Part shown: piece by piece, positions 1-64,000 of the stretch
How positions within the stretch are numbered: the stretch's first letter is position 1
Layout of the letters: each line of letters opens with the position of its first letter
Assembly (NCBI GenBank): GCA_021827745.1
Contig: JAKAUI010000058.1
Span: 1 to 64,000, forward strand
Origin: Bacillota bacterium
GTDB taxonomy: Bacteria; Bacillota; Sulfobacillia; JAJZYS01; JAJZLH01
Length of the DNA stretch: 64,000 nucleotides
Reading direction: 5' to 3'
Notes under the pieces: model-generated
What the model saw: the letters and a program-made list of their open reading frames with translations, nothing else
Database searches by the model: none
What the model was told of the DNA's origin: nothing
Position numbers and translations under genes: made by a program

Positions 1-1
1 C

Positions 2-988
2 ACGCCGACCATGTTCCCGGCCGCCCAGCTGGTCGCGGTGCTCAGGGCGCTACGGCAGGCGGGCCTTAGGCCCGATGCCGAGGTGACGGTCGAGGCCAAC
101 CCCCAGGACCTTGAGCTCTCGGAGCTGACCTGCCTCGCCCAGGCCGGAGTCGATCGGCTGTCGATCGGCGCCCAGACCTTCTCAGATCCGCTGCTGAAGG
201 CGATCGGCCGGCTCCATCAGGCCTCCGACATCGAACGGGCGGTCGCACTGGCCCGAACAGCCGGCATCCCACGGATCAACCTCGACCTGATGTACGGCCT
301 GCCCGGACAGTCTCTGGCCGATCTCATAGAGGCGCTCGATCGGACCATCGCCCTTGGTGTCGGCCATGTCTCGGCCTACGCCTTGGAGCTTGAGCCGGCG
401 ACCGTCTTCGGCCGACGAGCGGCCCGCGGCGAGCTCGTGCTGCCCGAAGACGAGGCGGTGGTCGAGATGGGCGATCTGGTCGAGCGCACGCTCGTCGCGG
501 CCGGATTCCACCGCTACGAGGTGTCGAACTACGCCAAGGCCGGCCAGGAGAGTCGACATAATCTGGCGGTCTGGCGGCGCGGCCGCTACCGGGGTTTTGG
601 AGCGGGCGCCCACTCCTTTCTTGGCGAGCGCCGCTTCTGGAACGTGGCCTCCCCTCTGCTGTACAGCCGCCGGCTCACGGCGGGCGAGGGTGTGGTGGCC
701 GGCGAGGAGGACGTGTCGGAGGTGGCGATGGGCGAGTGGGTGTACCTTAGCCTGCGCATGCTGGCGATCGACACCGAGCGCTTTTCGGCCGACTTCGGAC
801 AGCCCTGGCGAGAGGCATTCCCAGAGGCGACCCGGTGGGCGGTGGAAGAGGGCTGGCTCTTTTGGCAGGGTCCATTGCTGGTGGTGGCGAGAGAGCGGCG
901 CTGGCTGATCAACCAGATCGCAGAGCGCTTTCTGGAGGAGGGTGTCAAGACCCAGCGAAGGTTGACCCGATGCGCCGATGCGGGATAA
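2..988 (+). CDS. hemW: Coproporphyrinogen III oxidase-like radical SAM protein HemW, 5' truncated by window edge
   Basis: ORF 11..988; VTVEANPQDL...RLSIGAQTF...NLDLMYGLPGQS...RYEVSNYAKAGQESRHN are HemW motifs; the N-terminal CxxxCxxC region would lie before the window; sits directly upstream of hrcA. Confidence 0.9.
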   Translation, partial: TPTMFPAAQLVAVLRALRQAGLRPDAEVTVEANPQDLELSELTCLAQAGVDRLSIGAQTFSDPLLKAIGRLHQASDIERAVALARTAGIPRINLDLMYGLPGQSLADLIEALDRTIALGVGHVSAYALELEPATVFGRRAARGELVLPEDEAVVEMGDLVERTLVAAGFHRYEVSNYAKAGQESRHNLAVWRRGRYRGFGAGAHSFLGERRFWNVASPLLYSRRLTAGEGVVAGEEDVSEVAMGEWVYLSLRMLAIDTERFSADFGQPWREAFPEATRWAVEEGWLFWQGPLLVVARERRWLINQIAERFLEEGVKTQRRLTRCADAG

Positions 989-996
989 TGAGCCTA

Positions 997-1023
997 CTGG
1001 CACTCGGTGCCGGGGAGTGCTAA
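997..1023. promoter_or_regulatory. CIRCE element (HrcA operator)
   Basis: CTGGCACTC-N9-GAGTGCTAA versus the consensus TTAGCACTC-N9-GAGTGCTAA, immediately upstream of hrcA. Confidence 0.9.
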
Positions 1024-1036
1024 AGGGGGTGCGACC

Positions 1037-2062
1037 GTGGCCGACCTAGGTGGACGCAAGCGTCAGATCCTGCAGGCCGTGGTGGAGGACTATGTGCGCT
1101 CCGGCGACCCGGTGGGGTCGCGTACCATCGCCAGAAAGTACCTGATCACCTCCAGCCCGGCCACCATCCGAAACGAGCTGGCCGACCTGGAGGAGCTGGG
1201 ATACCTGGACCAGCCGCACGCCTCGGCCGGGCGCGTGCCGTCAGACCAGGGATACCGCTTCTATGTGGACCGCCTGATGCAGCCGCCCAAGCTGTCCCGC
1301 CAGGACATGCTGCGCATCCGAAACGCCTACCGCCAGGGTGCGCAGAGCCTGGAGTGGCTGATCCACGAGACGGTCAAGCTTCTGGGCGAGGTGTCGGAGT
1401 ACACGGTGGTGGCGCTCTTGCCGCAGCCTGGGCCGCAGCGGCTGCAGGGGCTCGACATCGTGCCCTGCGCCGCGGGGCAGGCGGTCTTGGTCCTGGTCAC
1501 AGACCAGGGGCTGGTCTTTCACCGCATGATCGACCTGCCGCCGGAACAGGAGCCAGAGTCGCTGAAAGAGACGCTCGGGCTGCTTCGGGAGGCCTTGCTC
1601 GGCCGGTCGATCGAGGAGGTGCAAGACAGCGCCCTGCGCCAGCTCAGCCATCGGCTGAAGGATCGGGCCCAAGTGGCGGAGCAGGTGTTCGACCTGCTCT
1701 TGGCCAGCCTGGCCAGCCCGGATGAGGGCGAGCAGGTGGTGGTGCAGGGGGCGAGCCGCATCGCCCAGCAGCGCGAGTACCGGGATCTCGCCCGGCTGAC
1801 CGAAATACTGGGCTTCTTGGAGCAGCGGCGGGCAGTGCGCGACCTGCTCCTGGAGCTTGACGAGGGGATCGGCGCCGTGATCGGAAAAGAGCATCGCATG
1901 GCCCAGGCCTTTGGCACCGGCGTCGTGATGGCGAATCTGCCCGGACCGAGCGGCAGTCGGCTGCGCTTCGGCGTGGTCGGCCCCAAACGGCTGGACTACG
2001 GCCGTACCACAGCCGTGCTCGGCGCCATCGCCGAACAGCTGGGGGAACTGCTCCATGGCTGA
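1037..2062 (+). CDS. hrcA: Heat-inducible transcription repressor HrcA
   Basis: GTG start after the CIRCE; RKRQILQAVVEDYVRSGDPVGSRTIARKY...SSPATIRNELADLEELGYLDQPHASAGRVPSDQGYRFYVD is diagnostic of HrcA. Confidence 0.95.
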   Translation: MADLGGRKRQILQAVVEDYVRSGDPVGSRTIARKYLITSSPATIRNELADLEELGYLDQPHASAGRVPSDQGYRFYVDRLMQPPKLSRQDMLRIRNAYRQGAQSLEWLIHETVKLLGEVSEYTVVALLPQPGPQRLQGLDIVPCAAGQAVLVLVTDQGLVFHRMIDLPPEQEPESLKETLGLLREALLGRSIEEVQDSALRQLSHRLKDRAQVAEQVFDLLLASLASPDEGEQVVVQGASRIAQQREYRDLARLTEILGFLEQRRAVRDLLLELDEGIGAVIGKEHRMAQAFGTGVVMANLPGPSGSRLRFGVVGPKRLDYGRTTAVLGAIAEQLGELLHG

Positions 2063-2561
2063 GCGCGACGAAAACGAGGAGGTCTCCCCGGAGGAGGCCC
2101 TGGACCTCGCAGCCCAGGTGGCTGGGCTGGAGGAGCAGCTGGCAAGCCGCCAGGAGACGATCTTGCGCCTGATGGCGGACATCGAGAACATCCGCCGCCG
2201 CCAGGTCGAGCGCGAGGCGATGATGCGCCAGGATGCCGTTGCCGACTGTGTGGCCAAACTGCTGGTGGTTCGGGACAATCTGGCCCGGGCCGTGGCCGCA
2301 GAAGGGGCGAAGGGGCTGCGCCAGGGCGTTGAGATGACGCTGAAAAGCTTCGATGCGGCCCTGGTGGAACTGAACGTGCGCCGGCTGGAGACGGTGGGAC
2401 AGCACTTTGACCCCCGCCTGCACGAGGCGCTCGGCCACGACGAAGCAAGCGAGCAAGAAGACGGCACGGTGCTCGAAGAGTATCTGCCCGGCTATCAGAT
2501 CGCCAACCAGATGATCCGCCCGGCGCTGGTCAAGGTGGCTCGGCGGAGCGACCCGGCGTGA
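2055..2561 (+). CDS. grpE: Nucleotide exchange factor GrpE
   Basis: ADIENIRRRQ...AVADCVAKLLVVRDNLARA...VGQHFDPRLHEALGHDEA; overlaps the hrcA end. Confidence 0.9.
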   Translation: MAERDENEEVSPEEALDLAAQVAGLEEQLASRQETILRLMADIENIRRRQVEREAMMRQDAVADCVAKLLVVRDNLARAVAAEGAKGLRQGVEMTLKSFDAALVELNVRRLETVGQHFDPRLHEALGHDEASEQEDGTVLEEYLPGYQIANQMIRPALVKVARRSDPA

Positions 2562-2574
2562 CCAAGGGCGCGGC

Positions 2575-3687
2575 ATGAAGGACTACTACCAGCTCTTGGG
2601 CGTGGCGCGCACCGCCTCCGAAGACGAGATCAAGAAGGCCTTTCGCCGCCTCGCCAGGGAGAACCATCCGGACCGCAACCCGGGCAACAAGGCGGCCGAG
2701 GACCGGTTCAAGGAGATCAACGAGGCCTACTCGGTGCTGAGCGACCCCACGAAGCGCCAGCAGTACGACACCTTCGGCAGCGCAGACGGGCCGCAGGCCG
2801 GCGCCGGCGGATTCGGCGGCCAAGGCTTCCAAGACGCCAACTTCGGCAACCTGGGCGACATCTTCGACGCCTTCTTCGGCGGCGGGCGCGGCCAGGCCGC
2901 AGGACCCCAGCGCGGCCAGGATGTGCAGGCCCAGGTCGTGCTCACGCTGGAGGAGTGCTTCTCCGGCGTGGAGCGCCCGTTGCGGCTCGCCCGAGACGAG
3001 GCCTGCCCGCGCTGCTCTGGCAGCGGTGCCGAGCCGGGCACCAAGCCCAGTCGCTGTCCGCGCTGCCAGGGCCTGGGCCAGGTCTCAAGCCGCCGCCAGA
3101 CGCCCTTTGGCTCCTTTGTGTCCACCATGCCCTGCCCCACCTGCCACGGGCTGGGCCGGGTGGTGGAGCGGCCGTGCGTTCAGTGCCGAGGCAGCGGCCG
3201 CTCCCATGTCCAGCGTTCGATCACGGTCCGGATCCCAGCTGGCGTCGGAGACGGCGCCCGGGTGCGGATCAGCGGCGAAGGCGAGATGGGGACGCTCGGC
3301 GGCTCTCCGGGCGACCTCTACGTCCTGATCCGGGAAAAGCCCCATGCCCGCTTTGCGCGTGAGGGCGCCGATCTGCTGCTCGACCTGCACCTCAGCTATC
3401 CGGATCTGGCGCTTGGCACCGAACTCGAGGTCGACACCCTGGACGGCCCCTGTCGGGTGGCGGTGCCGGCCGGAACGGCGGTCGGGCAGCAGATCCGGAT
3501 CCGGGGCCGGGGCATGCCGCAGCTCCGGGGCCGCGGCCGCGGCGACCTGATCGCCAGGGTCGGGGTCGAAGTGCCGCGCCAGGTCTCGGCCAGAGAGCGC
3601 GCGCTGCTTACGGAGCTGGCCGAGCTCTCCGGACGGCACGGCCGGGGCAAGGATTCCTTCTTCAAGCGGGTGCGCGATGCGCTCTAG
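2575..3687 (+). CDS. dnaJ: Chaperone DnaJ
   Basis: J domain with HPD (NHPDRNPG), G/F region, four CxxCxGxG zinc motifs. Confidence 0.97.
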   Translation: MKDYYQLLGVARTASEDEIKKAFRRLARENHPDRNPGNKAAEDRFKEINEAYSVLSDPTKRQQYDTFGSADGPQAGAGGFGGQGFQDANFGNLGDIFDAFFGGGRGQAAGPQRGQDVQAQVVLTLEECFSGVERPLRLARDEACPRCSGSGAEPGTKPSRCPRCQGLGQVSSRRQTPFGSFVSTMPCPTCHGLGRVVERPCVQCRGSGRSHVQRSITVRIPAGVGDGARVRISGEGEMGTLGGSPGDLYVLIREKPHARFAREGADLLLDLHLSYPDLALGTELEVDTLDGPCRVAVPAGTAVGQQIRIRGRGMPQLRGRGRGDLIARVGVEVPRQVSARERALLTELAELSGRHGRGKDSFFKRVRDAL

Positions 3688-3699
3688 CCGAGAGCGGCG

Positions 3700-4755
3700 A
3701 TGACTCTGCCGAAGGGGCGGCTTAGGGTCGGGGTGCTCTTTGGCGGTCAGAGCGCCGAGCACACCGTGTCCCTGATGAGCGGGCAGGCGATCATGGACGC
3801 CCTCGCCCTCCGCCACCAGGTGGTGCCGATCGGCATCAGCCAAGACGGGCGGTTTCTGCCCGGCGCCGACGTGCGGGCGGCCTTGGCCGGCTCGGGTCAG
3901 ATGGCGACGTCCGAGACGGCGCTCGCCCCGACCGAGGCGGTGGCCGGGCTGGACGTGGTGGTGGTCGCCCTGCACGGCCCCAAAGGGGAAGACGGCACCG
4001 TCCAGGGGCTCTTGGAGCTGGCGGGCATTCCCTATGTCGGCTCCGGCGTGCTGGGATCGGCCGTGAGCATGGACAAGGCGATGATGAAGGGGGCCTTCTC
4101 AGCCGCCGGGCTGCCGGTCGGCCCCTGGCGCCTGATCCGGCAGGCCGACTGGGAAGAAGACCCGGAGCGGGCCCTAGCCAGCCTGCACGACTTTGCCCTG
4201 CCGGTCTTCGTCAAGCCGGCCAACATGGGATCGTCTGTGGGGATCAGCCGGGTGGACGGCTGGGCCAAGCTCGCACCGGCGCTCTCCCAGGCCTTCAGGC
4301 ACGATCGGCGGGCGGTGGTGGAGCAGGGCCTCAGCGCCCGCGAACTGGAGTGCGGCGTGATCGGAAACGACCGGCCGGCCGCCTCGGTGGTCGGCGAGGT
4401 GGTGTCGCACCACGCCTTTTACGATTACGAGGCGAAGTACCAGCCAGACGGCGCCGACCTTATGATCCCGGCCGACCTGCCAGCGGAGTTCGCAGAGCGG
4501 GCCCGCGATCTCGCCGTGCAGGCGTTTTTGGCGGTCGATGCCGCCGGGCTCGCCCGGGTCGACATGTTTCTTGCGGGAGAGACGCTCTACCTCAACGAAA
4601 TCAACACCCTGCCCGGCTTCACGCCCTACTCCATGTTCCCGCGGCTCTGGCAGGCGAGCGGGCTCGACTATCCGGCGCTGCTCGATCAGCTGATCGCCTA
4701 CGCCCTGGAGCGACACGGCAAGGCAGGTCCCGATCGGGGAAGGGGGAGGTCTTGA
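3700..4755 (+). CDS. ddl: D-alanine--D-alanine ligase
   Basis: VLFGGQSAEHTVSLMSG, HGPKGEDGTVQGLLELAGIPYVGSGVLGSAVSMDK, FVKPANMGSSVGISR, EINTLPGFTPYSMFP. Confidence 0.95.
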   Translation: MTLPKGRLRVGVLFGGQSAEHTVSLMSGQAIMDALALRHQVVPIGISQDGRFLPGADVRAALAGSGQMATSETALAPTEAVAGLDVVVVALHGPKGEDGTVQGLLELAGIPYVGSGVLGSAVSMDKAMMKGAFSAAGLPVGPWRLIRQADWEEDPERALASLHDFALPVFVKPANMGSSVGISRVDGWAKLAPALSQAFRHDRRAVVEQGLSARELECGVIGNDRPAASVVGEVVSHHAFYDYEAKYQPDGADLMIPADLPAEFAERARDLAVQAFLAVDAAGLARVDMFLAGETLYLNEINTLPGFTPYSMFPRLWQASGLDYPALLDQLIAYALERHGKAGPDRGRGRS

Positions 4756-5099
4756 TGGCAGACGGCTGCATCTTCTGCCGCATCGCCGGCGGCGAGATTC
4801 CGGCCCAGATCGTGTTCCAGGACGAAGAGCTGGTGGTGTTCCGTGACCTTGCCCCCAAGGCGCCGACCCACCTCCTGATCATTCCCAGGCGCCATGTGGC
4901 CAGCCTGGCCGAGACCGGCCCAGAAGACCGCGAGCTCCTTGGCAAGCTGCTGCAGCGGGCGGTGGAGACCGCCCGCCAGGAAGGCCTGGAAAAGGGCTTT
5001 CGGACCGTGATCAACACCGGGCCAGACGGCGGGCAGACGGTCGGACACCTGCACTTGCACGTGGTCGGCGGCCGCCAGATGACCTGGCCGCCAGGGTAG
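4755..5099 (+). CDS. HIT family (histidine triad) protein
   Basis: CIFCRIAGGEIPAQIVFQDEELVVFRD...GQTVGHLHLHVVGGRQM; ATG overlaps the ddl stop codon. Confidence 0.92.
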   Translation: MADGCIFCRIAGGEIPAQIVFQDEELVVFRDLAPKAPTHLLIIPRRHVASLAETGPEDRELLGKLLQRAVETARQEGLEKGFRTVINTGPDGGQTVGHLHLHVVGGRQMTWPPG

Positions 5100-5278
5100 A
5101 CAACGGCCAAAGCCGGATCAGGAGATCTGGCGAGATGAGTCGAGGCGGGATCAAACCCGAAACTGGGGGCGTTAAGCGCCGGCGCCTTGGCGCGGCCCGA
5201 TCCGATCGGCCGGCTGAGTGGCCGCCGAAATCCGCCCCCAGAGCGGAGTTGGGGTCTTGCGGGCGGTCTCGCCTGCGA

Positions 5279-5308
5279 TTGACACCCGCCCCTGGCGGCG
5301 GGTATCAT
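5279..5308 (+). promoter_or_regulatory. Sigma-70-type promoter for rpsU-yqeY
   Basis: TTGACA-N18-TATCAT followed by GGAAGGAGG and rpsU. Confidence 0.6.
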
Positions 5309-5343
5309 CGTCCCACGTATGCAAGCGGAAGGAGGGTCAGACC

Positions 5344-5520
5344 GTGTCCGAAATCAAGGTCGGCAAGAACGAGACCCTGGAAAGCGCCCTCCGCCGCTTC
5401 AAGAGACAGATCCAGCGATCCGGGGTGCTCGCCGAGGCGCGAAAGCGCGAGCACTACGAGAAGCCGAGCGTCAAGAGGAAGAAGAAATCACTGGCGGCGC
5501 GCCGCAGGAAGAAGGACTGA
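5344..5520 (+). CDS. rpsU: 30S ribosomal protein S21
   Basis: GTG start; [47 protein letters not shown]. Confidence 0.96.
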
Positions 5521-5521
5521 G

Positions 5522-5974
5522 GTGGCGCTTGCCGATCGGATCGAAACCGATCTGAGGATGGCGATCAAGCAGAGAGAGGCGGGCAGGGCCCGCCTCTTGG
5601 TTCTCCGTCAGATCAAGTCCGCCGCCAAGTACGAGGAGGTGCGCCTGGGCAGGCCGCTTGCCGAGGACGAGTGGCTGGCGGTGCTGGGACGCGAAGTTCG
5701 CCAGCGCGAAGAGGTGCGGCCAGACCTGGTGCGCTCAGGGCGCGAAGACGTCGTCGCCAAGCTGGACGAGGAACTGAGACTGGTGCGCGAATACCTGCCG
5801 GCCCAGCTCAGCCAAGAGCAGCTTCAGGCTGAGGTGGCGCGGGCGGCGGCTGAGATGGGCGCCAGCTCGAAGGCGGACCTCGGCCGGATGATGGGGGTCT
5901 TGGTGCCGAGGCTGCGCGGCCAGGTCGACGGCAGCGTGCTGCGTCAGGCTGTGGAGCGGCAGCTGGGGAACTGA
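5522..5974 (+). CDS. yqeY: GatB/YqeY domain protein
   Basis: LADRIETDLRMAIKQREAGRARLLVLRQIKSAAKYEEV...YLPAQLS...DLGRMMGVLVPRLRGQVDGS; directly after rpsU. Confidence 0.9.
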   Translation: MALADRIETDLRMAIKQREAGRARLLVLRQIKSAAKYEEVRLGRPLAEDEWLAVLGREVRQREEVRPDLVRSGREDVVAKLDEELRLVREYLPAQLSQEQLQAEVARAAAEMGASSKADLGRMMGVLVPRLRGQVDGSVLRQAVERQLGN

Positions 5975-5982
5975 GCGCCCTT

Positions 5983-6834
5983 CTAGGTGTGGGCGAGTGG
6001 AGCCGCCCGGCGTGATCCGAGCGCCAAGAAGAGGGCAGCCCCGCCCAGAGCAAAGAGGCCGCCCACGATCACCAGCCAGGTCGGCTGCTGGCCAAACACC
6101 GGGATGGCGATCAAGGTGGCGCCGACGACCTCTAAGAGACCGACCACTGCCACCGTCGAGGCGTTCAGCCAGCGCAGCAGATAGTTGGAGAGCGTGTGGC
6201 CGAGGGTCGTCGGGAAGGCGGCCAGGGCCAGAATCAGAAGCCAGTTGCGGAGTCCGAGATTGAATAGAGGCTCTCTTGCCACGAGCGCCATCGCCAGAAG
6301 CGCCAAAGAGGCGAGCCCGTACACCACCGTGGTGTAGGGCAGCACCTCCATCTCCTGACGCAGGTGGCGGCCGATCAGGTAGTAGGCGGCGCCGGCCAGG
6401 GCGGCGATCAGGGCCAGGGCGTCGCCCAGCAGCTGCTGGCTTCCGCCGTGGGCGCTGAGCGCGATCAAGACGACGCCGACGATGGCCAAACCGGCTCCGA
6501 TCAGGCCCCAGGCGCTGTGCGGGATGCCCTGAAGACGCTCGACCACCAAGATCGGCAGCGGATACATCTCCACCAGGATCATCGCCTGGGCGATGGTGGT
6601 CAGACGCAGAGATGGGATCCAGGCTGCGAAGTGGATGGCGAGACAGATCCCCGACAGGGACGCCAGCATCCACTGTCGCCGCCCCTTGGGCCATATGAGA
6701 TTTCGCCTGCGCATGACCAGCACGCCCGGAACGATAGGCACGACGAGTCGCCAGAGGGCGATCACGAATGCGCCGGCGGTGGCGAGACGAATCAGGATGG
6801 CCGAGGTCGAGAACGCGGCCACCGTCACCGCCAA
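5983..6834 (-). CDS. EamA/DMT-family transporter (10-TM drug/metabolite type); start codon uncertain
   Basis: Hydrophobic 283-aa protein with duplicated EamA halves (GICLAIHFAAWIPSLRLTTIAQAMILVEMYPLPILV...). Confidence 0.8.
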   Translation of the reverse strand: MAVTVAAFSTSAILIRLATAGAFVIALWRLVVPIVPGVLVMRRRNLIWPKGRRQWMLASLSGICLAIHFAAWIPSLRLTTIAQAMILVEMYPLPILVVERLQGIPHSAWGLIGAGLAIVGVVLIALSAHGGSQQLLGDALALIAALAGAAYYLIGRHLRQEMEVLPYTTVVYGLASLALLAMALVAREPLFNLGLRNWLLILALAAFPTTLGHTLSNYLLRWLNASTVAVVGLLEVVGATLIAIPVFGQQPTWLVIVGGLFALGGAALFLALGSRRAAPLAHT

Positions 6835-7082
6835 GAGCAGACCTGGCGGGAGAAGGGGCGTGCCACGGACAGTCGGCGAAGGTTCGGCCAGGGCGGATGG
6901 CTCCTTTTCGGGGACGGTCAGGTCAATGCCATCTGCGCCTGGTTCGCTGGCCGACAGTGAAAGCCTGCGCCATCAGGCGGCGTGCCAACTGCGCCCCAGG
7001 ACAGCCACGCGAGGCGTACGGTCACGGCTTCCTCACGGCGGTTTCCTCGTTGGATTGGGCAGCTAGATCCACCGGACGGCTC

Positions 7083-8978
7083 CTAGGGCAGGGCAGTGGT
7101 CGTGGTGGACGGGCTGATCTGACCGAAGAATTCGAGAGGGTTGGTGCCAGAGTTGGTGGCCCCCCAGAAGCTCAGGTTGCCTGTCGGACCCAAGACGAGA
7201 GAGTGAAGGTCGTACCCTGCAGGCAGTCCCTTGGTGAACAGGGTGACGGTCCCCGACGGACTGATCTCGCCGATAAAGGTTGACTCCGCACTACTATCCG
7301 GGTTTCCCAGGAACCAGATGTCTCCACCTGGACCTAATGTAAGGTGACGCACAAAGCAAGACGCCGAAGTCGAACCAGAGGTAGCCGGACACAAGCCCTT
7401 CGTGAATACGCTGATTACGCCAGACCCGCTGATCTTGCCGATGAAGCTGGAGCTGTTGGAGCCAGAGCGTTGGCCGACGAACCACATGGAGCCGCTCGGG
7501 CCGGCGACGAAATCACTAAAGAACGACGTAGACGCAGGCAGGCCCTTCGTGAAGCGGGTGACGGTTCCAGACGGGCTGATCCTGTCGATGAAGCTCCCGT
7601 GGTTGGGGCCTGATCCGGTGAGCCAAATGTCGCCACCAGGCGCCACTGTCAGGTTGCCTACTGCGCATCCAATCGTCTGAGGCGAGCAAGGAGTGGACGG
7701 ATACAGGTCATTGGTGAACCGGGTGACGGTCCCGGACGGAGTGATCAGGCCGAAACCGGTCGGAGCGGGGGTGACACCGCTGTCGATATAGAACAACATG
7801 TCGCCGCCGGGCCCCGGTCGCAGGCACGTCCTGTACCCCCACCCGAAACATGCCTGTTGTACGTCCCTGGTGAACAGGCTGATCGTGCCAGATGGACTGA
7901 TCTTGCCAATGAAGCTGGTGTTGTTGGACACGTATCCGCGGAACCAGATGTCGCCGTCCGGGCCCAATGTCAGGTCGTTCACAGAGCATGACGCCGAAGT
8001 CGCGCAATACGCGGACGGATACAGGCCCTTCGTGAACACGCTGATCGTGCCCGAGGGAGTGATGTTGCCGACGAAGCTGGTGTTATCGGAGCCGTAGCCG
8101 ACGAACCAGATGTCTCCGCCCGGACCTAGCGTCAGGTCGCTCACAGAGCCCGTCGACGCAGGCAGGCCCTTCGTGAACAGGATGACCGTTCCCAATGGAG
8201 TGATCTTTCCGATCACTCCCTGACAGCCGAACCACACGCCGCCCGGACCAGGGGTCAGAGGGTAGAGACAGCTGACGCCCCCGCCCAGAGTGGATGGGGA
8301 GGGCCCCTTGGTGAACAGGGAGTAGGTCCCGGCCGGGGTGATCCGGCCGACACCTAGAGGCGCGTTGCTGCCTCCCGTGAGGCCGAATGGCGGGGCGACC
8401 ACAAACCACAGGTTGCCGGATGAGTCAGGAGTATAGAAGAAGTCATGGGGAGAGGTCACATGGAAAATCTGGTCATCAGCAGGCAGGCAGGTGAGGCGGA
8501 GAGATGCTGTGCTGGCGCCCTGTCCGGTGGACGATAGGCTGGAGCGTGTATTGCACCAGGATGGGAGGGTGACCGAAGCGTCGACGTTGCTGGCAGCACC
8601 GCTGCCGCCACTGACCGACACCACAACCGGCGCCGAGGTGGCCACCAGTTGCCCCTTGCCGATCAACTCGACCTTGAACAGATAGGAGCCTGGATCGAGG
8701 CTGAGGCTGATCGAGTTGGCGGATACTGCAGCCCGCCACTTGCCGTTCTCGTACAGCCGGATCTGGTCGTTGCCGCTGGCGGTGAAGTGAGAGACGGCCC
8801 AGCGGACCGTGACCTCAGTGGACGTTTGGGAGGACGGGATCGTCAGGATGGACCCGCTGGCAGGGGAGACGATGCGAACCGAAGGCTGCACCGCAGGTGT
8901 CGCAGGCGCGCCACAGCCGGCGGCCACCAGCAGCAGGCAGGGCAGCAACAGGATGCGGGCCAGGGATCTGTTGTGCAT
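7083..8978 (-). CDS. Paralog 1: lipoprotein with Ig-like segment and Vgb-like beta-propeller repeats
   Basis: ATG at 8978 after RBS GGAGGA (MHNRSLARILLLPCLLLVAAGCG lipobox); repeated GPGGDIWF...IGKISPSGTI.LFTKG units. Confidence 0.88.
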   Translation of the reverse strand: MHNRSLARILLLPCLLLVAAGCGAPATPAVQPSVRIVSPASGSILTIPSSQTSTEVTVRWAVSHFTASGNDQIRLYENGKWRAAVSANSISLSLDPGSYLFKVELIGKGQLVATSAPVVVSVSGGSGAASNVDASVTLPSWCNTRSSLSSTGQGASTASLRLTCLPADDQIFHVTSPHDFFYTPDSSGNLWFVVAPPFGLTGGSNAPLGVGRITPAGTYSLFTKGPSPSTLGGGVSCLYPLTPGPGGVWFGCQGVIGKITPLGTVILFTKGLPASTGSVSDLTLGPGGDIWFVGYGSDNTSFVGNITPSGTISVFTKGLYPSAYCATSASCSVNDLTLGPDGDIWFRGYVSNNTSFIGKISPSGTISLFTRDVQQACFGWGYRTCLRPGPGGDMLFYIDSGVTPAPTGFGLITPSGTVTRFTNDLYPSTPCSPQTIGCAVGNLTVAPGGDIWLTGSGPNHGSFIDRISPSGTVTRFTKGLPASTSFFSDFVAGPSGSMWFVGQRSGSNSSSFIGKISGSGVISVFTKGLCPATSGSTSASCFVRHLTLGPGGDIWFLGNPDSSAESTFIGEISPSGTVTLFTKGLPAGYDLHSLVLGPTGNLSFWGATNSGTNPLEFFGQISPSTTTTALP

Positions 8979-9023
8979 CCGGAGTTCCTCCCCAGGCAAA
9001 AGCGAAAGCTGACACCATACTGA

Positions 9024-9051
9024 AGAGCCCTCTGCTTCAGCAAAGGGTTCC
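9024..9051 (-). promoter_or_regulatory. Shared upstream motif copy 1 (GGAACC-N18-CTCT)
   Basis: Minus strand GGAACC CTTTGCTGAAGCAGAGGG CTCT, about 70 nt before ATG 8978. Confidence 0.7.
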
Positions 9052-9146
9052 TGAAAGCGCTGGGTTGTCCTCTGCCTGTCCGGGGCCAGCAGGGCGCTGC
9101 TCGGTACTTGCTCCATGCGGCTCCCAGAGACATCTGGCAGGCTTTT

Positions 9147-11078
9147 CTAAGGAACAGGGGTGGTCGTGCCCGACGGGCTGATCTGACCGAAGAAGTCGAG
9201 CGGGTTAAGGCGGGAATTGGAGGCTCCCCAGAAACTCAGGCTGCCTGTCGGACCCAAGATGAGAGAGTGAGGGTCATACCCTGCAGGCAGGCCCGTAGGG
9301 AACACGCTGACGACTCCTGACGGGCTGATCCGGTCGATGAAGCTCGTGGGGATCCCATGGACGACGAACCAGATGTTTCCGCCTGGGCCCAATATCAGGT
9401 GACTGACAGAGCAAGACGCCGGAGTCGAACCAGGGGCGGTCGGACATAGGTTCTTGGTGAACAGGGTGATCAAGCCCGACGAGCTGACCTTGCCGATGAA
9501 GATGGAGTTGTTGGAGCCAGAGCGCTGGCCGACGAACCACATGGAGCCGCTCGGGCCAGCGACGAAATTGCTAAAGAACGACGTCGACGCAGGCAGGCCG
9601 TTCGTGAAGCGGGAGACGGTTCCAGATGGGCTGAGTCGATCGATGAAGCTCGTATGGTCCGGGCCCGATCCGGCGAGCCAGATGTCGCCGTCGCTGCCCA
9701 ATGTCAGGCTGTCCACTCCGCACCCAGTTGTCTGAGGCGAACAGGGAGCGGATGGATACAGGTCCGTGGTGAACCGGGTGACGGTGCCAGAGGGAGTGAT
9801 CAGGCCGAAGCCGGTGGACGCGATCCCTACACCGCTGCCGATGTAAAACAGCATGTCAGCGCCAGGGCCCGGGTGCAGGCACGTCTGCGCCCAGTCGGTA
9901 CACATTAGCTGTAGACCCTGGGTGACAAGAGTGGTGGTCCCAGACGGACTGATCTTGCCAATGAAGCTGGTGCTGTTGGAGGCGTAGCCTCGGAACCAGA
10001 TGTCGCCGTCCGGGCCCAATGTCAGGTCGTTCACAGAGCAGGACGTCGAAGTCGAACAATAAGCGGACGGATACAGGCCCTTCGTGAACACGCTGATCGT
10101 GCCCGAGGGAGTGATGTTGCCGACGAAACTGGTGTTATCGGAGCCGTAGCCGACGAACCACATGTCGCCCCCCGGACCTAGTGTCAGGTCGTTTACAGAG
10201 GTCGTCGACGCAGGCAGGCCCTTGGTGAACAGACTGACGGTTCCGGACCGGCTGATCCTGCCGATGGCTCCCGAACAGCTGAACCACATGCCGCCCGGAC
10301 CAGGGGTCAGAGGCCAGGGGCAGCTCTCGCCAGAGTTCGAAAACGACGAGTTGCCCACGCCGGGCACGCCTGCCGAGAACAGAGAGAAGGTCCCAGTCGG
10401 GGTGATCCGGCCGATGCCCAGAGGTGCGTTGTTGCCGCCCGTGAGGCTGGATGGCGGTAGGACCACAAACCACAAATTACCGGATGAATCAGGAGCATAG
10501 ACGAACGCGTGTGGACCAGACACCAGGAACATCTGGTCGCCGTTCGGTAGGCAGGTGAGGCGGACAGGCACCGTGCTGGCGGGTTGCCCGGGAGACGACA
10601 GGCTGGTGCGTGTGTTGCACCAGGATGGGAGGGTGACCGAGACGGTGGTGGGGGTACTGCTGCTGGCAACTTTGGCGGCACTGACTGACACCACAACTGG
10701 GGCCGAGGTGGCCACCACCTGGCCCTTGCTGCTCGTGGCCAGCTCGGCCGTGAATCGATAGGAGCCGGGAGCCAGGCTGAGCTTGATCGAGTTGGAGAAC
10801 AGGATGTTCCACAGCTTGCCGTTCTCGTAGAGTCGGATCTCACCACTGCCTGGCTGGGCCGTGGTGGCAGAATTGGCCAGGGTGAAATGGGAGACGGAGA
10901 AGCGGATCGTGAGATCAGTGGACGTCTGGGAGGAAGGGATCTTCAGGGTGGACCCGGTGACGGGAGAGACGATCCTGATCGATGGCTTTACGGCCGGTGT
11001 CGCAGGCGCGCCACAGCCGGCGACTGCAAGCAGCAGGCACGGCAGCACGAGCAGGTGGACGAGCGATCTACTCGGCAT
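9147..11078 (-). CDS. Paralog 2: lipoprotein with Ig-like segment and Vgb-like beta-propeller repeats
   Basis: MPSRSLVHLLVLPCLLLAVAGCG lipobox; same architecture as paralog 1. Confidence 0.88.
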   Translation of the reverse strand: MPSRSLVHLLVLPCLLLAVAGCGAPATPAVKPSIRIVSPVTGSTLKIPSSQTSTDLTIRFSVSHFTLANSATTAQPGSGEIRLYENGKLWNILFSNSIKLSLAPGSYRFTAELATSSKGQVVATSAPVVVSVSAAKVASSSTPTTVSVTLPSWCNTRTSLSSPGQPASTVPVRLTCLPNGDQMFLVSGPHAFVYAPDSSGNLWFVVLPPSSLTGGNNAPLGIGRITPTGTFSLFSAGVPGVGNSSFSNSGESCPWPLTPGPGGMWFSCSGAIGRISRSGTVSLFTKGLPASTTSVNDLTLGPGGDMWFVGYGSDNTSFVGNITPSGTISVFTKGLYPSAYCSTSTSCSVNDLTLGPDGDIWFRGYASNSTSFIGKISPSGTTTLVTQGLQLMCTDWAQTCLHPGPGADMLFYIGSGVGIASTGFGLITPSGTVTRFTTDLYPSAPCSPQTTGCGVDSLTLGSDGDIWLAGSGPDHTSFIDRLSPSGTVSRFTNGLPASTSFFSNFVAGPSGSMWFVGQRSGSNNSIFIGKVSSSGLITLFTKNLCPTAPGSTPASCSVSHLILGPGGNIWFVVHGIPTSFIDRISPSGVVSVFPTGLPAGYDPHSLILGPTGSLSFWGASNSRLNPLDFFGQISPSGTTTPVP

Positions 11079-11124
11079 CCGGATCCTCCTTCGCAGGTGA
11101 GCAGGGAGGCAGACACCGTGACTG

Positions 11125-11152
11125 AGAGCCGCTCCCTCTAGCAAATGGTTCC
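11125..11152 (-). promoter_or_regulatory. Shared upstream motif copy 2 (GGAACC-N18-CTCT)
   Basis: Minus strand GGAACC ATTTGCTAGAGGGAGCGG CTCT. Confidence 0.7.
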
Positions 11153-11325
11153 CGGCGGCGATGGGTCGTCCTGTGTAGATAACGATGCCAAAGTCGCGGT
11201 CCATGCCTAGAGCGAAGGTGGAAATCAAGAACCATCGTCTGGTCGGAGGTGTCCGATCCCGCTGAGATAAGGTGTCGTCTGGGATGTCCGTCCCATTCGG
11301 ATCCTAGGAGATACCCCGACGGCCT

Positions 11326-13242
11326 CTAGGGAAGATTAGCGGTCGTGCTCGACGGGCTGATCTGGCCGAAGAATGTTGGCGCGTTGGACCCAGAGCGGGC
11401 CATCCCCCAGAAGCTCAGGTCGCCCGTCGGACCGAGGACGAGAGAGCCAAGGCCGTACCCTGCAGGCAGACCCGTAGAGAACACGCTGACCGTGCCGGAT
11501 GGGCTGACCTTGCCGATGAACGGCCCCGAGTGAGAGTTCTGGTTCCCGATGAACCAGATGTCGCCGCCCGGTTCTAATGTCAGGCCGGTCAAGAAACAGG
11601 ACGTCGGAACCGAACAAGAAGCGAGTGGAGAGAAGCCCTTAGAGACGACGCTGACCGTGCCGGACGGGCTGATCCTGCCGATGAAGTTGGTCTTGTTGGC
11701 TTCCGAGCCGAGGAACCACATATCACCTCTCACACCGGGGACAAAATTGCCAACAGAAGACGTCGAGGCAGGCAGGCCCTGGGTGACGCGGGTGACGGTT
11801 CCCGACGGGCTGATCCTATCGATGAAGCTCGCATGGTTGGGGCCTGCTCCGGCGAGCCAGATGTCGCCACTAGGGCCTATTCTCAAAATGCCCACTCCGC
11901 ACCCAGCCGTCTGAGGCGAGCAAGGAGCCGATGGATACAGGTCATTGGTGAACCGGGTGACGCTGCCCGAGGGAGTGATCAGGCCGAAGCCTGTGGATCC
12001 GGGCTCTACACTGCTGCCAATGTAAAACAGCATGTCGCTGCCAGGGCCCGGGTGCAGGCACGACTGCGCCCAATCGGTACACATTTGTTGAAGACCCTGG
12101 GTAAACAGGGTGACTGCTCCAGACGGAGTGATTTTGCCGATGAAGCTCGGGTTGCTGGAGCCGTTCACGCTGGGGACGTTGGGGTTGTTGCCGGTGAACC
12201 ACATGTTGCCGCCCGGACCCAAGGTCAAGGAACCAACTTGACAAGATGCCGGAGCCGAACCAGAGGCGGCCGGACACAGGCCCTTGGTGAACACGCTTGC
12301 CGTCCCCGACGGGCTGATCTTGCCGATGAAGTTGGTCTTGTTGGCTTCCGAGCCGACGAACCACATGTCACCGCCCAGACCGGGGACGAAATCACCGATA
12401 GAAGAGGTCGCGGCAGGCAGGCCCGTGGTGAACAGGCTGACCGTGCCGGACGGGCCGATCCTACCGATGGTTCCCGAGCAGCTGAACCACATGCCGCCGG
12501 GGCCAGGCGTCAGAGGCCAGGGGCAGGTGTCGCCAGAGTTCGAAAAGGGCGAGCTGCCCACGCCGGTCACGCCTGCCGAGAACAGGGAGAAGCTCCCGGC
12601 TGGGGTGATCCGACCGATGCCCAGAGGCGCGTTGCTGCCCCCCGTACCGAATGGCGGCGCGACCACAAACCACAGGTTGCCGGATGAGTCGGGAGCGTAG
12701 TAGAACTCATCAAAACCAGTCACCCTGAATATCTGGTCATCGCCGGGCAGGCAGGTCAGGCGGACGGACACCGTGCTGGCGCTCTGTCCGGTGGACGAGA
12801 GAGTGGCGCGGGTATTGCACCAGGCTGGGAGGGTGACCGAGGTGGAAGCACTAAGCGACATCGCAACTGGCGCCGAGGTGGCCACCACCTTGCCGTTCGT
12901 GACCAATTCGGCCTTGAACTGATAAGAGCCAGGACCAAGGCCGAGGCTGATCGAGTTGGAGGTCACCATGCCCCACAACTTGCCGTTCTCGTAGAGCCGG
13001 ATCTGGCCGCTGCCCGATTGGGCGGCGCTGGCAAAATTGACCAGGGTGAAGTGAGAGACGGAGAAGCGGATCGTGACCGTGGTGGACGGTCGGAAGGAAG
13101 GAATCGTCAGGGTGGACCCGCTCGCAGGGGAGACGATTCGGATCGACGGTTTTGCGGCCGGTGTCGCAGGCGCGCCACAGCCGGCGGCAGCAAGCAGCAG
13201 CCACGGCAACACCAGGAGGCGGACGAGCGATCTACCAGGCAT
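11326..13242 (-). CDS. Paralog 3: lipoprotein with Ig-like segment and Vgb-like beta-propeller repeats
   Basis: MPGRSLVRLLVLPWLLLAAAGCG lipobox; same repeats. Confidence 0.88.
   Translation of the reverse strand: MPGRSLVRLLVLPWLLLAAAGCGAPATPAAKPSIRIVSPASGSTLTIPSFRPSTTVTIRFSVSHFTLVNFASAAQSGSGQIRLYENGKLWGMVTSNSISLGLGPGSYQFKAELVTNGKVVATSAPVAMSLSASTSVTLPAWCNTRATLSSTGQSASTVSVRLTCLPGDDQIFRVTGFDEFYYAPDSSGNLWFVVAPPFGTGGSNAPLGIGRITPAGSFSLFSAGVTGVGSSPFSNSGDTCPWPLTPGPGGMWFSCSGTIGRIGPSGTVSLFTTGLPAATSSIGDFVPGLGGDMWFVGSEANKTNFIGKISPSGTASVFTKGLCPAASGSAPASCQVGSLTLGPGGNMWFTGNNPNVPSVNGSSNPSFIGKITPSGAVTLFTQGLQQMCTDWAQSCLHPGPGSDMLFYIGSSVEPGSTGFGLITPSGSVTRFTNDLYPSAPCSPQTAGCGVGILRIGPSGDIWLAGAGPNHASFIDRISPSGTVTRVTQGLPASTSSVGNFVPGVRGDMWFLGSEANKTNFIGRISPSGTVSVVSKGFSPLASCSVPTSCFLTGLTLEPGGDIWFIGNQNSHSGPFIGKVSPSGTVSVFSTGLPAGYGLGSLVLGPTGDLSFWGMARSGSNAPTFFGQISPSSTTANLP
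11858..12142 (-). repeat. Near-identical block shared by paralogs 3 and 4 (partner 14051..14335)
   Basis: About 285 nt, constant offset 2193, only a handful of mismatches by eye, no indels. Confidence 0.85.
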
Positions 13243-13288
13243 CCAGACCCTCCTTCCCAGGTGAGCACAGAGGCAGACACCGAGACAG

Positions 13289-13316
13289 AGAGTCCCTCCC
13301 TCCAGCAAATGGTTCC
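13289..13316 (-). promoter_or_regulatory. Shared upstream motif copy 3 (GGAACC-N18-CTCT)
   Basis: Minus strand GGAACC ATTTGCTGGAGGGAGGGA CTCT. Confidence 0.7.
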
Positions 13317-13512
13317 CAGCGAAGGTGAGTCGTCCTCTCTGTATCGCGGCGCCAGCGCCCTAGGAAAGCGGCGAACGAAGATCTTGGGTTTATTCCCCTG
13401 CGAAGAAGAGGACCCAAGGCCCCTGACAGGCTGAGGGTGGCCGGTCCTGCGGAGAAGGGTGTCATGTGAGTCGTCCGTCCGATTCGGATCCTAGGAGACA
13501 CCAGATGGGCCT

Positions 13513-15360
13513 CTAGGGAAGATTAGCGGTCGTGCCCGACGGGCTGATCTGGCCGAAGAATGTTGGCGGGTTGGGGCCAGAGTCGACGCTCCCGAAGAAG
13601 CTCAGATCGCCTGTCGGCCCTTGGACGAGATCGCTTACGCTGGACGTCGACACAGGCAGGCCTTTGGTGAACAGCGTGACCGTCCCGGACGAGCTGATCT
13701 CGCCGATGAACGGTGGCCCCGAGTTGGCACTCGCGTTCCCCAGGAACCAGATTTCGCCGCCCGGGCCTAGTGTTAGGTTGCCTACAGAGCAAGACATAGG
13801 AGTCGAACAAGAAGCGGACGGATACAGGCCCTTAGAGAACACGCTGATCACGCCTGACGGACTGATCTTGCCGATGAAGTCGGCGTTGTTGGAGCCTGAG
13901 CCGACAAACCACATATTGCCGCTCGGGCCAACGACGAGATTGCCACTAAAGGACGTCGACGCAGGCAGTCCCTTGGTGAAGTGGGTGATGGTCCCGGACG
14001 GACTGATCCTGTCGACGAAGCTCACATGGTTGGGGCCTGATCCGGCGAGCCAGATGTCGCCACTAGGGCCTATTGTCAAACTGCCCACTCCGCACCCAGC
14101 CGTCTGAGGCGAGCAAGGAGCCGATGGATACAGGTCATTGGTAAACCGGGTGACGCTGCCCGAGGGAGTGATCAGGCCGAAGCCGGTGGATCCGGGCTCT
14201 ACACTGCTGCCAATGTAGAACAGCATGTCGCTGCCAGGGCCCGGGTGCAGGCACGACTGCGCCCAATCGGTACACATTTGTTGAAGACCCTGGGTAAACA
14301 GGGTGACTGCCCCAGACGGAGTGATCTTGCCGATGAGGCCGCGGCCGGTGAACCAGATGTCACCGCCGGGGCCCAATGTCAGATCGTTCCCATAGCAAGC
14401 TGAGCCGGTCGAACATGTAAACAGTGGATGCAGGGCCTTTGCCAACACGGTGATCGTACCCGACGGCGTGATTTTGCCGATGAAGTTGGTGTGAGATGAG
14501 CCCGTACCGTCGAACCACAGATCCCCGCCCAGACCAGGGACGAAATTGCCAATAGAAGACGTCGACCCAGGCAGGCCCTTCGTGAACAGACTGACGGTTC
14601 CGGAGGGGCTGATCCTGCCGATGGATCCAGGACAGCCGAACCACATGCCGCCGGGCCCAAGTGTCAACGGATAGAGGCAGATCTCGGCAGGGCCCGGAGA
14701 CAGCAAGCTGTTCCCGGGTGTCGCGAACAGGGAGAAGGTCCCGGTCGGGGTGATTCGGCCGATGCCCAGAGGTGCGTTGCTGCCCGTGAGGCTAAATGGC
14801 CTTCCGACGACAAACCAGAGGTTGCCCGATGAGTCAGGAGCATAGAAGAAGTTGCCTGGGGAGGTTTCATGGAAGATCTGCTCACCAGCAGGCAGGCAGG
14901 TGAGGCGGAGAGATACCGTACGGGCGGGCTGTCCGTTGGACGTGAGGCTGATGCGCGTATTGCACAAGGACGAGAGAGTGGCCGAGACGTGGGCGGCGCT
15001 GACCGTCACGACAACGGGTGCCGAGGCGGCCATCACCTTGCCGTTCGTGACCAGCTCGGCCGTGAATCGATACGAGCCGGCAGCAAGGATGAGACCGATC
15101 GAGTTGGAGGTCACCATGCCCCACAATTTGCCGTTTTCGTCCAGTCGGATCTGGTTACTGCCGCCGGCGGTGAAGTGAGAGACGGCCCACCGGACGGTGA
15201 CTGCTTCGGTAGGCCCGCTCGTCACGAAATTGGACCCAGTTGCTGGCGAGACGATCCGGATCGAAGGCTTTGCGGCTGGTGTGGCCGGAGCGCCACAGCC
15301 GACGGCAGCGAGCAGCAGCCCCGGCAACACGAGGAGGCGGACGAACGATCTACCAGGCAT
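13513..15360 (-). CDS. Paralog 4: lipoprotein with Ig-like segment and Vgb-like beta-propeller repeats
   Basis: MPGRSFVRLLVLPGLLLAAVGCG lipobox; same repeats. Confidence 0.88.
   Translation of the reverse strand: MPGRSFVRLLVLPGLLLAAVGCGAPATPAAKPSIRIVSPATGSNFVTSGPTEAVTVRWAVSHFTAGGSNQIRLDENGKLWGMVTSNSIGLILAAGSYRFTAELVTNGKVMAASAPVVVTVSAAHVSATLSSLCNTRISLTSNGQPARTVSLRLTCLPAGEQIFHETSPGNFFYAPDSSGNLWFVVGRPFSLTGSNAPLGIGRITPTGTFSLFATPGNSLLSPGPAEICLYPLTLGPGGMWFGCPGSIGRISPSGTVSLFTKGLPGSTSSIGNFVPGLGGDLWFDGTGSSHTNFIGKITPSGTITVLAKALHPLFTCSTGSACYGNDLTLGPGGDIWFTGRGLIGKITPSGAVTLFTQGLQQMCTDWAQSCLHPGPGSDMLFYIGSSVEPGSTGFGLITPSGSVTRFTNDLYPSAPCSPQTAGCGVGSLTIGPSGDIWLAGSGPNHVSFVDRISPSGTITHFTKGLPASTSFSGNLVVGPSGNMWFVGSGSNNADFIGKISPSGVISVFSKGLYPSASCSTPMSCSVGNLTLGPGGEIWFLGNASANSGPPFIGEISSSGTVTLFTKGLPVSTSSVSDLVQGPTGDLSFFGSVDSGPNPPTFFGQISPSGTTANLP
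14051..14335 (-). repeat. Near-identical block shared by paralogs 4 and 3 (partner 11858..12142)
   Basis: See partner block. Confidence 0.85.
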
Positions 15361-15405
15361 CCAGACCCTCCTCCCCAGGTGAGCACAGAGGCAGGCACGA
15401 GACTG

Positions 15406-15433
15406 AGAGTCTTTCCCCGTAGGAAATGGTTCC
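15406..15433 (-). promoter_or_regulatory. Shared upstream motif copy 4 (GGAACC-N18-CTCT)
   Basis: Minus strand GGAACC ATTTCCTACGGGGAAAGA CTCT. Confidence 0.7.
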
Positions 15434-15582
15434 CGGCGGCGATGAGTCGTCCTGTTTAGATAGCAGTGCCAAAGTCACGGTCGATGCCTGGAGCGAAGGT
15501 GGAAATCGAAAACCTGAGCCCGACCGGCGGTGTCCGATCCTGCTGTGAAGCGTGTCGTCTGAGAGGTCCATGCGACTTGCCG

Positions 15583-17493
15583 CTAGGGAAAGGGTGTGGT
15601 CGTGGTGGACGGGGTGATCTGGCCGAAGAATGTTGGCGCGTCATGCCCAGGGTCGGCGAACCCCAGGAAACTCAGGGTCCCTGTCGGACCAAGGCTCAGT
15701 GAGCCCAGTTCGTACGCTGCAGGCAAGCCCTTAGAGAACACGCTGACCGTGCCGGAGGGACTGATCCTGCCGATGAACGGCGGTGCCGAGCCAGTGCTCG
15801 TGGATCCCAGGAACCAGATGGCGCCGTCCGGGCCTGCTGTCGGGTCGCTCACAAAGCAAGATGCCGCAGTAGAAGCAGCGCTGGCCGGACACAGAGCCTT
15901 TGTAAACAGCGTCACGGTCCCAGACGGACTGATCTTGCCAATGTAGCTGGCGTTGCTGGGCCCGTAGCCGCTGAACCAGACGGCACCGTCAGGACTCAAT
16001 GTCAGGTGGCCCAGAGAGCAGGAAGACGAACAAGGACCGGACGGATACAGGCCCTTGGTGAACAGCGTGACGGTCCCGGACGGGCTGATCTTGCCGATGA
16101 ACGTTATCGCCGGGTTGGTGGACGCGTACCCGGTGAACCAGACGGTACCGTCAGGACTCAATGTCAAGCCACTCGGAGAGCAGAAAGTCGAACAAAGAGC
16201 GGACGGAGCCAGGCCCTTCGTGAAGTGGGTGACGGTTCCTGACGGGCTGACCTTATCGATGAAGATGGGGTTGTTTGGGCCCGATCCGGCGAGCCAGATG
16301 TCGCCGCCAGGGCCCACTGTCAGGTCGCTCATAAAGCAAGACGGCTGAGCCGGACAAGAAGCGGACGGATACAGGGCGTTGGTGAACCGGCTGACGCTCC
16401 CAGACGGAGTGATCAAACCGAAGCCAATTGTTGCGTTGGCTGTAGTGCCGCCGACGGAGAACAACATGTCGCTGCCAGGCCCCGGTTGCAGGCACGTCTG
16501 CTCGGCCAAGCCGGGACACATCGCTTGAAGGCCCCGGGGAACAAGGGTGACGGCGCCAGACGGACTGATCATGCCAATGAAGCTGGTGTTGTTGGACCCG
16601 TATCCACGGAACAAGATGTCGCCGTTCCGGCCCCATGTCAGGTCGTTCAGAGCGCAGGACGTCGGAGTCGAACAATAGGCGGATGGAGCCAGTCCCTTGG
16701 TGAACAGACTGATCGTGCCGGACGGGACGATCTTGCCGATGACTCCCGGACAGCCGAACCACATGCCGCCGGGACCAGGTGTCAAGGGGTACAGGCCGCT
16801 CGACAGGCAGCCGGATGTAGAGAGTCCCTTCGAGTACACGGAAAAGGTCCCGGTCAGGGTGATCCGACCGATGCCCAGACGCGCGTAGGTGACTCCCGTG
16901 CCGGATGGCGGGGCGACCACAAACCACAGATTGCCGGATGAGTCAGGAGCGTAGAACTCGTGAAAACCGGTCATCCTGAAAATCTGATCGCCGCCCGGCA
17001 AGCAGGTCAGGCGAACGGACACCGTGCTGGCGGGCTGCCGATCGGACATGAGACCGGTGCGCGTGTTGCACCAGGATGGGACGGTGACCGAAACGCCGGC
17101 GTTGCTGGCAACACCGCTGCTGCCATTGACCGACACCACAACTGGCGCCGAGGTGGCCACTACCTTCCCTTTCCCGACCAACTCGACCTTGAACTGATAA
17201 GAGCCTGGACCAAGGCTGAGGCTGATCGAGTTGGCGGAAACTGCGGCCCGCCACTTGCCGTTCTCGTACAGTCGGATCTGGTCGCTGCCGCCGGCGGTGA
17301 AGTGAGAGACGGCCCACCTGACGGTGACCGTGGTGTCCACCTGGGAGGACGAGATCTTCAGGCTGGATCCATTGGCAGGCGAGACGATCCGGATCGAAGG
17401 CTTTGCCCCTGGTGTGGCCAGAGCGCCACAGCCGGCGGCAGCGAGCAGCAGGCAAGGCACAAGCAGGAGGCGGACTAGTGACTTATGAGACAT
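15583..17493 (-). CDS. Paralog 5: lipoprotein with Ig-like segment and Vgb-like beta-propeller repeats
   Basis: MSHKSLVRLLLVPCLLLAAAGCG lipobox; same repeats. Confidence 0.88.
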   Translation of the reverse strand: MSHKSLVRLLLVPCLLLAAAGCGALATPGAKPSIRIVSPANGSSLKISSSQVDTTVTVRWAVSHFTAGGSDQIRLYENGKWRAAVSANSISLSLGPGSYQFKVELVGKGKVVATSAPVVVSVNGSSGVASNAGVSVTVPSWCNTRTGLMSDRQPASTVSVRLTCLPGGDQIFRMTGFHEFYAPDSSGNLWFVVAPPSGTGVTYARLGIGRITLTGTFSVYSKGLSTSGCLSSGLYPLTPGPGGMWFGCPGVIGKIVPSGTISLFTKGLAPSAYCSTPTSCALNDLTWGRNGDILFRGYGSNNTSFIGMISPSGAVTLVPRGLQAMCPGLAEQTCLQPGPGSDMLFSVGGTTANATIGFGLITPSGSVSRFTNALYPSASCPAQPSCFMSDLTVGPGGDIWLAGSGPNNPIFIDKVSPSGTVTHFTKGLAPSALCSTFCSPSGLTLSPDGTVWFTGYASTNPAITFIGKISPSGTVTLFTKGLYPSGPCSSSCSLGHLTLSPDGAVWFSGYGPSNASYIGKISPSGTVTLFTKALCPASAASTAASCFVSDPTAGPDGAIWFLGSTSTGSAPPFIGRISPSGTVSVFSKGLPAAYELGSLSLGPTGTLSFLGFADPGHDAPTFFGQITPSTTTTPFP

Positions 17494-17538
17494 TCCGACC
17501 CTCCTCTCCAGGCGAGCGCAGAGGCGACACCATGACTA

Positions 17539-17566
17539 AGCGTCTGCTCGAGTGGCAAGTGGATCT
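17539..17566 (-). promoter_or_regulatory. Degenerate copy 5 of the shared upstream motif
   Basis: Minus strand AGATCC ACTTGCCACTCGAGCAGA CGCT; same spacing and downstream TCATGGTGTCGCC, mismatches in both boxes. Confidence 0.45.
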
Positions 17567-17754
17567 AGGAGGCGCGTGTCACCCTGCGACGGACGACTCA
17601 GGCGATGGCGACTGGGGACATCTGCCCTCCCGGCTGCAATTTGTCCACCGACCTTCTTGTCGCTTGGGCCGGGGGCCGCAGTCGGTCAGCCGCACCAGCT
17701 GCCGGAAGCGGAACCCGCGATGGAGGCGCATTAGCCCTACCGTAGGTGGGCATT

Positions 17755-19587
17755 CTACGGCGAGGCGGCCGCCGCCGTGACCAGCCCCAGGCCCTCCGTG
17801 TTGGCGTTGACGGCCCAGAAAAACCACAGGCGTTTGCCTGGTCCCGATGTCAAGTGGTTACCGCTAGGCAGGTGGCTTTTCGTGAACAGGCTGATCGTCC
17901 CGGACGAAGTGATCTCTCCGATCGAGAACTGGCCTCCGTTACCCGTGTAGACGGTGAACCAGAGGTTTCCGCCAGGGCCGAGGACCAAACGCCCCAGGTA
18001 GTCTCCGGCAGGCAGGCCCTTGGTGAACAGGTTGACGGTCCCAGACGGCCCGATCCTGCCGATGCTTGTCGTAGAAGCGTTGCATCCGGTGGATACGGTG
18101 AACCACATAGCGCCCGCCGAGCCTGGGGTCAGGCCGCTCAGATTCGGACAAGAAGCGGCCGGCGGCAGGCCCTTGGTCAGCAGCGTGATCGTTCCAGACG
18201 GCGTGATCCTGCCAATGGACGCTTGGCCTCCGCTACTGCCGCATCCTGATCCTGTGGACAAGGTGAACCACATGTCGCCGCCTGGGCCTGGGGTCAGGCC
18301 GATGCCGCCGTATTCCAACGACAAGCCACCCAGCGTCGGACAGGACGCAGCCGGTGGCAGGCCCGTGCTGAAGAGTGAGACCGTCCCGGACGAAGGGATC
18401 TTGCCGATGTCTGAGACCCACGGCCCGCGGCATGAACTCCCCGCTGCGAACCACAAGTTGCCGCCAAGGTCTGGCGTCAATCCGGCCAGTCCAGAGCAGG
18501 TTCCGGCCGGGAGGCCCGTGGGAAACACGGAGATGACTCCGGACGGGGTAATTCGGCCGATCGAGAGGACACCCCCCATCTTCCCGAAAACGGTGAACCA
18601 CAGGTTGTCGCCAGGGCCGGGGACCAAAGGCCCCGGATAGCCTCCGGCAGGCAGGCCCTTGGTGAACAGCGTGATCGCGCCGGCCGGGGTGATCTTGCCG
18701 ATCGAGAACGAGCTCCCGCTGCCGGTGTAGACCGTGAACCACTGGTCGCCGCTTGTGCCCAAAGTCAGGTCGCTCAGATAGCCGGCTTTGGGCAGACCCT
18801 TGGAGAAGAGCGTGATCGCCCCGGACCGGGTGATCCTGCCGATCGCTCCCTGACAGGGGAACCACAGGCCACCTGGCCCAGGTGTCAGTGGGTAGGGCCC
18901 GTCCGGCCCGCAATCGGATGCGGGCAGGCCCTTCGTGAATACGGACATGGCCCCAGACGGGGTGATCCTGGCAATCCCTCGAGCGGAGTTGTCGTTCGTC
19001 GAGCCGAGCACAAACCACAGGTTGCCGGAGGAATCAGGCACAAAGAAGAAGTCATGTGGCGAAGTGATATGAAACACGGTGTCGGCACCAGGTAGGCAGA
19101 AGAGACGGATGGAGACTGCCTGGGCCCCCGCCGAGCCGGTGGTCACGCCCCGGGGCGAATCGGGGCAGGCGTGCCTTGCTGTCCCTAGCCATGGCAGCGA
19201 ACTGACGGACAGCACGGAGGTCGCCGAGGTGGCAACCACGCTGCCGTTTGTCACCAGCACGGCCCTGAGCAGGTAGGAGCCGGGAGCCAGATCGAGGCGG
19301 ATCGAGCTTGTGGAAGAAACCGCCACTGCCTTGCCGTTCTCGTACAGCCGGATCTGGCCGCTGCCTGGTTGGGTGTTGCCGCTTGCGTCGACCAGGGTGA
19401 AATGGGAGACGGACACGCGGACTGTGACTATGGCCACCGCCCGACTGGTCAGCGGGAGATTGGAGCCGGTGGTCGGCGCGAGGATGCGGACCGCCGGCTG
19501 GGTTGGTGCCACCGAACTGCCACACCCGGAAACGGCGAGTAGCAGACAGGCAGTCAGGAGAAGGCGGACCCGGGGTCTATCATGCAT
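17755..19587 (-). CDS. Paralog 6: lipoprotein with Vgb-like beta-propeller repeats (more divergent)
   Basis: MHDRPRVRLLLTACLLLAVSGCGSS lipobox; GPGGNLWFTVYTGNGGQFSIGEITSSGTISLFTK repeats. Confidence 0.88.
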   Translation of the reverse strand: MHDRPRVRLLLTACLLLAVSGCGSSVAPTQPAVRILAPTTGSNLPLTSRAVAIVTVRVSVSHFTLVDASGNTQPGSGQIRLYENGKAVAVSSTSSIRLDLAPGSYLLRAVLVTNGSVVATSATSVLSVSSLPWLGTARHACPDSPRGVTTGSAGAQAVSIRLFCLPGADTVFHITSPHDFFFVPDSSGNLWFVLGSTNDNSARGIARITPSGAMSVFTKGLPASDCGPDGPYPLTPGPGGLWFPCQGAIGRITRSGAITLFSKGLPKAGYLSDLTLGTSGDQWFTVYTGSGSSFSIGKITPAGAITLFTKGLPAGGYPGPLVPGPGDNLWFTVFGKMGGVLSIGRITPSGVISVFPTGLPAGTCSGLAGLTPDLGGNLWFAAGSSCRGPWVSDIGKIPSSGTVSLFSTGLPPAASCPTLGGLSLEYGGIGLTPGPGGDMWFTLSTGSGCGSSGGQASIGRITPSGTITLLTKGLPPAASCPNLSGLTPGSAGAMWFTVSTGCNASTTSIGRIGPSGTVNLFTKGLPAGDYLGRLVLGPGGNLWFTVYTGNGGQFSIGEITSSGTISLFTKSHLPSGNHLTSGPGKRLWFFWAVNANTEGLGLVTAAAASP

Positions 19588-19634
19588 GAGGACCGTCCTC
19601 TCCAGGCGAGAGCGAGAGCCGACACCATCACTGC

Positions 19635-19662
19635 AGAGTCTTTCTCTTTAGAAAACGGTTCC
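19635..19662 (-). promoter_or_regulatory. Shared upstream motif copy 6 (GGAACC-N18-CTCT)
   Basis: Minus strand GGAACC GTTTTCTAAAGAGAAAGA CTCT. Confidence 0.7.
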
Positions 19663-19786
19663 CGCGAGCCGCGGGTCCTCCTCCGTCAAGCCGTCGGAAT
19701 CCGGCCGGTAGGCAGAGAGACGACAGCGGTTGCCCGTCGGCCGGTGCGTCTTACAGTCGCAGTGCGCGCAGGGGCAATTCCCGAGG

Positions 19787-21688
19787 CTACGGGACGGAGA
19801 CCGTGACTCGCCCGACGGCGAAGTACGGGCTGAAGGGGCCGCAGCCGCAGAAGTTCTCCGGAGGGGCCACCGAAGCGCCGTCGCCACCTACGAGGCTGCC
19901 GTAGCCAAACCACAGGGTGTTGTTGGCCCCGGAGACCAACCAGCTTGCCTTGGCGATCGAGTTGGCCGGCAATCCTCGATGGAAGAGGGTGACCGTCCCC
20001 GACGGGGTAATTTGACCGATGGCGAGCGAGGCACTTGTGCCGACAGAGGTCTCGAACCACAGAGTTCCATTTGGCCCAGGTAGCAGCGGGCTCAGACTGG
20101 CGCCAGTCGGTAGACCGCTCGAATAGAGGGTAATCATGCCGGATGGAGTGATCTTGCCGACCGAGGGCTGGCCGGTGGGACTCGTCGTTTCGACGACGAA
20201 CCACATGTCACCGCCCGGGCCCGGCACCAGGCCGCCGCCATACGCATGTGCAGGCAGGCCTTTGGTGAACACGCTGATCGTGCCTGATGGACTGATCTGC
20301 CCGATGCCCATGGACCCGTTGCATGGCCCAACCCCGGCGAACCAGCCAATGCAGGCGACAAACCACATGTCTCCCTGAGAGCCGAAGACCAGATTGCCAG
20401 CGGGGCCGCCGGATGGCTGGCCGGATGGGTTCGTAGCCATGGGTATGCCCTTCGAGAAGAGGGTGATGGCCCCAGACGGGGTGATGCGGCCGATGGCGGA
20501 CTGACCACTGTTAGTGCCGGCGGTGAACCACAGATCGCCCCTCGGGCCCGACACGAGGCGGCCCAGAGAAGCCCACCCACTCAATCCCTTTGTGAAGAAG
20601 GTGACAGATCCAGAGGGGTTGACCCGACCGATGGCCGACAAAGTCCCGGTCGTCGATCTCGCCGGTTGAACAGTAAACCATAGGTCTCCACCAGCACCTG
20701 GCAGCAGGTCAGACGTTACCGCTGCCGCAGCCAGGCTGGATGGGAACAGGGAGATCGTCCCGGATGGTGTGATCCGGCCAATGGGCCTGGTTCCGCTGGT
20801 ACCGACGCGAAAGACTGTGAACCACAGGTCGCCGCCGGGACCCATCACGAGACCTCTCGGATAGTCCCCAGCAGCCAGGCCCTTGGAGAATACGGAGATG
20901 TTTCCGGATGGGGTGATCCGGCCGACGGCACCACCCGCGCCATAGCCAGAAAGATCGATCGTGAACCATAGGTCGCCGCCGGGTCCTACAACCAGATCCG
21001 ACAGGGTGGCCGCTGCAGGCAGGCCCTTCGAGAAGACCGAGGTGGTCCCGGAGGGCGTAACCCGGCCCACGCCCGACGGGGAGCCGTTCGTAGATCCCGC
21101 CGGCTGGATCAGAAACCACATGTCGCCGTTCGAGAACTGCACCAGCGCAGGGTGCGACCCTGGGAGAGGCTCCCACATTCCATAGGCGGCCGGCAGGCAG
21201 GAGAGACTGATCGAAACGGTCTCCGCCGGGCTGACAGGTCGGGTTACACCAGGCGTCAAGGAGTGGCAGCTGGGTGAGGCGGCGAGCGTCGGTGCGACCA
21301 CCGTAACCAGGTCCGGTGCGGAGATGGCCACCACCTTGCCGTTCGTGACCAGTTCGGCCCTGAACTGATAAGAACCAGGACCAAGGCCGAGGCGCACCGA
21401 GTTGGAGGTCGCCATGCCCCACAACTTCCCATTCTCGTACAGCCGGATCTGACCGCTGCTCGGTTGGGCAGCGGTGGCAAAGTTGACCAGGGTGAAGTGG
21501 GAGATCGAGAAGTGGATGGTGACCGTCGCGGACACTTGAGCGGACGCAAGATTCAGGCTGGACCCGTTCGTCGGGGAGACGATCCTGATCGAAGGCTTGG
21601 CGGTTGGTGTCGCAGGCGCACCACAACCGGCGGCAGCCAGCAGAAGGCAGGGCACCAGGAGCAGGCGGAAGGGGGACCTGCCGTGCAT
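19787..21688 (-). CDS. Paralog 7: lipoprotein with Ig-like segment and Vgb-like beta-propeller repeats
   Basis: ATG at 21688: MHGRSPFRLLLVPCLLLAAAGCG lipobox; GPGGDLWFTV...IGRITPSGTISLF repeats. Confidence 0.88.
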   Translation of the reverse strand: MHGRSPFRLLLVPCLLLAAAGCGAPATPTAKPSIRIVSPTNGSSLNLASAQVSATVTIHFSISHFTLVNFATAAQPSSGQIRLYENGKLWGMATSNSVRLGLGPGSYQFRAELVTNGKVVAISAPDLVTVVAPTLAASPSCHSLTPGVTRPVSPAETVSISLSCLPAAYGMWEPLPGSHPALVQFSNGDMWFLIQPAGSTNGSPSGVGRVTPSGTTSVFSKGLPAAATLSDLVVGPGGDLWFTIDLSGYGAGGAVGRITPSGNISVFSKGLAAGDYPRGLVMGPGGDLWFTVFRVGTSGTRPIGRITPSGTISLFPSSLAAAAVTSDLLPGAGGDLWFTVQPARSTTGTLSAIGRVNPSGSVTFFTKGLSGWASLGRLVSGPRGDLWFTAGTNSGQSAIGRITPSGAITLFSKGIPMATNPSGQPSGGPAGNLVFGSQGDMWFVACIGWFAGVGPCNGSMGIGQISPSGTISVFTKGLPAHAYGGGLVPGPGGDMWFVVETTSPTGQPSVGKITPSGMITLYSSGLPTGASLSPLLPGPNGTLWFETSVGTSASLAIGQITPSGTVTLFHRGLPANSIAKASWLVSGANNTLWFGYGSLVGGDGASVAPPENFCGCGPFSPYFAVGRVTVSVP

Positions 21689-21738
21689 TTTGGACTTTCC
21701 TCCTCCGAAATGAGGCCACAGGCGATTGCTATGACTGA

Positions 21739-21766
21739 AGAGTCCCCGGGTTCGGCAAAGGGTTCC
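21739..21766 (-). promoter_or_regulatory. Shared upstream motif copy 7 (GGAACC-N18-CTCT)
   Basis: Minus strand GGAACC CTTTGCCGAACCCGGGGA CTCT. Confidence 0.7.
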
Positions 21767-21933
21767 TGCCGACGCTCTAGCGTGCCCCGCGTAGCCAGCC
21801 ATCTCGGCAGGCTCGGTCGGCAGCATGCGGTCCCGAAATCGTTGGCCAGCCTTTGGGCGCCTGTGGGCTCGGACTGCTGCCTTAGCCGCGTTCCCAATGC
21901 TACCTCGCTACCTCCTGGACCCCAGGCAGACAT

Positions 21934-23337
21934 CTAGGGAACAGCGGTGGCGTTGAGCGTTAGGCTGAGCCGTCCGATGAAGCTGGCGCCATTGGAGCGA
22001 CTGCCCACGAACCACACAGCGCCCCTGAAACCAAGGAGAGGGCGATCACGAGAGCTCAAGGTATAGCCAGAGGGCAGACCCCAAGTGAGCACGCTGCTCG
22101 TGCCAGATGGGGTGATCTGGTCGATGGAGATCGTGTTGTTGGTGCCCAGACCATAGAGCCACATCTTGCCGTCTGGGCCCGGGCTGGGACCGCCCGGTAG
22201 AGTGGTTCCCCCTGGCATGCTGAACATGCGGATTGCGCCAGACGGAGCGATCTTGCCGACGAAAGAACCAGAGTTGGCGTTCCCGCTGAACCACATATCG
22301 CCGCTCGGACCGGGGGCAAGAGAGTTGGTCCACATATTGACGGGCAGGTCCTTCGTGAATACCTGGACGACTCCGGACGGACTGACCTTGCCGATGCCTC
22401 CCAGATAGCCGAACCACATATCACCGACCTTGCCGGGGACGAGGGGATTGATCCACATATTGGCGGGCAGGCCCTTCGTGAATACCTGGACGACTCCGGA
22501 CGGACTGACCTTGCCGACGTCTCCCTGAGAGTCGAACCACATGTTGCCCCCAGATCCCGCTGTCAGGGACAACACGTACCTGTTGAACATAGTGACGGTT
22601 CCCGACGGGGTGATCATGCCGAAGCCAGCGTACCCCGGCCCATAGCCCGCGTTGGGGATGGTGGTGAACCACATGTCGGCGCCAGAGCCTGATTTCAGGA
22701 ACACAACGCCTGACTTGGGCAGTCCCTTGGTGAACACCGTGACGACTCCGGCTGGATTGACCGTGCCAACGAATGGTCGAGAGCTGGCAGATCCGGAAAA
22801 CCACATATCGCCGCTACCGCTAAGGGCGAGACTGCCAATTCGGGTGCTCGGAGGCAGGCAGGTGAGGCGAATGGACGCCGTGTTCGGCGGTTGCGTGTTG
22901 GCCACTGCCGCAGAGGGTGTCCCGCATCCAACGGTCGACAAGATGGTGGTCGGGACCAAGGCGTTGACGACCGAGACGGCGGAGGGCGCCGAGGTAGCCA
23001 CGACCTTGCCGCTCTTGACCAAGGTTGCCTTAAAGAGATAGGTGCCTGGCACCAGGCTGAGGCTGATCGAGTTGGATACCAGCACGTCCCACAGCTTCCC
23101 GTTCTCATACAGCTGGATCTGGTCGCTGCCTCCCAGGGTGAAGTGGGAGACAGCCAAGCGGACCGTGACATTGATCGGCCCCGCCACTCGGGGGTTCATC
23201 CGCAGGGTGGACTCGGTGGCGGGCGAGACGATGCGGACCTCAGGCTTCACAGCTGGTGTCGCAGGCGCACCACAGCCCGACACAGCAAGCAGCAGGCAGG
23301 GCACCAGGAGGAGGCGGAGGAGAAATCTACGGTGCAT
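21934..23337 (-). CDS. Paralog 8: shorter lipoprotein with Ig-like segment and Vgb-like repeats
   Basis: MHRRFLLRLLLVPCLLLAVSGCG lipobox; IGKVSPSGVVQVFTK repeats including a duplicated blade. Confidence 0.87.
   Translation of the reverse strand: MHRRFLLRLLLVPCLLLAVSGCGAPATPAVKPEVRIVSPATESTLRMNPRVAGPINVTVRLAVSHFTLGGSDQIQLYENGKLWDVLVSNSISLSLVPGTYLFKATLVKSGKVVATSAPSAVSVVNALVPTTILSTVGCGTPSAAVANTQPPNTASIRLTCLPPSTRIGSLALSGSGDMWFSGSASSRPFVGTVNPAGVVTVFTKGLPKSGVVFLKSGSGADMWFTTIPNAGYGPGYAGFGMITPSGTVTMFNRYVLSLTAGSGGNMWFDSQGDVGKVSPSGVVQVFTKGLPANMWINPLVPGKVGDMWFGYLGGIGKVSPSGVVQVFTKDLPVNMWTNSLAPGPSGDMWFSGNANSGSFVGKIAPSGAIRMFSMPGGTTLPGGPSPGPDGKMWLYGLGTNNTISIDQITPSGTSSVLTWGLPSGYTLSSRDRPLLGFRGAVWFVGSRSNGASFIGRLSLTLNATAVP
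22330..22565 (-). repeat. Internal tandem duplication of one beta-propeller blade (period 123 nt = 41 codons) in paralog 8
   Basis: ccacatattg..cgggcaggtccttcgtgaatacctggacgactccggacggactgaccttgccga at 22330 recurs at 22453. Confidence 0.8.
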
Positions 23338-23385
23338 TTTGAACCTTCCTCCTCCGAATCAGCCCACAGGCGACGCCCTCACTGA

Positions 23386-23413
23386 AGAGTCCCCAGGTTC
23401 GGCAAGAGGTTCC
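23386..23413 (-). promoter_or_regulatory. Shared upstream motif copy 8 (GGAACC-N18-CTCT)
   Basis: Minus strand GGAACC TCTTGCCGAACCTGGGGA CTCT. Confidence 0.7.
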
Positions 23414-23564
23414 TGCCGACGCTCTATCGTGCCCTGCGGGGTCAGCCATCCCGGCAGACTCGGTCGGCGGCAGGCGGTCCCGAAACAGCTGACCAGCCCT
23501 TGGTCGACTGTGGGCTCGGGCTGCTTGGGCTCTTGATGCTACCTCCTGGACCCCAGGCAGACAT

Positions 23565-25295
23565 CTAGGGAACAGCGGCGGCCTTCCCCGCCAGACTAAG
23601 CTGGCCGATGAACCTGGTGCCGTTGGAGCGACGGCCGGAGAACCACAAATCGCCTCTCAAACCGCTTACGAGCGGATCGGATGAGCTAAAGGTGTCGCCT
23701 GCGGGCAGGCCCCAGGTGAGCACCGTGCTCGTGCCAGCCGGTGTGATCTGGTCGATGAAGAGGGTGTCGTTCTGGCCGAGGCCATAGAGCCACATGCTAC
23801 CGTCTGGGCCCGGGATGGGACCGCCCGGTAGAGTACCTCCCCCAGACAGCCCCTTGGCCAGAACGCTGACCGTACCAGATGGGGCGATCTTGCCGACGAA
23901 AGAGCCAGAGTTGGCGTTCCCGGTGAACCACATATCACCGCGCGGACCGGGGACCAGAGGATTGGTCCACATATTGGCGGTCAGGTCCTTCGTGAATACC
24001 TGGACGACTCCGGACGGACTGACCTTGCCGATGCCTCCCAGAGAGCCGAACCACATAGCGCCGCCAGATCCCGCTGTCAGGGACAACACGTACCTCGTGA
24101 CCGTGGTGACCGTTCCCGACGGGGTGATCATGCCAAAGCCGGAAAACCCCGGGCCGTATCCGTCGTTGGGGCTGGTGGTGAACCACATGTCGGCGCCAGA
24201 GCCTGATTTCAGGATCACAGCGCCCGACTTGGGCAGTCCCCTGGTGAACACCGTGACGACTCCGGCTGGACTGACCGTGCCGACGAATGGGCGAGAGCTG
24301 ACGGATCCGGAAAACCACATATCGCCACCCGGACCAGGGATGGGACTGCTCGACAGATAGCTCCCGGTCGACACATAGCTCCCGGCCGGCAGGTCCGTGG
24401 TGAACAGGGTGATCGTGCCGGAAGGGGTGATCTTGCCGATGAAGCCTGAGCCGGAGAACCACATGTCGCCGCCAGCGCCAAGGACGAGACTGTTAATTGT
24501 GGCGCTCGGAGGCAGGCCTTTGGTGAACACGCTGATCGTACCGGATGGACTGACCTTGCCGATGGCTCCTGGACAAGCGAACCACATGCCTCCCGGGCCA
24601 GGGGTCAGAGAGTTCAAGCAGCTGGATCTATTCCCGCTCGGCCGGAGAGCGGCTTCCGGGAGACCCTGAGAGAACAGGGAGAAGGCCCCAGACGGGGTGA
24701 TCCGACCGACTCCCAGCGGTGAGCCGGCTGCCGATCCGACCACAAACCACAGGTTTCCGGATGAATCAGACTCAGCGGCGAAGCCCCCTTGATACATCGA
24801 GTCAGTGTTTGGCAGACAGGTGAGGCGGATAGACGCCGAGTTTCGCGGTTGCGTGTTGGCCGCTGCCGCAGCGGCTGCCCCGCATCCAACGGTCGACAAG
24901 ATGGTGGTCGGGACCAAGGCGTTGACGACAGAGACCGCGGATGGCACCGAGGTGGCCACGACCTTGCCGCTCTTGACCAAGGTTGCCGTGAACAGATAGG
25001 TGCCCGGCACCAGGCTGAGGCTGATAGAGTTGGAGAAGAGTGTGTCCCAGAGCTTGCCGTTCTCGTACAGCCGGAGCTGGTCGCTGCCTCCCAGGGTGAA
25101 GTGGGAGACAGTCAGGCGGATCGTGACATTGATCGGCCCCGCCACTCGGGGGTTCATCCGCAGGTTGGACCCGGTGGCGGGCGCGACGATACGGACCGAA
25201 GGCTTTACAGCTGGTGTCGCAGGCGCACCACAGCCCGACACAGCAAGCAGCAGGCAGGGCACCAGGAGGAGGCGGAAGAGGGACCTACCGTGCAT
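23565..25295 (-). CDS. Paralog 9: lipoprotein with Ig-like segment and Vgb-like beta-propeller repeats
   Basis: ATG at 25295: MHGRSLFRLLLVPCLLLAVSGCG lipobox; same repeats, closest to paralog 8. Confidence 0.88.
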   Translation of the reverse strand: MHGRSLFRLLLVPCLLLAVSGCGAPATPAVKPSVRIVAPATGSNLRMNPRVAGPINVTIRLTVSHFTLGGSDQLRLYENGKLWDTLFSNSISLSLVPGTYLFTATLVKSGKVVATSVPSAVSVVNALVPTTILSTVGCGAAAAAAANTQPRNSASIRLTCLPNTDSMYQGGFAAESDSSGNLWFVVGSAAGSPLGVGRITPSGAFSLFSQGLPEAALRPSGNRSSCLNSLTPGPGGMWFACPGAIGKVSPSGTISVFTKGLPPSATINSLVLGAGGDMWFSGSGFIGKITPSGTITLFTTDLPAGSYVSTGSYLSSSPIPGPGGDMWFSGSVSSRPFVGTVSPAGVVTVFTRGLPKSGAVILKSGSGADMWFTTSPNDGYGPGFSGFGMITPSGTVTTVTRYVLSLTAGSGGAMWFGSLGGIGKVSPSGVVQVFTKDLTANMWTNPLVPGPRGDMWFTGNANSGSFVGKIAPSGTVSVLAKGLSGGGTLPGGPIPGPDGSMWLYGLGQNDTLFIDQITPAGTSTVLTWGLPAGDTFSSSDPLVSGLRGDLWFSGRRSNGTRFIGQLSLAGKAAAVP

Positions 25296-25343
25296 CCGGA
25301 CCCTCCTCCCCCGAACGAGCGCAGATGCCGCAACCAAGAGTTA

Positions 25344-25371
25344 GGAGTCTTCGCCCCAGGGAAATGGTTCC
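25344..25371 (-). promoter_or_regulatory. Shared upstream motif copy 9 (GGAACC-N18-CTCC)
   Basis: Minus strand GGAACC ATTTCCCTGGGGCGAAGA CTCC. Confidence 0.65.
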
Positions 25372-25540
25372 CGGAGGCGTCGTGATGTCCTTGCCGAGCT
25401 CAATCGGATAGGGCTGCCGGCAACATCCAGACTCCAGCGATTGCGAAGCGCCCGTCTGCTGCCGAGACTCCGAGGCCTAAGGCGCCGGGCGCGCCGAAGA
25501 TGACCGGCAGGATGTCGGCCGACTTGATGCGGGGTGTGGT

Positions 25541-26686
25541 CTAAAGTCCGAAGCGGATCGTCGACAAGATGGGCGGCGGCGGGGCGTCCTGGCGTATGAT
25601 CGCCTCCACCAGGTCACCGATCACCGGTGCGAACTTGAAGCCGTGACCGGAGAAGCCAGCTGCCAGAACCACCTGGGGCAAGGCCTTCAGCCGGCCGATC
25701 AGGAAGTTGCGGTCCGGGGTGTTGGTGTAGCAGCTCACGCTGCTCGCAGCGATCGAGGAGCCGAGAGCTGGTAGGAAGGTGGATGTGGCGCCGACGACCA
25801 CCTGCCGGTCTTGGTCCGAGACCGCGCGGTCGAGTTCGTTCATGGTGGTGGTGACGCCGTGGTGGTGGCGGGCCGCCTTCGCCCATTTCCCATCGACGGC
25901 CGGGATGCCGTAAAATATCTGGTCGTCGTCGCTCTCGTGCATCCAGATCGGCAGCCGCTCAGGCTGAAACAATGAGGGGTCTGGCGGTGCGAACCAGTGC
26001 TGCACTTGGCGCTCGACGGCGAGGGGAAGTCCAAGGTCTGGCAGGAGCTCGCTGGCCCAGCCGCCGGCGGCCACCACCACCTGCTCAAAGTCGCGAGATC
26101 CCTGGGCCGTGTGCACCCGGACGTGGTCGCTTGCCGCCTCCAGGCGCAGCACCTGGTCGTGGACGAGCGTCAGCGGGTGTGAGGTGTGGCGCGCTGCCTG
26201 GACCAAGGTTGTGACAGAGGTCTCGCAGGCGAGGACTCCGGCCTGGTGTTCGTAGATGCCGACCACATCGGTCGGGAGCCGAAACTGCGGGAAACGCTCT
26301 TCGATCTCTTGCGCCGACAGCTCCTGATGGCGCAACTCGTGGCGCTGCACGCTGGTGAGCGTGCCAGCGATCAGTTCACCATCTGGGCGGCCGATCATCA
26401 GCCCGCCGGTCTGGGTCAGAAGAGAGCGGCCGGAGACCCGCTCCAGCTCCTGCCATCTGCCCCAGCTGCGCCGGATCAGAGGCACGTAGTCCGGGTGTTC
26501 GTAGTAGGCCTGACGGATGATGCGGGTCACACCCTGCGAGGAGCCGAACTGATGCCCGGGCATCAGGCGCTCATAGCCCACTACGGCCTGCCCGCCCGCA
26601 CCAAGCCGCCAGCAGATGGCGGCTCCCATCACACCGAGACCGACCACGCCGACCTCGTCCACGGACCATCCGACTCCTTGGGCCAC
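25541..26686 (-). CDS. FAD-dependent oxidoreductase, sarcosine oxidase / N-methyltryptophan oxidase (SolA) family
   Basis: VGVVGLGVMGAAICWRLGAGGQAVVGYERLMPGHQFGSSQGVTRIIRQAYYEHPDYVPL; GFSGHGFKFAPVIGDL. Confidence 0.85.
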   Translation of the reverse strand: MAQGVGWSVDEVGVVGLGVMGAAICWRLGAGGQAVVGYERLMPGHQFGSSQGVTRIIRQAYYEHPDYVPLIRRSWGRWQELERVSGRSLLTQTGGLMIGRPDGELIAGTLTSVQRHELRHQELSAQEIEERFPQFRLPTDVVGIYEHQAGVLACETSVTTLVQAARHTSHPLTLVHDQVLRLEAASDHVRVHTAQGSRDFEQVVVAAGGWASELLPDLGLPLAVERQVQHWFAPPDPSLFQPERLPIWMHESDDDQIFYGIPAVDGKWAKAARHHHGVTTTMNELDRAVSDQDRQVVVGATSTFLPALGSSIAASSVSCYTNTPDRNFLIGRLKALPQVVLAAGFSGHGFKFAPVIGDLVEAIIRQDAPPPPILSTIRFGL

Positions 26687-26724
26687 CTACCGTTAACGCT
26701 AGCACAAATACTGGCCCAAGTCGC

Positions 26725-28341
26725 CTAAGGTGCAGAGGCTGCAGCCGTTGGCGCCTGGCGGATGGTTGCGGCGACGGTCCGAAACTGCGAAAGTGCTGCC
26801 TTCACGACCGGCTGGTCGAGGGGCAGCGCAGGTCCGAAGGCGCCGCTCCGGTAGCCGCGAAAGAGGCCGAGCTTTGCCGCTGCGTTCACGTAGCCGAGCG
26901 CCCAGGCCGGGATCTGCCTGCTGTCCGTGAACTTGGAGCGATTCAGGTAGAGGGCGTCGGCCAATGCCGTCTGGCCAAGGGCCATCACCTCCATCTTGGC
27001 GGCCTCCGCGCGGGTGATCAGGTTGTTTGGGTCCATCAGGCCAGGTGCCACACCCTTCAGCCAGCCTGCCTGGTAGGCGGCCTCCACATAGCCGTAGTCG
27101 GGGCTGGTTGGCGGCAGGTCCGAGAAGGTGGGCGTAGCCGGCGAGATCGGTGCCAGGTTCAGGGCCTGGGCCAGCGAGGAGACGAAGGCCGCCCGGGTGG
27201 CGAGCGGATAAACCTGGCCCGCCGCCGTGAAGCCGGCATTGATCAGGGCTTCGGCGTTTTGGTAGAGGGCGGCGTAGGAAGACGCCCGATCGAGCGTCCC
27301 GACCACCGTCACCGGCTGGCCGCCGATTTGCTCTTCGCCGGCGAAGACCATGGTGTGGCCGGCGGCAGTCGTCCAGCCGGTCTTGATGCCGATCGCCGCC
27401 GGATCGAGCATGAGCAGCCGGTCGATGTTCGGAACAGTCCCCACGTAGGGGAGCGTGATCGAGGCCTGGGCCACGATCTGCCGGAAGGTGGGGATGTTGA
27501 GCGCCCGGGTGGCGAGCAGGGTCATGTTCTCAGGGCTGACCCGATCCTGCGCGCTCAGACCGGAGGGGTCTACAAAGTTCGTCTCGGTCAGGCCAAGGTT
27601 GCGGGCCGTCTCGTTCATCAGCCGGACGAAGCCGGCAATACCGCCTGGAGCCTGGGCCGCCAACATGGTCGCCGTGTTGTCGTAGCTGCGGACCAAGAGC
27701 GCGTTCAATAGCTGCAGGTTGGTGAAGCGCTCTCCGACCCGCACCGGCATCATCCAGTCGTCGGCCCGCAGCCCGGCCCGGTACTGGGCGACGTCTTGGG
27801 GCGTGATCACGATCGAGCGGCTGAGTGAGATGACGTGGCTGGACAAGATCACGTAGGCGGTCATGATCTTGGCGGTGGAGGCGGTGGCCACAGGCGTGAA
27901 GGCGCGCTGGCCGCCGACCACGGTGCCGTTGACCGCGACCGACCAGTTGGGAACGCTAACCGCTGGCGGAGTGAAGGCGGATGCGGGAAAGACGAAGCCG
28001 CCGGATGCTCCGGCGGCGGCGGGGCCGGTCAGGCAGAAGCCGACCAGGGCCAGGAGCGAAGCCGAAGAGACGATGAGACGACGCCCGATCGAGTTCGCCC
28101 GCGCCAAACCGGCGGAAGGTCCACTCCCCGAAGGCGTCCGATGCCTGCCACCCCAAGCCAAAGGACTGCGGATCACCGACGCTACACCATCCTTCTGCGT
28201 AACAGCAGAGTAGACGATGAAATGAGTGTGCGCAAGACCTAAGAGCGGTTGACTTTTTCCCAATAACGGTAAACTCAAGCCAGACGCAGGCGGGAGGAAA
28301 TCATCGAGAGATAGCGGCCCAGCGCCGCCTCGTTTCAGCAC
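26725..28341 (-). CDS. D-alanyl-D-alanine carboxypeptidase (peptidase S11) with C-terminal SLH-like repeats; true start probably internal
   Basis: STAKIMTAY (SxxK), SYDNTATML, IKTGWT (KTG); C-terminus FSDLPPTSPDYGYVEAAYQAGWLKGV and FTDSRQIPAWALGYVNAAAKLGLFRGYRSG resemble SLH motifs. Confidence 0.83.
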   Translation of the reverse strand: MLKRGGAGPLSLDDFLPPASGLSLPLLGKSQPLLGLAHTHFIVYSAVTQKDGVASVIRSPLAWGGRHRTPSGSGPSAGLARANSIGRRLIVSSASLLALVGFCLTGPAAAGASGGFVFPASAFTPPAVSVPNWSVAVNGTVVGGQRAFTPVATASTAKIMTAYVILSSHVISLSRSIVITPQDVAQYRAGLRADDWMMPVRVGERFTNLQLLNALLVRSYDNTATMLAAQAPGGIAGFVRLMNETARNLGLTETNFVDPSGLSAQDRVSPENMTLLATRALNIPTFRQIVAQASITLPYVGTVPNIDRLLMLDPAAIGIKTGWTTAAGHTMVFAGEEQIGGQPVTVVGTLDRASSYAALYQNAEALINAGFTAAGQVYPLATRAAFVSSLAQALNLAPISPATPTFSDLPPTSPDYGYVEAAYQAGWLKGVAPGLMDPNNLITRAEAAKMEVMALGQTALADALYLNRSKFTDSRQIPAWALGYVNAAAKLGLFRGYRSGAFGPALPLDQPVVKAALSQFRTVAATIRQAPTAAASAP

Positions 28342-28459
28342 GATGGTGGCCTGCGGGAATGGGGCAGGGCCTGTCGCACGACCGGCGCCCGAGGGTGTTT
28401 CGCCAAGTCTTCAATGCTATACTGAGGGCCACGTCTGGGGGATTGTGGGAGGGCGGCAG

Positions 28460-29446
28460 GTGGGGCGGGTCTTCAGCGGTCTGCAGCCGACCGGTGAGCT
28501 ACACATCGGCAACTACATCGGCGCCTTGAAGCAGTTCACCGATCAGAGCGGTCACTACTACTGCGTGGTCGACCTGCACAGTCTGACCGCAGAGCCCGAC
28601 CCGGCGACCCTGCACGACCGGACGCTCGATCTGGCTGCCCTCTTGGTGGCGCTCGGGCTGGGACGGAAGTCCTGCGTCTTCATCCAGAGCCAGGTTTCGG
28701 CTCATGCCGAAATGACCTGGCTGCTGGCCTGCGAGGCCCGCACCGGAGAACTGAACCGCATGACCCAGTTCAAGTCCAAGGGCCGCAACCGGCCGCAGAG
28801 CTCGGTCGGGCTGTTCCTCTATCCGGTCCTGATGGCGGCCGACATCCTGCTCTACGACATCGAAGAGGTGCCGGTCGGAGACGACCAGCGCCAGCACCTC
28901 GAGCTGATCCGAGACGTCGCCATGCGGCTGAACAGCCGATACGGCGACGTCGTATCGGTGCCGAAGGCGGTCATCCCCAAGCTGGGCGGTCGAGTCTTTT
29001 CTCTGACCGACCCCACCCAGAAGATGTCGAAGTCGGACCCCGATCCGATGAGCAAGGTGCTGCTCACCGACTCGGACCAGCTGATCGTGAAGAAGATCAA
29101 GGCGGCGGTCACCGACTCCGGGCGTGAGGTCAGCCACGATCCGAAGGCCAAGCCCGGCATCAGCAACCTCCTGGAGATGGCGGCGGTATTGTCCGGCGAG
29201 AGTGTTGCCAGCTGGGTGGAGCGCTATCGGGCGAGCGGCTATGGCGCCTTCAAGCAGGCGGTGGCCGACCAGGTGGTGGCCGTGGTCGGGCCCTTGCGCG
29301 ACGAAGCGCTTCGCATCCGCCGGGATGAGGCCGAGCTGGAGCGGATCCTGGCCAGCGGACGCGAGCGGGCCACTGAACAGGCCGAGCGGCGGCTTGTGGC
29401 GGTCAAGCGGGCGATCGGGCTGCACCTCCCTGGCGGCCATCCCTAA
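28460..29446 (+). CDS. trpS: Tryptophan--tRNA ligase
   Basis: RVFSGLQPTGELHIGNYIGAL...KMSKSDPD (KMSKS). Confidence 0.95.
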   Translation: MGRVFSGLQPTGELHIGNYIGALKQFTDQSGHYYCVVDLHSLTAEPDPATLHDRTLDLAALLVALGLGRKSCVFIQSQVSAHAEMTWLLACEARTGELNRMTQFKSKGRNRPQSSVGLFLYPVLMAADILLYDIEEVPVGDDQRQHLELIRDVAMRLNSRYGDVVSVPKAVIPKLGGRVFSLTDPTQKMSKSDPDPMSKVLLTDSDQLIVKKIKAAVTDSGREVSHDPKAKPGISNLLEMAAVLSGESVASWVERYRASGYGAFKQAVADQVVAVVGPLRDEALRIRRDEAELERILASGRERATEQAERRLVAVKRAIGLHLPGGHP

Positions 29447-29497
29447 CAGGGCGCCCTTAGGTGCCAGAGGACAGGGGTGGCGTGGGGTGAAGCCCTG

Positions 29498-29791
29498 TTA
29501 CTTACGGCGCCTGGCACGGGCGTAGGCAGCATCGTGCGGCCCGAAGGCGATGAAGGTCACCATGCGACGGCTGTCGTCGATGGTGTAGACCAGCCGATAG
29601 GCCACACCCTGATCTGTGAAGGCGTGGGCGAAGACATCCACCAGGTCTCCCTGTTTGGGCCGACCGGCGTGGCGCGGGTGTGACAAGATGGTCGGAATGA
29701 TCTCGCTGAGCATCCGGGCGAGGAGGCGAGCCTGTCGCCGAAAGGCGTACAGGTCTTTAGCCGCCGACTTCGTAAAGGCGTACCCATACAC
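29498..29791 (-). CDS. RelE/ParE-superfamily toxin
   Basis: 97 aa; YGYAFTKSAAKDLYAF...VDVFAHAFTDQGVAYRLVYTIDDSRRMVTFIAFGPHDAAY; adjacent to an XRE antitoxin. Confidence 0.75.
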   Translation of the reverse strand: MYGYAFTKSAAKDLYAFRRQARLLARMLSEIIPTILSHPRHAGRPKQGDLVDVFAHAFTDQGVAYRLVYTIDDSRRMVTFIAFGPHDAAYARARRRK

Positions 29792-29794
29792 GGC

Positions 29795-30139
29795 TCAGGA
29801 GCGCCGGTCGACGAGCGCTTGGAGGAATGAGGGACCGTCGATCAGGTCATCATCGGTTTCCCCCAGCCTCTGACGGAGGATGGCGGCCTCGTCGTCGCCT
29901 CCGAAGATGGGGATGCGATGGCTCACGTCCACCAACTCGAACAGGTCTCCGGGCGAGCAGGTCAGGACCTCGCACAGGCGGGCGATGGTGTCAAAGCGAA
30001 TGCCCTGGGCCTCTCCCCGTTCCAACGCAGACACCGTGTTCGGTCCCAAACCGGCGAACGAGGCCAGCTGACGCTGCGACATGCGGCGCTGTGCGCGCAA
30101 GATGGGAAGCCGGACCCTGATTTCAGTCCTGGGAATCAC
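29795..30139 (-). CDS. XRE-family HTH antitoxin
   Basis: GTG at 30139 after RBS GGAGGTG; RMSQRQLASFAGLGPNTVSALERGEAQGIRFDTIARLCEVLTCSPGDLFEL. Confidence 0.8.
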   Translation of the reverse strand: MIPRTEIRVRLPILRAQRRMSQRQLASFAGLGPNTVSALERGEAQGIRFDTIARLCEVLTCSPGDLFELVDVSHRIPIFGGDDEAAILRQRLGETDDDLIDGPSFLQALVDRRS

Positions 30140-30393
30140 GTGGCACACCTCCATCGATCTATACAATGACATTATATCGTTATAGCGCTACATACGCGTA
30201 CCCAACGGATCGCCCTGGCCCTGTCCCAGGTTCGTGCGGACGCCCCGCCGGCGGCTGGCACAGAGCTCGCCGGCCGCGGCGGCACCACGTGTTTCGGGAG
30301 ATGCGCTTGGCGCTGGGGCGGCGTCTGTCGGGGCAGGGCACAGGCCTCTTCCTGGGCGCGATGCGGCCCATCGGCCGCCAAGGAGTGTCGGAC

Positions 30394-31998
30394 CTAGAAG
30401 ACTGGCCGCTCTCGGTAGGTGCCGAAGACCTCTTTCAGGGCTGCGCAGATCTCGCCGAGCGTCGCCTCGGCCCTGGCGGCGGCCACGATGTCCGGCATCA
30501 AGGGGGCGCCTTTTGTGCTAGCGGCCTTCTTGAGCGACGCGAGGGCGGCGCTCACGGCGCCCTGATCGCGTCCGGCCTTGTAGGCGTTGACCCGATCGGT
30601 CTGCCGGCGCTCGATCGCCGGGTCGATGCGCAGGAGATCGATCGGCTGGGCCTCGCCGTCTTCGGTGAAGCCGTTCACTCCGACCACGATCCTTTCGCCT
30701 CTGTCCATCTCCTGCTGGTAGCGGTAGGCGGCGTCCGCGATCTCGCGCTGGAAGTAGCCGCTCTCGATGCAGGCGAGCACACCGCCCAGGTGGTCGATCT
30801 CGTCCAGATAGACCTCGACCTGGCGCTCCATCTCGTCTGTGAGCGCCTCTACGAAGTAGCTGCCGCCCAAGGGGTCCACGGTCCGGCCGACGCCGGCCTC
30901 ATGGGCGATGATCTGCTGGGTGCGAAGGGCGATCGTGACCGCCTTTTCCGTGGGCAGGGCCAAGACCTCGTCCATCGAGTTGGTGTGCAGAGACTGGGTG
31001 CCGCCCAAGACAGCGGACAGGGCCTCGAGAGCGGTGCGCACGATGTTGTTCTCCGGCTGCTGGGCGGTCAGGGAAGATCCGGCCGTCTGGGTGTGAAAGC
31101 GCAGCTTCAGGCTCTTCTCTGCGCGGGCGTGGTAGATCTCTTTCATCCGCCTGGCCCAGACCCTCCTAGCAGCCCGGTACTTGGCGATCTCTTCGAAGAA
31201 GTCGATGTGGGCGTTGAAGAAAAACGAGATGCGGGGGGCGAAGGCGTCAACGTCGAGACCGGCCTCAATGGCGGCCGCCACATAGGCGAAGCCGTCGGCC
31301 AGCGTGAAGGCCAATTCCTGGACGGCGGTCGAGCCTGCCTCCCGGATGTGATAGCCGGACACCGAGATCGGATTGAACTGCGGCACCTTGGGTCCGAAGG
31401 CGAACATGTCGGTGATCAGGCGCATCGACGGGGCGGGCGGGAAGAGCCACTCCTTCTGGGCGATGTACTCCTTTAAGATGTCGGTCTGCAATGTGCCGCG
31501 CAGCTTCGACCAGGGCACGCCCTTCATTTCCGCCACCACCAGGTAGAAGGCCCACAAGACCGGCGCCGGCCCGTTGATCGTCATCGAGGTCGACACCTGG
31601 TCGAGCGGGATGCCCTCGAACAAGGTGGCCATGTCGGAAACCGTCGAGATGGCGACGCCCTCGCGGCCCACCTCGCCCTGGGCCAGGGGGTGGTCGGCGT
31701 CGAGCCCCATCAGGGTCGGCATGTCAAAGGCCACAGACAGGCCGGTCTGGCCGCCAGACAGCAGATAGTGGAAGCGGGCGTTCGTGTCCTCGGCGCTGCC
31801 GAAGCCGGCGAACTGGCGCATCGTCCACAGGCGGCCACGGTACATGGTGTCGTGGATGCCGCGGGTGTAGGGGTAGACGGCCGGCTCTTCAAGCGGCGGC
31901 CTCTGCTCTTCCCCGCTGTAGAGAAGGTGGATGGGCAGTCCAGACAAGGAGGGCTCGGTCGGGCCCTTGCCGCTGTGCCGGGTCGTCTTGGTGGCCAC
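30394..31998 (-). CDS. Methylmalonyl-CoA mutase family, large (catalytic) subunit without B12-binding domain
   Basis: [48 protein letters not shown]...[17 protein letters not shown]...SGYHIREAG; 534 aa, no DxHxxG B12 motif. Confidence 0.9.
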
Positions 31999-32144
31999 GA
32001 CGTGGTCCCCCTCGTGGGAAGCCTTGAACGCGGCTCTATTGTCGCGCCCTTGGGCGCTTCGTGCGACCTAATCCCGAGCTACCACCCCAGAGCCTGCGCT
32101 TCCTGCTCCCGGTGCGATGGTGCGGGTTTCCTTGCGGTAGTATG

Positions 32145-33161
32145 ATGGGCCGGAAGGGAGCTGACTCCTCTAGCGTGGCAGCCCGTACGCCTGCCGAAGC
32201 CGACCGGTTCGTCGTCCCGGACAACCGCCAGGCCCGTGCGCTGTTTGGTCCATTCGACGAGAATCTGCGGCTGATTGAGGGCGAGATCCCAGTCAGCGTG
32301 GTGTCGCGGGGCAACGAGGTGGCCGTGACCGGCGAAGCCGCCCACCGCCAGACCGTGGTGCGCGTGCTGGAGCTCCTCTTGGACGATGTGCGGCGCGGCC
32401 ACAGCCCGGGACGGCTGGAGGTTCGCCAGGCCATCCGGGACAGCGCCCACGACTTTGCACCGTTGCCGGCCGACACCGTGGTCACGACCGCCCGCGGCAA
32501 GCCGATCCGGCCGAAGAGCGACGGCCAGCGGGCGTATGTGGATGCGATCAAGGGCAACGACATCGCCTTCGGGATCGGTCCGGCCGGCACCGGCAAGACC
32601 TACCTGGCGATGGCGATGGCCGTGACCGCCTTCAAGGCCCACGAGGTGAGCCGCATCATCCTGACCCGGCCGGCGGTCGAGGCTGGCGAGAAGCTGGGGT
32701 TCTTGCCCGGGGACCTGCAGGAGAAGGTCGACCCCTACCTTCGGCCGCTCTACGACGCCCTCTTCGACATCCTCGGCATCGACGTCTTCGACCGCTACCG
32801 CGAGCGCGGCGTGCTCGAGATCGCCCCCTTGGCCTACATGCGTGGCCGCACGCTCGACGACTCGTTCGTGATCCTGGACGAGGCTCAGAACACCAGCCCC
32901 GAGCAGATGAAGATGTTTTTGACCCGCCTTGGCTTTGACTCGAAGACCGTGATCACCGGCGATGTCACCCAGATCGACCTGCCCAAGGGGTCCGTCTCCG
33001 GGCTGATCCATGCGAAAGAGGTGCTGAAAGACATTCCGGGCATCTCCTTTGTCACCCTGACCGAACGCGACGTGGTCCGCCATCCTCTGGTCCAGGCGGT
33101 GATCAAGGCCTACGACCGGGCCCAGGCCCTGATCGACCAGGCCGAAAAGGACCGACCGTGA
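32145..33161 (+). CDS. phoH: PhoH family ATPase (start could be 32142/32145/32175)
   Basis: KPIRPKSDGQRAYVDAIKGNDIAFGIGPAGTGKTYLAMAMAV...FVILDEAQNTSPEQMKMFLTRLGF. Confidence 0.92.
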   Translation: MGRKGADSSSVAARTPAEADRFVVPDNRQARALFGPFDENLRLIEGEIPVSVVSRGNEVAVTGEAAHRQTVVRVLELLLDDVRRGHSPGRLEVRQAIRDSAHDFAPLPADTVVTTARGKPIRPKSDGQRAYVDAIKGNDIAFGIGPAGTGKTYLAMAMAVTAFKAHEVSRIILTRPAVEAGEKLGFLPGDLQEKVDPYLRPLYDALFDILGIDVFDRYRERGVLEIAPLAYMRGRTLDDSFVILDEAQNTSPEQMKMFLTRLGFDSKTVITGDVTQIDLPKGSVSGLIHAKEVLKDIPGISFVTLTERDVVRHPLVQAVIKAYDRAQALIDQAEKDRP

Positions 33162-35284
33162 GCACCGCCGCCACCGCCTGGCAGCGGCTGGAGAGCCTGT
33201 GGCTGAGCCACCGGCCCGGTCGGGAGAGCCGGTGGGCGATCGCCTTCGCCCTGATCTTCGCCCTGACGCTCGGCATCGCCCAGGCCACGACCATCGTCAG
33301 CCTGAAGGCCGGCGAGGTGGCGCCGGTCGACATCATCGCCACCCAAAAGGCGGTGGACCTCCCCCTCTATCAGACCGAGAAGGCGAAGGCGGCCCGGGGC
33401 GTGGCCCCGGTCTACGTCTCGTCCACATCGGCCGTCAGCGTCGGCGACAGCGCCATCGCGAAGCTGATCGGCGAGGTGCTCGACGTGCAGGCGTCTCTGG
33501 CCAAGGGGTCGACCAGCGCCGCCCAGCTGGCGGCCTGGCAGTCCCAGGTCGGCCTGGTCCTGCCCGCCTACGCCGTGAGCCAGTTCCTGGCCCTGCCCGC
33601 AGCCACCGTCAGCGATCTCGGCAAGACGGCCGACAACATCTACCAGGCGGTGCTGGCCCAGGCCTCCTACAAGCAGAACCAATTGACCGCCGAGCAGGCG
33701 GCGCTCGACCAGCGGGTGGCGGCCTACGCCCTGCCCCGAGCCGAGTCCCTCTTCTTGGACGCCGCCTTGAACCAGTCCGCCCAGCCCAACTTGATCTATT
33801 CCGCCAGCGAGACCCAAAAGGCGATCTCGCGGGCCCAAGATGCGCTGATCGCACCCATGATCCAGCCCGGCCAGCTACTCGTGGCCAAGGGCGAGGTGCT
33901 GTCAGCGAGTACGGTCCAACTGCTCCAGCAGCTGGGTCTGGTCGACCGCGGCAGTCTGTGGTCGGCGCTGTGGGATGCGGCGCTCTTCGCCGCCGCCTTC
34001 GCCCTGATGGGTGCGGTGGCGATCAGCCGCTTTCGGCCAGCCTTGTGGCAGGACCGGCCCCGCCTCTTGGCCGTGGCTGCCACCAGCCTGCTCACGGTGG
34101 TGGTCGGCCGTCTGCTCTTGCCGCTTTCGCCCCTGCTGCTGCCGCTTCCCTTTGCCGCCGTGGTGGTGGCTGTCTTGGTCGACGCCTGGACCGCCCTGCT
34201 CCTGACCCTTGGCTTGGCCGCCATCTTGGCCGGGGCCTTCGCCGTGGGTGCGGCGCCGGTGGCCGTCCTGATCGGCGAGGCGGTGGCCGGCGTGCTGGTC
34301 ACGAGCCGGCTCGGCGACCAGCGCGATCTCCTGCGCACGCCGCTCTGGCTGGGCGGTGTGGCCGCCTTCTTGGTGCTGGCCGCCGAGGTCTTTGCCCTGC
34401 AGGCGGCGCCCAGCGCCATCGTCTGGTCAGACGTGCTGTGGGCGCTGGCCGGGGCTTTGGTCTCAAGCCTGCTCACGCTCGGGCTCCTGCCCTTTTTTGA
34501 GTCCTATTTCGGGATCCTCTCGCCCTTTCGGCTGCTCGAGTTCTCGAACCCGAACCAGCCGCTTCTGCGCCGGCTGATGCTGGAGGCGCCCGGCACCTAC
34601 CACCACTCCCTGATCGTCTCCAACCTGGCGGTGGCGGCGGCCGAGGCGATCGGCGCCGACAGCCTGCTCTGCCGTGTCGGCGCCTACTACCACGACATCG
34701 GCAAGGTCAGGCGGCCGGCCTTCTTCGTGGACAACCAGATGGACCAGCGCAACCCGCACGACGAGATCTCGCCCCGGGCCTCTGCCGCCATCGTCATCCG
34801 CCATGTTCAGGACGGATTGGAACTGGCCAGCCACGCCCGGCTGCCGAGCGAGATCAGCTCCTTCATCGCCGAGCACCACGGCACCAGCCTGGTCAGCTAC
34901 TTCTTCCACAAGGCGACGGTGGCCGGAGGAGAGGAGGCGGCGGACGAGGCGGAGTTCCGCTATCCTGGCCCCCGCCCGCAGAGCCGCGAGACCGCCATCT
35001 TGATGCTGGCCGACTCGACCGAGGCGGCGGTGCGGGCGATGCCGAGCCACCAGGCCGACGAGATCGAGCAGATGGTGGACAAGATCCTGCGCGACAAGCT
35101 GGAAGACGGCCAGCTGAACGAATCTCCGATCACGCTGCGCGACATCGGGGTGATCGGGCGCACCTTTTCGCGGATGCTGGCCGGCGTCTACCACACCCGG
35201 ATCGAGTACCCGGACTTAGATGAGTTGCGGGGGGAGCGGCGGGCGGCTCGTGGTCAAGACAGCAGTTCTGCTCGACAGCGCTGA
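33158..35284 (+). CDS. PgpH-like 7TM-HD family membrane phosphohydrolase
   Basis: Extracellular N-domain, TM block, HD motif (LEAPGTYHHSL...GAYYHDIGKVRRPAFFVDNQ); between phoH and ybeY. Confidence 0.9.
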   Translation: MSTAATAWQRLESLWLSHRPGRESRWAIAFALIFALTLGIAQATTIVSLKAGEVAPVDIIATQKAVDLPLYQTEKAKAARGVAPVYVSSTSAVSVGDSAIAKLIGEVLDVQASLAKGSTSAAQLAAWQSQVGLVLPAYAVSQFLALPAATVSDLGKTADNIYQAVLAQASYKQNQLTAEQAALDQRVAAYALPRAESLFLDAALNQSAQPNLIYSASETQKAISRAQDALIAPMIQPGQLLVAKGEVLSASTVQLLQQLGLVDRGSLWSALWDAALFAAAFALMGAVAISRFRPALWQDRPRLLAVAATSLLTVVVGRLLLPLSPLLLPLPFAAVVVAVLVDAWTALLLTLGLAAILAGAFAVGAAPVAVLIGEAVAGVLVTSRLGDQRDLLRTPLWLGGVAAFLVLAAEVFALQAAPSAIVWSDVLWALAGALVSSLLTLGLLPFFESYFGILSPFRLLEFSNPNQPLLRRLMLEAPGTYHHSLIVSNLAVAAAEAIGADSLLCRVGAYYHDIGKVRRPAFFVDNQMDQRNPHDEISPRASAAIVIRHVQDGLELASHARLPSEISSFIAEHHGTSLVSYFFHKATVAGGEEAADEAEFRYPGPRPQSRETAILMLADSTEAAVRAMPSHQADEIEQMVDKILRDKLEDGQLNESPITLRDIGVIGRTFSRMLAGVYHTRIEYPDLDELRGERRAARGQDSSSARQR

Positions 35285-35684
35285 GCTGACGCCCGGCCTG
35301 ATCTTGCTCACCGAGCGGGCGATCGAGGCCTGCCTTGCGGTGAGCGGGCAGACTGGTCGGGAGGTGTCCTTGGCAGTGGTGGACGATCAGAAGATGCAAG
35401 AGATGAACCGCACCTTTCGTCAGGTGGACAAGAGCACGGACGTGCTCTCCTTTTCGCTCGCCGACAGCCCCGAAGACCCGCTCTTGGGCGAGGTGGTGAT
35501 CAGCCTGCCTAGGGCGATCGAGCAGGCGGCCGACCTTGGCCACAGCCTTCTGCGCGAGATGGCGTTTTTGGCGGTGCACGGCACCTTGCACCTGTGCGGC
35601 CACGATCACGAGACGCCCGATGGAGAGCGGGAGATGACAAGACGGCAAGAGGCTGTGCTCCAGGGATTGGGGATCGGCCGATGA
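35220..35684 (+). CDS. ybeY: Endoribonuclease YbeY
   Basis: FRQVDKSTDVLSFSL...HGTLHLCGHDHETPDGEREM (HGxLHLxGYDH-type). Confidence 0.92.
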   Translation: MSCGGSGGRLVVKTAVLLDSAELTPGLILLTERAIEACLAVSGQTGREVSLAVVDDQKMQEMNRTFRQVDKSTDVLSFSLADSPEDPLLGEVVISLPRAIEQAADLGHSLLREMAFLAVHGTLHLCGHDHETPDGEREMTRRQEAVLQGLGIGR

Positions 35685-36115
35685 ACTTCGCCGGGTCGTT
35701 TCGGGCCGCCTGGTCTGGTCTCGTGCGGTTGTTTTTCGAGGAGCCAAACGCCCGTTTGGAGCTCGCCATCTTCGAGGTGGTGGTGCTCTCGCTCGGCCTG
35801 CTCGGCTTCCCGCTCGTCCTGACCCTGGCCGCCGGCGCCATGGCGGCGGTGGTGCTCGGACTCGAAGCCCAGAACGCGGCGGTGGAGCGCACGCTCGACC
35901 GCTTCGGCGAGCGCAGCCCGGCCATCGGCCAGGCCAAGGATCTGGCCGCCGGCGGCGTGCTGATCGCCGCCATCATGGCCGCCCTGATGGCGATTCTGGC
36001 GCTTTCTACCGTGGCCGAGGTCTTGGCGAGGCATCTGATCGCCGACTGGTGGGCGCTCGCCTTGACCGTGGTCGTGGTCTGGGCCACCTTGTTCCGGCTC
36101 GGACATCGGCGGTGA
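35681..36115 (+). CDS. dgkA: Diacylglycerol/undecaprenol kinase (DgkA family)
   Basis: ATG overlaps the ybeY stop; GLEAQNAAVERTLDRFGERSPAIGQAKDLAAGGVLIAAIMA. Confidence 0.82.
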   Translation: MNFAGSFRAAWSGLVRLFFEEPNARLELAIFEVVVLSLGLLGFPLVLTLAAGAMAAVVLGLEAQNAAVERTLDRFGERSPAIGQAKDLAAGGVLIAAIMAALMAILALSTVAEVLARHLIADWWALALTVVVVWATLFRLGHRR

Positions 36116-36822
36116 GAGACGATCGCCAGCAGACGCTGACCGCCCTGGTGCTGGCCCTTCGCCCCTATGGCGAGGCCGACTGCCGGGTCGAGACCGTGAC
36201 TGCGGAGCAGGGTCGGGTCGGAGCCTGGGCCAGGGGGCTTCGCCGGCCCAGGGCCAAACTGGGCGGCATCTTGCAGCCCTTCACCCTGGTCGCCCTGACC
36301 GTGCACAGCGGCCGAGGGCGCGTGATCACGGGCGCCGAGATGGTGCGTGGCTTTCGTATCCTAAAGCAAGACTACGGCCGCCTGACCGCCGCCGCCCTGC
36401 TCGGCGAGCTGTTGCTTTCGGTCGTGCCGCAGGACGAAGCGGCCCAAGACGTGCTGGCGCTCAGCGTGGCTGGCCTGGACGCCATGGAGCAAGAAGAGGA
36501 GCCGCTCGGTCCCCTTCTGGCCGTCTTGCGGGACCTGATGCAACTCTTGGGCTGGGGCGTGAACGCCGAGATCTGTTCTGTCTGCGGTCGGCCGCTCTTT
36601 GGCGACTGCTTTTTGCAGCTGGAGGAGGGGACGATCACGCACGGGGCCTGCCGTCGGCTGGGCATGGTTCTTTCTCCGCCTACCCTCGACACCCTGGCCG
36701 GACGAGACGGCGCGCCGTCCCTCCTGGCGCTTGAGGCCCTGGCCCAGCTGTGGCAAACGCACCTCGAGCGCCCCTTGAAGAGCCTGCCGGCCGTGCGGTC
36801 GGCCTTTCGCCACCTGGCCTGA
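36112..36822 (+). CDS. recO: DNA repair protein RecO
   Basis: GTG start; TALVLALRPYGEADCRVETVTAEQGRVGAWARGLRRPRAKLGGILQPF; CSVCGRPLF Zn motif. Confidence 0.88.
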   Translation: MRDDRQQTLTALVLALRPYGEADCRVETVTAEQGRVGAWARGLRRPRAKLGGILQPFTLVALTVHSGRGRVITGAEMVRGFRILKQDYGRLTAAALLGELLLSVVPQDEAAQDVLALSVAGLDAMEQEEEPLGPLLAVLRDLMQLLGWGVNAEICSVCGRPLFGDCFLQLEEGTITHGACRRLGMVLSPPTLDTLAGRDGAPSLLALEALAQLWQTHLERPLKSLPAVRSAFRHLA

Positions 36823-36896
36823 GCCTCCGGTGAGAAGACATCGGGCCGCCGGACCCCTGGGAGGCCTGATCTCCTTGTGCTATGCTTCTTTTGACA

Positions 36897-37090
36897 ACCG
36901 AAGACGGCGATGAGGGCGAAGAGTAGCGGAGTCTTCCTGCCGCAAGCGATCCGGGGCTGGTGCGAGCCCGGACGGCAGCATCCGCGAAGGGGCGCCGAAG
37001 CCGGGTGTGTTCAAGTGGGCCGCATGGCCAATCAGGGTGGAACCGCGGGAGCAATCCCGTCCCTGGCTGGGATGCGGCATTTTCTTATGA
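36897..37090 (+). promoter_or_regulatory. T-box leader upstream of glyQ (glycyl T-box)
   Basis: AGGGTGGAACCGCGGGAGCAATCCCGTCCCT (T-box/antiterminator, about 37034-37063); competing terminator GCCGCAT...ATGCGGC + ATTTTCTT; AGTA in upstream stem. Confidence 0.88.
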
Positions 37091-37102
37091 GGAGGCCAGT
37101 CC

Positions 37103-37984
37103 ATGGATCTCGTCGGCATCATCCGCCAGCTGGACGACTACTGGCGCCAGCAGGGCTGCCTGATCGGCATCGGATACGACCGGGAGAAGGGTGCCGGCAC
37201 CATGAACCCGCTCACCTTCTTTCGCACCCTTGGCCCCGAGCCGTGGGCGACGGCCTACGTCGAGCCCTGTCGTCGGCCGGCGGACGGCAGATACGGCGAG
37301 AGCCCGAACCGGCTCTCGCGCTATCTGCAGTACCAGGTGCTGATCAAGCCAGTGCCTAAAGACATCGTCGATCGCTACCGCGGCTCTCTTTCTGCCATCG
37401 GCCTGCCCCTTGACCGACACGACTTTCGGCTGGTCGAGGACAACTGGGAGCACCCGTCTCTCGGGGCCTGGGGACTGGGCTGGGAGGTGTGGGTGGACGG
37501 CATGGAGGTGACCCAGTTCACCTACTTCCAGCAGGTGGCCGGCATCGAACTGAAGCCCATTTCGGTCGAGATCACCTACGGGCTGGAGCGGCTGGCCGCC
37601 TACATCCAGGAGGTGGACTCCGTCTACGATCTGGCCTACGACCAGGGTGTCTCCTACGGCGAGATGGCGCTTTCCACCGAGCGTCAGAACTGCCGTTATG
37701 CCTTTGAAGCGGCCTCGGTGCCGTTTTTGCGCCAGTCGTTTGAGGCGGCCGAGGCGGAGGGACAGCGCGCCCTCGCGGCCGGGCTGTGGGCCGCCGCCTA
37801 CGACCAGGCTCTCGACTGTTCGCGGCTGTTCAATCTCTTGGAGGCGCGCCGGGCGCTCGCCTGGACCGAGCGGGCGGCCCTGGTCGGCCGGATCCGCACC
37901 ATCGCCCAAAAATCCGCCGGGCTGTGGCTTGCCGAGCGCGAGCAGCTGGGCTTTCCCCTGCGCACAGAGGCGGTGGCCAAATGA
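37103..37984 (+). CDS. glyQ: Glycine--tRNA ligase alpha subunit
   Basis: CLIGIGYDREKGAGTMNPLTFFRTLGPEPW...NRLSRYLQYQVLIKP. Confidence 0.96.
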   Translation: MDLVGIIRQLDDYWRQQGCLIGIGYDREKGAGTMNPLTFFRTLGPEPWATAYVEPCRRPADGRYGESPNRLSRYLQYQVLIKPVPKDIVDRYRGSLSAIGLPLDRHDFRLVEDNWEHPSLGAWGLGWEVWVDGMEVTQFTYFQQVAGIELKPISVEITYGLERLAAYIQEVDSVYDLAYDQGVSYGEMALSTERQNCRYAFEAASVPFLRQSFEAAEAEGQRALAAGLWAAAYDQALDCSRLFNLLEARRALAWTERAALVGRIRTIAQKSAGLWLAEREQLGFPLRTEAVAK

Positions 37985-40026
37985 CGACCCTGCTGATCGA
38001 GCTCGGCTGCGAGGAGCTGCCGGCGGCCGAACTGCGCGGCCTGGCCGAAAAGCTGGGTGCTGACCTCTTCCAGCTTCTGGCCGACAACGGGCTGACCAGT
38101 GCCAAGAGCGGGCGGAAGGTCTGGTCGACACCCAGGCGGCTTGGTGCAGAGATCAGCGCCCTAGAGCGCACAGCCGGCTCGACCAGCGAGTGGCGACGGG
38201 GACCGGCCGTGGCCCAGGCCAAGGGGCCGGACGGAGATTGGTCGGCGGCGGCCCGCGGCTTTGCGAAGAGCCTACAGACCACGCCGGAACAGCTCGAGCA
38301 GCGGGAGGCAGACGGCGGACGCTATCTGTTCGGCGAGCTGAGGAAGCCCGGGGCGGACCTGACCGAGCTTTTGGCCAAGGAGCTGGAGGGGCTGGTCAGC
38401 CGCCTGCCCAGGGGCCGGACCATGGTCTGGCAAGAAGACGGCATCCGCTTTGTGCGGCCGATCCGCTCGCTTCTGGTGCTCTTGGACGACGAACTGGTGC
38501 CGGTCCAGGTGGCGGGGGTGTCGTCTGGACGAACCAGCCCTGGCCGGCGCGGCGAGCCGGCGGTGGAGATCGAGGGGGCGCAGTCGTACCAGGCGGCCCT
38601 GGCCAAGGCCGGCGTGGTGATCGACCCCAGCTCGAGAAAAGACCAGCTGGTGGCGAAATGGCAGCGGCTGCTTATGCCAGGGGAGCGCTTCGATCAGGAG
38701 GATCCCTTGATCGATCTGGTGGTGGACCTGGTCGAAGGGGTCTCTGTGCTGCGCGGCCAGGCCGGCACTGTCTTTTCGGAGCTCCCGGAGCCGATCCTGC
38801 GGGCCGTGTTGGTCGATCAGCTCTACGTGGTGCCGATCGCCCAGGGGGAGGGCCTGGTGCCGGCCTTCTTGCTCGCCTACCAGAGCGGCGAGGAGGCCAT
38901 CGTCCGCCAGGGCTTCGAGCGGGTCTTGGCCGCCCGGCTGGCCGACGCCCGCTTTTTCACCGCCGCAGACCTGGCTAAGCCACTCCTCGAGCATGCGAAG
39001 GGGCTTTCCAGCATCACCTTTCTTGGCCAGCTGGGCAGCCTTGAGGACCGGCTGGAGCGGATCCAGGCCATGGCAGGGCGCATCGCCCGGGAGGCCGGGC
39101 TGCACCTTTCAGACGACGCCTTGGCTCAGGCGGTCCGCCTGGCCCTGGCCGATCGCGCCACCCAGGTGGTGGCCGAATGGCCGCAGTTGGCCGGCGTGAT
39201 CGGCGCCACCTACGCCGCCGCCCAGGGGGTGGCCGAGCCGGTGGTCACCGCCATCAGAGAAAGCGTGCTGCCGAGCGCGCCGGGCGGCGTCTTGCCGGCA
39301 AGCGATCTCGGCTGGACTTTGGCCGTCTGCCTGCGTGCCGACGAGCTCATCGGAGGGTTCGTGGCCGGCCTTGAGCCGACCGGCAGTTCGGATCCGTTCG
39401 GGCTGCGGCGGACGGGGATCGCCCTGCTCAGCCTGCTCGCAGAACGGCGGCTTGGTTGGAAGGAGCTTCTGGCCGAGGCCGAGGCCGGGTACATGTTGCC
39501 GCCGGACCGGCGGGACGAGATTGCACAGAAGGTCGACCGCTTTCTGCGCGGCCGGCTGGAGGCCAGCTGGCGAGAGGCCGGCCATCGCCCGGAGGCGGTG
39601 GTCGCCACCCTCGGCACGCCGCTCTGTCACCCAACACTCTTGGCGAAGCGGCTTGCGGCCGTGGAGCAGATGTGGCAGGAGGCCTCCTTTGCGTCTTTGA
39701 TCACGGTCTACCGCCGGGCCTCGCGCCTGGCGGAGGAGGGAGCGATCGATCCGGCTCAGGGCGAAGAGGCCGTGCTCAAGAAGGCGATCGTGGACGCCGA
39801 GGTGGGGGTCGACCGCCAGTTGCGGGCCGGACAGGACCTGGCCGCGCTCGAGATCCTGGCCGGCCTGGAGGCGCCGCTTGAGCGCTTCTTCGACCAGGTG
39901 ATGGTGATGGACCCCGACCCGGTGCGCCGCCGGGTGCGCCAGGCACTGCTGCACCGGGTGAAGGCGCTCTCGGACAGGCTGGTGGCGCTTTCGGCCCAGG
40001 CCGGCGGCCGCGAGGGCACGTCGTGA
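37981..40026 (+). CDS. glyS: Glycine--tRNA ligase beta subunit
   Basis: TTLLIELGCEELPAAEL...RFFTAADLAKPLLEHAKGLSSITF; follows glyQ with ATGA overlap. Confidence 0.95.
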   Translation: MTTLLIELGCEELPAAELRGLAEKLGADLFQLLADNGLTSAKSGRKVWSTPRRLGAEISALERTAGSTSEWRRGPAVAQAKGPDGDWSAAARGFAKSLQTTPEQLEQREADGGRYLFGELRKPGADLTELLAKELEGLVSRLPRGRTMVWQEDGIRFVRPIRSLLVLLDDELVPVQVAGVSSGRTSPGRRGEPAVEIEGAQSYQAALAKAGVVIDPSSRKDQLVAKWQRLLMPGERFDQEDPLIDLVVDLVEGVSVLRGQAGTVFSELPEPILRAVLVDQLYVVPIAQGEGLVPAFLLAYQSGEEAIVRQGFERVLAARLADARFFTAADLAKPLLEHAKGLSSITFLGQLGSLEDRLERIQAMAGRIAREAGLHLSDDALAQAVRLALADRATQVVAEWPQLAGVIGATYAAAQGVAEPVVTAIRESVLPSAPGGVLPASDLGWTLAVCLRADELIGGFVAGLEPTGSSDPFGLRRTGIALLSLLAERRLGWKELLAEAEAGYMLPPDRRDEIAQKVDRFLRGRLEASWREAGHRPEAVVATLGTPLCHPTLLAKRLAAVEQMWQEASFASLITVYRRASRLAEEGAIDPAQGEEAVLKKAIVDAEVGVDRQLRAGQDLAALEILAGLEAPLERFFDQVMVMDPDPVRRRVRQALLHRVKALSDRLVALSAQAGGREGTS

Positions 40027-40831
40027 GCCGCGAGGTGGTGGTGGTCTCCGACTCGCTCGGCGAGACGGCCGAGGCGGTGGCCAAGGCCGCCCTCAGCCAG
40101 TTCGAGGAGGACGGGCTGAACATCAGAAAGTTCGCCCATGTCGACTCCGATCTCTCTCTGGCCCAGGTGCGGGAGTTTCTGACCGAAACCAGCCAGGCGA
40201 TCGTGATCTACACCGTGGTGCTGCCAGCCGTGCGCGACCAGCTGAAGACGCTTCTGCACGAACTGGGGATCTTGGGTGTGGACGTGCTCGGTCCGGCCCT
40301 GCAGGCGGTGGCCACCATCGCGCCGGGACCGCCGCGCCTGCAGGCCGGGTTGGTGCACATGCTGGACGAAGGGTACTTTCGGCGGGTGGCGGCCGTCGAG
40401 TTCGCCGTCCGCTATGACGACGGCAAGGAGCCGGCCGGATGTCTTTTGGCCGACGTCGTGATCCTGGGCGTGTCCCGGTCTTCGAAGACGCCGCTTTCCA
40501 TGTACCTGGCCCACCGCCAGGTGCGGGTGGCCAACATCCCGCTGGTGCCGGAGGTGGCGCTGCCCCAGGAACTGTACGAGGTGTCGCCGGAGAAGATCGT
40601 CGGGCTGATGGTCCAGCCGGACGACCTGCTCTTGATCAGAAGCGCCCGCCTGCGGGCGATGGGGGTGGCCGGACCGAGCCGCTACGCCGATCTGGAGCGG
40701 ATCTTGGAGGAGATCGAATACGCCGAGAAGATCTATCGCAAGCTGGGCTGCCACGTCTTGGACGTCACCCACCGGGCGGTGGAGGAGACGGCGGGGCTGA
40801 TCATCGAACTGGTGCAAAGGGGTGGTCAGCG

Positions 40832-40835
<4 letters not shown>
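40023..40835 (+). CDS. Pyruvate, phosphate dikinase regulatory protein (PPSR / DUF299 kinase-phosphorylase)
   Basis: VVVVSDSLGETAEAVAKAALSQF...DVVILGVSRSSKTPLSMYLAHRQVRVANIPLVPE. Confidence 0.93.
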
Positions 40836-43480
<2,645 letters not shown>

Positions 43481-44483
43481 GACGGGCGGCGCCTGCCTCA
43501 GGGCGGACTGGGAGGCCTGGGAGAACGCCGCCCTGTCCCCGCACGCTGCCCGGGCCAGCGAGAGCCGCGGCCGGGAGCGCCCGGAGGAGGAGGATGCGAT
43601 CCGCACCGCCTTTCAGCGCGACCGCGACCGCATCATCCACTCCAAGGCCTTTCGGCGGCTGAAGGACAAGACCCAGGTCTTTCTGGCCGCTGAGGGCGAC
43701 CACTACCGCACCCGCCTCACCCACACGCTCGAGGTCGCCCAAATCGCCCGCACCATTGCCCGGGCGCTTCGGCTGAACGAAGACCTGACCGAGGCCGTGG
43801 CCCTCGGCCACGACCTCGGTCACACGCCCTTTGGCCATGCCGGAGAAGACGTGCTGACAACGCTCTATCCCGGCGGCTTTCGCCACAACGAGCAGAGCCT
43901 GCGCGTGGTGGAGGTCTTGGAGCGGCCGGGCGGGTTGAATCTGACCTTCGAGGTCAGAGACGGGATCTTGAACCACATCGCGGCCGGCACGCCGGCCACC
44001 TTGGAGGCGCGGGTGGTCCACTTCTCAGACCGCATCGCTTATGTAAACCACGACATCGACGACGCTCTGCGCGGCCAGGTGCTGGCCGAAGAGGAGATTC
44101 CAAGCGCCATCTTGGACGTCTTGGGCCGCACCCACGCCCAGCGCATCTCCACCCTGGTCCAAGACCTCGTGGCCAGCTCTTACGGACAAGAGAGGATCAT
44201 GCTCTCGCCGGCCCGCCAGGATGCGCTCTCTGGCCTGCGCACGTTCTTGTTCGAGCGGGTGTATGTCGGATCGGACGCCAAGCGCGAAGAGGAGAAGGCC
44301 AAGGGGGTGGTCTCGGCCCTCTACCAGGCCTATCTGGCCGATGTGGACCGGGCTCCGGGCAAAGACGGCAAAGAGGCCGTGCGCGACTACGTGGCCGGCA
44401 TGACCGACCGCTTTGCGATCGCCGCCTTTCGCCGCATGTTCGTGCCCAAAGAGTTTCGCCCAGACGACTGACGGAGGTTGAAC

Positions 44484-46191
44484 GTGCCCTCATCGCAGGA
44501 CCTGGTGGCTGAGATCAGGAGCCGGGCCCCGATCGCAGAGGTGGTCGGGGAGACGGTGGCGCTGCGCCGCCAGGGGCGGCGCCTGGCCGGGCTGTGCCCC
44601 TTTCACTCCGAAAGGACGCCGTCCTTCAGCGTCGACCCAGAGCGCGGGCTGTTCTACTGCTTTGGCTGTCAGGCCGGCGGCGACGTCTTCGCCTTTGTGA
44701 TGCGCCGAGACGGGATCGGTTTTCGCGACGCCCTCGTCCAGCTGGCCGAGCGGACCGGGGTGACGCTGCCGGAAGAGACGTCCGAGCGCCATCGGGAGCT
44801 GGACGCCGTGCGCCGGGTGCTGGAGGCGGCGGCTGCCGCCTATGAGCAGGCGCTTTCGGCAGCGGTCGGGAAGGCAGCCCGGGACTATCTGGACAGCCGC
44901 CAGATCGGCCAAGCGGCGCGCACCACCTTTCGTCTCGGCTACGCCCCTGAGGGACCGGACTGGCTGCTCGCCACCTTGCGAAAGGGTGGCTTCGACCCGG
45001 GGCTGATCATGCGGGCCGGCCTCGCCCAAGACGGCCGCCAGGGCCAGGCCATCGACCGGCTGCGCCACCGCCTCGTCTACCCGATTCGGGACCGGCGGGG
45101 CCAGGTGGTGGGCTTTGGCGGGCGGGCGCTAGAGAGCGCCCAGCAGCCAAAGTACCTGAACTCGCCGGAGACAGAGCTCTTTCACAAAGGCCGCACGCTC
45201 TACGACCTGACCGTGGCGACCGGCGAGTGGCGAGAGGGGCGCCAGGCGGTCTTGGTCGAGGGCTACATGGACGTGATCGCCCTCCATCAGGCCGGGGTCA
45301 AGGGGGCGGTGGCGTCGCTCGGCACTGCCCTCACAGAAGAGCAGGTGCGGATTCTCGCCCAGGCGGTGGACCAGGTGGTGGTCGCCTACGACGCCGATGC
45401 CGCCGGCGAGCACGCCACAAGCCGCGGGCTCTGGCTTCTGGCCGGATCCGGGGTGGCGGCACGGGTGGTGCGCCTTCCAGCCGGAGAAGACCCGGACTCC
45501 GTGATCCAAAAGGGCGGCGAAGACGCCTGGACCTCGGCGGTGGACGCTGCCCGCCGCCTGATCGACGCCCTGACCGACCAGGCGCTTGAAGACGCCGACC
45601 TGACCACACCCCGCGGCAAGAGGCAGGCGGCGCAGGCGGTGTTGCCCGGCATCTTGCAGCTGAGAAGCCCGCTCGAGCAGAACGAGGAGATCCAGCGCCT
45701 CTCCCAGCGCCTGGGGGTGGAAGAGCGGGGGCTGTGGCAGGAGGCGAGGAAACTCGGCGCGCCCCAGGTCCGGCTTGCCTCCCGAACAGCGGGCCCGGCG
45801 GCCGGGGCGGGCAAGGTCGACCGCCAGCGTTTGATCGAAGAGGAAATTTTGCGCATCTTGGTGCAGGAACCGGAGCGCGCCTCGCAAATGACTGATCTTC
45901 GGTTTGAAACACCAGGCGCCGACCTGGTGGTTCGCGATTGTCTCCTGGGTGCCGATCCCGCTCGCAACGAGAGCGCCGAGGCGGCGCAGCTTTGGGCGCG
46001 CATCTCGGTCGGCGATGGGCCGGTCGGGACCTGGGAGGCGCTCTATCGGGAATGGCTCGGTGAAGGAAGGAAACGGAGACTTAGGGAACTTCAAGAGCAG
46101 GTGCGGCAGAAGGAAGCCGGAGGCGAACCTGTGCCGGCCAGCCTGCTCAAGGAGCTTTCGGAACTGAAGCAGGAGGACGAGCGCAGTCGCC

Positions 46192-46199
<8 letters not shown>
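44484..46199 (+). CDS. dnaG: DNA primase
   Basis: GTG after GGAGG; CHC2 Zn finger [52 protein letters not shown]. Confidence 0.95.
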
Positions 46200-47289
<1,090 letters not shown>

Positions 47290-47779
47290 ACTAGCCTCAC
47301 TCATCGCATAGGCGGGATCGGGCGGCGGCCCTTGCGCCGCTCGTGAGGAGTCTGGCCGCAGTGACCACACCCACGGCAACGGGCGGCGAGTAATTTGAAG
47401 TGACAGACTGCAGTCGAGGTGGAGAGACCGCCGCGACGCATCTGTCTTGAGATATGCGCAGGCCAGGCTGTCGATCCTGTGCTGCGCCAGCCATCTCTGG
47501 GGCCAAGAGAGCCAAGGCGGCCGTTGATCGTCGCGACCAAGAGCGGATTGCGGTTGCTCTGAGTCAATCGGCGCGGTGATACGTCGTTGCGTCGACAGAG
47601 GTGCCCAGACACGAAAGCCGCGAACTATCTTGTCCTGGACCACGCAACGGGCGAACCTCAGATGCGACTGCACGGGCGTGGCACGTGAAGGCGGCAGGTG
47701 ATCCCAGTCAAGAACGACTTTACGAGAAAACACAGACTTACCGAGAAAACAGCGTATAATTGTAGAAGGAGGGGAGAGC

Positions 47780-48040
47780 ATGGATATGCCCAGAATCGGA
47801 GAGAAGGGTCAGATTGTTCTTCCTAAGTCAGTGCGGGAAGCACTGCACGTGGTACCGGGTGACCGCATCGCCTTTAGCGTGGACGGGATGAGAGCCATCC
47901 TGGCTCCGGTGCATGCCAAGACCGCAGCTGAACTGCGGGGAATCCTGGCCACGGACCACCCGGTTGACCTGAAGTCAGGACGCCGAGAGTACCAGTCAGA
48001 CCTGGTGGACAAGCTGAGTCGAGTTAAGTCCAAGGCATGA
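47780..48040 (+). CDS. AbrB/MazE-like antitoxin
   Basis: MPRIGEKGQIVLPKSVREALHVVPGDRIAFSVDG is SpoVT/AbrB fold; followed by a PIN protein with overlapping start. Confidence 0.85.
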   Translation: MDMPRIGEKGQIVLPKSVREALHVVPGDRIAFSVDGMRAILAPVHAKTAAELRGILATDHPVDLKSGRREYQSDLVDKLSRVKSKA

Positions 48041-48450
48041 TCTTCTACCTGGATGCCAACATCGTTTTGCGCCTGCTCCTGGGCACTCCGGAAGACCAGT
48101 CTCGTCAGGCTGCAGAACTCTTCGCACAAGCGTCCCAGGGCCGATACAAACTTGTTGTCCATCCGGCCGTCTTGGCCGAGGTCATCTACGTCTTGCTTTC
48201 CCCGCGTCAGGCAGGGAAAGAGAGAGCCGACATTGCCTCCGCCTTGCGACAACTGGCGGCACTTCCAGGCGTCGAAATCGGAGACTTGAAGCAGACGTTG
48301 GCCGGACTGAGCCTGTTTGAGTCCACGGATCTGGACTGGGTGGACTGTCTGCTTCTCGGCTGTGGCCAGGCAGGGCAGGTGGTCAGCTTCGACACGGAAA
48401 TGGTGGGGCTAGGCGCCCGCAACCCGGCCGAGATTACGGCCGAAGACTGA
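48037..48450 (+). CDS. PIN-domain ribonuclease toxin (VapC-like)
   Basis: MIFYLDANIVLRLLLG...VYVLLS...DLDWVDCLLLGCGQAGQVVSFDTEM. Confidence 0.85.
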   Translation: MIFYLDANIVLRLLLGTPEDQSRQAAELFAQASQGRYKLVVHPAVLAEVIYVLLSPRQAGKERADIASALRQLAALPGVEIGDLKQTLAGLSLFESTDLDWVDCLLLGCGQAGQVVSFDTEMVGLGARNPAEITAED

Positions 48451-48533
48451 CTCGGTGACACGGCCTAGGGCGACCACCGTCTTGGGGGATCGGTTCACCC
48501 CCTAGGCGCATCGGCTCATGGTATCCTGGCGAC

Positions 48534-49487
48534 ATGTCAACATCTGCTCTGGCCGCCCGCCTGCGCCAGCACGGACGCCCGCTCCTGGTTGAAGCGGTCT
48601 CGCTCCGCGAGCCAGGTACAGACGAGGTGCTGGTAGAGCTCGCCTATGCGGCGATCAACCCGGTGGACCGCTACGTGGCAGCTGGCCGGGTGGCTTCTGA
48701 TGCCTCATTGCCGCGCATCCTCGGTTCGGAGGCATCCGGAAGTCTGGATGGCGCCCCGGTCCTCGTCTGCGGACACGACCTGGGAAGAGCGAAAGACGGG
48801 CTGTGGGCGACGGCGGCGGTGGTGCCCCGAGCAGCCGTGACTCCCCTGCCGGCTGGCGTCGACTTAAAGCAGGCGGCGGCGATGGGTGTGGCCGGGGTCA
48901 CGGCCTGGACGGTCGTCAGCCAGCTGGCCAAGGTCGCGCCAGACGACCGGGTGCTGGTGCTGGGAGCGAGCGGCGGGGTCGGGTCCATCGCCGTCTCCCT
49001 GATCCGCTCGATCGGCGCCAAGGTGTGGGGCCAGACCGAGGATGCGAAGAAACGGGCCTGGATCTCGGCTCGCGGCGCCGACCAGGTGGTGGTGACAGGG
49101 AGCGCTGGACTGGTGGAGGCCCTGGCGGGGCTCAACCCGACCGTGGTGCTGGACCCATTGGGCGGAGCCTATACCGGTCCTGCGATCACGGCCCTGGAGC
49201 CCTTTGGGCGGCTCGTCATCTTTGGCACCTCGGCCGGGCTGCGCGGCGAGATCGGCATCCAGGAGCTCTACCGCAAGGCGATCACCGTGCGAACCTATTC
49301 CGGGCTGATCGAACCGTCGGACAGATTGGCCCTGGGTGTGGCGGGTGCACTCTCTGCCCTGGCCGCAGGACAACTGCGAGTCAGCGTGGACAGCGTGATG
49401 GCCCTGGCCGAGGTGAATGAGGCCCTGGCCCGCCAGGCGGGGCGCGAGGTGCTGGGCAAGCTGGTGCTCGACTTGCGCCAGGTCTGA
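48534..49487 (+). CDS. Zinc-type alcohol dehydrogenase / NADPH:quinone oxidoreductase-like MDR protein
   Basis: EPGTDEVLVELAYAAINPVDRYVAAG...VLVLGASGGVGSIAVSLIRSIGAKVWG. Confidence 0.87.
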   Translation: MSTSALAARLRQHGRPLLVEAVSLREPGTDEVLVELAYAAINPVDRYVAAGRVASDASLPRILGSEASGSLDGAPVLVCGHDLGRAKDGLWATAAVVPRAAVTPLPAGVDLKQAAAMGVAGVTAWTVVSQLAKVAPDDRVLVLGASGGVGSIAVSLIRSIGAKVWGQTEDAKKRAWISARGADQVVVTGSAGLVEALAGLNPTVVLDPLGGAYTGPAITALEPFGRLVIFGTSAGLRGEIGIQELYRKAITVRTYSGLIEPSDRLALGVAGALSALAAGQLRVSVDSVMALAEVNEALARQAGREVLGKLVLDLRQV

Positions 49488-49627
49488 ATCTGGGGCACTC
49501 GGATCCGCCGATCAGTAGTTTGGGGACGCAGCGCCACGGGCGGGCACCACAGTTGTGAGCCCCATCGTGCGCGGCTTGACGCTCCCACTCGCCATCTCGT
49601 AGGATCAAATCGTTGGGACGGCAAGAT

Positions 49628-49702
49628 TCCTCGATAGCTCAATGGTAGAGCATCCGGCTGTTAACCGGAGGGTTGTAGGTTCGAGTCCTACTCGAGGAGC
49701 CA
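49628..49702 (+). tRNA. tRNA-Asn(GTT), CCA encoded
   Basis: TCCTCGA acceptor pairs with TCGAGGA; anticodon loop CTGTTAA; TTCGAGTCC T-loop; CCA. Confidence 0.95.
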
Positions 49703-49715
49703 GTTTAGGCTTGGT

Positions 49716-49790
49716 GGGCCCATAGCTCAGTGGTAGAGCCGCCGGCTCATAACCGGTAGGTCGCATGTTCGAATCATGCTGGGCCCACCA
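49716..49790 (+). tRNA. tRNA with CAT anticodon (elongator Met or Ile2), CCA encoded
   Basis: GGGCCCA/TGGGCCC acceptor; loop CTCATAA; CCA. Confidence 0.92.
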
Positions 49791-49801
49791 CAATCGCATA
49801 G

Positions 49802-49876
49802 GGGCGCGTAGCTCAGGGGTAGAGCGCTTGACTCACATTCAAGAGGTCGCAGGTTCGAAACCTGCCGTGCCCACCA
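49802..49876 (+). tRNA. tRNA-Val(CAC), CCA encoded
   Basis: GGGCGCG/CGTGCCC acceptor; CTTGA-CTCACAT-TCAAG anticodon arm; CCA. Confidence 0.92.
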
Positions 49877-49881
49877 GATCG

Positions 49882-49914
49882 AAACTCACTACCTGTTAAA
49901 AAGGTGGTGAGTTT
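49882..49914 (+). terminator. Intrinsic terminator after the tRNA cluster
   Basis: AAACTCACTACCT-GTTAAAA-AGGTGGTGAGTTT followed by T-rich tail. Confidence 0.8.
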
Positions 49915-49976
49915 TGTATATGTCGGTTGTCCCATGCAGCGCATGGACGTACAATGTACGGCAGGGGGTCGAGACC

Positions 49977-50258
49977 ATGTCCCAACAATTGCGGCGACGT
50001 AGTCGCCGGATCGAACTCCGTGCCACACCCGAGGAGAGGTCTCTGCTCGATCACGCTGTTGCCGTTACGGGCATGGCTCTGACAGAATTCGTCGTCGACA
50101 ACGCCTGCGAGGCCGCGCGGCGCGTTCTTGCTGATCGGCAGCAATTTGAAATGGATGACAGGGCCCTGATCGCCTGGGAGGCACTGAATCAGCGACCGGC
50201 GAGGGATCTACCGGGACTCCGGAAACTGATGCAGCGACCGACGCCGTTTGTGCGGTGA
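49977..50258 (+). CDS. DUF1778 (TacA-like) antitoxin
   Basis: RIELRATPEERSLLDHAVAVTGMALTEFVVDNACEAARRVLADRQQFEMDDRALIAWEALNQ. Confidence 0.9.
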   Translation: MSQQLRRRSRRIELRATPEERSLLDHAVAVTGMALTEFVVDNACEAARRVLADRQQFEMDDRALIAWEALNQRPARDLPGLRKLMQRPTPFVR

Positions 50259-50770
50259 GCGGCGGCTATCTTGCGCCGAGCCTCTTGACGGCCGCTCACG
50301 ACGTCACCGCGTTTGAGTGCCGTTCCACGGAGCAGACGCAGTGGCTGCGAAGATTCGCCAAGCATTCCACGGACCAAGGGACGACCAGGGTTCTGGTCGT
50401 GACGGAGGACGGCAGCACGGAGGTAGTTGCGTACTACGCCTGGTGCATGGCACAGATCCGACTTGCTGCTTCGACCGAGCGCCTGAGAAAGGGCGCCGGC
50501 CAGTATCCGCAACCTGTAGCCCTGTTGGCACGGCTCGGGGTCGACATGCGACACGAGCATCAGGGGCTCGGAGCTGCGCTCCTGCAAGATGTCTTTGCTC
50601 GCCTCCTTGAGTTATCCGAAGACATCGGCTGCCGAGGACTGCTTGTTCATGCCGAATCTGAAGAGGCGCGCCGCTTCTACCTACACCTCGTCCCCGACTT
50701 CGAATCCAGCCCGCTCGACCAGCTCGACCTCATGCTCCTCATGAAAGACATCCGGCGTTCCCTGCGTTGA
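50255..50770 (+). CDS. GNAT-family N-acetyltransferase, probable TacT/AtaT-type toxin
   Basis: FECRSTEQTQWLRRFAKHSTDQGTTRVLVVTEDGSTEVVAYYAWCMAQIR...LARLGVDMRHEHQGLGAALLQDVFARL; overlaps the DUF1778 gene. Confidence 0.88.
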   Translation: MSGGYLAPSLLTAAHDVTAFECRSTEQTQWLRRFAKHSTDQGTTRVLVVTEDGSTEVVAYYAWCMAQIRLAASTERLRKGAGQYPQPVALLARLGVDMRHEHQGLGAALLQDVFARLLELSEDIGCRGLLVHAESEEARRFYLHLVPDFESSPLDQLDLMLLMKDIRRSLR

Positions 50771-51030
50771 TCCTGTACGGGCGAATGCGCGGCCGACGGC
50801 TGCGTCGTAATCCTTCAAGCGATTTTGGCGACGCGGCTACAACCGAGCCTAGCCCTTGAGAACTCAGGACCCAGGGCCCGCGCGAAGCGCTCCCAGGGAG
50901 CCGCCACCTACCCCGATCACAGACTCCGGAGAGGGGTGCCGAGCAGATGCTAAAGCGACAGTTCCGTCCGGTCGCGGCCGGTCACCAACCGATGCTGAAC
51001 GGACTCTGACCTGCCGAAAACGGCGCATGT

Positions 51031-51046
51031 TTGTGAACGGAAACAC
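51031..51046. promoter_or_regulatory. cre-like site
   Basis: TTGTGAACGGAAACAC; matches WTGNNARCGNWWWCAW except the last position. Confidence 0.4.
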
Positions 51047-51115
51047 TTACTCTGCCGTCGGTCATCCAGGGAGGAGTTGCGGGAGTCGGGCCGAAATGAC
51101 CCCACGTTTACAAGG

Positions 51116-51131
51116 ATGCAATCGATTTCAT
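51116..51131. promoter_or_regulatory. cre/LacI-type operator upstream of permease
   Basis: ATGCAATCGATTTCAT; near-identical 20-mer recurs at 58615. Confidence 0.6.
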
Positions 51132-51236
51132 AGTGGGAGGTGAGGACGCTCAAGGCTGGGATCCAGGGCGGGGAATTCCTCGCAGTCGACCGGTGAAGAC
51201 GCAGGCTACTGGCCTGCAGCTAAGGGAGGGACCCGT

Positions 51237-52838
51237 GTGGCGAGCAAGGCTGAGACGTCGTCTGTCTTTGTCCGCAATTCCACTGGTCTGGTCCGGGAAC
51301 TGAGCGGGTGGGACGTGTTCGTGATGAACACCATCGGCACCAACCCGATGGGCAACTACGCCGTGTTGTTCACGCTCGGACTGGCGGTTTTCGTGGGAGC
51401 CAACCTGTGGCTTTCCACGCTGACCGGCATCTTTATCGGCATCTCGATCGTCGTGCTGTACGGACTGTTCGCCGCCGCCATGCCAAGAAGCGGCGGCGAC
51501 TACGTGTATGTCAGCCGCGTGCTGCATCCGTCGGTCGGTTTCATCATCAGCTGGCTGATGCTGTTCACCGTCGCCTTCTATGTGGGGTACAACGGCTGGG
51601 CGTTCGCCGCCTGGATCATCCCCGACATCGTCGGCGTCTTCGGCCAGTGGATCGGCGCCCCGTTCCTGGTCTCGATCGCCACCGCCCTGCCTCAGACCCT
51701 CTGGGTGGTGATCGTCGGCATCGTCGGGCTGGGGCTGTACTACCTGATCTGCTCCAAGGGCCTGCGCGCAGTGATGCGCTGGCAGCAGGTGGCCTTCGGC
51801 TTGGCCGTGCTCTCGTTTTTGGTCGCCATCCCGATGATGCTGGCCGCCCCGGCCGGCAGCTTCGTCTCAAACTTCAACACCTTCGCCGCCCACTACGGAA
51901 CGAGCGCCAGCCAAGTGCTGGCGATCGCCCACAAGAACGGCTACACAGGCGTCGGCACCTTCTCTTGGGGCTCAACCTTCGGCTTCTGGCCGTTTGTGAT
52001 GGAGATGACCGGATATGCCATCATCTCCATCCCGATGGGCGGTGAGGTGCGCAACGCCAAGCGCACCCAGATCCGCGGCATCTTCTGGGCCAACGCCATC
52101 GGCGGCTTGATCGTCGCCATCTTCTTCCTGGTCACCGCCCTGAAGGAGAACGCCAATCTGGCCGGTGCCATCGGGTACTTCAACTACATCAACGGGGCGC
52201 ACAGCCCGTTCCCCTTCCCGATCTACAGCCAGGTGCTGGCTGGGATCATCACCAACAGCCCGTGGGTCGCTCTCCTGGTGGGATTGGGCGTCTTCTTCGG
52301 CATCTTTGCCGCCGGCCTGACGCTCGCCCTGTGGGCGACCCGCTACCTCTTCGCCTGGTCCTTCGACCGTCTTGCTCCCTCCTACCTCGCCGACATCCAC
52401 GAGAAGAGCCACAGCCCGAGAAATGCGCTGATCGTGACCATGATCGTGTCCTGGATCTTCACCCTGCTGCTCACCTTCGACGTCAACTTCACGTTCGTGT
52501 CGGTCGGACTGCTTGAGATCGTGCTGTTCATCATCGTCTCGATCGCAGGCATCGTCCTGCCCTACAAGATGAAGGATCTGTACAACGCCACCATCAAGGG
52601 CGAGGTGCTCGGCATCCCGAACATCGTGCTGGCGGCCGTCATCTCCTTGATCTTCAACCTCGTCATGGCCTACTACTACCTAACAAACGGCGCCTACGGT
52701 GCCACCTCCAGCATCTCCTGGGAGTTCGTCTCGGTGCTGCTGGGAACTGGCATCCTGTTCTACCTTGGCCGGCTCTGGCAGCTGAAGAAGCAGGGCATCG
52801 ACGTCAACCTCGCTTTTAGGGAGATTCCGCCCGAGTAG
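51237..52838 (+). CDS. APC-superfamily amino acid/organic solute permease
   Basis: 533 aa, about 12 TM; RELSGWDVFVMNTIGTNPMGNYAVLF...AAMPRSGGDYVYVSRVLHPSVGF. Confidence 0.85.
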   Translation: MASKAETSSVFVRNSTGLVRELSGWDVFVMNTIGTNPMGNYAVLFTLGLAVFVGANLWLSTLTGIFIGISIVVLYGLFAAAMPRSGGDYVYVSRVLHPSVGFIISWLMLFTVAFYVGYNGWAFAAWIIPDIVGVFGQWIGAPFLVSIATALPQTLWVVIVGIVGLGLYYLICSKGLRAVMRWQQVAFGLAVLSFLVAIPMMLAAPAGSFVSNFNTFAAHYGTSASQVLAIAHKNGYTGVGTFSWGSTFGFWPFVMEMTGYAIISIPMGGEVRNAKRTQIRGIFWANAIGGLIVAIFFLVTALKENANLAGAIGYFNYINGAHSPFPFPIYSQVLAGIITNSPWVALLVGLGVFFGIFAAGLTLALWATRYLFAWSFDRLAPSYLADIHEKSHSPRNALIVTMIVSWIFTLLLTFDVNFTFVSVGLLEIVLFIIVSIAGIVLPYKMKDLYNATIKGEVLGIPNIVLAAVISLIFNLVMAYYYLTNGAYGATSSISWEFVSVLLGTGILFYLGRLWQLKKQGIDVNLAFREIPPE

Positions 52839-52952
52839 CCTGGAGGCGCTGACCCAAGTAGTTTCCGCCGCTGGCCTGCCGGGGGCCCCGTGCCCCTGGC
52901 AGGCGGCGGCGTTGCCACGGTCCAGAGCCGGGCGGGCGATGGGGGGAGCGAG

Positions 52953-54062
52953 ATGAAGACACTGTCAGGACGGCTGAGGACGAGGCAGGGCAGGAAGATG
53001 CTGCAGCCGTTGATCGGCAGCCGCTCCCAGCTCGCCGGCGTCACCGCCGTCACCCATAGCGGCGGCTCGTGCCACCAGGTGCGCGCCCTCGAGGTGCGGA
53101 CAGGCGGCGGCCTGCGGTTTTCGATCCGCCCGGAGCGGGGCATGGAGGTCGCAGACGTGGAGTACGACGGCATCCCCTTTGGCTTTGACACAGGTGTCGG
53201 GCCCGTCCACCCGGACCAGGTTCCGCCCGGAGAGGATCGGTGGCTGTCTCTCTACTCAGGAGGGCTTTTGACCACCGCCGGCCTGGACCAGATCGGCGAG
53301 CCGTGCGAGCTGGACGGCGTGCGCTACGGCCTGCACGGCGAGATCGCCCTGCAGAGCGCCGAGGACCTGGGCTACGAGGTCGACTGGCAGGAAGGGACGA
53401 TCCGAGTCTGGGGGACGCTTCGCCAGGTGCTGCCCACAAAGCGGCACCTCGAGCTGGTGCGGACCCTGACCATGCCGATCGGCGGGACGGACATCAGGCT
53501 CCACGACCGGGTGACCAACCTCTCCGACCGGACGGAGGTGCACCTGATCCTCTACCATCTGAACCTCGGCTACCCGCTCTTGGATAGGGGTAGCCGCTTT
53601 GTTGCCCCCATCGTCTCCACCCAGGGCTGGGACGAGCGCTCAGAGGCGCATCGAGAGGTCTCCTCTTTGGTGCCTGGGCTGACCGGCGAGGAGTATCTCT
53701 TTGGCCACCAGGTGGCAGAGCGCGGCGGCTGGGTGACGGCTGGGCTTCTCAACCCGCGCCTCGTCCCGGGCGGCACCTTCTGCGCCATCTCATACCGGGT
53801 GCGCACCCTGCCACGGCTCTGGCAGTGGGTCAGCCTGAGGCCCGGCACCTTCGTGATGGGGATCGAGCCAGCGAACGGCGAGATCCTGGGCCGGGCGGCC
53901 AGCGAGGCGTCTCGATCGCTCAGCCGGCTTGAAGCCGGAGCGTCGGTCGACCACCTGGTGCAGGTCTCGTTCGGCCGCGGGGAAGAATCCTGCGCCAAGC
54001 TCATGGCGGCGACCGGCCGCATACTGGCCCGAAGGCGAGCGTCTAGGGCCGATGGGAGGTGA
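52953..54062 (+). CDS. DUF4432 / aldose-1-epimerase-like (galactose mutarotase-like fold) protein
   Basis: VRTGGGLRFSIRPERGMEVADVEYDGIPFGFDT...GLHGEIALQSAEDLGYEVDW...HLILYHLNLGYPLLDRGSRFVAP. Confidence 0.78.
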   Translation: MKTLSGRLRTRQGRKMLQPLIGSRSQLAGVTAVTHSGGSCHQVRALEVRTGGGLRFSIRPERGMEVADVEYDGIPFGFDTGVGPVHPDQVPPGEDRWLSLYSGGLLTTAGLDQIGEPCELDGVRYGLHGEIALQSAEDLGYEVDWQEGTIRVWGTLRQVLPTKRHLELVRTLTMPIGGTDIRLHDRVTNLSDRTEVHLILYHLNLGYPLLDRGSRFVAPIVSTQGWDERSEAHREVSSLVPGLTGEEYLFGHQVAERGGWVTAGLLNPRLVPGGTFCAISYRVRTLPRLWQWVSLRPGTFVMGIEPANGEILGRAASEASRSLSRLEAGASVDHLVQVSFGRGEESCAKLMAATGRILARRRASRADGR

Positions 54063-54069
54063 TCAGACG

Positions 54070-54900
54070 ATGGCGGAAACTTTGGGCGAGCGTCTGAACC
54101 ATCCGGAGGGCGTGGCCTGGGATCCTCTGACTGGCACCCTGGTGGCAGGCGGCTGGGCAGGGGAGATCTATCGTCTTGATCCCAAAGACGGCGCACAGCG
54201 GCAGATCGGCCAGAGCGAAGGCAGCCTGCTCGGCGTGGCCGTGGACGGAGCAGGCCGCGTCTTCGCCTGTGACTGCCTGCGCCGGCTGGTGCTCTGCCTT
54301 GCGCCAGACGGCTCGGTCAGCACCTACAGCTCGGGCCCGATCGACGCACCATTCGTGCTGCCGAACTTTGCCGCCTTCGGACCAGACGGCGTCCTCTATG
54401 TCTCGGACTCGGGGACGTGGGGACAGGCGGACGGCCGCCTGATCCGGATCCTCCCGGACGGCCGTGCCGAGGTCTGGTCGACCGCCTGCCCCGGCTTTCC
54501 GAACGGAATTTGCCTGTCGGCCGACGGACGCTGGCTGTATGTGGCCGAGTCGACCGATCCCAAGGTCAGCCTGATCCGGATCGCAGAAGACGGCAAAGCC
54601 GGACAGCTCGAGACGGTGTGCGAGCTTTCGGGTACGGTCCCCGACGGCATCGCCCTGGCAAAAGACGGGAGCCTTTTTGTCACCTGCTATCGGCCGGACC
54701 GGATCGTGCGAATTCGGACCAGCGGCGAGATCGAGACGGTGGTCGACGACTGGCAGGCGGCGGTGTTTGCCGCCCCCACCAACCTCGCCTTCTTTGGGCC
54801 GACGCTGGCCGAGGCGGCGGTGGCGTGCTTGGGCGGGGAGTGGATCGCCTGCTTCGACGCCGGATGCCGGGGCAGCCCGCTGCACTATCCGTTGCTCTGA
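54070..54900 (+). CDS. SMP-30/gluconolactonase/LRE-family lactonase
   Basis: NHPEGVAWDPLTGTLVAGGWAGEIYRLD...LPNFAAFGPDGVLYVSDSG...FPNGICLSADGRWLYVAEST. Confidence 0.85.
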   Translation: MAETLGERLNHPEGVAWDPLTGTLVAGGWAGEIYRLDPKDGAQRQIGQSEGSLLGVAVDGAGRVFACDCLRRLVLCLAPDGSVSTYSSGPIDAPFVLPNFAAFGPDGVLYVSDSGTWGQADGRLIRILPDGRAEVWSTACPGFPNGICLSADGRWLYVAESTDPKVSLIRIAEDGKAGQLETVCELSGTVPDGIALAKDGSLFVTCYRPDRIVRIRTSGEIETVVDDWQAAVFAAPTNLAFFGPTLAEAAVACLGGEWIACFDAGCRGSPLHYPLL

Positions 54901-54931
54901 GACTGGAGACGTGAGGCGAGGAGGGTCAGAG

Positions 54932-55705
54932 ATGGAACGGCTTGGCAATCAGGTGGCGATCGTCACCGGGGGCGCCACCGGGATCGGACGAGCGGTGGTG
55001 GAGCTCTTCGCCAAGGAAGGGGCGGCCGTGGTGCTGGCCGATGTCAACGAGACGGAGGGCCAGCGGGTGGCTGATGCCGTCTTGGCGGAAGGAGGCAGGT
55101 GTCGGTTCGTGTGCTGTGACGTGTCTCAGGCGAAAGACGTGGAAGCAGCGGTCGATGAGGCGGTAAGGCACTTTGGCAAGCTGACCGTCGCGGTCCTGAA
55201 CGCCGGCATCGACGTCGTCGGGACCGTGGTGGAGAGTTCGGAGGAAGACTGGTGGCGGTGCCTCAGGGTCAATTTGGGCGGGGTCTTCCTCGGCATGAAA
55301 TATGCCATCCCACAGATGCGAACGGCCGGATCTGGCAGCATCGTAGCCACCGCTTCGATCCAGGCCCTGCTCGGCTTTCGGGCCTATGCCGCCTATGCTG
55401 CCGCCAAGGGCGGGATCATCGGCTTGGTCCATCAGGTGGCAGTGGACTATGGCGGAGACCAGATCCGCGTCAACGCCATCTGTCCGAGCACGGTGCTGAC
55501 CCCGATGTGCGACCCAGAGCTTACGGCCGCGACCGACCCGAAGGCCCTGATCCAAAGCTGGGCCGCCCCCCATCCACTCGGCCGGATCGGGACACCCGAA
55601 GACATCGCCCAGGCCGCACTCTACCTCGCCAGTTCGGAGTCCAGCTGGGTGACCGGCCAGGCGTTTGCCATCGACGGCGGTGTCACCATCCGCGGCTTTC
55701 ACTGA
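54932..55705 (+). CDS. SDR-family oxidoreductase (catalytic motifs intact)
   Basis: TGGATGIG, NAG, YAAYAAAKGG, IRVNAICPSTVLTPM. Confidence 0.93.
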   Translation: MERLGNQVAIVTGGATGIGRAVVELFAKEGAAVVLADVNETEGQRVADAVLAEGGRCRFVCCDVSQAKDVEAAVDEAVRHFGKLTVAVLNAGIDVVGTVVESSEEDWWRCLRVNLGGVFLGMKYAIPQMRTAGSGSIVATASIQALLGFRAYAAYAAAKGGIIGLVHQVAVDYGGDQIRVNAICPSTVLTPMCDPELTAATDPKALIQSWAAPHPLGRIGTPEDIAQAALYLASSESSWVTGQAFAIDGGVTIRGFH

Positions 55706-55754
55706 CCGACCGGCCCCATCCACCCCAATGCTGCCCTAAAGAGGAGTCTGATCG

Positions 55755-56720
55755 GTGTTCTCGTCAAAGCCCCAGCTGTTCAAGCTGCTCTATGCCAGCG
55801 ACCTGCACGGCGCCGAGCGCTGTTTTCTGAAGTTCGTGAACGCCGCCAAGTTCTACGGTGCCCAGGCGCTGGTCCTCGGCGGCGATCTCACCGGCAAGGC
55901 GGTGGTGCCGATCGTCCGGGCGGGCGCGACCTGGCGGGCGAGCTTTTTGAACCGCTCCTATGAGCTGCAAAGCGAGACTGAGGTCGCCGAACTTGAGAAG
56001 TCGATCCGCTTCGGCGGCTCGTATCCGTATCGCACCGATCCGGAAGAGGTGCAGCGGCTCGATGGCGACCCCGCCTATCTGAAACAGATCTTCGATCAGC
56101 TGATGCGGGCGGCGGTCGAGCGCTGGATGGACATCGCCAAGGAGCGGCTCGATGGCACGGGAGTCCAGATGTATGTGATCGCCGGCAACGACGACGAGTT
56201 CTACGTCGACCAGGCTCTTCGCCAGAACGGCTTTGCCGTCTTCAACGACGAGCAGGTGGTGGAGGTGGGGCCGTGTCTGATGGTCGGCAGCAGCTATGCG
56301 AACCCCACGCCCTGGAACAGCCCGCGCGAGCTGGCCGAGGACAGCCTCTACCTGAAGCTGCGGGCCCTGGCCGATCTGGCGACCCAGGGGCGTCCCGTGA
56401 TCTTGAACTTTCATGTGCCGCCCTACGACTCCGGTCTCGACAATGCGCCCGAGGTGAAGCCCGATCTCAGTTACAATCTGATCGGCGGCCAGCCGCATGT
56501 GATCCCGGTCGGCAGCACGGCCGTGCGCCGGGTGATCGAGGAGACCCAGCCGGTGCTCGGGCTGCATGGCCATATCCACGAGTCGCGGGCCGCCGGAAAG
56601 ATCGGCCGGTCGGTGCTGCTCAATCCGGGCAGCCGCTACAGCGAAGGCGTTCTAGATGGGGCGCTGGTCAGCTTCACAGCGGATGGAACGCTCAAATCGT
56701 ACCAACTGGTGGCGGGGTGA
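55755..56720 (+). CDS. Calcineurin-like metallophosphoesterase
   Basis: SDLHGAER, GGDLTG, AGNDDEF, NFHVPPYDSG, GLHGHIHESR form a complete MPPE motif set. Confidence 0.88.
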   Translation: MFSSKPQLFKLLYASDLHGAERCFLKFVNAAKFYGAQALVLGGDLTGKAVVPIVRAGATWRASFLNRSYELQSETEVAELEKSIRFGGSYPYRTDPEEVQRLDGDPAYLKQIFDQLMRAAVERWMDIAKERLDGTGVQMYVIAGNDDEFYVDQALRQNGFAVFNDEQVVEVGPCLMVGSSYANPTPWNSPRELAEDSLYLKLRALADLATQGRPVILNFHVPPYDSGLDNAPEVKPDLSYNLIGGQPHVIPVGSTAVRRVIEETQPVLGLHGHIHESRAAGKIGRSVLLNPGSRYSEGVLDGALVSFTADGTLKSYQLVAG

Positions 56721-56722
56721 CG

Positions 56723-57469
56723 ATGGCGACCAGCACAGGCGACCCGATGGCTCTGGCCGAGGAACTCTCCGCAAGAATCCGCTCCGGCGAGCTTCGCGCC
56801 AGGCTGCTCGGGGGGATCGCCATCTACATGCGCTGTCCCAGCCTCGGCCAGCCGCCGCTCGCCCGTTCGTACAACGACGTCGATCTGGCCGTCACCCGTC
56901 AGGAGGCCGCCCAGCTGGAGAAGGCGCTCTCGGCCCAGGGCTGGGAGGCGGACCGCCGCTTCAATGCCCTCTACGGCGCAAAGCGCCAGCTGTTCTTTCG
57001 AGACGGCGTCGAGCTCGACGTGTTCGTCGGCACCTTCGAGCAATGCCACAGGCTTGAGCTGGACGACCGCTTGGCCGCCCATCCCCTGACCCTCAGCCTG
57101 AGCGATCTGCTGCTGACCAAGCTGCAGGTGGTGGAGCTGAACCACAAGGACATCACCGACGCCTTGGGACTGCTCTCCGATCATGCCCCGGAACAGGGGT
57201 CGGGCGGCGAGGGCCTCGATTTGGATTCGCTCTGTGCCGTGACCGGCCGCGACTGGGGCTGGCACACCACCGTTTCGGACAATCTCCATCGCCTCTCCGA
57301 CCAGGCCGCCGACTATCTGGCAGAGGACTTGGCGGCTGAGATCAGGAAGCGGTGTGCCACCATCGAGGCGGCGATGGAGGCGTGTCCCAAGAGTCTCGCC
57401 TGGAAGATGCGGGCCAGAGTCGGTCGGCGACTTCCCTGGTACGTCCTGCCGGAGGAGAAGCAGACCTGA
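56723..57469 (+). CDS. Nucleotidyltransferase-fold protein (AbiEii/minimal-NTase-like)
   Basis: LLGGIAIYMRCPSL...SYNDVDLAV...FRDGVELDVFVG (GG...DxD...D). Confidence 0.65.
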   Translation: MATSTGDPMALAEELSARIRSGELRARLLGGIAIYMRCPSLGQPPLARSYNDVDLAVTRQEAAQLEKALSAQGWEADRRFNALYGAKRQLFFRDGVELDVFVGTFEQCHRLELDDRLAAHPLTLSLSDLLLTKLQVVELNHKDITDALGLLSDHAPEQGSGGEGLDLDSLCAVTGRDWGWHTTVSDNLHRLSDQAADYLAEDLAAEIRKRCATIEAAMEACPKSLAWKMRARVGRRLPWYVLPEEKQT

Positions 57470-57550
57470 TGTCCACCTAAGCTCCGCCTGCGCAGGACTG
57501 GGGCTCACGCGGCCGAAGGCTGCAGCCGGAGGAAAGGGGAGGGAGCGAAC

Positions 57551-58558
57551 ACGCCGACCACGCTCAAAGACGTGGCCCAGCTCGCCCAGGTGCACCCGTC
57601 GATCGCCTCCCGAGTCCTGAACGGCGACAAGTCGGCCTCGGTCAAAGAGGAAACCAAACAACGGGTGCTTGAGGCGGCCGAGCAGCTGGCGTATCGGCCA
57701 AACGGGCTGGCCCGCGGTCTCAGGACCAAGCTTTCGCACTGCATCACCCTGGTCATCCCGGACCTCTCGAACCCTGCCTTTGCCGAGATTCTGCGCGGCG
57801 CAGAGCTGGAGGCTAGGCGGTCCCAGTATTACGTGCTGCTGGCCTCGCAGGACTCAGGCCCCCAGGAGAAGCGATTTCTGCGCGCCACGCTCGAGAGCCG
57901 GGTCGACGGCGTGCTGCTGGCCAACGCCAAGGTCGAGGACCGGGTGATCGAGGAACTGGAGGCAGACGCCTTTCCCTATGTGCTGGTCAACCGACGCAGC
58001 CACAAGGCCAGTCGCTACGTCGTCGGCGACGACCACGGCGCCGCCCGGATCGCCACAGAACACCTGATCGCCAACGGCCACCGCCGGATCGGTCATCTGG
58101 CCGGCCCGGAGACGGCGGACACGGCGACGGCCCGCCGGCAGGGCTATGAGGACGCCCTGCGGGCGGCAGGGATCAAGGTCGACCCCGCACTCGTGGTGTG
58201 CGGCGACTATGCTGTCTCCAGCGGCCGGGTCGGTCTTCGCCGGCTGTGGACTGGAGTGCCCCGCCCGACTGCCGTCTTCGCAGCCAGCTTCCAGCTTGCG
58301 GTCGGGGCCCTGGAGGCGGCCCGGGAGCTGGCGCTCGAGGTTCCGGACCACCTGTCTATCGTCAGCATCGACGAGTTCGAGCTGGCGGCGGCGATCCCGC
58401 CTGGGCTGACCACCGTGCGGATGCCGCTCGAGGAGATGGGGCGGGAAGCGGTGCGCATGCTGCTGGGCGTGGTCCGCGGCGAGCAGGCTGGCGGTCAGCT
58501 GATTCTGCCGCAGCTCGAGCTCGTCTCGCGCAACAGCGTGGGTGCACCAAACGACTGA
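57551..58558 (+). CDS. LacI-family transcriptional regulator (possible non-canonical ACG start at 57551; ORF track start at 57572)
   Basis: (M)PTTLKDVAQLAQVHPSIASRVLNGDKSASVKEETKQRVLEAAEQLAYRPNGLARGLRT; RBS-like GGGGAGGGAG just upstream. Confidence 0.88.
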   Translation, partial: TPTTLKDVAQLAQVHPSIASRVLNGDKSASVKEETKQRVLEAAEQLAYRPNGLARGLRTKLSHCITLVIPDLSNPAFAEILRGAELEARRSQYYVLLASQDSGPQEKRFLRATLESRVDGVLLANAKVEDRVIEELEADAFPYVLVNRRSHKASRYVVGDDHGAARIATEHLIANGHRRIGHLAGPETADTATARRQGYEDALRAAGIKVDPALVVCGDYAVSSGRVGLRRLWTGVPRPTAVFAASFQLAVGALEAARELALEVPDHLSIVSIDEFELAAAIPPGLTTVRMPLEEMGREAVRMLLGVVRGEQAGGQLILPQLELVSRNSVGAPND

Positions 58559-58616
58559 CCGGCCCGGCCCGAGGAGACAGGAGAGCGCGTATGGAGAGAG
58601 AAACCCTGGTCATGGG

Positions 58617-58632
58617 ATGCAAACGATTTCAT
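58617..58632. promoter_or_regulatory. cre/LacI-type operator upstream of cupin gene
   Basis: ATGCAAACGATTTCAT matches all positions of WTGNNARCGNWWWCAW. Confidence 0.65.
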
Positions 58633-58653
58633 AGCGAAGGAGACGAGACTTCG

Positions 58654-59286
58654 ATGCATCGGTGGGAGCGCTGGTTCCAGCAGGGAACGGTCAAGACGGA
58701 GCAGTTGCGCGCCGGGGCCCACATGTGGCTTGAGGGCGACACAGGCCTGCGTGGCGACCGCCTGGGACCTCTGATGCACCTGCACGACGGGGCGTCTGAG
58801 CTGTTTTTCTTTCTCGATGGCTGCTGTCGGGTGGAGCTCGGGGACAGCTTCGTTCTTGCCAACGGCGGAGACTTTCTGTTTGTGCCGCCGGAGGTGCCGC
58901 ACAACCTCTGGAAGGAAGGGCCGGAAGACATGCGGCTCGTCTTTGTGGTGGCGCCCAATGTCTTCGAGAACAAGTGGCGGACAGACGGCTTTAGGCTGAG
59001 CGGCTGGGAAGGTTCGGCCCCGCTCGCCCGGGTGGAGCAGGCTGGAGAGCTGCCTGGGGACGAGCACCTGCAGAGCCGGGCCATGCGGGTGCGGGGACGC
59101 CAGCTGGCCGAGCCGGATGAGCGAGAGCGTCTCTATCTGGTCGCAGACGGCGAGGTCCGCTACGAGGACCCGCTGCTCTCTGGAGTGCTTGGCAGGGGTG
59201 ACTTTGTGCACGTAGTGGCAGGTCGCCCCCACAGCCTGGAGGCCTCTGACGCCCTCGTCCTCGAGATCACCCCGCATGTGCGCTGA
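58654..59286 (+). CDS. Cupin-domain protein (bicupin-like)
   Basis: PLMHLHDGASELFFFLDGCCRVELGDSFVLANGGDFLFVPPEVPHNLWKEG; second DGEVRYEDPLLSGVLGRGDFVHVVAGRPHSLEA. Confidence 0.8.
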   Translation: MHRWERWFQQGTVKTEQLRAGAHMWLEGDTGLRGDRLGPLMHLHDGASELFFFLDGCCRVELGDSFVLANGGDFLFVPPEVPHNLWKEGPEDMRLVFVVAPNVFENKWRTDGFRLSGWEGSAPLARVEQAGELPGDEHLQSRAMRVRGRQLAEPDERERLYLVADGEVRYEDPLLSGVLGRGDFVHVVAGRPHSLEASDALVLEITPHVR

Positions 59287-59313
59287 AGCGAAGGCAGGCG
59301 AGGGACGGTTAGC

Positions 59314-60093
59314 GTGAACAGGCGGTTTGAGGGACAGGTGGCAGTCGTCACCGGGGCCGCACGAGGCATCGGCCTGACCATCGCCGAGCGTCTGCGCTCC
59401 GAAGGTGCGGCGGTGGTAGTCGCCGACCTCGACCGGACCCAGGCCGAGGCCGCGGCCGAAGAGCTAGGGCCAAAAGCCATCGGGTTGGCGCTCGATGTGC
59501 GAAGCGAAGAGTCCGTTGACAGCTGCGTGCGTAAGGTTCAGGCCACCTTTGGTCGGCTGGACGTCTGGGTGAACAACGCTGGCCTCTTCGTCTTGGGCGC
59601 GGCCGTGTCGCAGCCGCTGGCCGACTGGACGCTCCAGATCGACGTGATGCTGACCGGCGTGTTCCTCGGCGCCCGAGCGGCGGCCCGGGTCATGATTCCC
59701 GAGCACCAGGGCGCCATCGTCAATATCAGCTCGATCGGAGGCCTCGGCGGCTGGCCAGAGCGCGGACCTTACAACGCCGCCAAGGCCGGAGTGCGCAATC
59801 TGACCGAGACCCTGTCCGGGGAGTGGGCAGCCCACAACGTTCGGGTCAACGCCGTGGCGCCCGGCGTGATCCGGACCAAGATGACAGATGCCCTGGTCAC
59901 ATCGGGCGTGGCGAACATGGACCAGTACTCGTTGCGCCACCCGATGGGCCGGATGGGCCGACCAGAGGAGGTGGCGGCGGCGGTCGCCTATCTGGCATCA
60001 TCGGACGCCTCTTTCGTCACCGGTGTCACGCTGCGCGTCGATGGCGGATGGGCGGCCTGGGATGGCGTGCCGGAGGCCGAAGGCAATGTCTGA
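59314..60093 (+). CDS. SDR-family oxidoreductase (catalytic motifs intact)
   Basis: VVTGAARGIGLTIAERL, NNAG, PYNAAKAGV, VRVNAVAPGVIRTKM. Confidence 0.93.
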   Translation: MNRRFEGQVAVVTGAARGIGLTIAERLRSEGAAVVVADLDRTQAEAAAEELGPKAIGLALDVRSEESVDSCVRKVQATFGRLDVWVNNAGLFVLGAAVSQPLADWTLQIDVMLTGVFLGARAAARVMIPEHQGAIVNISSIGGLGGWPERGPYNAAKAGVRNLTETLSGEWAAHNVRVNAVAPGVIRTKMTDALVTSGVANMDQYSLRHPMGRMGRPEEVAAAVAYLASSDASFVTGVTLRVDGGWAAWDGVPEAEGNV

Positions 60094-60820
60094 CTACTGG
60101 GCGGGCAAGGCGGTGGGCGTGTCCGGAGTCGTCACTCCGGTCCGACTGGCGCTCGAGGCAGCGCTGGCCGAGGCAGGAGTTCATCTGACGTCTTTGTCCC
60201 CTGACGCCACAGCAGGGCTGCTGCACCAGACGCTGGCCAGGCTATCGGCACTGGACGGCTGGGTCCACTTCCCTGAGCTAATGTCCTGGCCCCTTTTGGC
60301 GGCCGACGGCGCCTTCAGCCACAGGGTCGGGCGGTGCCTGCAAGAGGCGCATCAGACGCTTTCGGCCGTCGGCCAGAAGATGCGGAGCCAACAGCGCGGG
60401 GCGGTCGTGGTGATGACCGATCTCGGCGGCCTCAGTGTCCGGCACGGAGATGTGGCAGGGGCGACGGCGAGTGCGGCGCTCTTGCAGCTGAGCCGGGCGC
60501 TGGGGGTGACCTGGGCCAAGGACGGGGTGCGGGTCAACGCTGTGGCCATGGGCCATCTCGACGGCGCCACCTCCGGAGGAGAGCGGGAGATCGATCAGGC
60601 CCGCACCCCGCTCGGGCGGCTGGCGAAAGACAGCGAAGTGGCCAAGGCCGCCCTGTTCCTGCTCAGCGACGACGCCAGCTTCATCACGGCCGAGTGTCTG
60701 CCGGTGGATGGCGGATGGCTGGCCTACCAATATTTCTACCCAGCCGCTCACCCAGCGGGCGGTGTGCCGAAAGGACCGACAGCAGAGGAAAACGGGTCAG
60801 GAGGTGTCGTCGATGGGTGA
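60086..60820 (+). CDS. SDR-fold protein with degenerate cofactor and catalytic motifs (pseudo-SDR)
   Basis: KAVGVSGVVTPVRLALEAALAEAG replaces TGxxxGxG; SVRHGDVAGATASAALLQLSRALGVTWAKDGVRVNAVAMG lacks YxxxK; SDR C-terminus PLGRLAKDSEVAKAALFLLSDDASFITAECLPVDGGW retained. Confidence 0.8.
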   Translation: MSDYWAGKAVGVSGVVTPVRLALEAALAEAGVHLTSLSPDATAGLLHQTLARLSALDGWVHFPELMSWPLLAADGAFSHRVGRCLQEAHQTLSAVGQKMRSQQRGAVVVMTDLGGLSVRHGDVAGATASAALLQLSRALGVTWAKDGVRVNAVAMGHLDGATSGGEREIDQARTPLGRLAKDSEVAKAALFLLSDDASFITAECLPVDGGWLAYQYFYPAAHPAGGVPKGPTAEENGSGGVVDG

Positions 60821-61766
60821 GCAGGATTGGCGAGTGGGAGCGCTTTCGGAGATGTACCGGATCCGCGCCTTCGAGGAGCAGTCGGCTGACTTCTACCGCC
60901 AGGGCCTGCTCGGCGGATCGCTGCACCTTGGCATCGGCCAGGAGGCGGTGGCGGTGGGGGCCGTGGGGGCGCTGCGTTCAGCCGACCAGGTGACGATGAC
61001 CTATCGCGGACGGGGCCAGGCCCTGGCCAAGGGCGTCTCGGCCGCCGCCATGTTCGCCGAGATGCTGGGCCGGTCTACGGGCACCAGTCACGGCAAGGGC
61101 GGGCCGATGCACATCTACAGCCCGGAGGCCGGGGCGATGGGAACGAATGCGATCGTGGCGGCCGGGATCCCGATCGCAGCGGGTTTGGCGCTGGCCGCCC
61201 AGCTGGACGAGAGCGACCGGGTGGTGATGACCTTCTTCGGAGACGGCGCCGTCAACCAGGGGGCCTTTCACGAGGCGATGAACCTGGCGGCCATCTGGAA
61301 GCTGCCGCTGGTTCTGATCTGCGAGAACAATCTGTATTCGGAGATGACACCGATCAGGGAGATGGTCGTCCAAGACGACCTGGCCGACCGGGCCAAGGCC
61401 TACGCCATCCCCGCCGCCGTCGTGGACGGAAACGATGTGGTGGTGGTGCGCCAGGCGGCAGAAGAGGCGGTGCAGCGGGCCAGATCGGGCCAGGGGCCGA
61501 CCTTCTTGGAGTGCAAGACCTATCGGCTGGTCGGACACATGCTGGGCGACCCCGAGGTCTACCGAACCCGTGATGAGGTGGAGCGCTGGGCGGCGAACGG
61601 CCCCTTGGTCAGGCTCGAGGCGAGCTTGGTTAGAGATGGGCGGTTGACAGCAAAGGCGTGCGAGGAGATGCAGGCGGCTGCCCGTGAGGAGATCCAGGCC
61701 GCCGCCGCCCAGGCCTTGGCTGAACCGGAGCCGGATGTGGCCCAAGCCCTGACCCACGTCTTCTGA
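60813..61766 (+). CDS. TPP-dependent acetoin/pyruvate dehydrogenase E1 alpha-like subunit
   Basis: MYRIRAFEEQSADFYRQGLLGGSLHLGIGQEAVAVGA...GKGGPMHIYSPEAGAMGTNAIVAAGIPIAAGLALA...FFGDGAVNQGAFHEAMNLAAIWKLPLVLICENN. Confidence 0.93.
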   Translation: MGEQDWRVGALSEMYRIRAFEEQSADFYRQGLLGGSLHLGIGQEAVAVGAVGALRSADQVTMTYRGRGQALAKGVSAAAMFAEMLGRSTGTSHGKGGPMHIYSPEAGAMGTNAIVAAGIPIAAGLALAAQLDESDRVVMTFFGDGAVNQGAFHEAMNLAAIWKLPLVLICENNLYSEMTPIREMVVQDDLADRAKAYAIPAAVVDGNDVVVVRQAAEEAVQRARSGQGPTFLECKTYRLVGHMLGDPEVYRTRDEVERWAANGPLVRLEASLVRDGRLTAKACEEMQAAAREEIQAAAAQALAEPEPDVAQALTHVF

Positions 61767-61782
61767 GGAAGGTTGATCGCCT

Positions 61783-62763
61783 GTGCCTGAGATGAGTTAC
61801 GCCCAGGCTCTCAACGATGCGCTGGGACAAGCGTTGGCCAATGATCCCAAGGTGCTGGTCATGGGCGAGGACATCGGCCATCACGGCGGCGTCTTCGCCG
61901 TGACCAAGGGTCTGCTTGAGCGCTTTGGGCCAAAGCGGGTGATCGACACACCGATCTCGGAATCGGGCTTCTTGGGCGCTGCCATCGGAGCGGCAACGGT
62001 CGGATATCGGCCGGTGGTGGAATTGATGTGGGTCGACTTCGCCATGGTGGCGATGGACCCGATCGTCAATCAGGCCGCCAAGACGTCCTATATGTCAGAT
62101 GGTCGGGTCAAGGTGCCGCTGGTGATCCGTACCCAGCAGGGAGCGGGCCGCGGCAACGGCGCCCAGCATTCGCAGAGCCTCGAGACCATGTTTGCCCAGG
62201 TGCCGGGGTTGAAGGTGGCGGCGCCGTTTGAGCCGGCGGACGCCAAGGGGATGCTGATGGCCGCCGTGGAGGACGACGGGCCGGTGATCTTCCTCGAGCA
62301 CAAACTGCTCTACACCCGCAAGGGAGACGTGCCTGGCGGGCGCCATGTGGTGCCGCTGGGGAAGGCGAAGGTCAGCCGCTTGGGCCAAGATGTCACCCTG
62401 GTCGGCCTATCGCGCATGGTCGAGCTTGCCGAGACGGCGGCGAAGGAGCTGTCCCGACAGGGGGTCGAGGCCGAGGTGATCGATCTGCGCTGCCTGGTTC
62501 CGCTGGACATCGAGACCATTCGCGTCTCGTTGCAGAAGACCGGCCGGGTGGTGCTGGTCCAGGAGGCGCACCGCTCCTTTGGCTGGGCGGCCGAGGTCAG
62601 CGCCCGGCTGATGGAGGATTCGTTCGACGACCTGAAGGCGCCGGTGCGCCGAATCACCAGCGAGGATGTGCCATTTCCGTACAACCAGCGGCTCGAGGCA
62701 TCCGTCATGCCGTCCGTCCCGAAGGTTGTGGCGGCGGCGCTCAGCCTCTGCCAGGACTACTGA
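61783..62763 (+). CDS. TPP-dependent acetoin/pyruvate dehydrogenase E1 beta-like subunit
   Basis: YAQALNDALGQALANDPKVLVMGEDIGHHGGVFAVTKGL...DTPISESGFLGAAIGAATVGYRPVVELMWVDF. Confidence 0.93.
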   Translation: MPEMSYAQALNDALGQALANDPKVLVMGEDIGHHGGVFAVTKGLLERFGPKRVIDTPISESGFLGAAIGAATVGYRPVVELMWVDFAMVAMDPIVNQAAKTSYMSDGRVKVPLVIRTQQGAGRGNGAQHSQSLETMFAQVPGLKVAAPFEPADAKGMLMAAVEDDGPVIFLEHKLLYTRKGDVPGGRHVVPLGKAKVSRLGQDVTLVGLSRMVELAETAAKELSRQGVEAEVIDLRCLVPLDIETIRVSLQKTGRVVLVQEAHRSFGWAAEVSARLMEDSFDDLKAPVRRITSEDVPFPYNQRLEASVMPSVPKVVAAALSLCQDY

Positions 62764-62779
62764 GGAGAGGAGCCGATCG

Positions 62780-64000
62780 ATGACCACGACCATCCGCCTG
62801 CCGAAGCTGGGATTGACGATGGATGAAGCCACCGTGGTCAGGTGGCTGGTGGCGGAGGGGGCGCCTGTCGCTGCCGGGCAGACCTTGCTCGAGGTTGAGA
62901 CGGACAAGGCGACCCTGGAGGTGGAGAGCCAAGCGGGCGGATACTTGAGACGTCAGCTGGCGGCGGCCGGCGCCAAGGTCGTCCTCGGAAGCCCGCTTGG
63001 CATCGTAAGCACAACACTCGATGAGCCGGTGGCCGAGGTCGAAGCGGGCGCTGAGAACGGTGGACACGACCGCACCGCAGCCGCCCCGCGCGAGGACAGC
63101 GTGGCGCCGGATGGGAAGCCGGGCAACGAGCGGGCAACTGCGCATGGCGGCGGCCCGGCATCTCCGGCTGTCCGGCGGCGGGCCAGCGAACTTGGCATCG
63201 ATCTCACAACCGTCAGGGGGTCGGGACCGGGCGGCCGGATCCGCGAAAGCGACCTTGAGGCGCTCGCCGAACCCGTGGACAGAAAGACAACCGCCACGCC
63301 CGGGCCAGCCAACTGGACCGTGTCGGAGATGTCTCGGAGCCGTGTGGCCACAGCCAGGCGGATGGTGGAGTCGGCAACCGGCATCCCTCAGTTCTCTGTG
63401 CGCCGTGAGGTGGCCATGGCGGCGGTCGTAGAGGCCAGAGCGCACCTCTTGGCCGACGCCGGAGCGGGTGCGAAGGTGTCCCTCACCGACCTCCTCTTGG
63501 CAGCCGTGGCCCAAGCCATGATGGCGCATCCAGCGCTTCGCACCCGTCTGATCGGCGACCTCGCAGAAGCCCGGATGGCAGCGTGTCCGACCGCCAACAT
63601 CGGGCTCGCCGTGGACACGCCAGGCGGGCTGCTCGTGCCGGTGCTCAGCGATCTTGGCGGAAAGAGCGTGCTGGACATCGCACGTCTGAGGTCTCAGGCG
63701 GTGGAGGTCGCCCGTACGGGCCGGATCGGCGCCGGCTTTGCCAAAGATGGGACCTTCACCGTCTCCAATCTCGGTCCGTTCGACGTCGATGACTTCACCG
63801 CCCTGGTCAGCCCAGGGGAAGCAGGCGTGGTGGCCGTGGGAGCCCTCCGCCAGCGGCCTCGCGCCGAAGGGCAGGAGGTGCGCATCGAGCCTTCCCTTAC
63901 CCTGACCTTCAGTTTCGATCACCGCCTGATCGACGGCGCCGAAGGAGCCCGCTTTGCCGCCCGGGTGGTGACGGAGCTTGGAGCCGTGGCCAAAGGCGCT
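62780..64000 (+). CDS. Dihydrolipoamide acyltransferase (E2), 3' truncated by window end; not in the ORF track because it has no stop in the window
   Basis: Own translation from ATG 62780 is open to 64000: MTTTIRLPKLGLTMDEATVVRWLVAEGAPVAAGQTLLEVETDKATLEVES...PAVRRRASELGIDLTTVRGSGPGGRIRESDL...FSFDHRLIDGAEGARFAARVV. Confidence 0.92.
   Translation, partial: MTTTIRLPKLGLTMDEATVVRWLVAEGAPVAAGQTLLEVETDKATLEVESQAGGYLRRQLAAAGAKVVLGSPLGIVSTTLDEPVAEVEAGAENGGHDRTAAAPREDSVAPDGKPGNERATAHGGGPASPAVRRRASELGIDLTTVRGSGPGGRIRESDLEALAEPVDRKTTATPGPANWTVSEMSRSRVATARRMVESATGIPQFSVRREVAMAAVVEARAHLLADAGAGAKVSLTDLLLAAVAQAMMAHPALRTRLIGDLAEARMAACPTANIGLAVDTPGGLLVPVLSDLGGKSVLDIARLRSQAVEVARTGRIGAGFAKDGTFTVSNLGPFDVDDFTALVSPGEAGVVAVGALRQRPRAEGQEVRIEPSLTLTFSFDHRLIDGAEGARFAARVVTELGAVAKGA

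Follow-up and report, generated by a model that had tools for sequence, protein, structure and literature searches.

A tandem array of Vgb-fold propeller lipoprotein genes with ECF-type promoters, a candidate set of surface-anchored binding proteins

A 64,000-nt stretch of bacterial DNA (hereinafter designated the window; bases 1–64000 of the 77-kb contig C38 in a fragmented genome assembly of 1.62 Mb and 64 contigs; GC content 65.7%) carries nine consecutive minus-strand genes for lipoproteins that combine an Ig-like segment with a Vgb-type β-propeller. We propose, with a probability of about 0.55, that these proteins are a genus-specific and diversifying set of binding propellers, anchored at the cell surface, devoid of catalytic activity and controlled by promoters of the ECF type. 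The proposal builds on features read from sequence, namely the architecture, the predicted fold, a missing catalytic motif, promoter conservation, the lack of an array at the corresponding site of a sister species, the one-clade origin of the array and patchy identity between its copies.

The nine open reading frames (467–693 aa) span positions 7083–25337 in the ORF list, at the place and on the strand where a first-pass annotation had described nine consecutive genes over ~18 kb. The frames of g1, g3, g7, g8 and g9 extend upstream of the likely lipoprotein starts (25295, 21688, 13242, 11078 and 8978, respectively), and start codons were set at the signal peptide for each lipoprotein gene. The array and its flanks are as follows.

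25541–26686, minus strand: right flank of the array, FAD-dependent oxidoreductase (DAO) gene
23565–25295, minus strand: g1, lipoprotein, Ig-like domain and 9 WF-type blades by blade count; PF24684 E 3.6e-28; start codon placed as above
21934–23337, minus strand: g2, lipoprotein, Ig-like domain and 7 blades; PF24684 E 6.7e-24; AF2 pLDDT 71; best PDB matches are Vgb
19787–21688, minus strand: g3, lipoprotein, Ig-like domain and 9 blades; PF24684 E 3.7e-37; AF2 pLDDT 71, pTM 0.64
17755–19587, minus strand: g4, lipoprotein, Ig-like domain and Vgb-type propeller; PF24684 E 7.2e-37; first branch of the array clade in the tree
15583–17493, minus strand: g5, lipoprotein, Ig-like domain and Vgb-type propeller; PF24684 E 1.4e-21
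13513–15360, minus strand: g6, lipoprotein, Ig-like domain and Vgb-type propeller; PF24684 E 9.7e-27; 98.7% identity patch with g7
11326–13242, minus strand: g7, lipoprotein, Ig-like domain and Vgb-type propeller; PF24684 E 1e-22; start codon placed as above
9147–11078, minus strand: g8, lipoprotein, Ig-like domain and Vgb-type propeller; PF24684 E 7.9e-27; start codon placed as above
7083–8978, minus strand: g9, lipoprotein, Ig-like domain and Vgb-type propeller; PF24684 E 1.2e-24; start codon placed as above
5983–6834, minus strand: left flank, EamA transporter gene, which adjoins the DAO gene in a sister genome

An assembly artefact is unlikely, because most array copies diverge by 25–55% and both unique flanks lie on the single 77-kb contig. 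No mobile-element ends were seen around the array, and an Rfam scan of the leaders for structured RNAs or riboswitches returned only two chance-type eukaryotic matches, both on the opposite strand. The array takes up ~1% of the genome in a small-genome (1.6 Mb) lineage.

Architecture and predicted fold

All nine array proteins fit a PROSITE PS51257-like lipobox pattern, as do 21 of 21 across all copies examined, which bears out the lipoprotein anchoring signal that the first-pass annotation had read in every gene. The Ig-like segment, likewise claimed for each gene, is present in nine of nine with a mean column identity of 64%; it is modelled as a β-sandwich by AF2, and its matches to bacterial Ig families are sub-threshold (seven of the nine copies). 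The linker claimed for every gene held only in part: only g5–g9 have a recognisable LPSWCNTR, and g2 lacks the DSSGNLWFVV first blade, which in g3 is different.

WF-type blade motifs number nine in g1, nine in g3 and seven in g2; the counts of ~9 for g4–g9 are approximate, a second blade parser differing slightly on degenerate blades. With 80% amino acid identity to g1 and two fewer blades, g2 looks in sequence like g1 minus two blades. Blade parsing of the array propellers places the largest length variation in the B–C and D–A loop segments, which share one face of a propeller; among segments of equal length, loop variability does not clearly exceed that of the framework columns as a whole.

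The Vgb-like repeat style noted earlier is confirmed by matches of all nine proteins to PF24684 (Vgb_lyase) above the Pfam gathering cut-off of 50 bits (77–128 bits, E 1e-21 to 4e-37), the only other Pfam matches at E ≤ 0.01 being weak ones to Reg_prop, BiPBP_C and DUF6695. In a sequence search against solved structures, Vgb proteins are the sole relatives. AF2 models of g2 and g3, built from an alignment of the nine paralogues only, predict a β-sandwich followed by a propeller (pLDDT 71, pTM 0.58–0.64). The combination of an Ig domain and a propeller that the first-pass annotation expected is supported at this moderate confidence. The six best PDB matches of the g2 model in Foldseek are S. 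aureus Vgb chains (TM 0.71–0.75 by target), with Ycf48 and TolB also among the matches. The g3 model matches many propellers with poor superposition, as a ring of another size would be expected to do. The low confidence of its 36 C-terminal residues leaves ring closure unproven, and a nine-blade ring is an uncertain, model-based candidate.

Membership of PF24684 above the cut-off, with Vgb enzymes as the closest solved sequence relatives, raises the alternative that the array proteins are active lyases or hydrolases that detoxify peptides or glycans through a relocated active site. However, the PH[GA]I motif, the catalytic His context visible in the Vgb sequence 2z2n, has no match in any Vgb-type copy in a motif search. 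The nine window propellers contain few His and Glu residues (0–6 each, and neither in g2), and the three array proteins scanned against NCBIfam VgbA/VgbB score 44.6–86.3 bits against a 600-bit cut-off. On these sequence features the array proteins are members of the Vgb-fold family and not Vgb enzymes, rendering the enzymatic alternative improbable. With the catalytic residues missing, the propellers probably bind rather than cut. Automatic annotation is likely to call these probably non-catalytic proteins antibiotic-inactivating lyases, which would be misleading.

Promoters and the candidate regulon

A two-part element, GGAACC-N16-G[AG]CTC, probably a stress-type promoter, precedes the start codon by 46–51 nt in eight of the nine array genes. 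The earlier claim that each gene has its own matched promoter thus stands exactly for eight, while g5 carries a degenerate version at equal distance to its start. Motif search located the elements at the following positions.

25345–25371, minus strand: g1 promoter, GGAACC-N16-GACTC
23387–23413, minus strand: g2 promoter, GGAACC-N16-GACTC
21740–21766, minus strand: g3 promoter, GGAACC-N16-GACTC
19636–19662, minus strand: g4 promoter, GGAACC-N16-GACTC
17540–17566, minus strand: g5 degenerate promoter, AGATCC-N16-GACGC
15407–15433, minus strand: g6 promoter, GGAACC-N16-GACTC
13290–13316, minus strand: g7 promoter, GGAACC-N16-GACTC
11126–11152, minus strand: g8 promoter, GGAACC-N16-GGCTC
9025–9051, minus strand: g9 promoter, GGAACC-N16-GGCTC

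The pattern GGAACC-N{15,17}-GNCTC occurs 22 times on both strands of the 1.62-Mb genome. The promoter match goes beyond chance, because 10 of these 22 occurrences lie directly upstream of lipoprotein genes (eight in the array and two on another contig, C64), all with a spacing of 16. Since duplication alone could copy a promoter, conservation was compared between groups (the array, C64 and two sister species): identity is 98% in the –35 element and 81% in the –10 element (CTC invariant), compared with 44% in the spacer and 37–38% in the flanks. The promoter also precedes an unrelated SIMPL-family gene (PF04402) in all three species, as GGGAAC[CT]-N16-GNYTCT, so that, judged by sequence, it is the mark of a regulon and not just a by-product of DNA duplication. 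It is present, with CTCTC at –10, upstream of a sister-species lipoprotein whose propeller head is of the BNR/Ycf48 type. A two-part promoter of fixed spacing is thus found before Vgb-type lipoprotein, BNR-type lipoprotein and SIMPL genes across three species, the pattern of an ECF regulon. Its GGAAC –35 element, ~16-nt gap and short –10 element have the layout of ECF sigma promoters, and "ECF-type" is used here for this ECF-sigma-like sequence layout.

The three genomes share one ECF sigma gene (G000:C10), which is followed by a gene for a ~200-aa single-span protein with no Pfam match, which may be an anti-sigma factor. Upstream of the sigma gene lies GGGAACC-N16-17-GATCGG, in which the –35 element agrees and the –10 element agrees only partly with GNCTCT. 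Because of this difference at –10, the conserved sigma factor is a candidate driver of the array promoters at about even odds at best. An ECF gene adjoining the array was also considered and rejected, the low-scoring PF08281 matches near the sister array (G001:C19:85289) and on G000:C14 being unlike sigma factors.

Distribution and diversification of the array

Of 399 genomes from the phylum, three contain matches to a profile of the Ig domain at E ≤ 1e-5, and these three belong to one genus; at E ≤ 0.001 the profile adds one genome of the class with a weak match (1.3e-5), at a site that reads as no such lipoprotein. The nine window Ig domains form one clade in the tree against all other copies (support 100/99). 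The clade-specific expansion suggested by the first-pass annotation therefore holds, the architecture being found in a single genus. Vgb-family matches are present in 39 of the 151 genomes from the class, mostly 1–3 per genome, with 16 in this genome and 21 in the sister species G001.

Counted by Ig domain, copy number ranges from 1 to 13 across sister species. The count of 13 depends on contig C64, which carries a second array of at least four further copies; the window array is independent both of C64 and of C32, a contig with a second, ~75% identical YqeY/EamA region. C64 is closer to G001 (dS 0.14 between copies c1 and s4) than the rest of the genome seems to be (~75–83% DNA identity in the stretches compared), and may have been acquired horizontally or mis-binned; C32 is perhaps also foreign.

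In G001, the oxidoreductase and EamA genes lie ~150 bp apart with no lipoprotein gene between them. The empty site, together with the single clade of window Ig domains, hence suggests either that the array arose at the DAO/EamA site in this lineage once the two had separated or that the sister has lost it. In both G001 and G002, one lone lipoprotein gene adjoins an S-layer (SLH) protein gene, an arrangement that may be closest to the ancestral state.

Within the array, g6 and g7 share a patch of 98.7% identity over 50 codons against 78% overall, and comparable 50-codon patches link g8 to g9 (96%) and g5 to g9 (92%), each reached in 0 of 2000 permutations. These sequences point to local duplication with probable gene conversion; gene conversion is the simple reading of the patches, although constraint on a particular segment could also play a part. 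Near-identical patches and the deletion of blades would also be left by largely neutral tandem amplification, in which the array grows and shrinks through repeat recombination while diversity as such is not selected, and in vitro, S. aureus csa1 arrays do expand with no selection acting on protein function (PMC7360770). In the present array, however, all nine frames are open, with lipobox and promoter kept, and dN/dS between window copies is 0.35–0.47, a range that indicates constraint and gives no sign of positive selection. Neutral amplification as the main explanation is accordingly quite unlikely.

Cell context and comparison with known systems

A profile search found Omp85 in none of the three genomes, and SLH-type matches are present in all three, suggesting from gene content a single-membrane cell with an S-layer, in which the lipoproteins would lie outside the cytoplasmic membrane. 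A gene for Lgt is present in this genome. A further alternative is that the proteins are envelope scaffold or assembly lipoproteins in BamB/TolB/Ycf48-like roles, their partners being the cell's own surface or secreted proteins and their many copies serving many clients or dosage. Ycf48 and TolB are among the Foldseek matches of g2, one member in a sister genome combines this promoter and the Ig stalk with a propeller of the BNR/Ycf48 type, and the single copies in two sister species adjoin the S-layer protein gene. Against these points stand the lack of Omp85 and a copy number of 1 to 13 among sister species, unusual for a housekeeping scaffold, and we regard this alternative as possible but unlikely.

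In the favoured reading of the array as binding propellers, the lipoproteins would be anchored on the outside of the cytoplasmic membrane, each with an Ig-like stalk carrying a Vgb-type β-propeller that is predicted to lack the lyase active site, and the propeller head would bind a ligand, glycan or peptide. Adhesion, or ligand binding with variable specificity, as suggested by the first-pass annotation, is a putative role. An envelope signal would switch on all copies together through the per-gene ECF-sigma-type promoters, with the SIMPL-family protein co-induced. The set would have grown by tandem duplication at the one DAO/EamA site and diversified as copies diverged, gained or lost blades and exchanged patches with their neighbours. 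If so, the array would be a compact natural system of variable propeller heads mounted on a constant anchor and promoter, and a tractable case for blade gain, loss and exchange in propellers. A bolder and rather doubtful extension is a surface-receptor repertoire, in which ECF-controlled, recombining propeller heads on a fixed promoter–lipobox–Ig cassette change by exchanging blades or are replaced by a propeller of another type, of which the BNR-type sister copy would be an example; the lineage would thereby gain quickly varying binding specificity.

The array proteins resemble Vgb (virginiamycin B or streptogramin B lyase; PF24684; PDB 2Z2N, 2Z2O and 2QC5) in blade sequence style and in the predicted seven-bladed fold of g2, but differ from it as multi-copy lipoproteins with an Ig stalk, 7 to ~9 blades and no catalytic His motif. 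A search of the literature on Vgb-type propeller lipoproteins found no matching paper. The Photorhabdus PLL/PHL seven-bladed lectins, which are among the Foldseek matches of g3, offer a parallel as multi-copy binding propellers, although sequence identity is low (10–13%) and rmsd is high; we know of no lipobox or Ig stalk in these lectins.

In organisation, the array recalls the S. aureus lpl/csa1 clusters (PMC4470592, PMC7360770), which are likewise head-to-tail, divergent membrane lipoprotein paralogues that change copy number by recombination. The protein families are unrelated, a Pfam scan at E ≤ 0.01 finding no match to the lpl/csa1 family in the array proteins, and the present array adds a per-gene ECF-type promoter and the propeller fold; the likeness is thus an analogy of organisation only. 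ECF-sigma regulons with a GGAAC-type –35 element, for example that of EcfG (GGAAC-N17-20-GTT, PMC6599016), share this –35 element and have a comparable gap before a short –10 element, whereas here the –10 element is GNCTC(T), the sigma factor is a candidate only and the lineage is different. Recently amplified propellers described by Pereira and Lupas (PMC9218822) also change blade number by local amplification or deletion, to which the present case adds whole-gene tandem arrays and a shared promoter. Tandem paralogous surface lipoproteins are already known; the array described here is a variant with Vgb-fold heads and an ECF-type promoter per gene.

Genes around the array

Window 5135-5974: YqeY gene
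Window 26725-28341: gene for fused D-Ala-D-Ala carboxypeptidase and SLH domains
L195 4890-6731 (contig C13 of sister species G001): gene of the S9 prolyl oligopeptidase family, flanked by EamA and YqeY
Window 53929-54900: single SMP-30/gluconolactonase-like propeller gene

The window YqeY frame is extended at its N-terminus compared with relatives, which carry an in-frame TGA at that place, and a second YqeY copy lies on contig C32 of this assembly. Unlike in G001, the S9 prolyl oligopeptidase-family gene is absent from the EamA-YqeY interval of the window. The carboxypeptidase-SLH gene is located two genes away from the array, in a gene order kept in sister species. The SMP-30/gluconolactonase-like gene, positioned beyond the array, matches Vgb weakly.

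A second lipoprotein array

L009 (G000:C64:1-9048): at least four lipoproteins related to the window array

A gene encoding an rve/HTH_38 (IS30-like) transposase lies at the left end of this array, and a rhodanese gene separates copies 1 and 2. Because one copy is unusually near G001 (dS 0.14), its sequence suggests either transfer of the array or mis-binning of the contig.

The two-part promoter outside the arrays

L176 2168-2905: SIMPL (PF04402) gene (orthologues L215, L216)
L173 4730-6232 (G001:C32): lipoprotein with BNR/Sortilin/Ycf48-type propeller

The two-part promoter of the array genes also precedes the SIMPL gene in three species. The L173 lipoprotein shares this promoter and the Ig-like start with the array genes but differs in propeller type, an apparent swap of the head domain.

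Follow-up and report, generated by a model that had tools for sequence, protein, structure and literature searches.

A predicted ECF-type promoter before the lipoprotein genes of a tandem array in an uncultured Bacillota lineage

Introduction

A stretch of 64,000 nucleotides from a Bacillota bacterium (GCA_021827745.1 JAKAUI010000058.1:1-64000; this whole stretch is called the window below) carries nine lipoprotein genes in a tandem array. A sequence-only reading had proposed that each of them follows a conserved GGAACC-N18-CTCT element, that together they form the regulon of an ECF sigma factor, and that this factor is encoded outside the window. The locus raises two questions: whether the element is a promoter and, if so, which sigma factor would read it. 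We compared this genome (G000, a 1.62-Mb MAG) with two others of the genus, G001 and G002 (1.5 Mb), the MAGs being 97% complete. Exact-pattern scans covered whole genomes, and the scan with a position weight matrix (PWM) covered 433 kb of stretches.

Results

Products of the array

The genes of the array are listed below.

7083-8978, minus strand: lipoprotein gene, 631 aa, lipobox AAGC, predicted Vgb_lyase-type beta-propeller
9147-11078, minus strand: lipoprotein paralogue, 643 aa
11326-13242, minus strand: lipoprotein paralogue, 638 aa
13513-15360, minus strand: lipoprotein paralogue, 615 aa
15583-17493, minus strand: lipoprotein paralogue, 636 aa, the gene with the decayed promoter
17755-19587, minus strand: lipoprotein paralogue, 610 aa
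19787-21688, minus strand: lipoprotein paralogue, 633 aa
21934-23337, minus strand: lipoprotein paralogue, 467 aa
23565-25295, minus strand: lipoprotein paralogue, 576 aa, all-beta model

All nine products (467-643 aa, mutually 41-80% identical) have a signal peptide that ends in a lipobox, and the Cys that follows is invariant in the alignment. Towards the C terminus they match the Vgb_lyase beta-propeller family; Pfam PF24684, with its cut-off of 50 bits, scored 87-99 bits in four of the genes, the others being matched separately. The AlphaFold model of the 23565-25295 product is all-beta (mean pLDDT 69, pTM 0.61), with an N-terminal beta domain at residues 33-124 followed by propeller-like repeats. 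No lyase activity is claimed for these proteins. A ribosome-binding site of the GGAGG type lies ahead of the ATG of the array genes.

A two-box element with a fixed spacer

Eight of the nine genes are preceded by an intact GGAACC-N18-CTC[TC]. The ninth site, at 17539-17566, has decayed in both boxes, so that the proposal of an element before all nine genes holds for eight. The sites in the window are as follows.

9024-9051, minus strand: predicted ECF-type promoter of gene 7083-8978 (-35 GGAACC at 9046-9051, N18, -10 CTCT at 9024-9027)
11125-11152, minus strand: predicted ECF-type promoter of gene 9147-11078
13289-13316, minus strand: predicted ECF-type promoter of gene 11326-13242
15406-15433, minus strand: predicted ECF-type promoter of gene 13513-15360
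17539-17566, minus strand: decayed copy of the predicted promoter, gene 15583-17493 (AGATCC-N18-CGCT; PWM score 12.5)
19635-19662, minus strand: predicted ECF-type promoter of gene 17755-19587
21739-21766, minus strand: predicted ECF-type promoter of gene 19787-21688
23386-23413, minus strand: predicted ECF-type promoter of gene 21934-23337
25344-25371, minus strand: predicted ECF-type promoter of gene 23565-25295, with the -10 variant CTCC

These nine positions and the box-to-box spacing of 18 nt are as first described, although the distance to the start codon had to be corrected: the element extends from 73-78 nt to 45-50 nt upstream of the ATG, instead of ending about 70 nt before it.

The element is real. 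GGAACC-N18-CTC[TC] occurs eight times in the window, always on the minus strand, compared with a mean of 0.67 and a maximum of 3 in 30 Markov-1 simulations. When spacings from 10 to 26 were scanned for exact GGAACC/CTCT pairs, seven were found at N18, one at N20, one at N25 and none at any other distance. The impression that the boxes are sharper than the spacer was borne out by the mean information, which was 1.83 bits for GGAACC and 1.75 bits for CTCT but 0.85 bits for the distal spacer, 0.64 bits over the 60 nt that precede the element and 0.67 bits over the 22 nt that follow it. Pairwise identity showed the same pattern, at 0.93 and 0.89 for the two boxes compared with 0.44 for the spacer and 0.37-0.39 for the flanks, and the boxes stood far above spacer and flanks even between paralogues with only 41-50% protein identity.

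Across 22 sites from the three genomes, a set that excludes the decayed 17539 site, the -35 box with its AAC core reads GGAAC in 21, and the -10 box has a TC core, not TATAAT, in all 22. With the PWM built from this set, no intact site of the window or of the sampled contigs scored below 22.7, and the next best match in the 433 kb, at 14.4, was also a lipoprotein promoter (contig C43). For a stretch of 100 nt, the probability of containing a match by chance is about 1e-4. Loose matches, namely those on contig C19 and at C49:104749 and most of the G001 hits with two mismatches, fall within a reading frame or are not followed by a clear start, and they were put down to chance; a reversed-pattern control gave similar numbers of weak hits to the real pattern.

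Two further motifs had been included in the element. GGTGTC, present at five of the nine window sites and not found before the non-lipoprotein targets, the SIMPL gene described below among them, was rejected as a third element. TTTGC after the -35 box is indeed common to most paralogues, but it is missing from the G002 sites and from the site before the sigma factor gene ECF1 (see below), and it was demoted to a secondary feature.

The element before other genes and in sister genomes

Since the nine genes are clearly paralogous, with identities of up to 80%, and the closest pairs also resemble each other in their upstream flanks, the boxes could be functionless leftovers of a recent duplication of whole units. 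Genes unrelated to the array argue against this. The whole-genome search returned an exact element 48 nt before the start of a SIMPL/DUF541 gene on contig C49 of G000. At the equivalent position its orthologues have GGAACC-N18-CTCT in G002 and GGAACT-N18-TTCT in G001, with a box identity of 0.83-0.89 versus 0.39 in the spacer. A second lipoprotein family, unrelated to the array, is preceded by GGAACT-N18-CTCT in G000 (C43:15) and by GGAACC-N18-CTCT in the G001 orthologue (C17:87760), the boxes being 0.83 and 1.00 identical and the spacer 0.28. In front of these non-array genes the pair of boxes sits 45-90 nt upstream. A literature search for a link between SIMPL proteins and sigma factors returned nothing useful.

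Vgb-type lipoprotein genes outside the window carry the element as well: two more on contig C64 of G000, whose one or two mismatches leave both core boxes intact, seven sites in G001 and one in G002. In the whole of G002 there are only two exact GGAACC-N18-CTCT sequences, one before this Vgb-type gene and the other before the SIMPL gene. The same boxes thus precede non-array genes as well as their orthologues in sister genomes, which duplication alone is insufficient to explain. Together with the preservation of the boxes between the most divergent paralogues, these non-homologous and cross-species sites led us to reject a duplication-only origin, to which we give almost no credence, and they remove the concern, voiced in the sequence-only reading, that copying of units explains the conservation.

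Nature of the element

The spacer is nearly fixed: it is N18 at each of the nine sites in the window, and the target sites of the other species have the same length. ECF sigma factors are reported to require boxes close to the consensus and a spacer of rigid length (PMC6411747), a requirement that the invariant N18 fits. In Streptomyces coelicolor, sigma-E targets were found by ChIP-seq and their promoters have the form AAC-N19 or N20-TC; that of sco3194, whose product is an L,D-transpeptidase lipoprotein, is GGAACC-N18-CTCT, and that of sco3342 is GGAACG-N18-CTCT (PMC6767563). Published promoters of the same form, array-unrelated targets and sister-genome orthologues support the proposed ECF regulon, and GGAACC-N18-CTCT is very probably an ECF-type promoter.

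Two other readings of the boxes were weighed. Footprinting of this kind reveals conservation and not the identity of the bound protein, so the element might instead be an operator to which a DNA-binding regulator such as a response regulator attaches, another promoter lying nearby. This we consider improbable: the boxes are asymmetric (6 + 4), their distance is invariant and resembles that of a -35 and a -10, they lie about as far from the start codon as promoters typically do, their form is identical to that of the published sigma-E promoters, and none of the nine elements is overlapped by a sigma-70-like site (two such sites in the region versus 2.6 expected), as had been noted before.

The other reading makes the element a promoter of the SigA, SigH-like or SigI-like factor of the genus, all of which are present in the three genomes. 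In G000, the SigI-like gene adjoins that of an RsgI-like protein, and one of the sigma genes lies in the window itself.

46192-47289: SigA gene

However, the consensus sequences of SigH and SigI differ from the element. The GGAAC and TC boxes, moreover, follow the ECF pattern (PMC6767563, PMC8103513) and the sigma-70 consensus is absent, which makes a factor of this kind very improbable.

ECF1 as the candidate regulator

Besides these three factors, G000 encodes two ECF sigma factors, ECF1 and ECF2. Both genes lie outside the window, where the regulator had been expected, and that of ECF1 stands directly behind a GGAACC site kept in the three species.

Contig C10 of G000, 18685-19224: ECF1 gene

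ECF1 (180 aa) has PF04542 at 25-91 and PF08281 at 116-167 and neither r1 nor r3, judged by the defining ECF features given in PMC8103513; its best match among solved structures is the ECF factor SigW (5wuq). It is 87% identical to its orthologue in G001 and 78% to that in G002, and it is the only ECF sigma factor common to all three genomes. In G002, which encodes SigA, a SigH-like and a SigI-like factor and ECF1, it is the sole ECF. In G000 and G001, a partner gene shares 8 nt with the 3' end of ECF1. Its product, conserved in the genus, has a single TM segment between a short N-terminal stretch and a conserved outer domain. No anti-sigma domain was recognised in it with Pfam or NCBIfam; its layout makes it a candidate anti-sigma factor.

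By elimination and context, ECF1 is the likely regulator of the element. The main weakness of this assignment is the -10 of ECF1 itself, which is unlike CTCT. The site before the gene reads GGAACC-N15/16-GGATCGGTA; GGAACCT and GGATCGGTA are kept in all three species and the spacer has diverged. It has GGATCGG where the targets have GGnCTCT, its spacer is one nucleotide shorter in two of the three species, and on a PWM that gives the targets at least 16.8 it scores 3.7-6.1. Given this difference in the -10, we put ECF1 forward as the regulator by inference only.

The same mismatch could mean that ECF1 controls a different set of genes and that the element is an ECF promoter read by another factor: ECF2 in G000, ECF3 in G001, or one that was not assembled. 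G000 and G001 do each have a second ECF, and at 97% completeness a further sigma factor could be missing from the MAGs. However, neither G001 nor G002 has an orthologue of ECF2 (on C43), and it and ECF3 are non-orthologous (32% identity); G002 lacks both and yet keeps the element before two targets. No GGAACC-like site was found upstream of ECF2 or ECF3. We therefore regard another sigma factor as unlikely, though less so than the alternatives discussed above, and disfavour ECF2, which has no upstream site and is not conserved, as the regulator.

Discussion

The explanation that we prefer as a whole, and consider quite likely, combines an ECF (group 4) promoter, ECF1 as its sigma factor, an anti-sigma partner and an envelope signal. 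GGAACC would be the -35 and (GG-N-)CTCT the -10 of a promoter for such a sigma factor, and each lipoprotein gene would be driven separately, with a 5' UTR of about 40 nt and a ribosome-binding site of the GGAGG type. ECF1 may be held inactive by its single-TM partner and freed on an envelope signal; it would then act on the lipoprotein array, the lipoprotein genes on C64 and C43, the gene for the SIMPL/DUF541 envelope protein and its own operon. The start of RNA polymerase at the element, the roles of ECF1 and of its partner and the envelope-stress nature of the signal are all inferred from the features described above.

In its outline this predicted system is an ordinary ECF regulon, and its unusual part is the share taken by one expanded lipoprotein family. 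More tentatively, and with rather less confidence than in the explanation just given, we suggest that in this small-genome Bacillota genus one ECF sigma factor, paired with a membrane protein that belongs to no known anti-sigma family, chiefly serves a set of surface lipoproteins of the beta-propeller type, expanded in this lineage, together with a single SIMPL protein, and that the expansion of the family copied the stress promoter along with each gene. The analysis provides a predicted ECF regulon (sigma factor, promoter and target set) for an uncultured Bacillota lineage, links a large Vgb-like lipoprotein family, as a prediction, to an envelope-type response, and describes a tandem array in which nearly every copy retains its own predicted ECF promoter. 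A CTCT -10 outside Actinobacteria is also a useful data point for the prediction of ECF promoters.

Three known systems invite comparison. The array proteins resemble the virginiamycin B lyase family (Vgb, PF24684) in their beta-propeller repeats, which were matched both by Pfam and by solved Vgb structures, but differ from it in that a lipoprotein signal and an N-terminal beta domain are fused ahead of the domain, which occurs in large paralogous sets. With ECF sigma/anti-sigma operons at large, Bacillus SigW/RsiW being one example, the ECF1 locus shares a two-domain sigma factor, an overlapping gene for a membrane protein and a candidate autoregulatory site, whereas the partner matches no named anti-sigma family and the promoter is GGAAC/CTCT, not of the SigW type. 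The promoter itself resembles those of S. coelicolor sigma-E, which have a -35 of GGAAC[CG], a -10 with a TC core and many lipoprotein and envelope genes among their targets (PMC6767563), and in which the distance from AAC to TC is 19 or 20, as at the site upstream of ECF1 and at the targets described here. In S. coelicolor, however, sigE is not autoregulated but driven by the CseBC two-component system, and the commonest -10 is CGTC, while in the genus studied here the sigma gene adjoins that of an anti-sigma-like membrane protein, CTCT dominates and the target set is a tandem array of lipoprotein genes.

Other sigma factors of the genome

Besides ECF1, the likely sigma factor for the element, the genome holding the window (G000) encodes, among others:

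G000 C43 (L008), 1183-3048: ECF2 operon (ECF sigma factor, small TM protein and membrane protein)
G000 C62, 41783-41998: SigI-like sigma factor

The ECF2 operon was not conserved in either sister genome (G001, G002). The SigI-like factor, which is adjoined by an RsgI-like membrane protein in G000, has likely orthologues on G001 C20 and G002 C56.

Further Vgb-type genes and the decayed site

On G000 C64 (L051, 1638-9048), four more genes for Vgb-type lipoproteins form a second cluster; the element is present at genes 1 and 2, and genes 3 and 4 are without a recognisable one.

G000 C64 (L051), 149-1360: transposase-like gene (HTH_38 and rve), directly upstream of this cluster
Window, 53929-54900, plus strand: SGL/Vgb-like beta-propeller protein, additional to the array

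The latter product matched below the Vgb cut-off and lacks the layout of the array proteins. Within the array, one gene has lost both element boxes (17539-17566) while its reading frame is still intact, and it may serve as a natural promoter-dead control.
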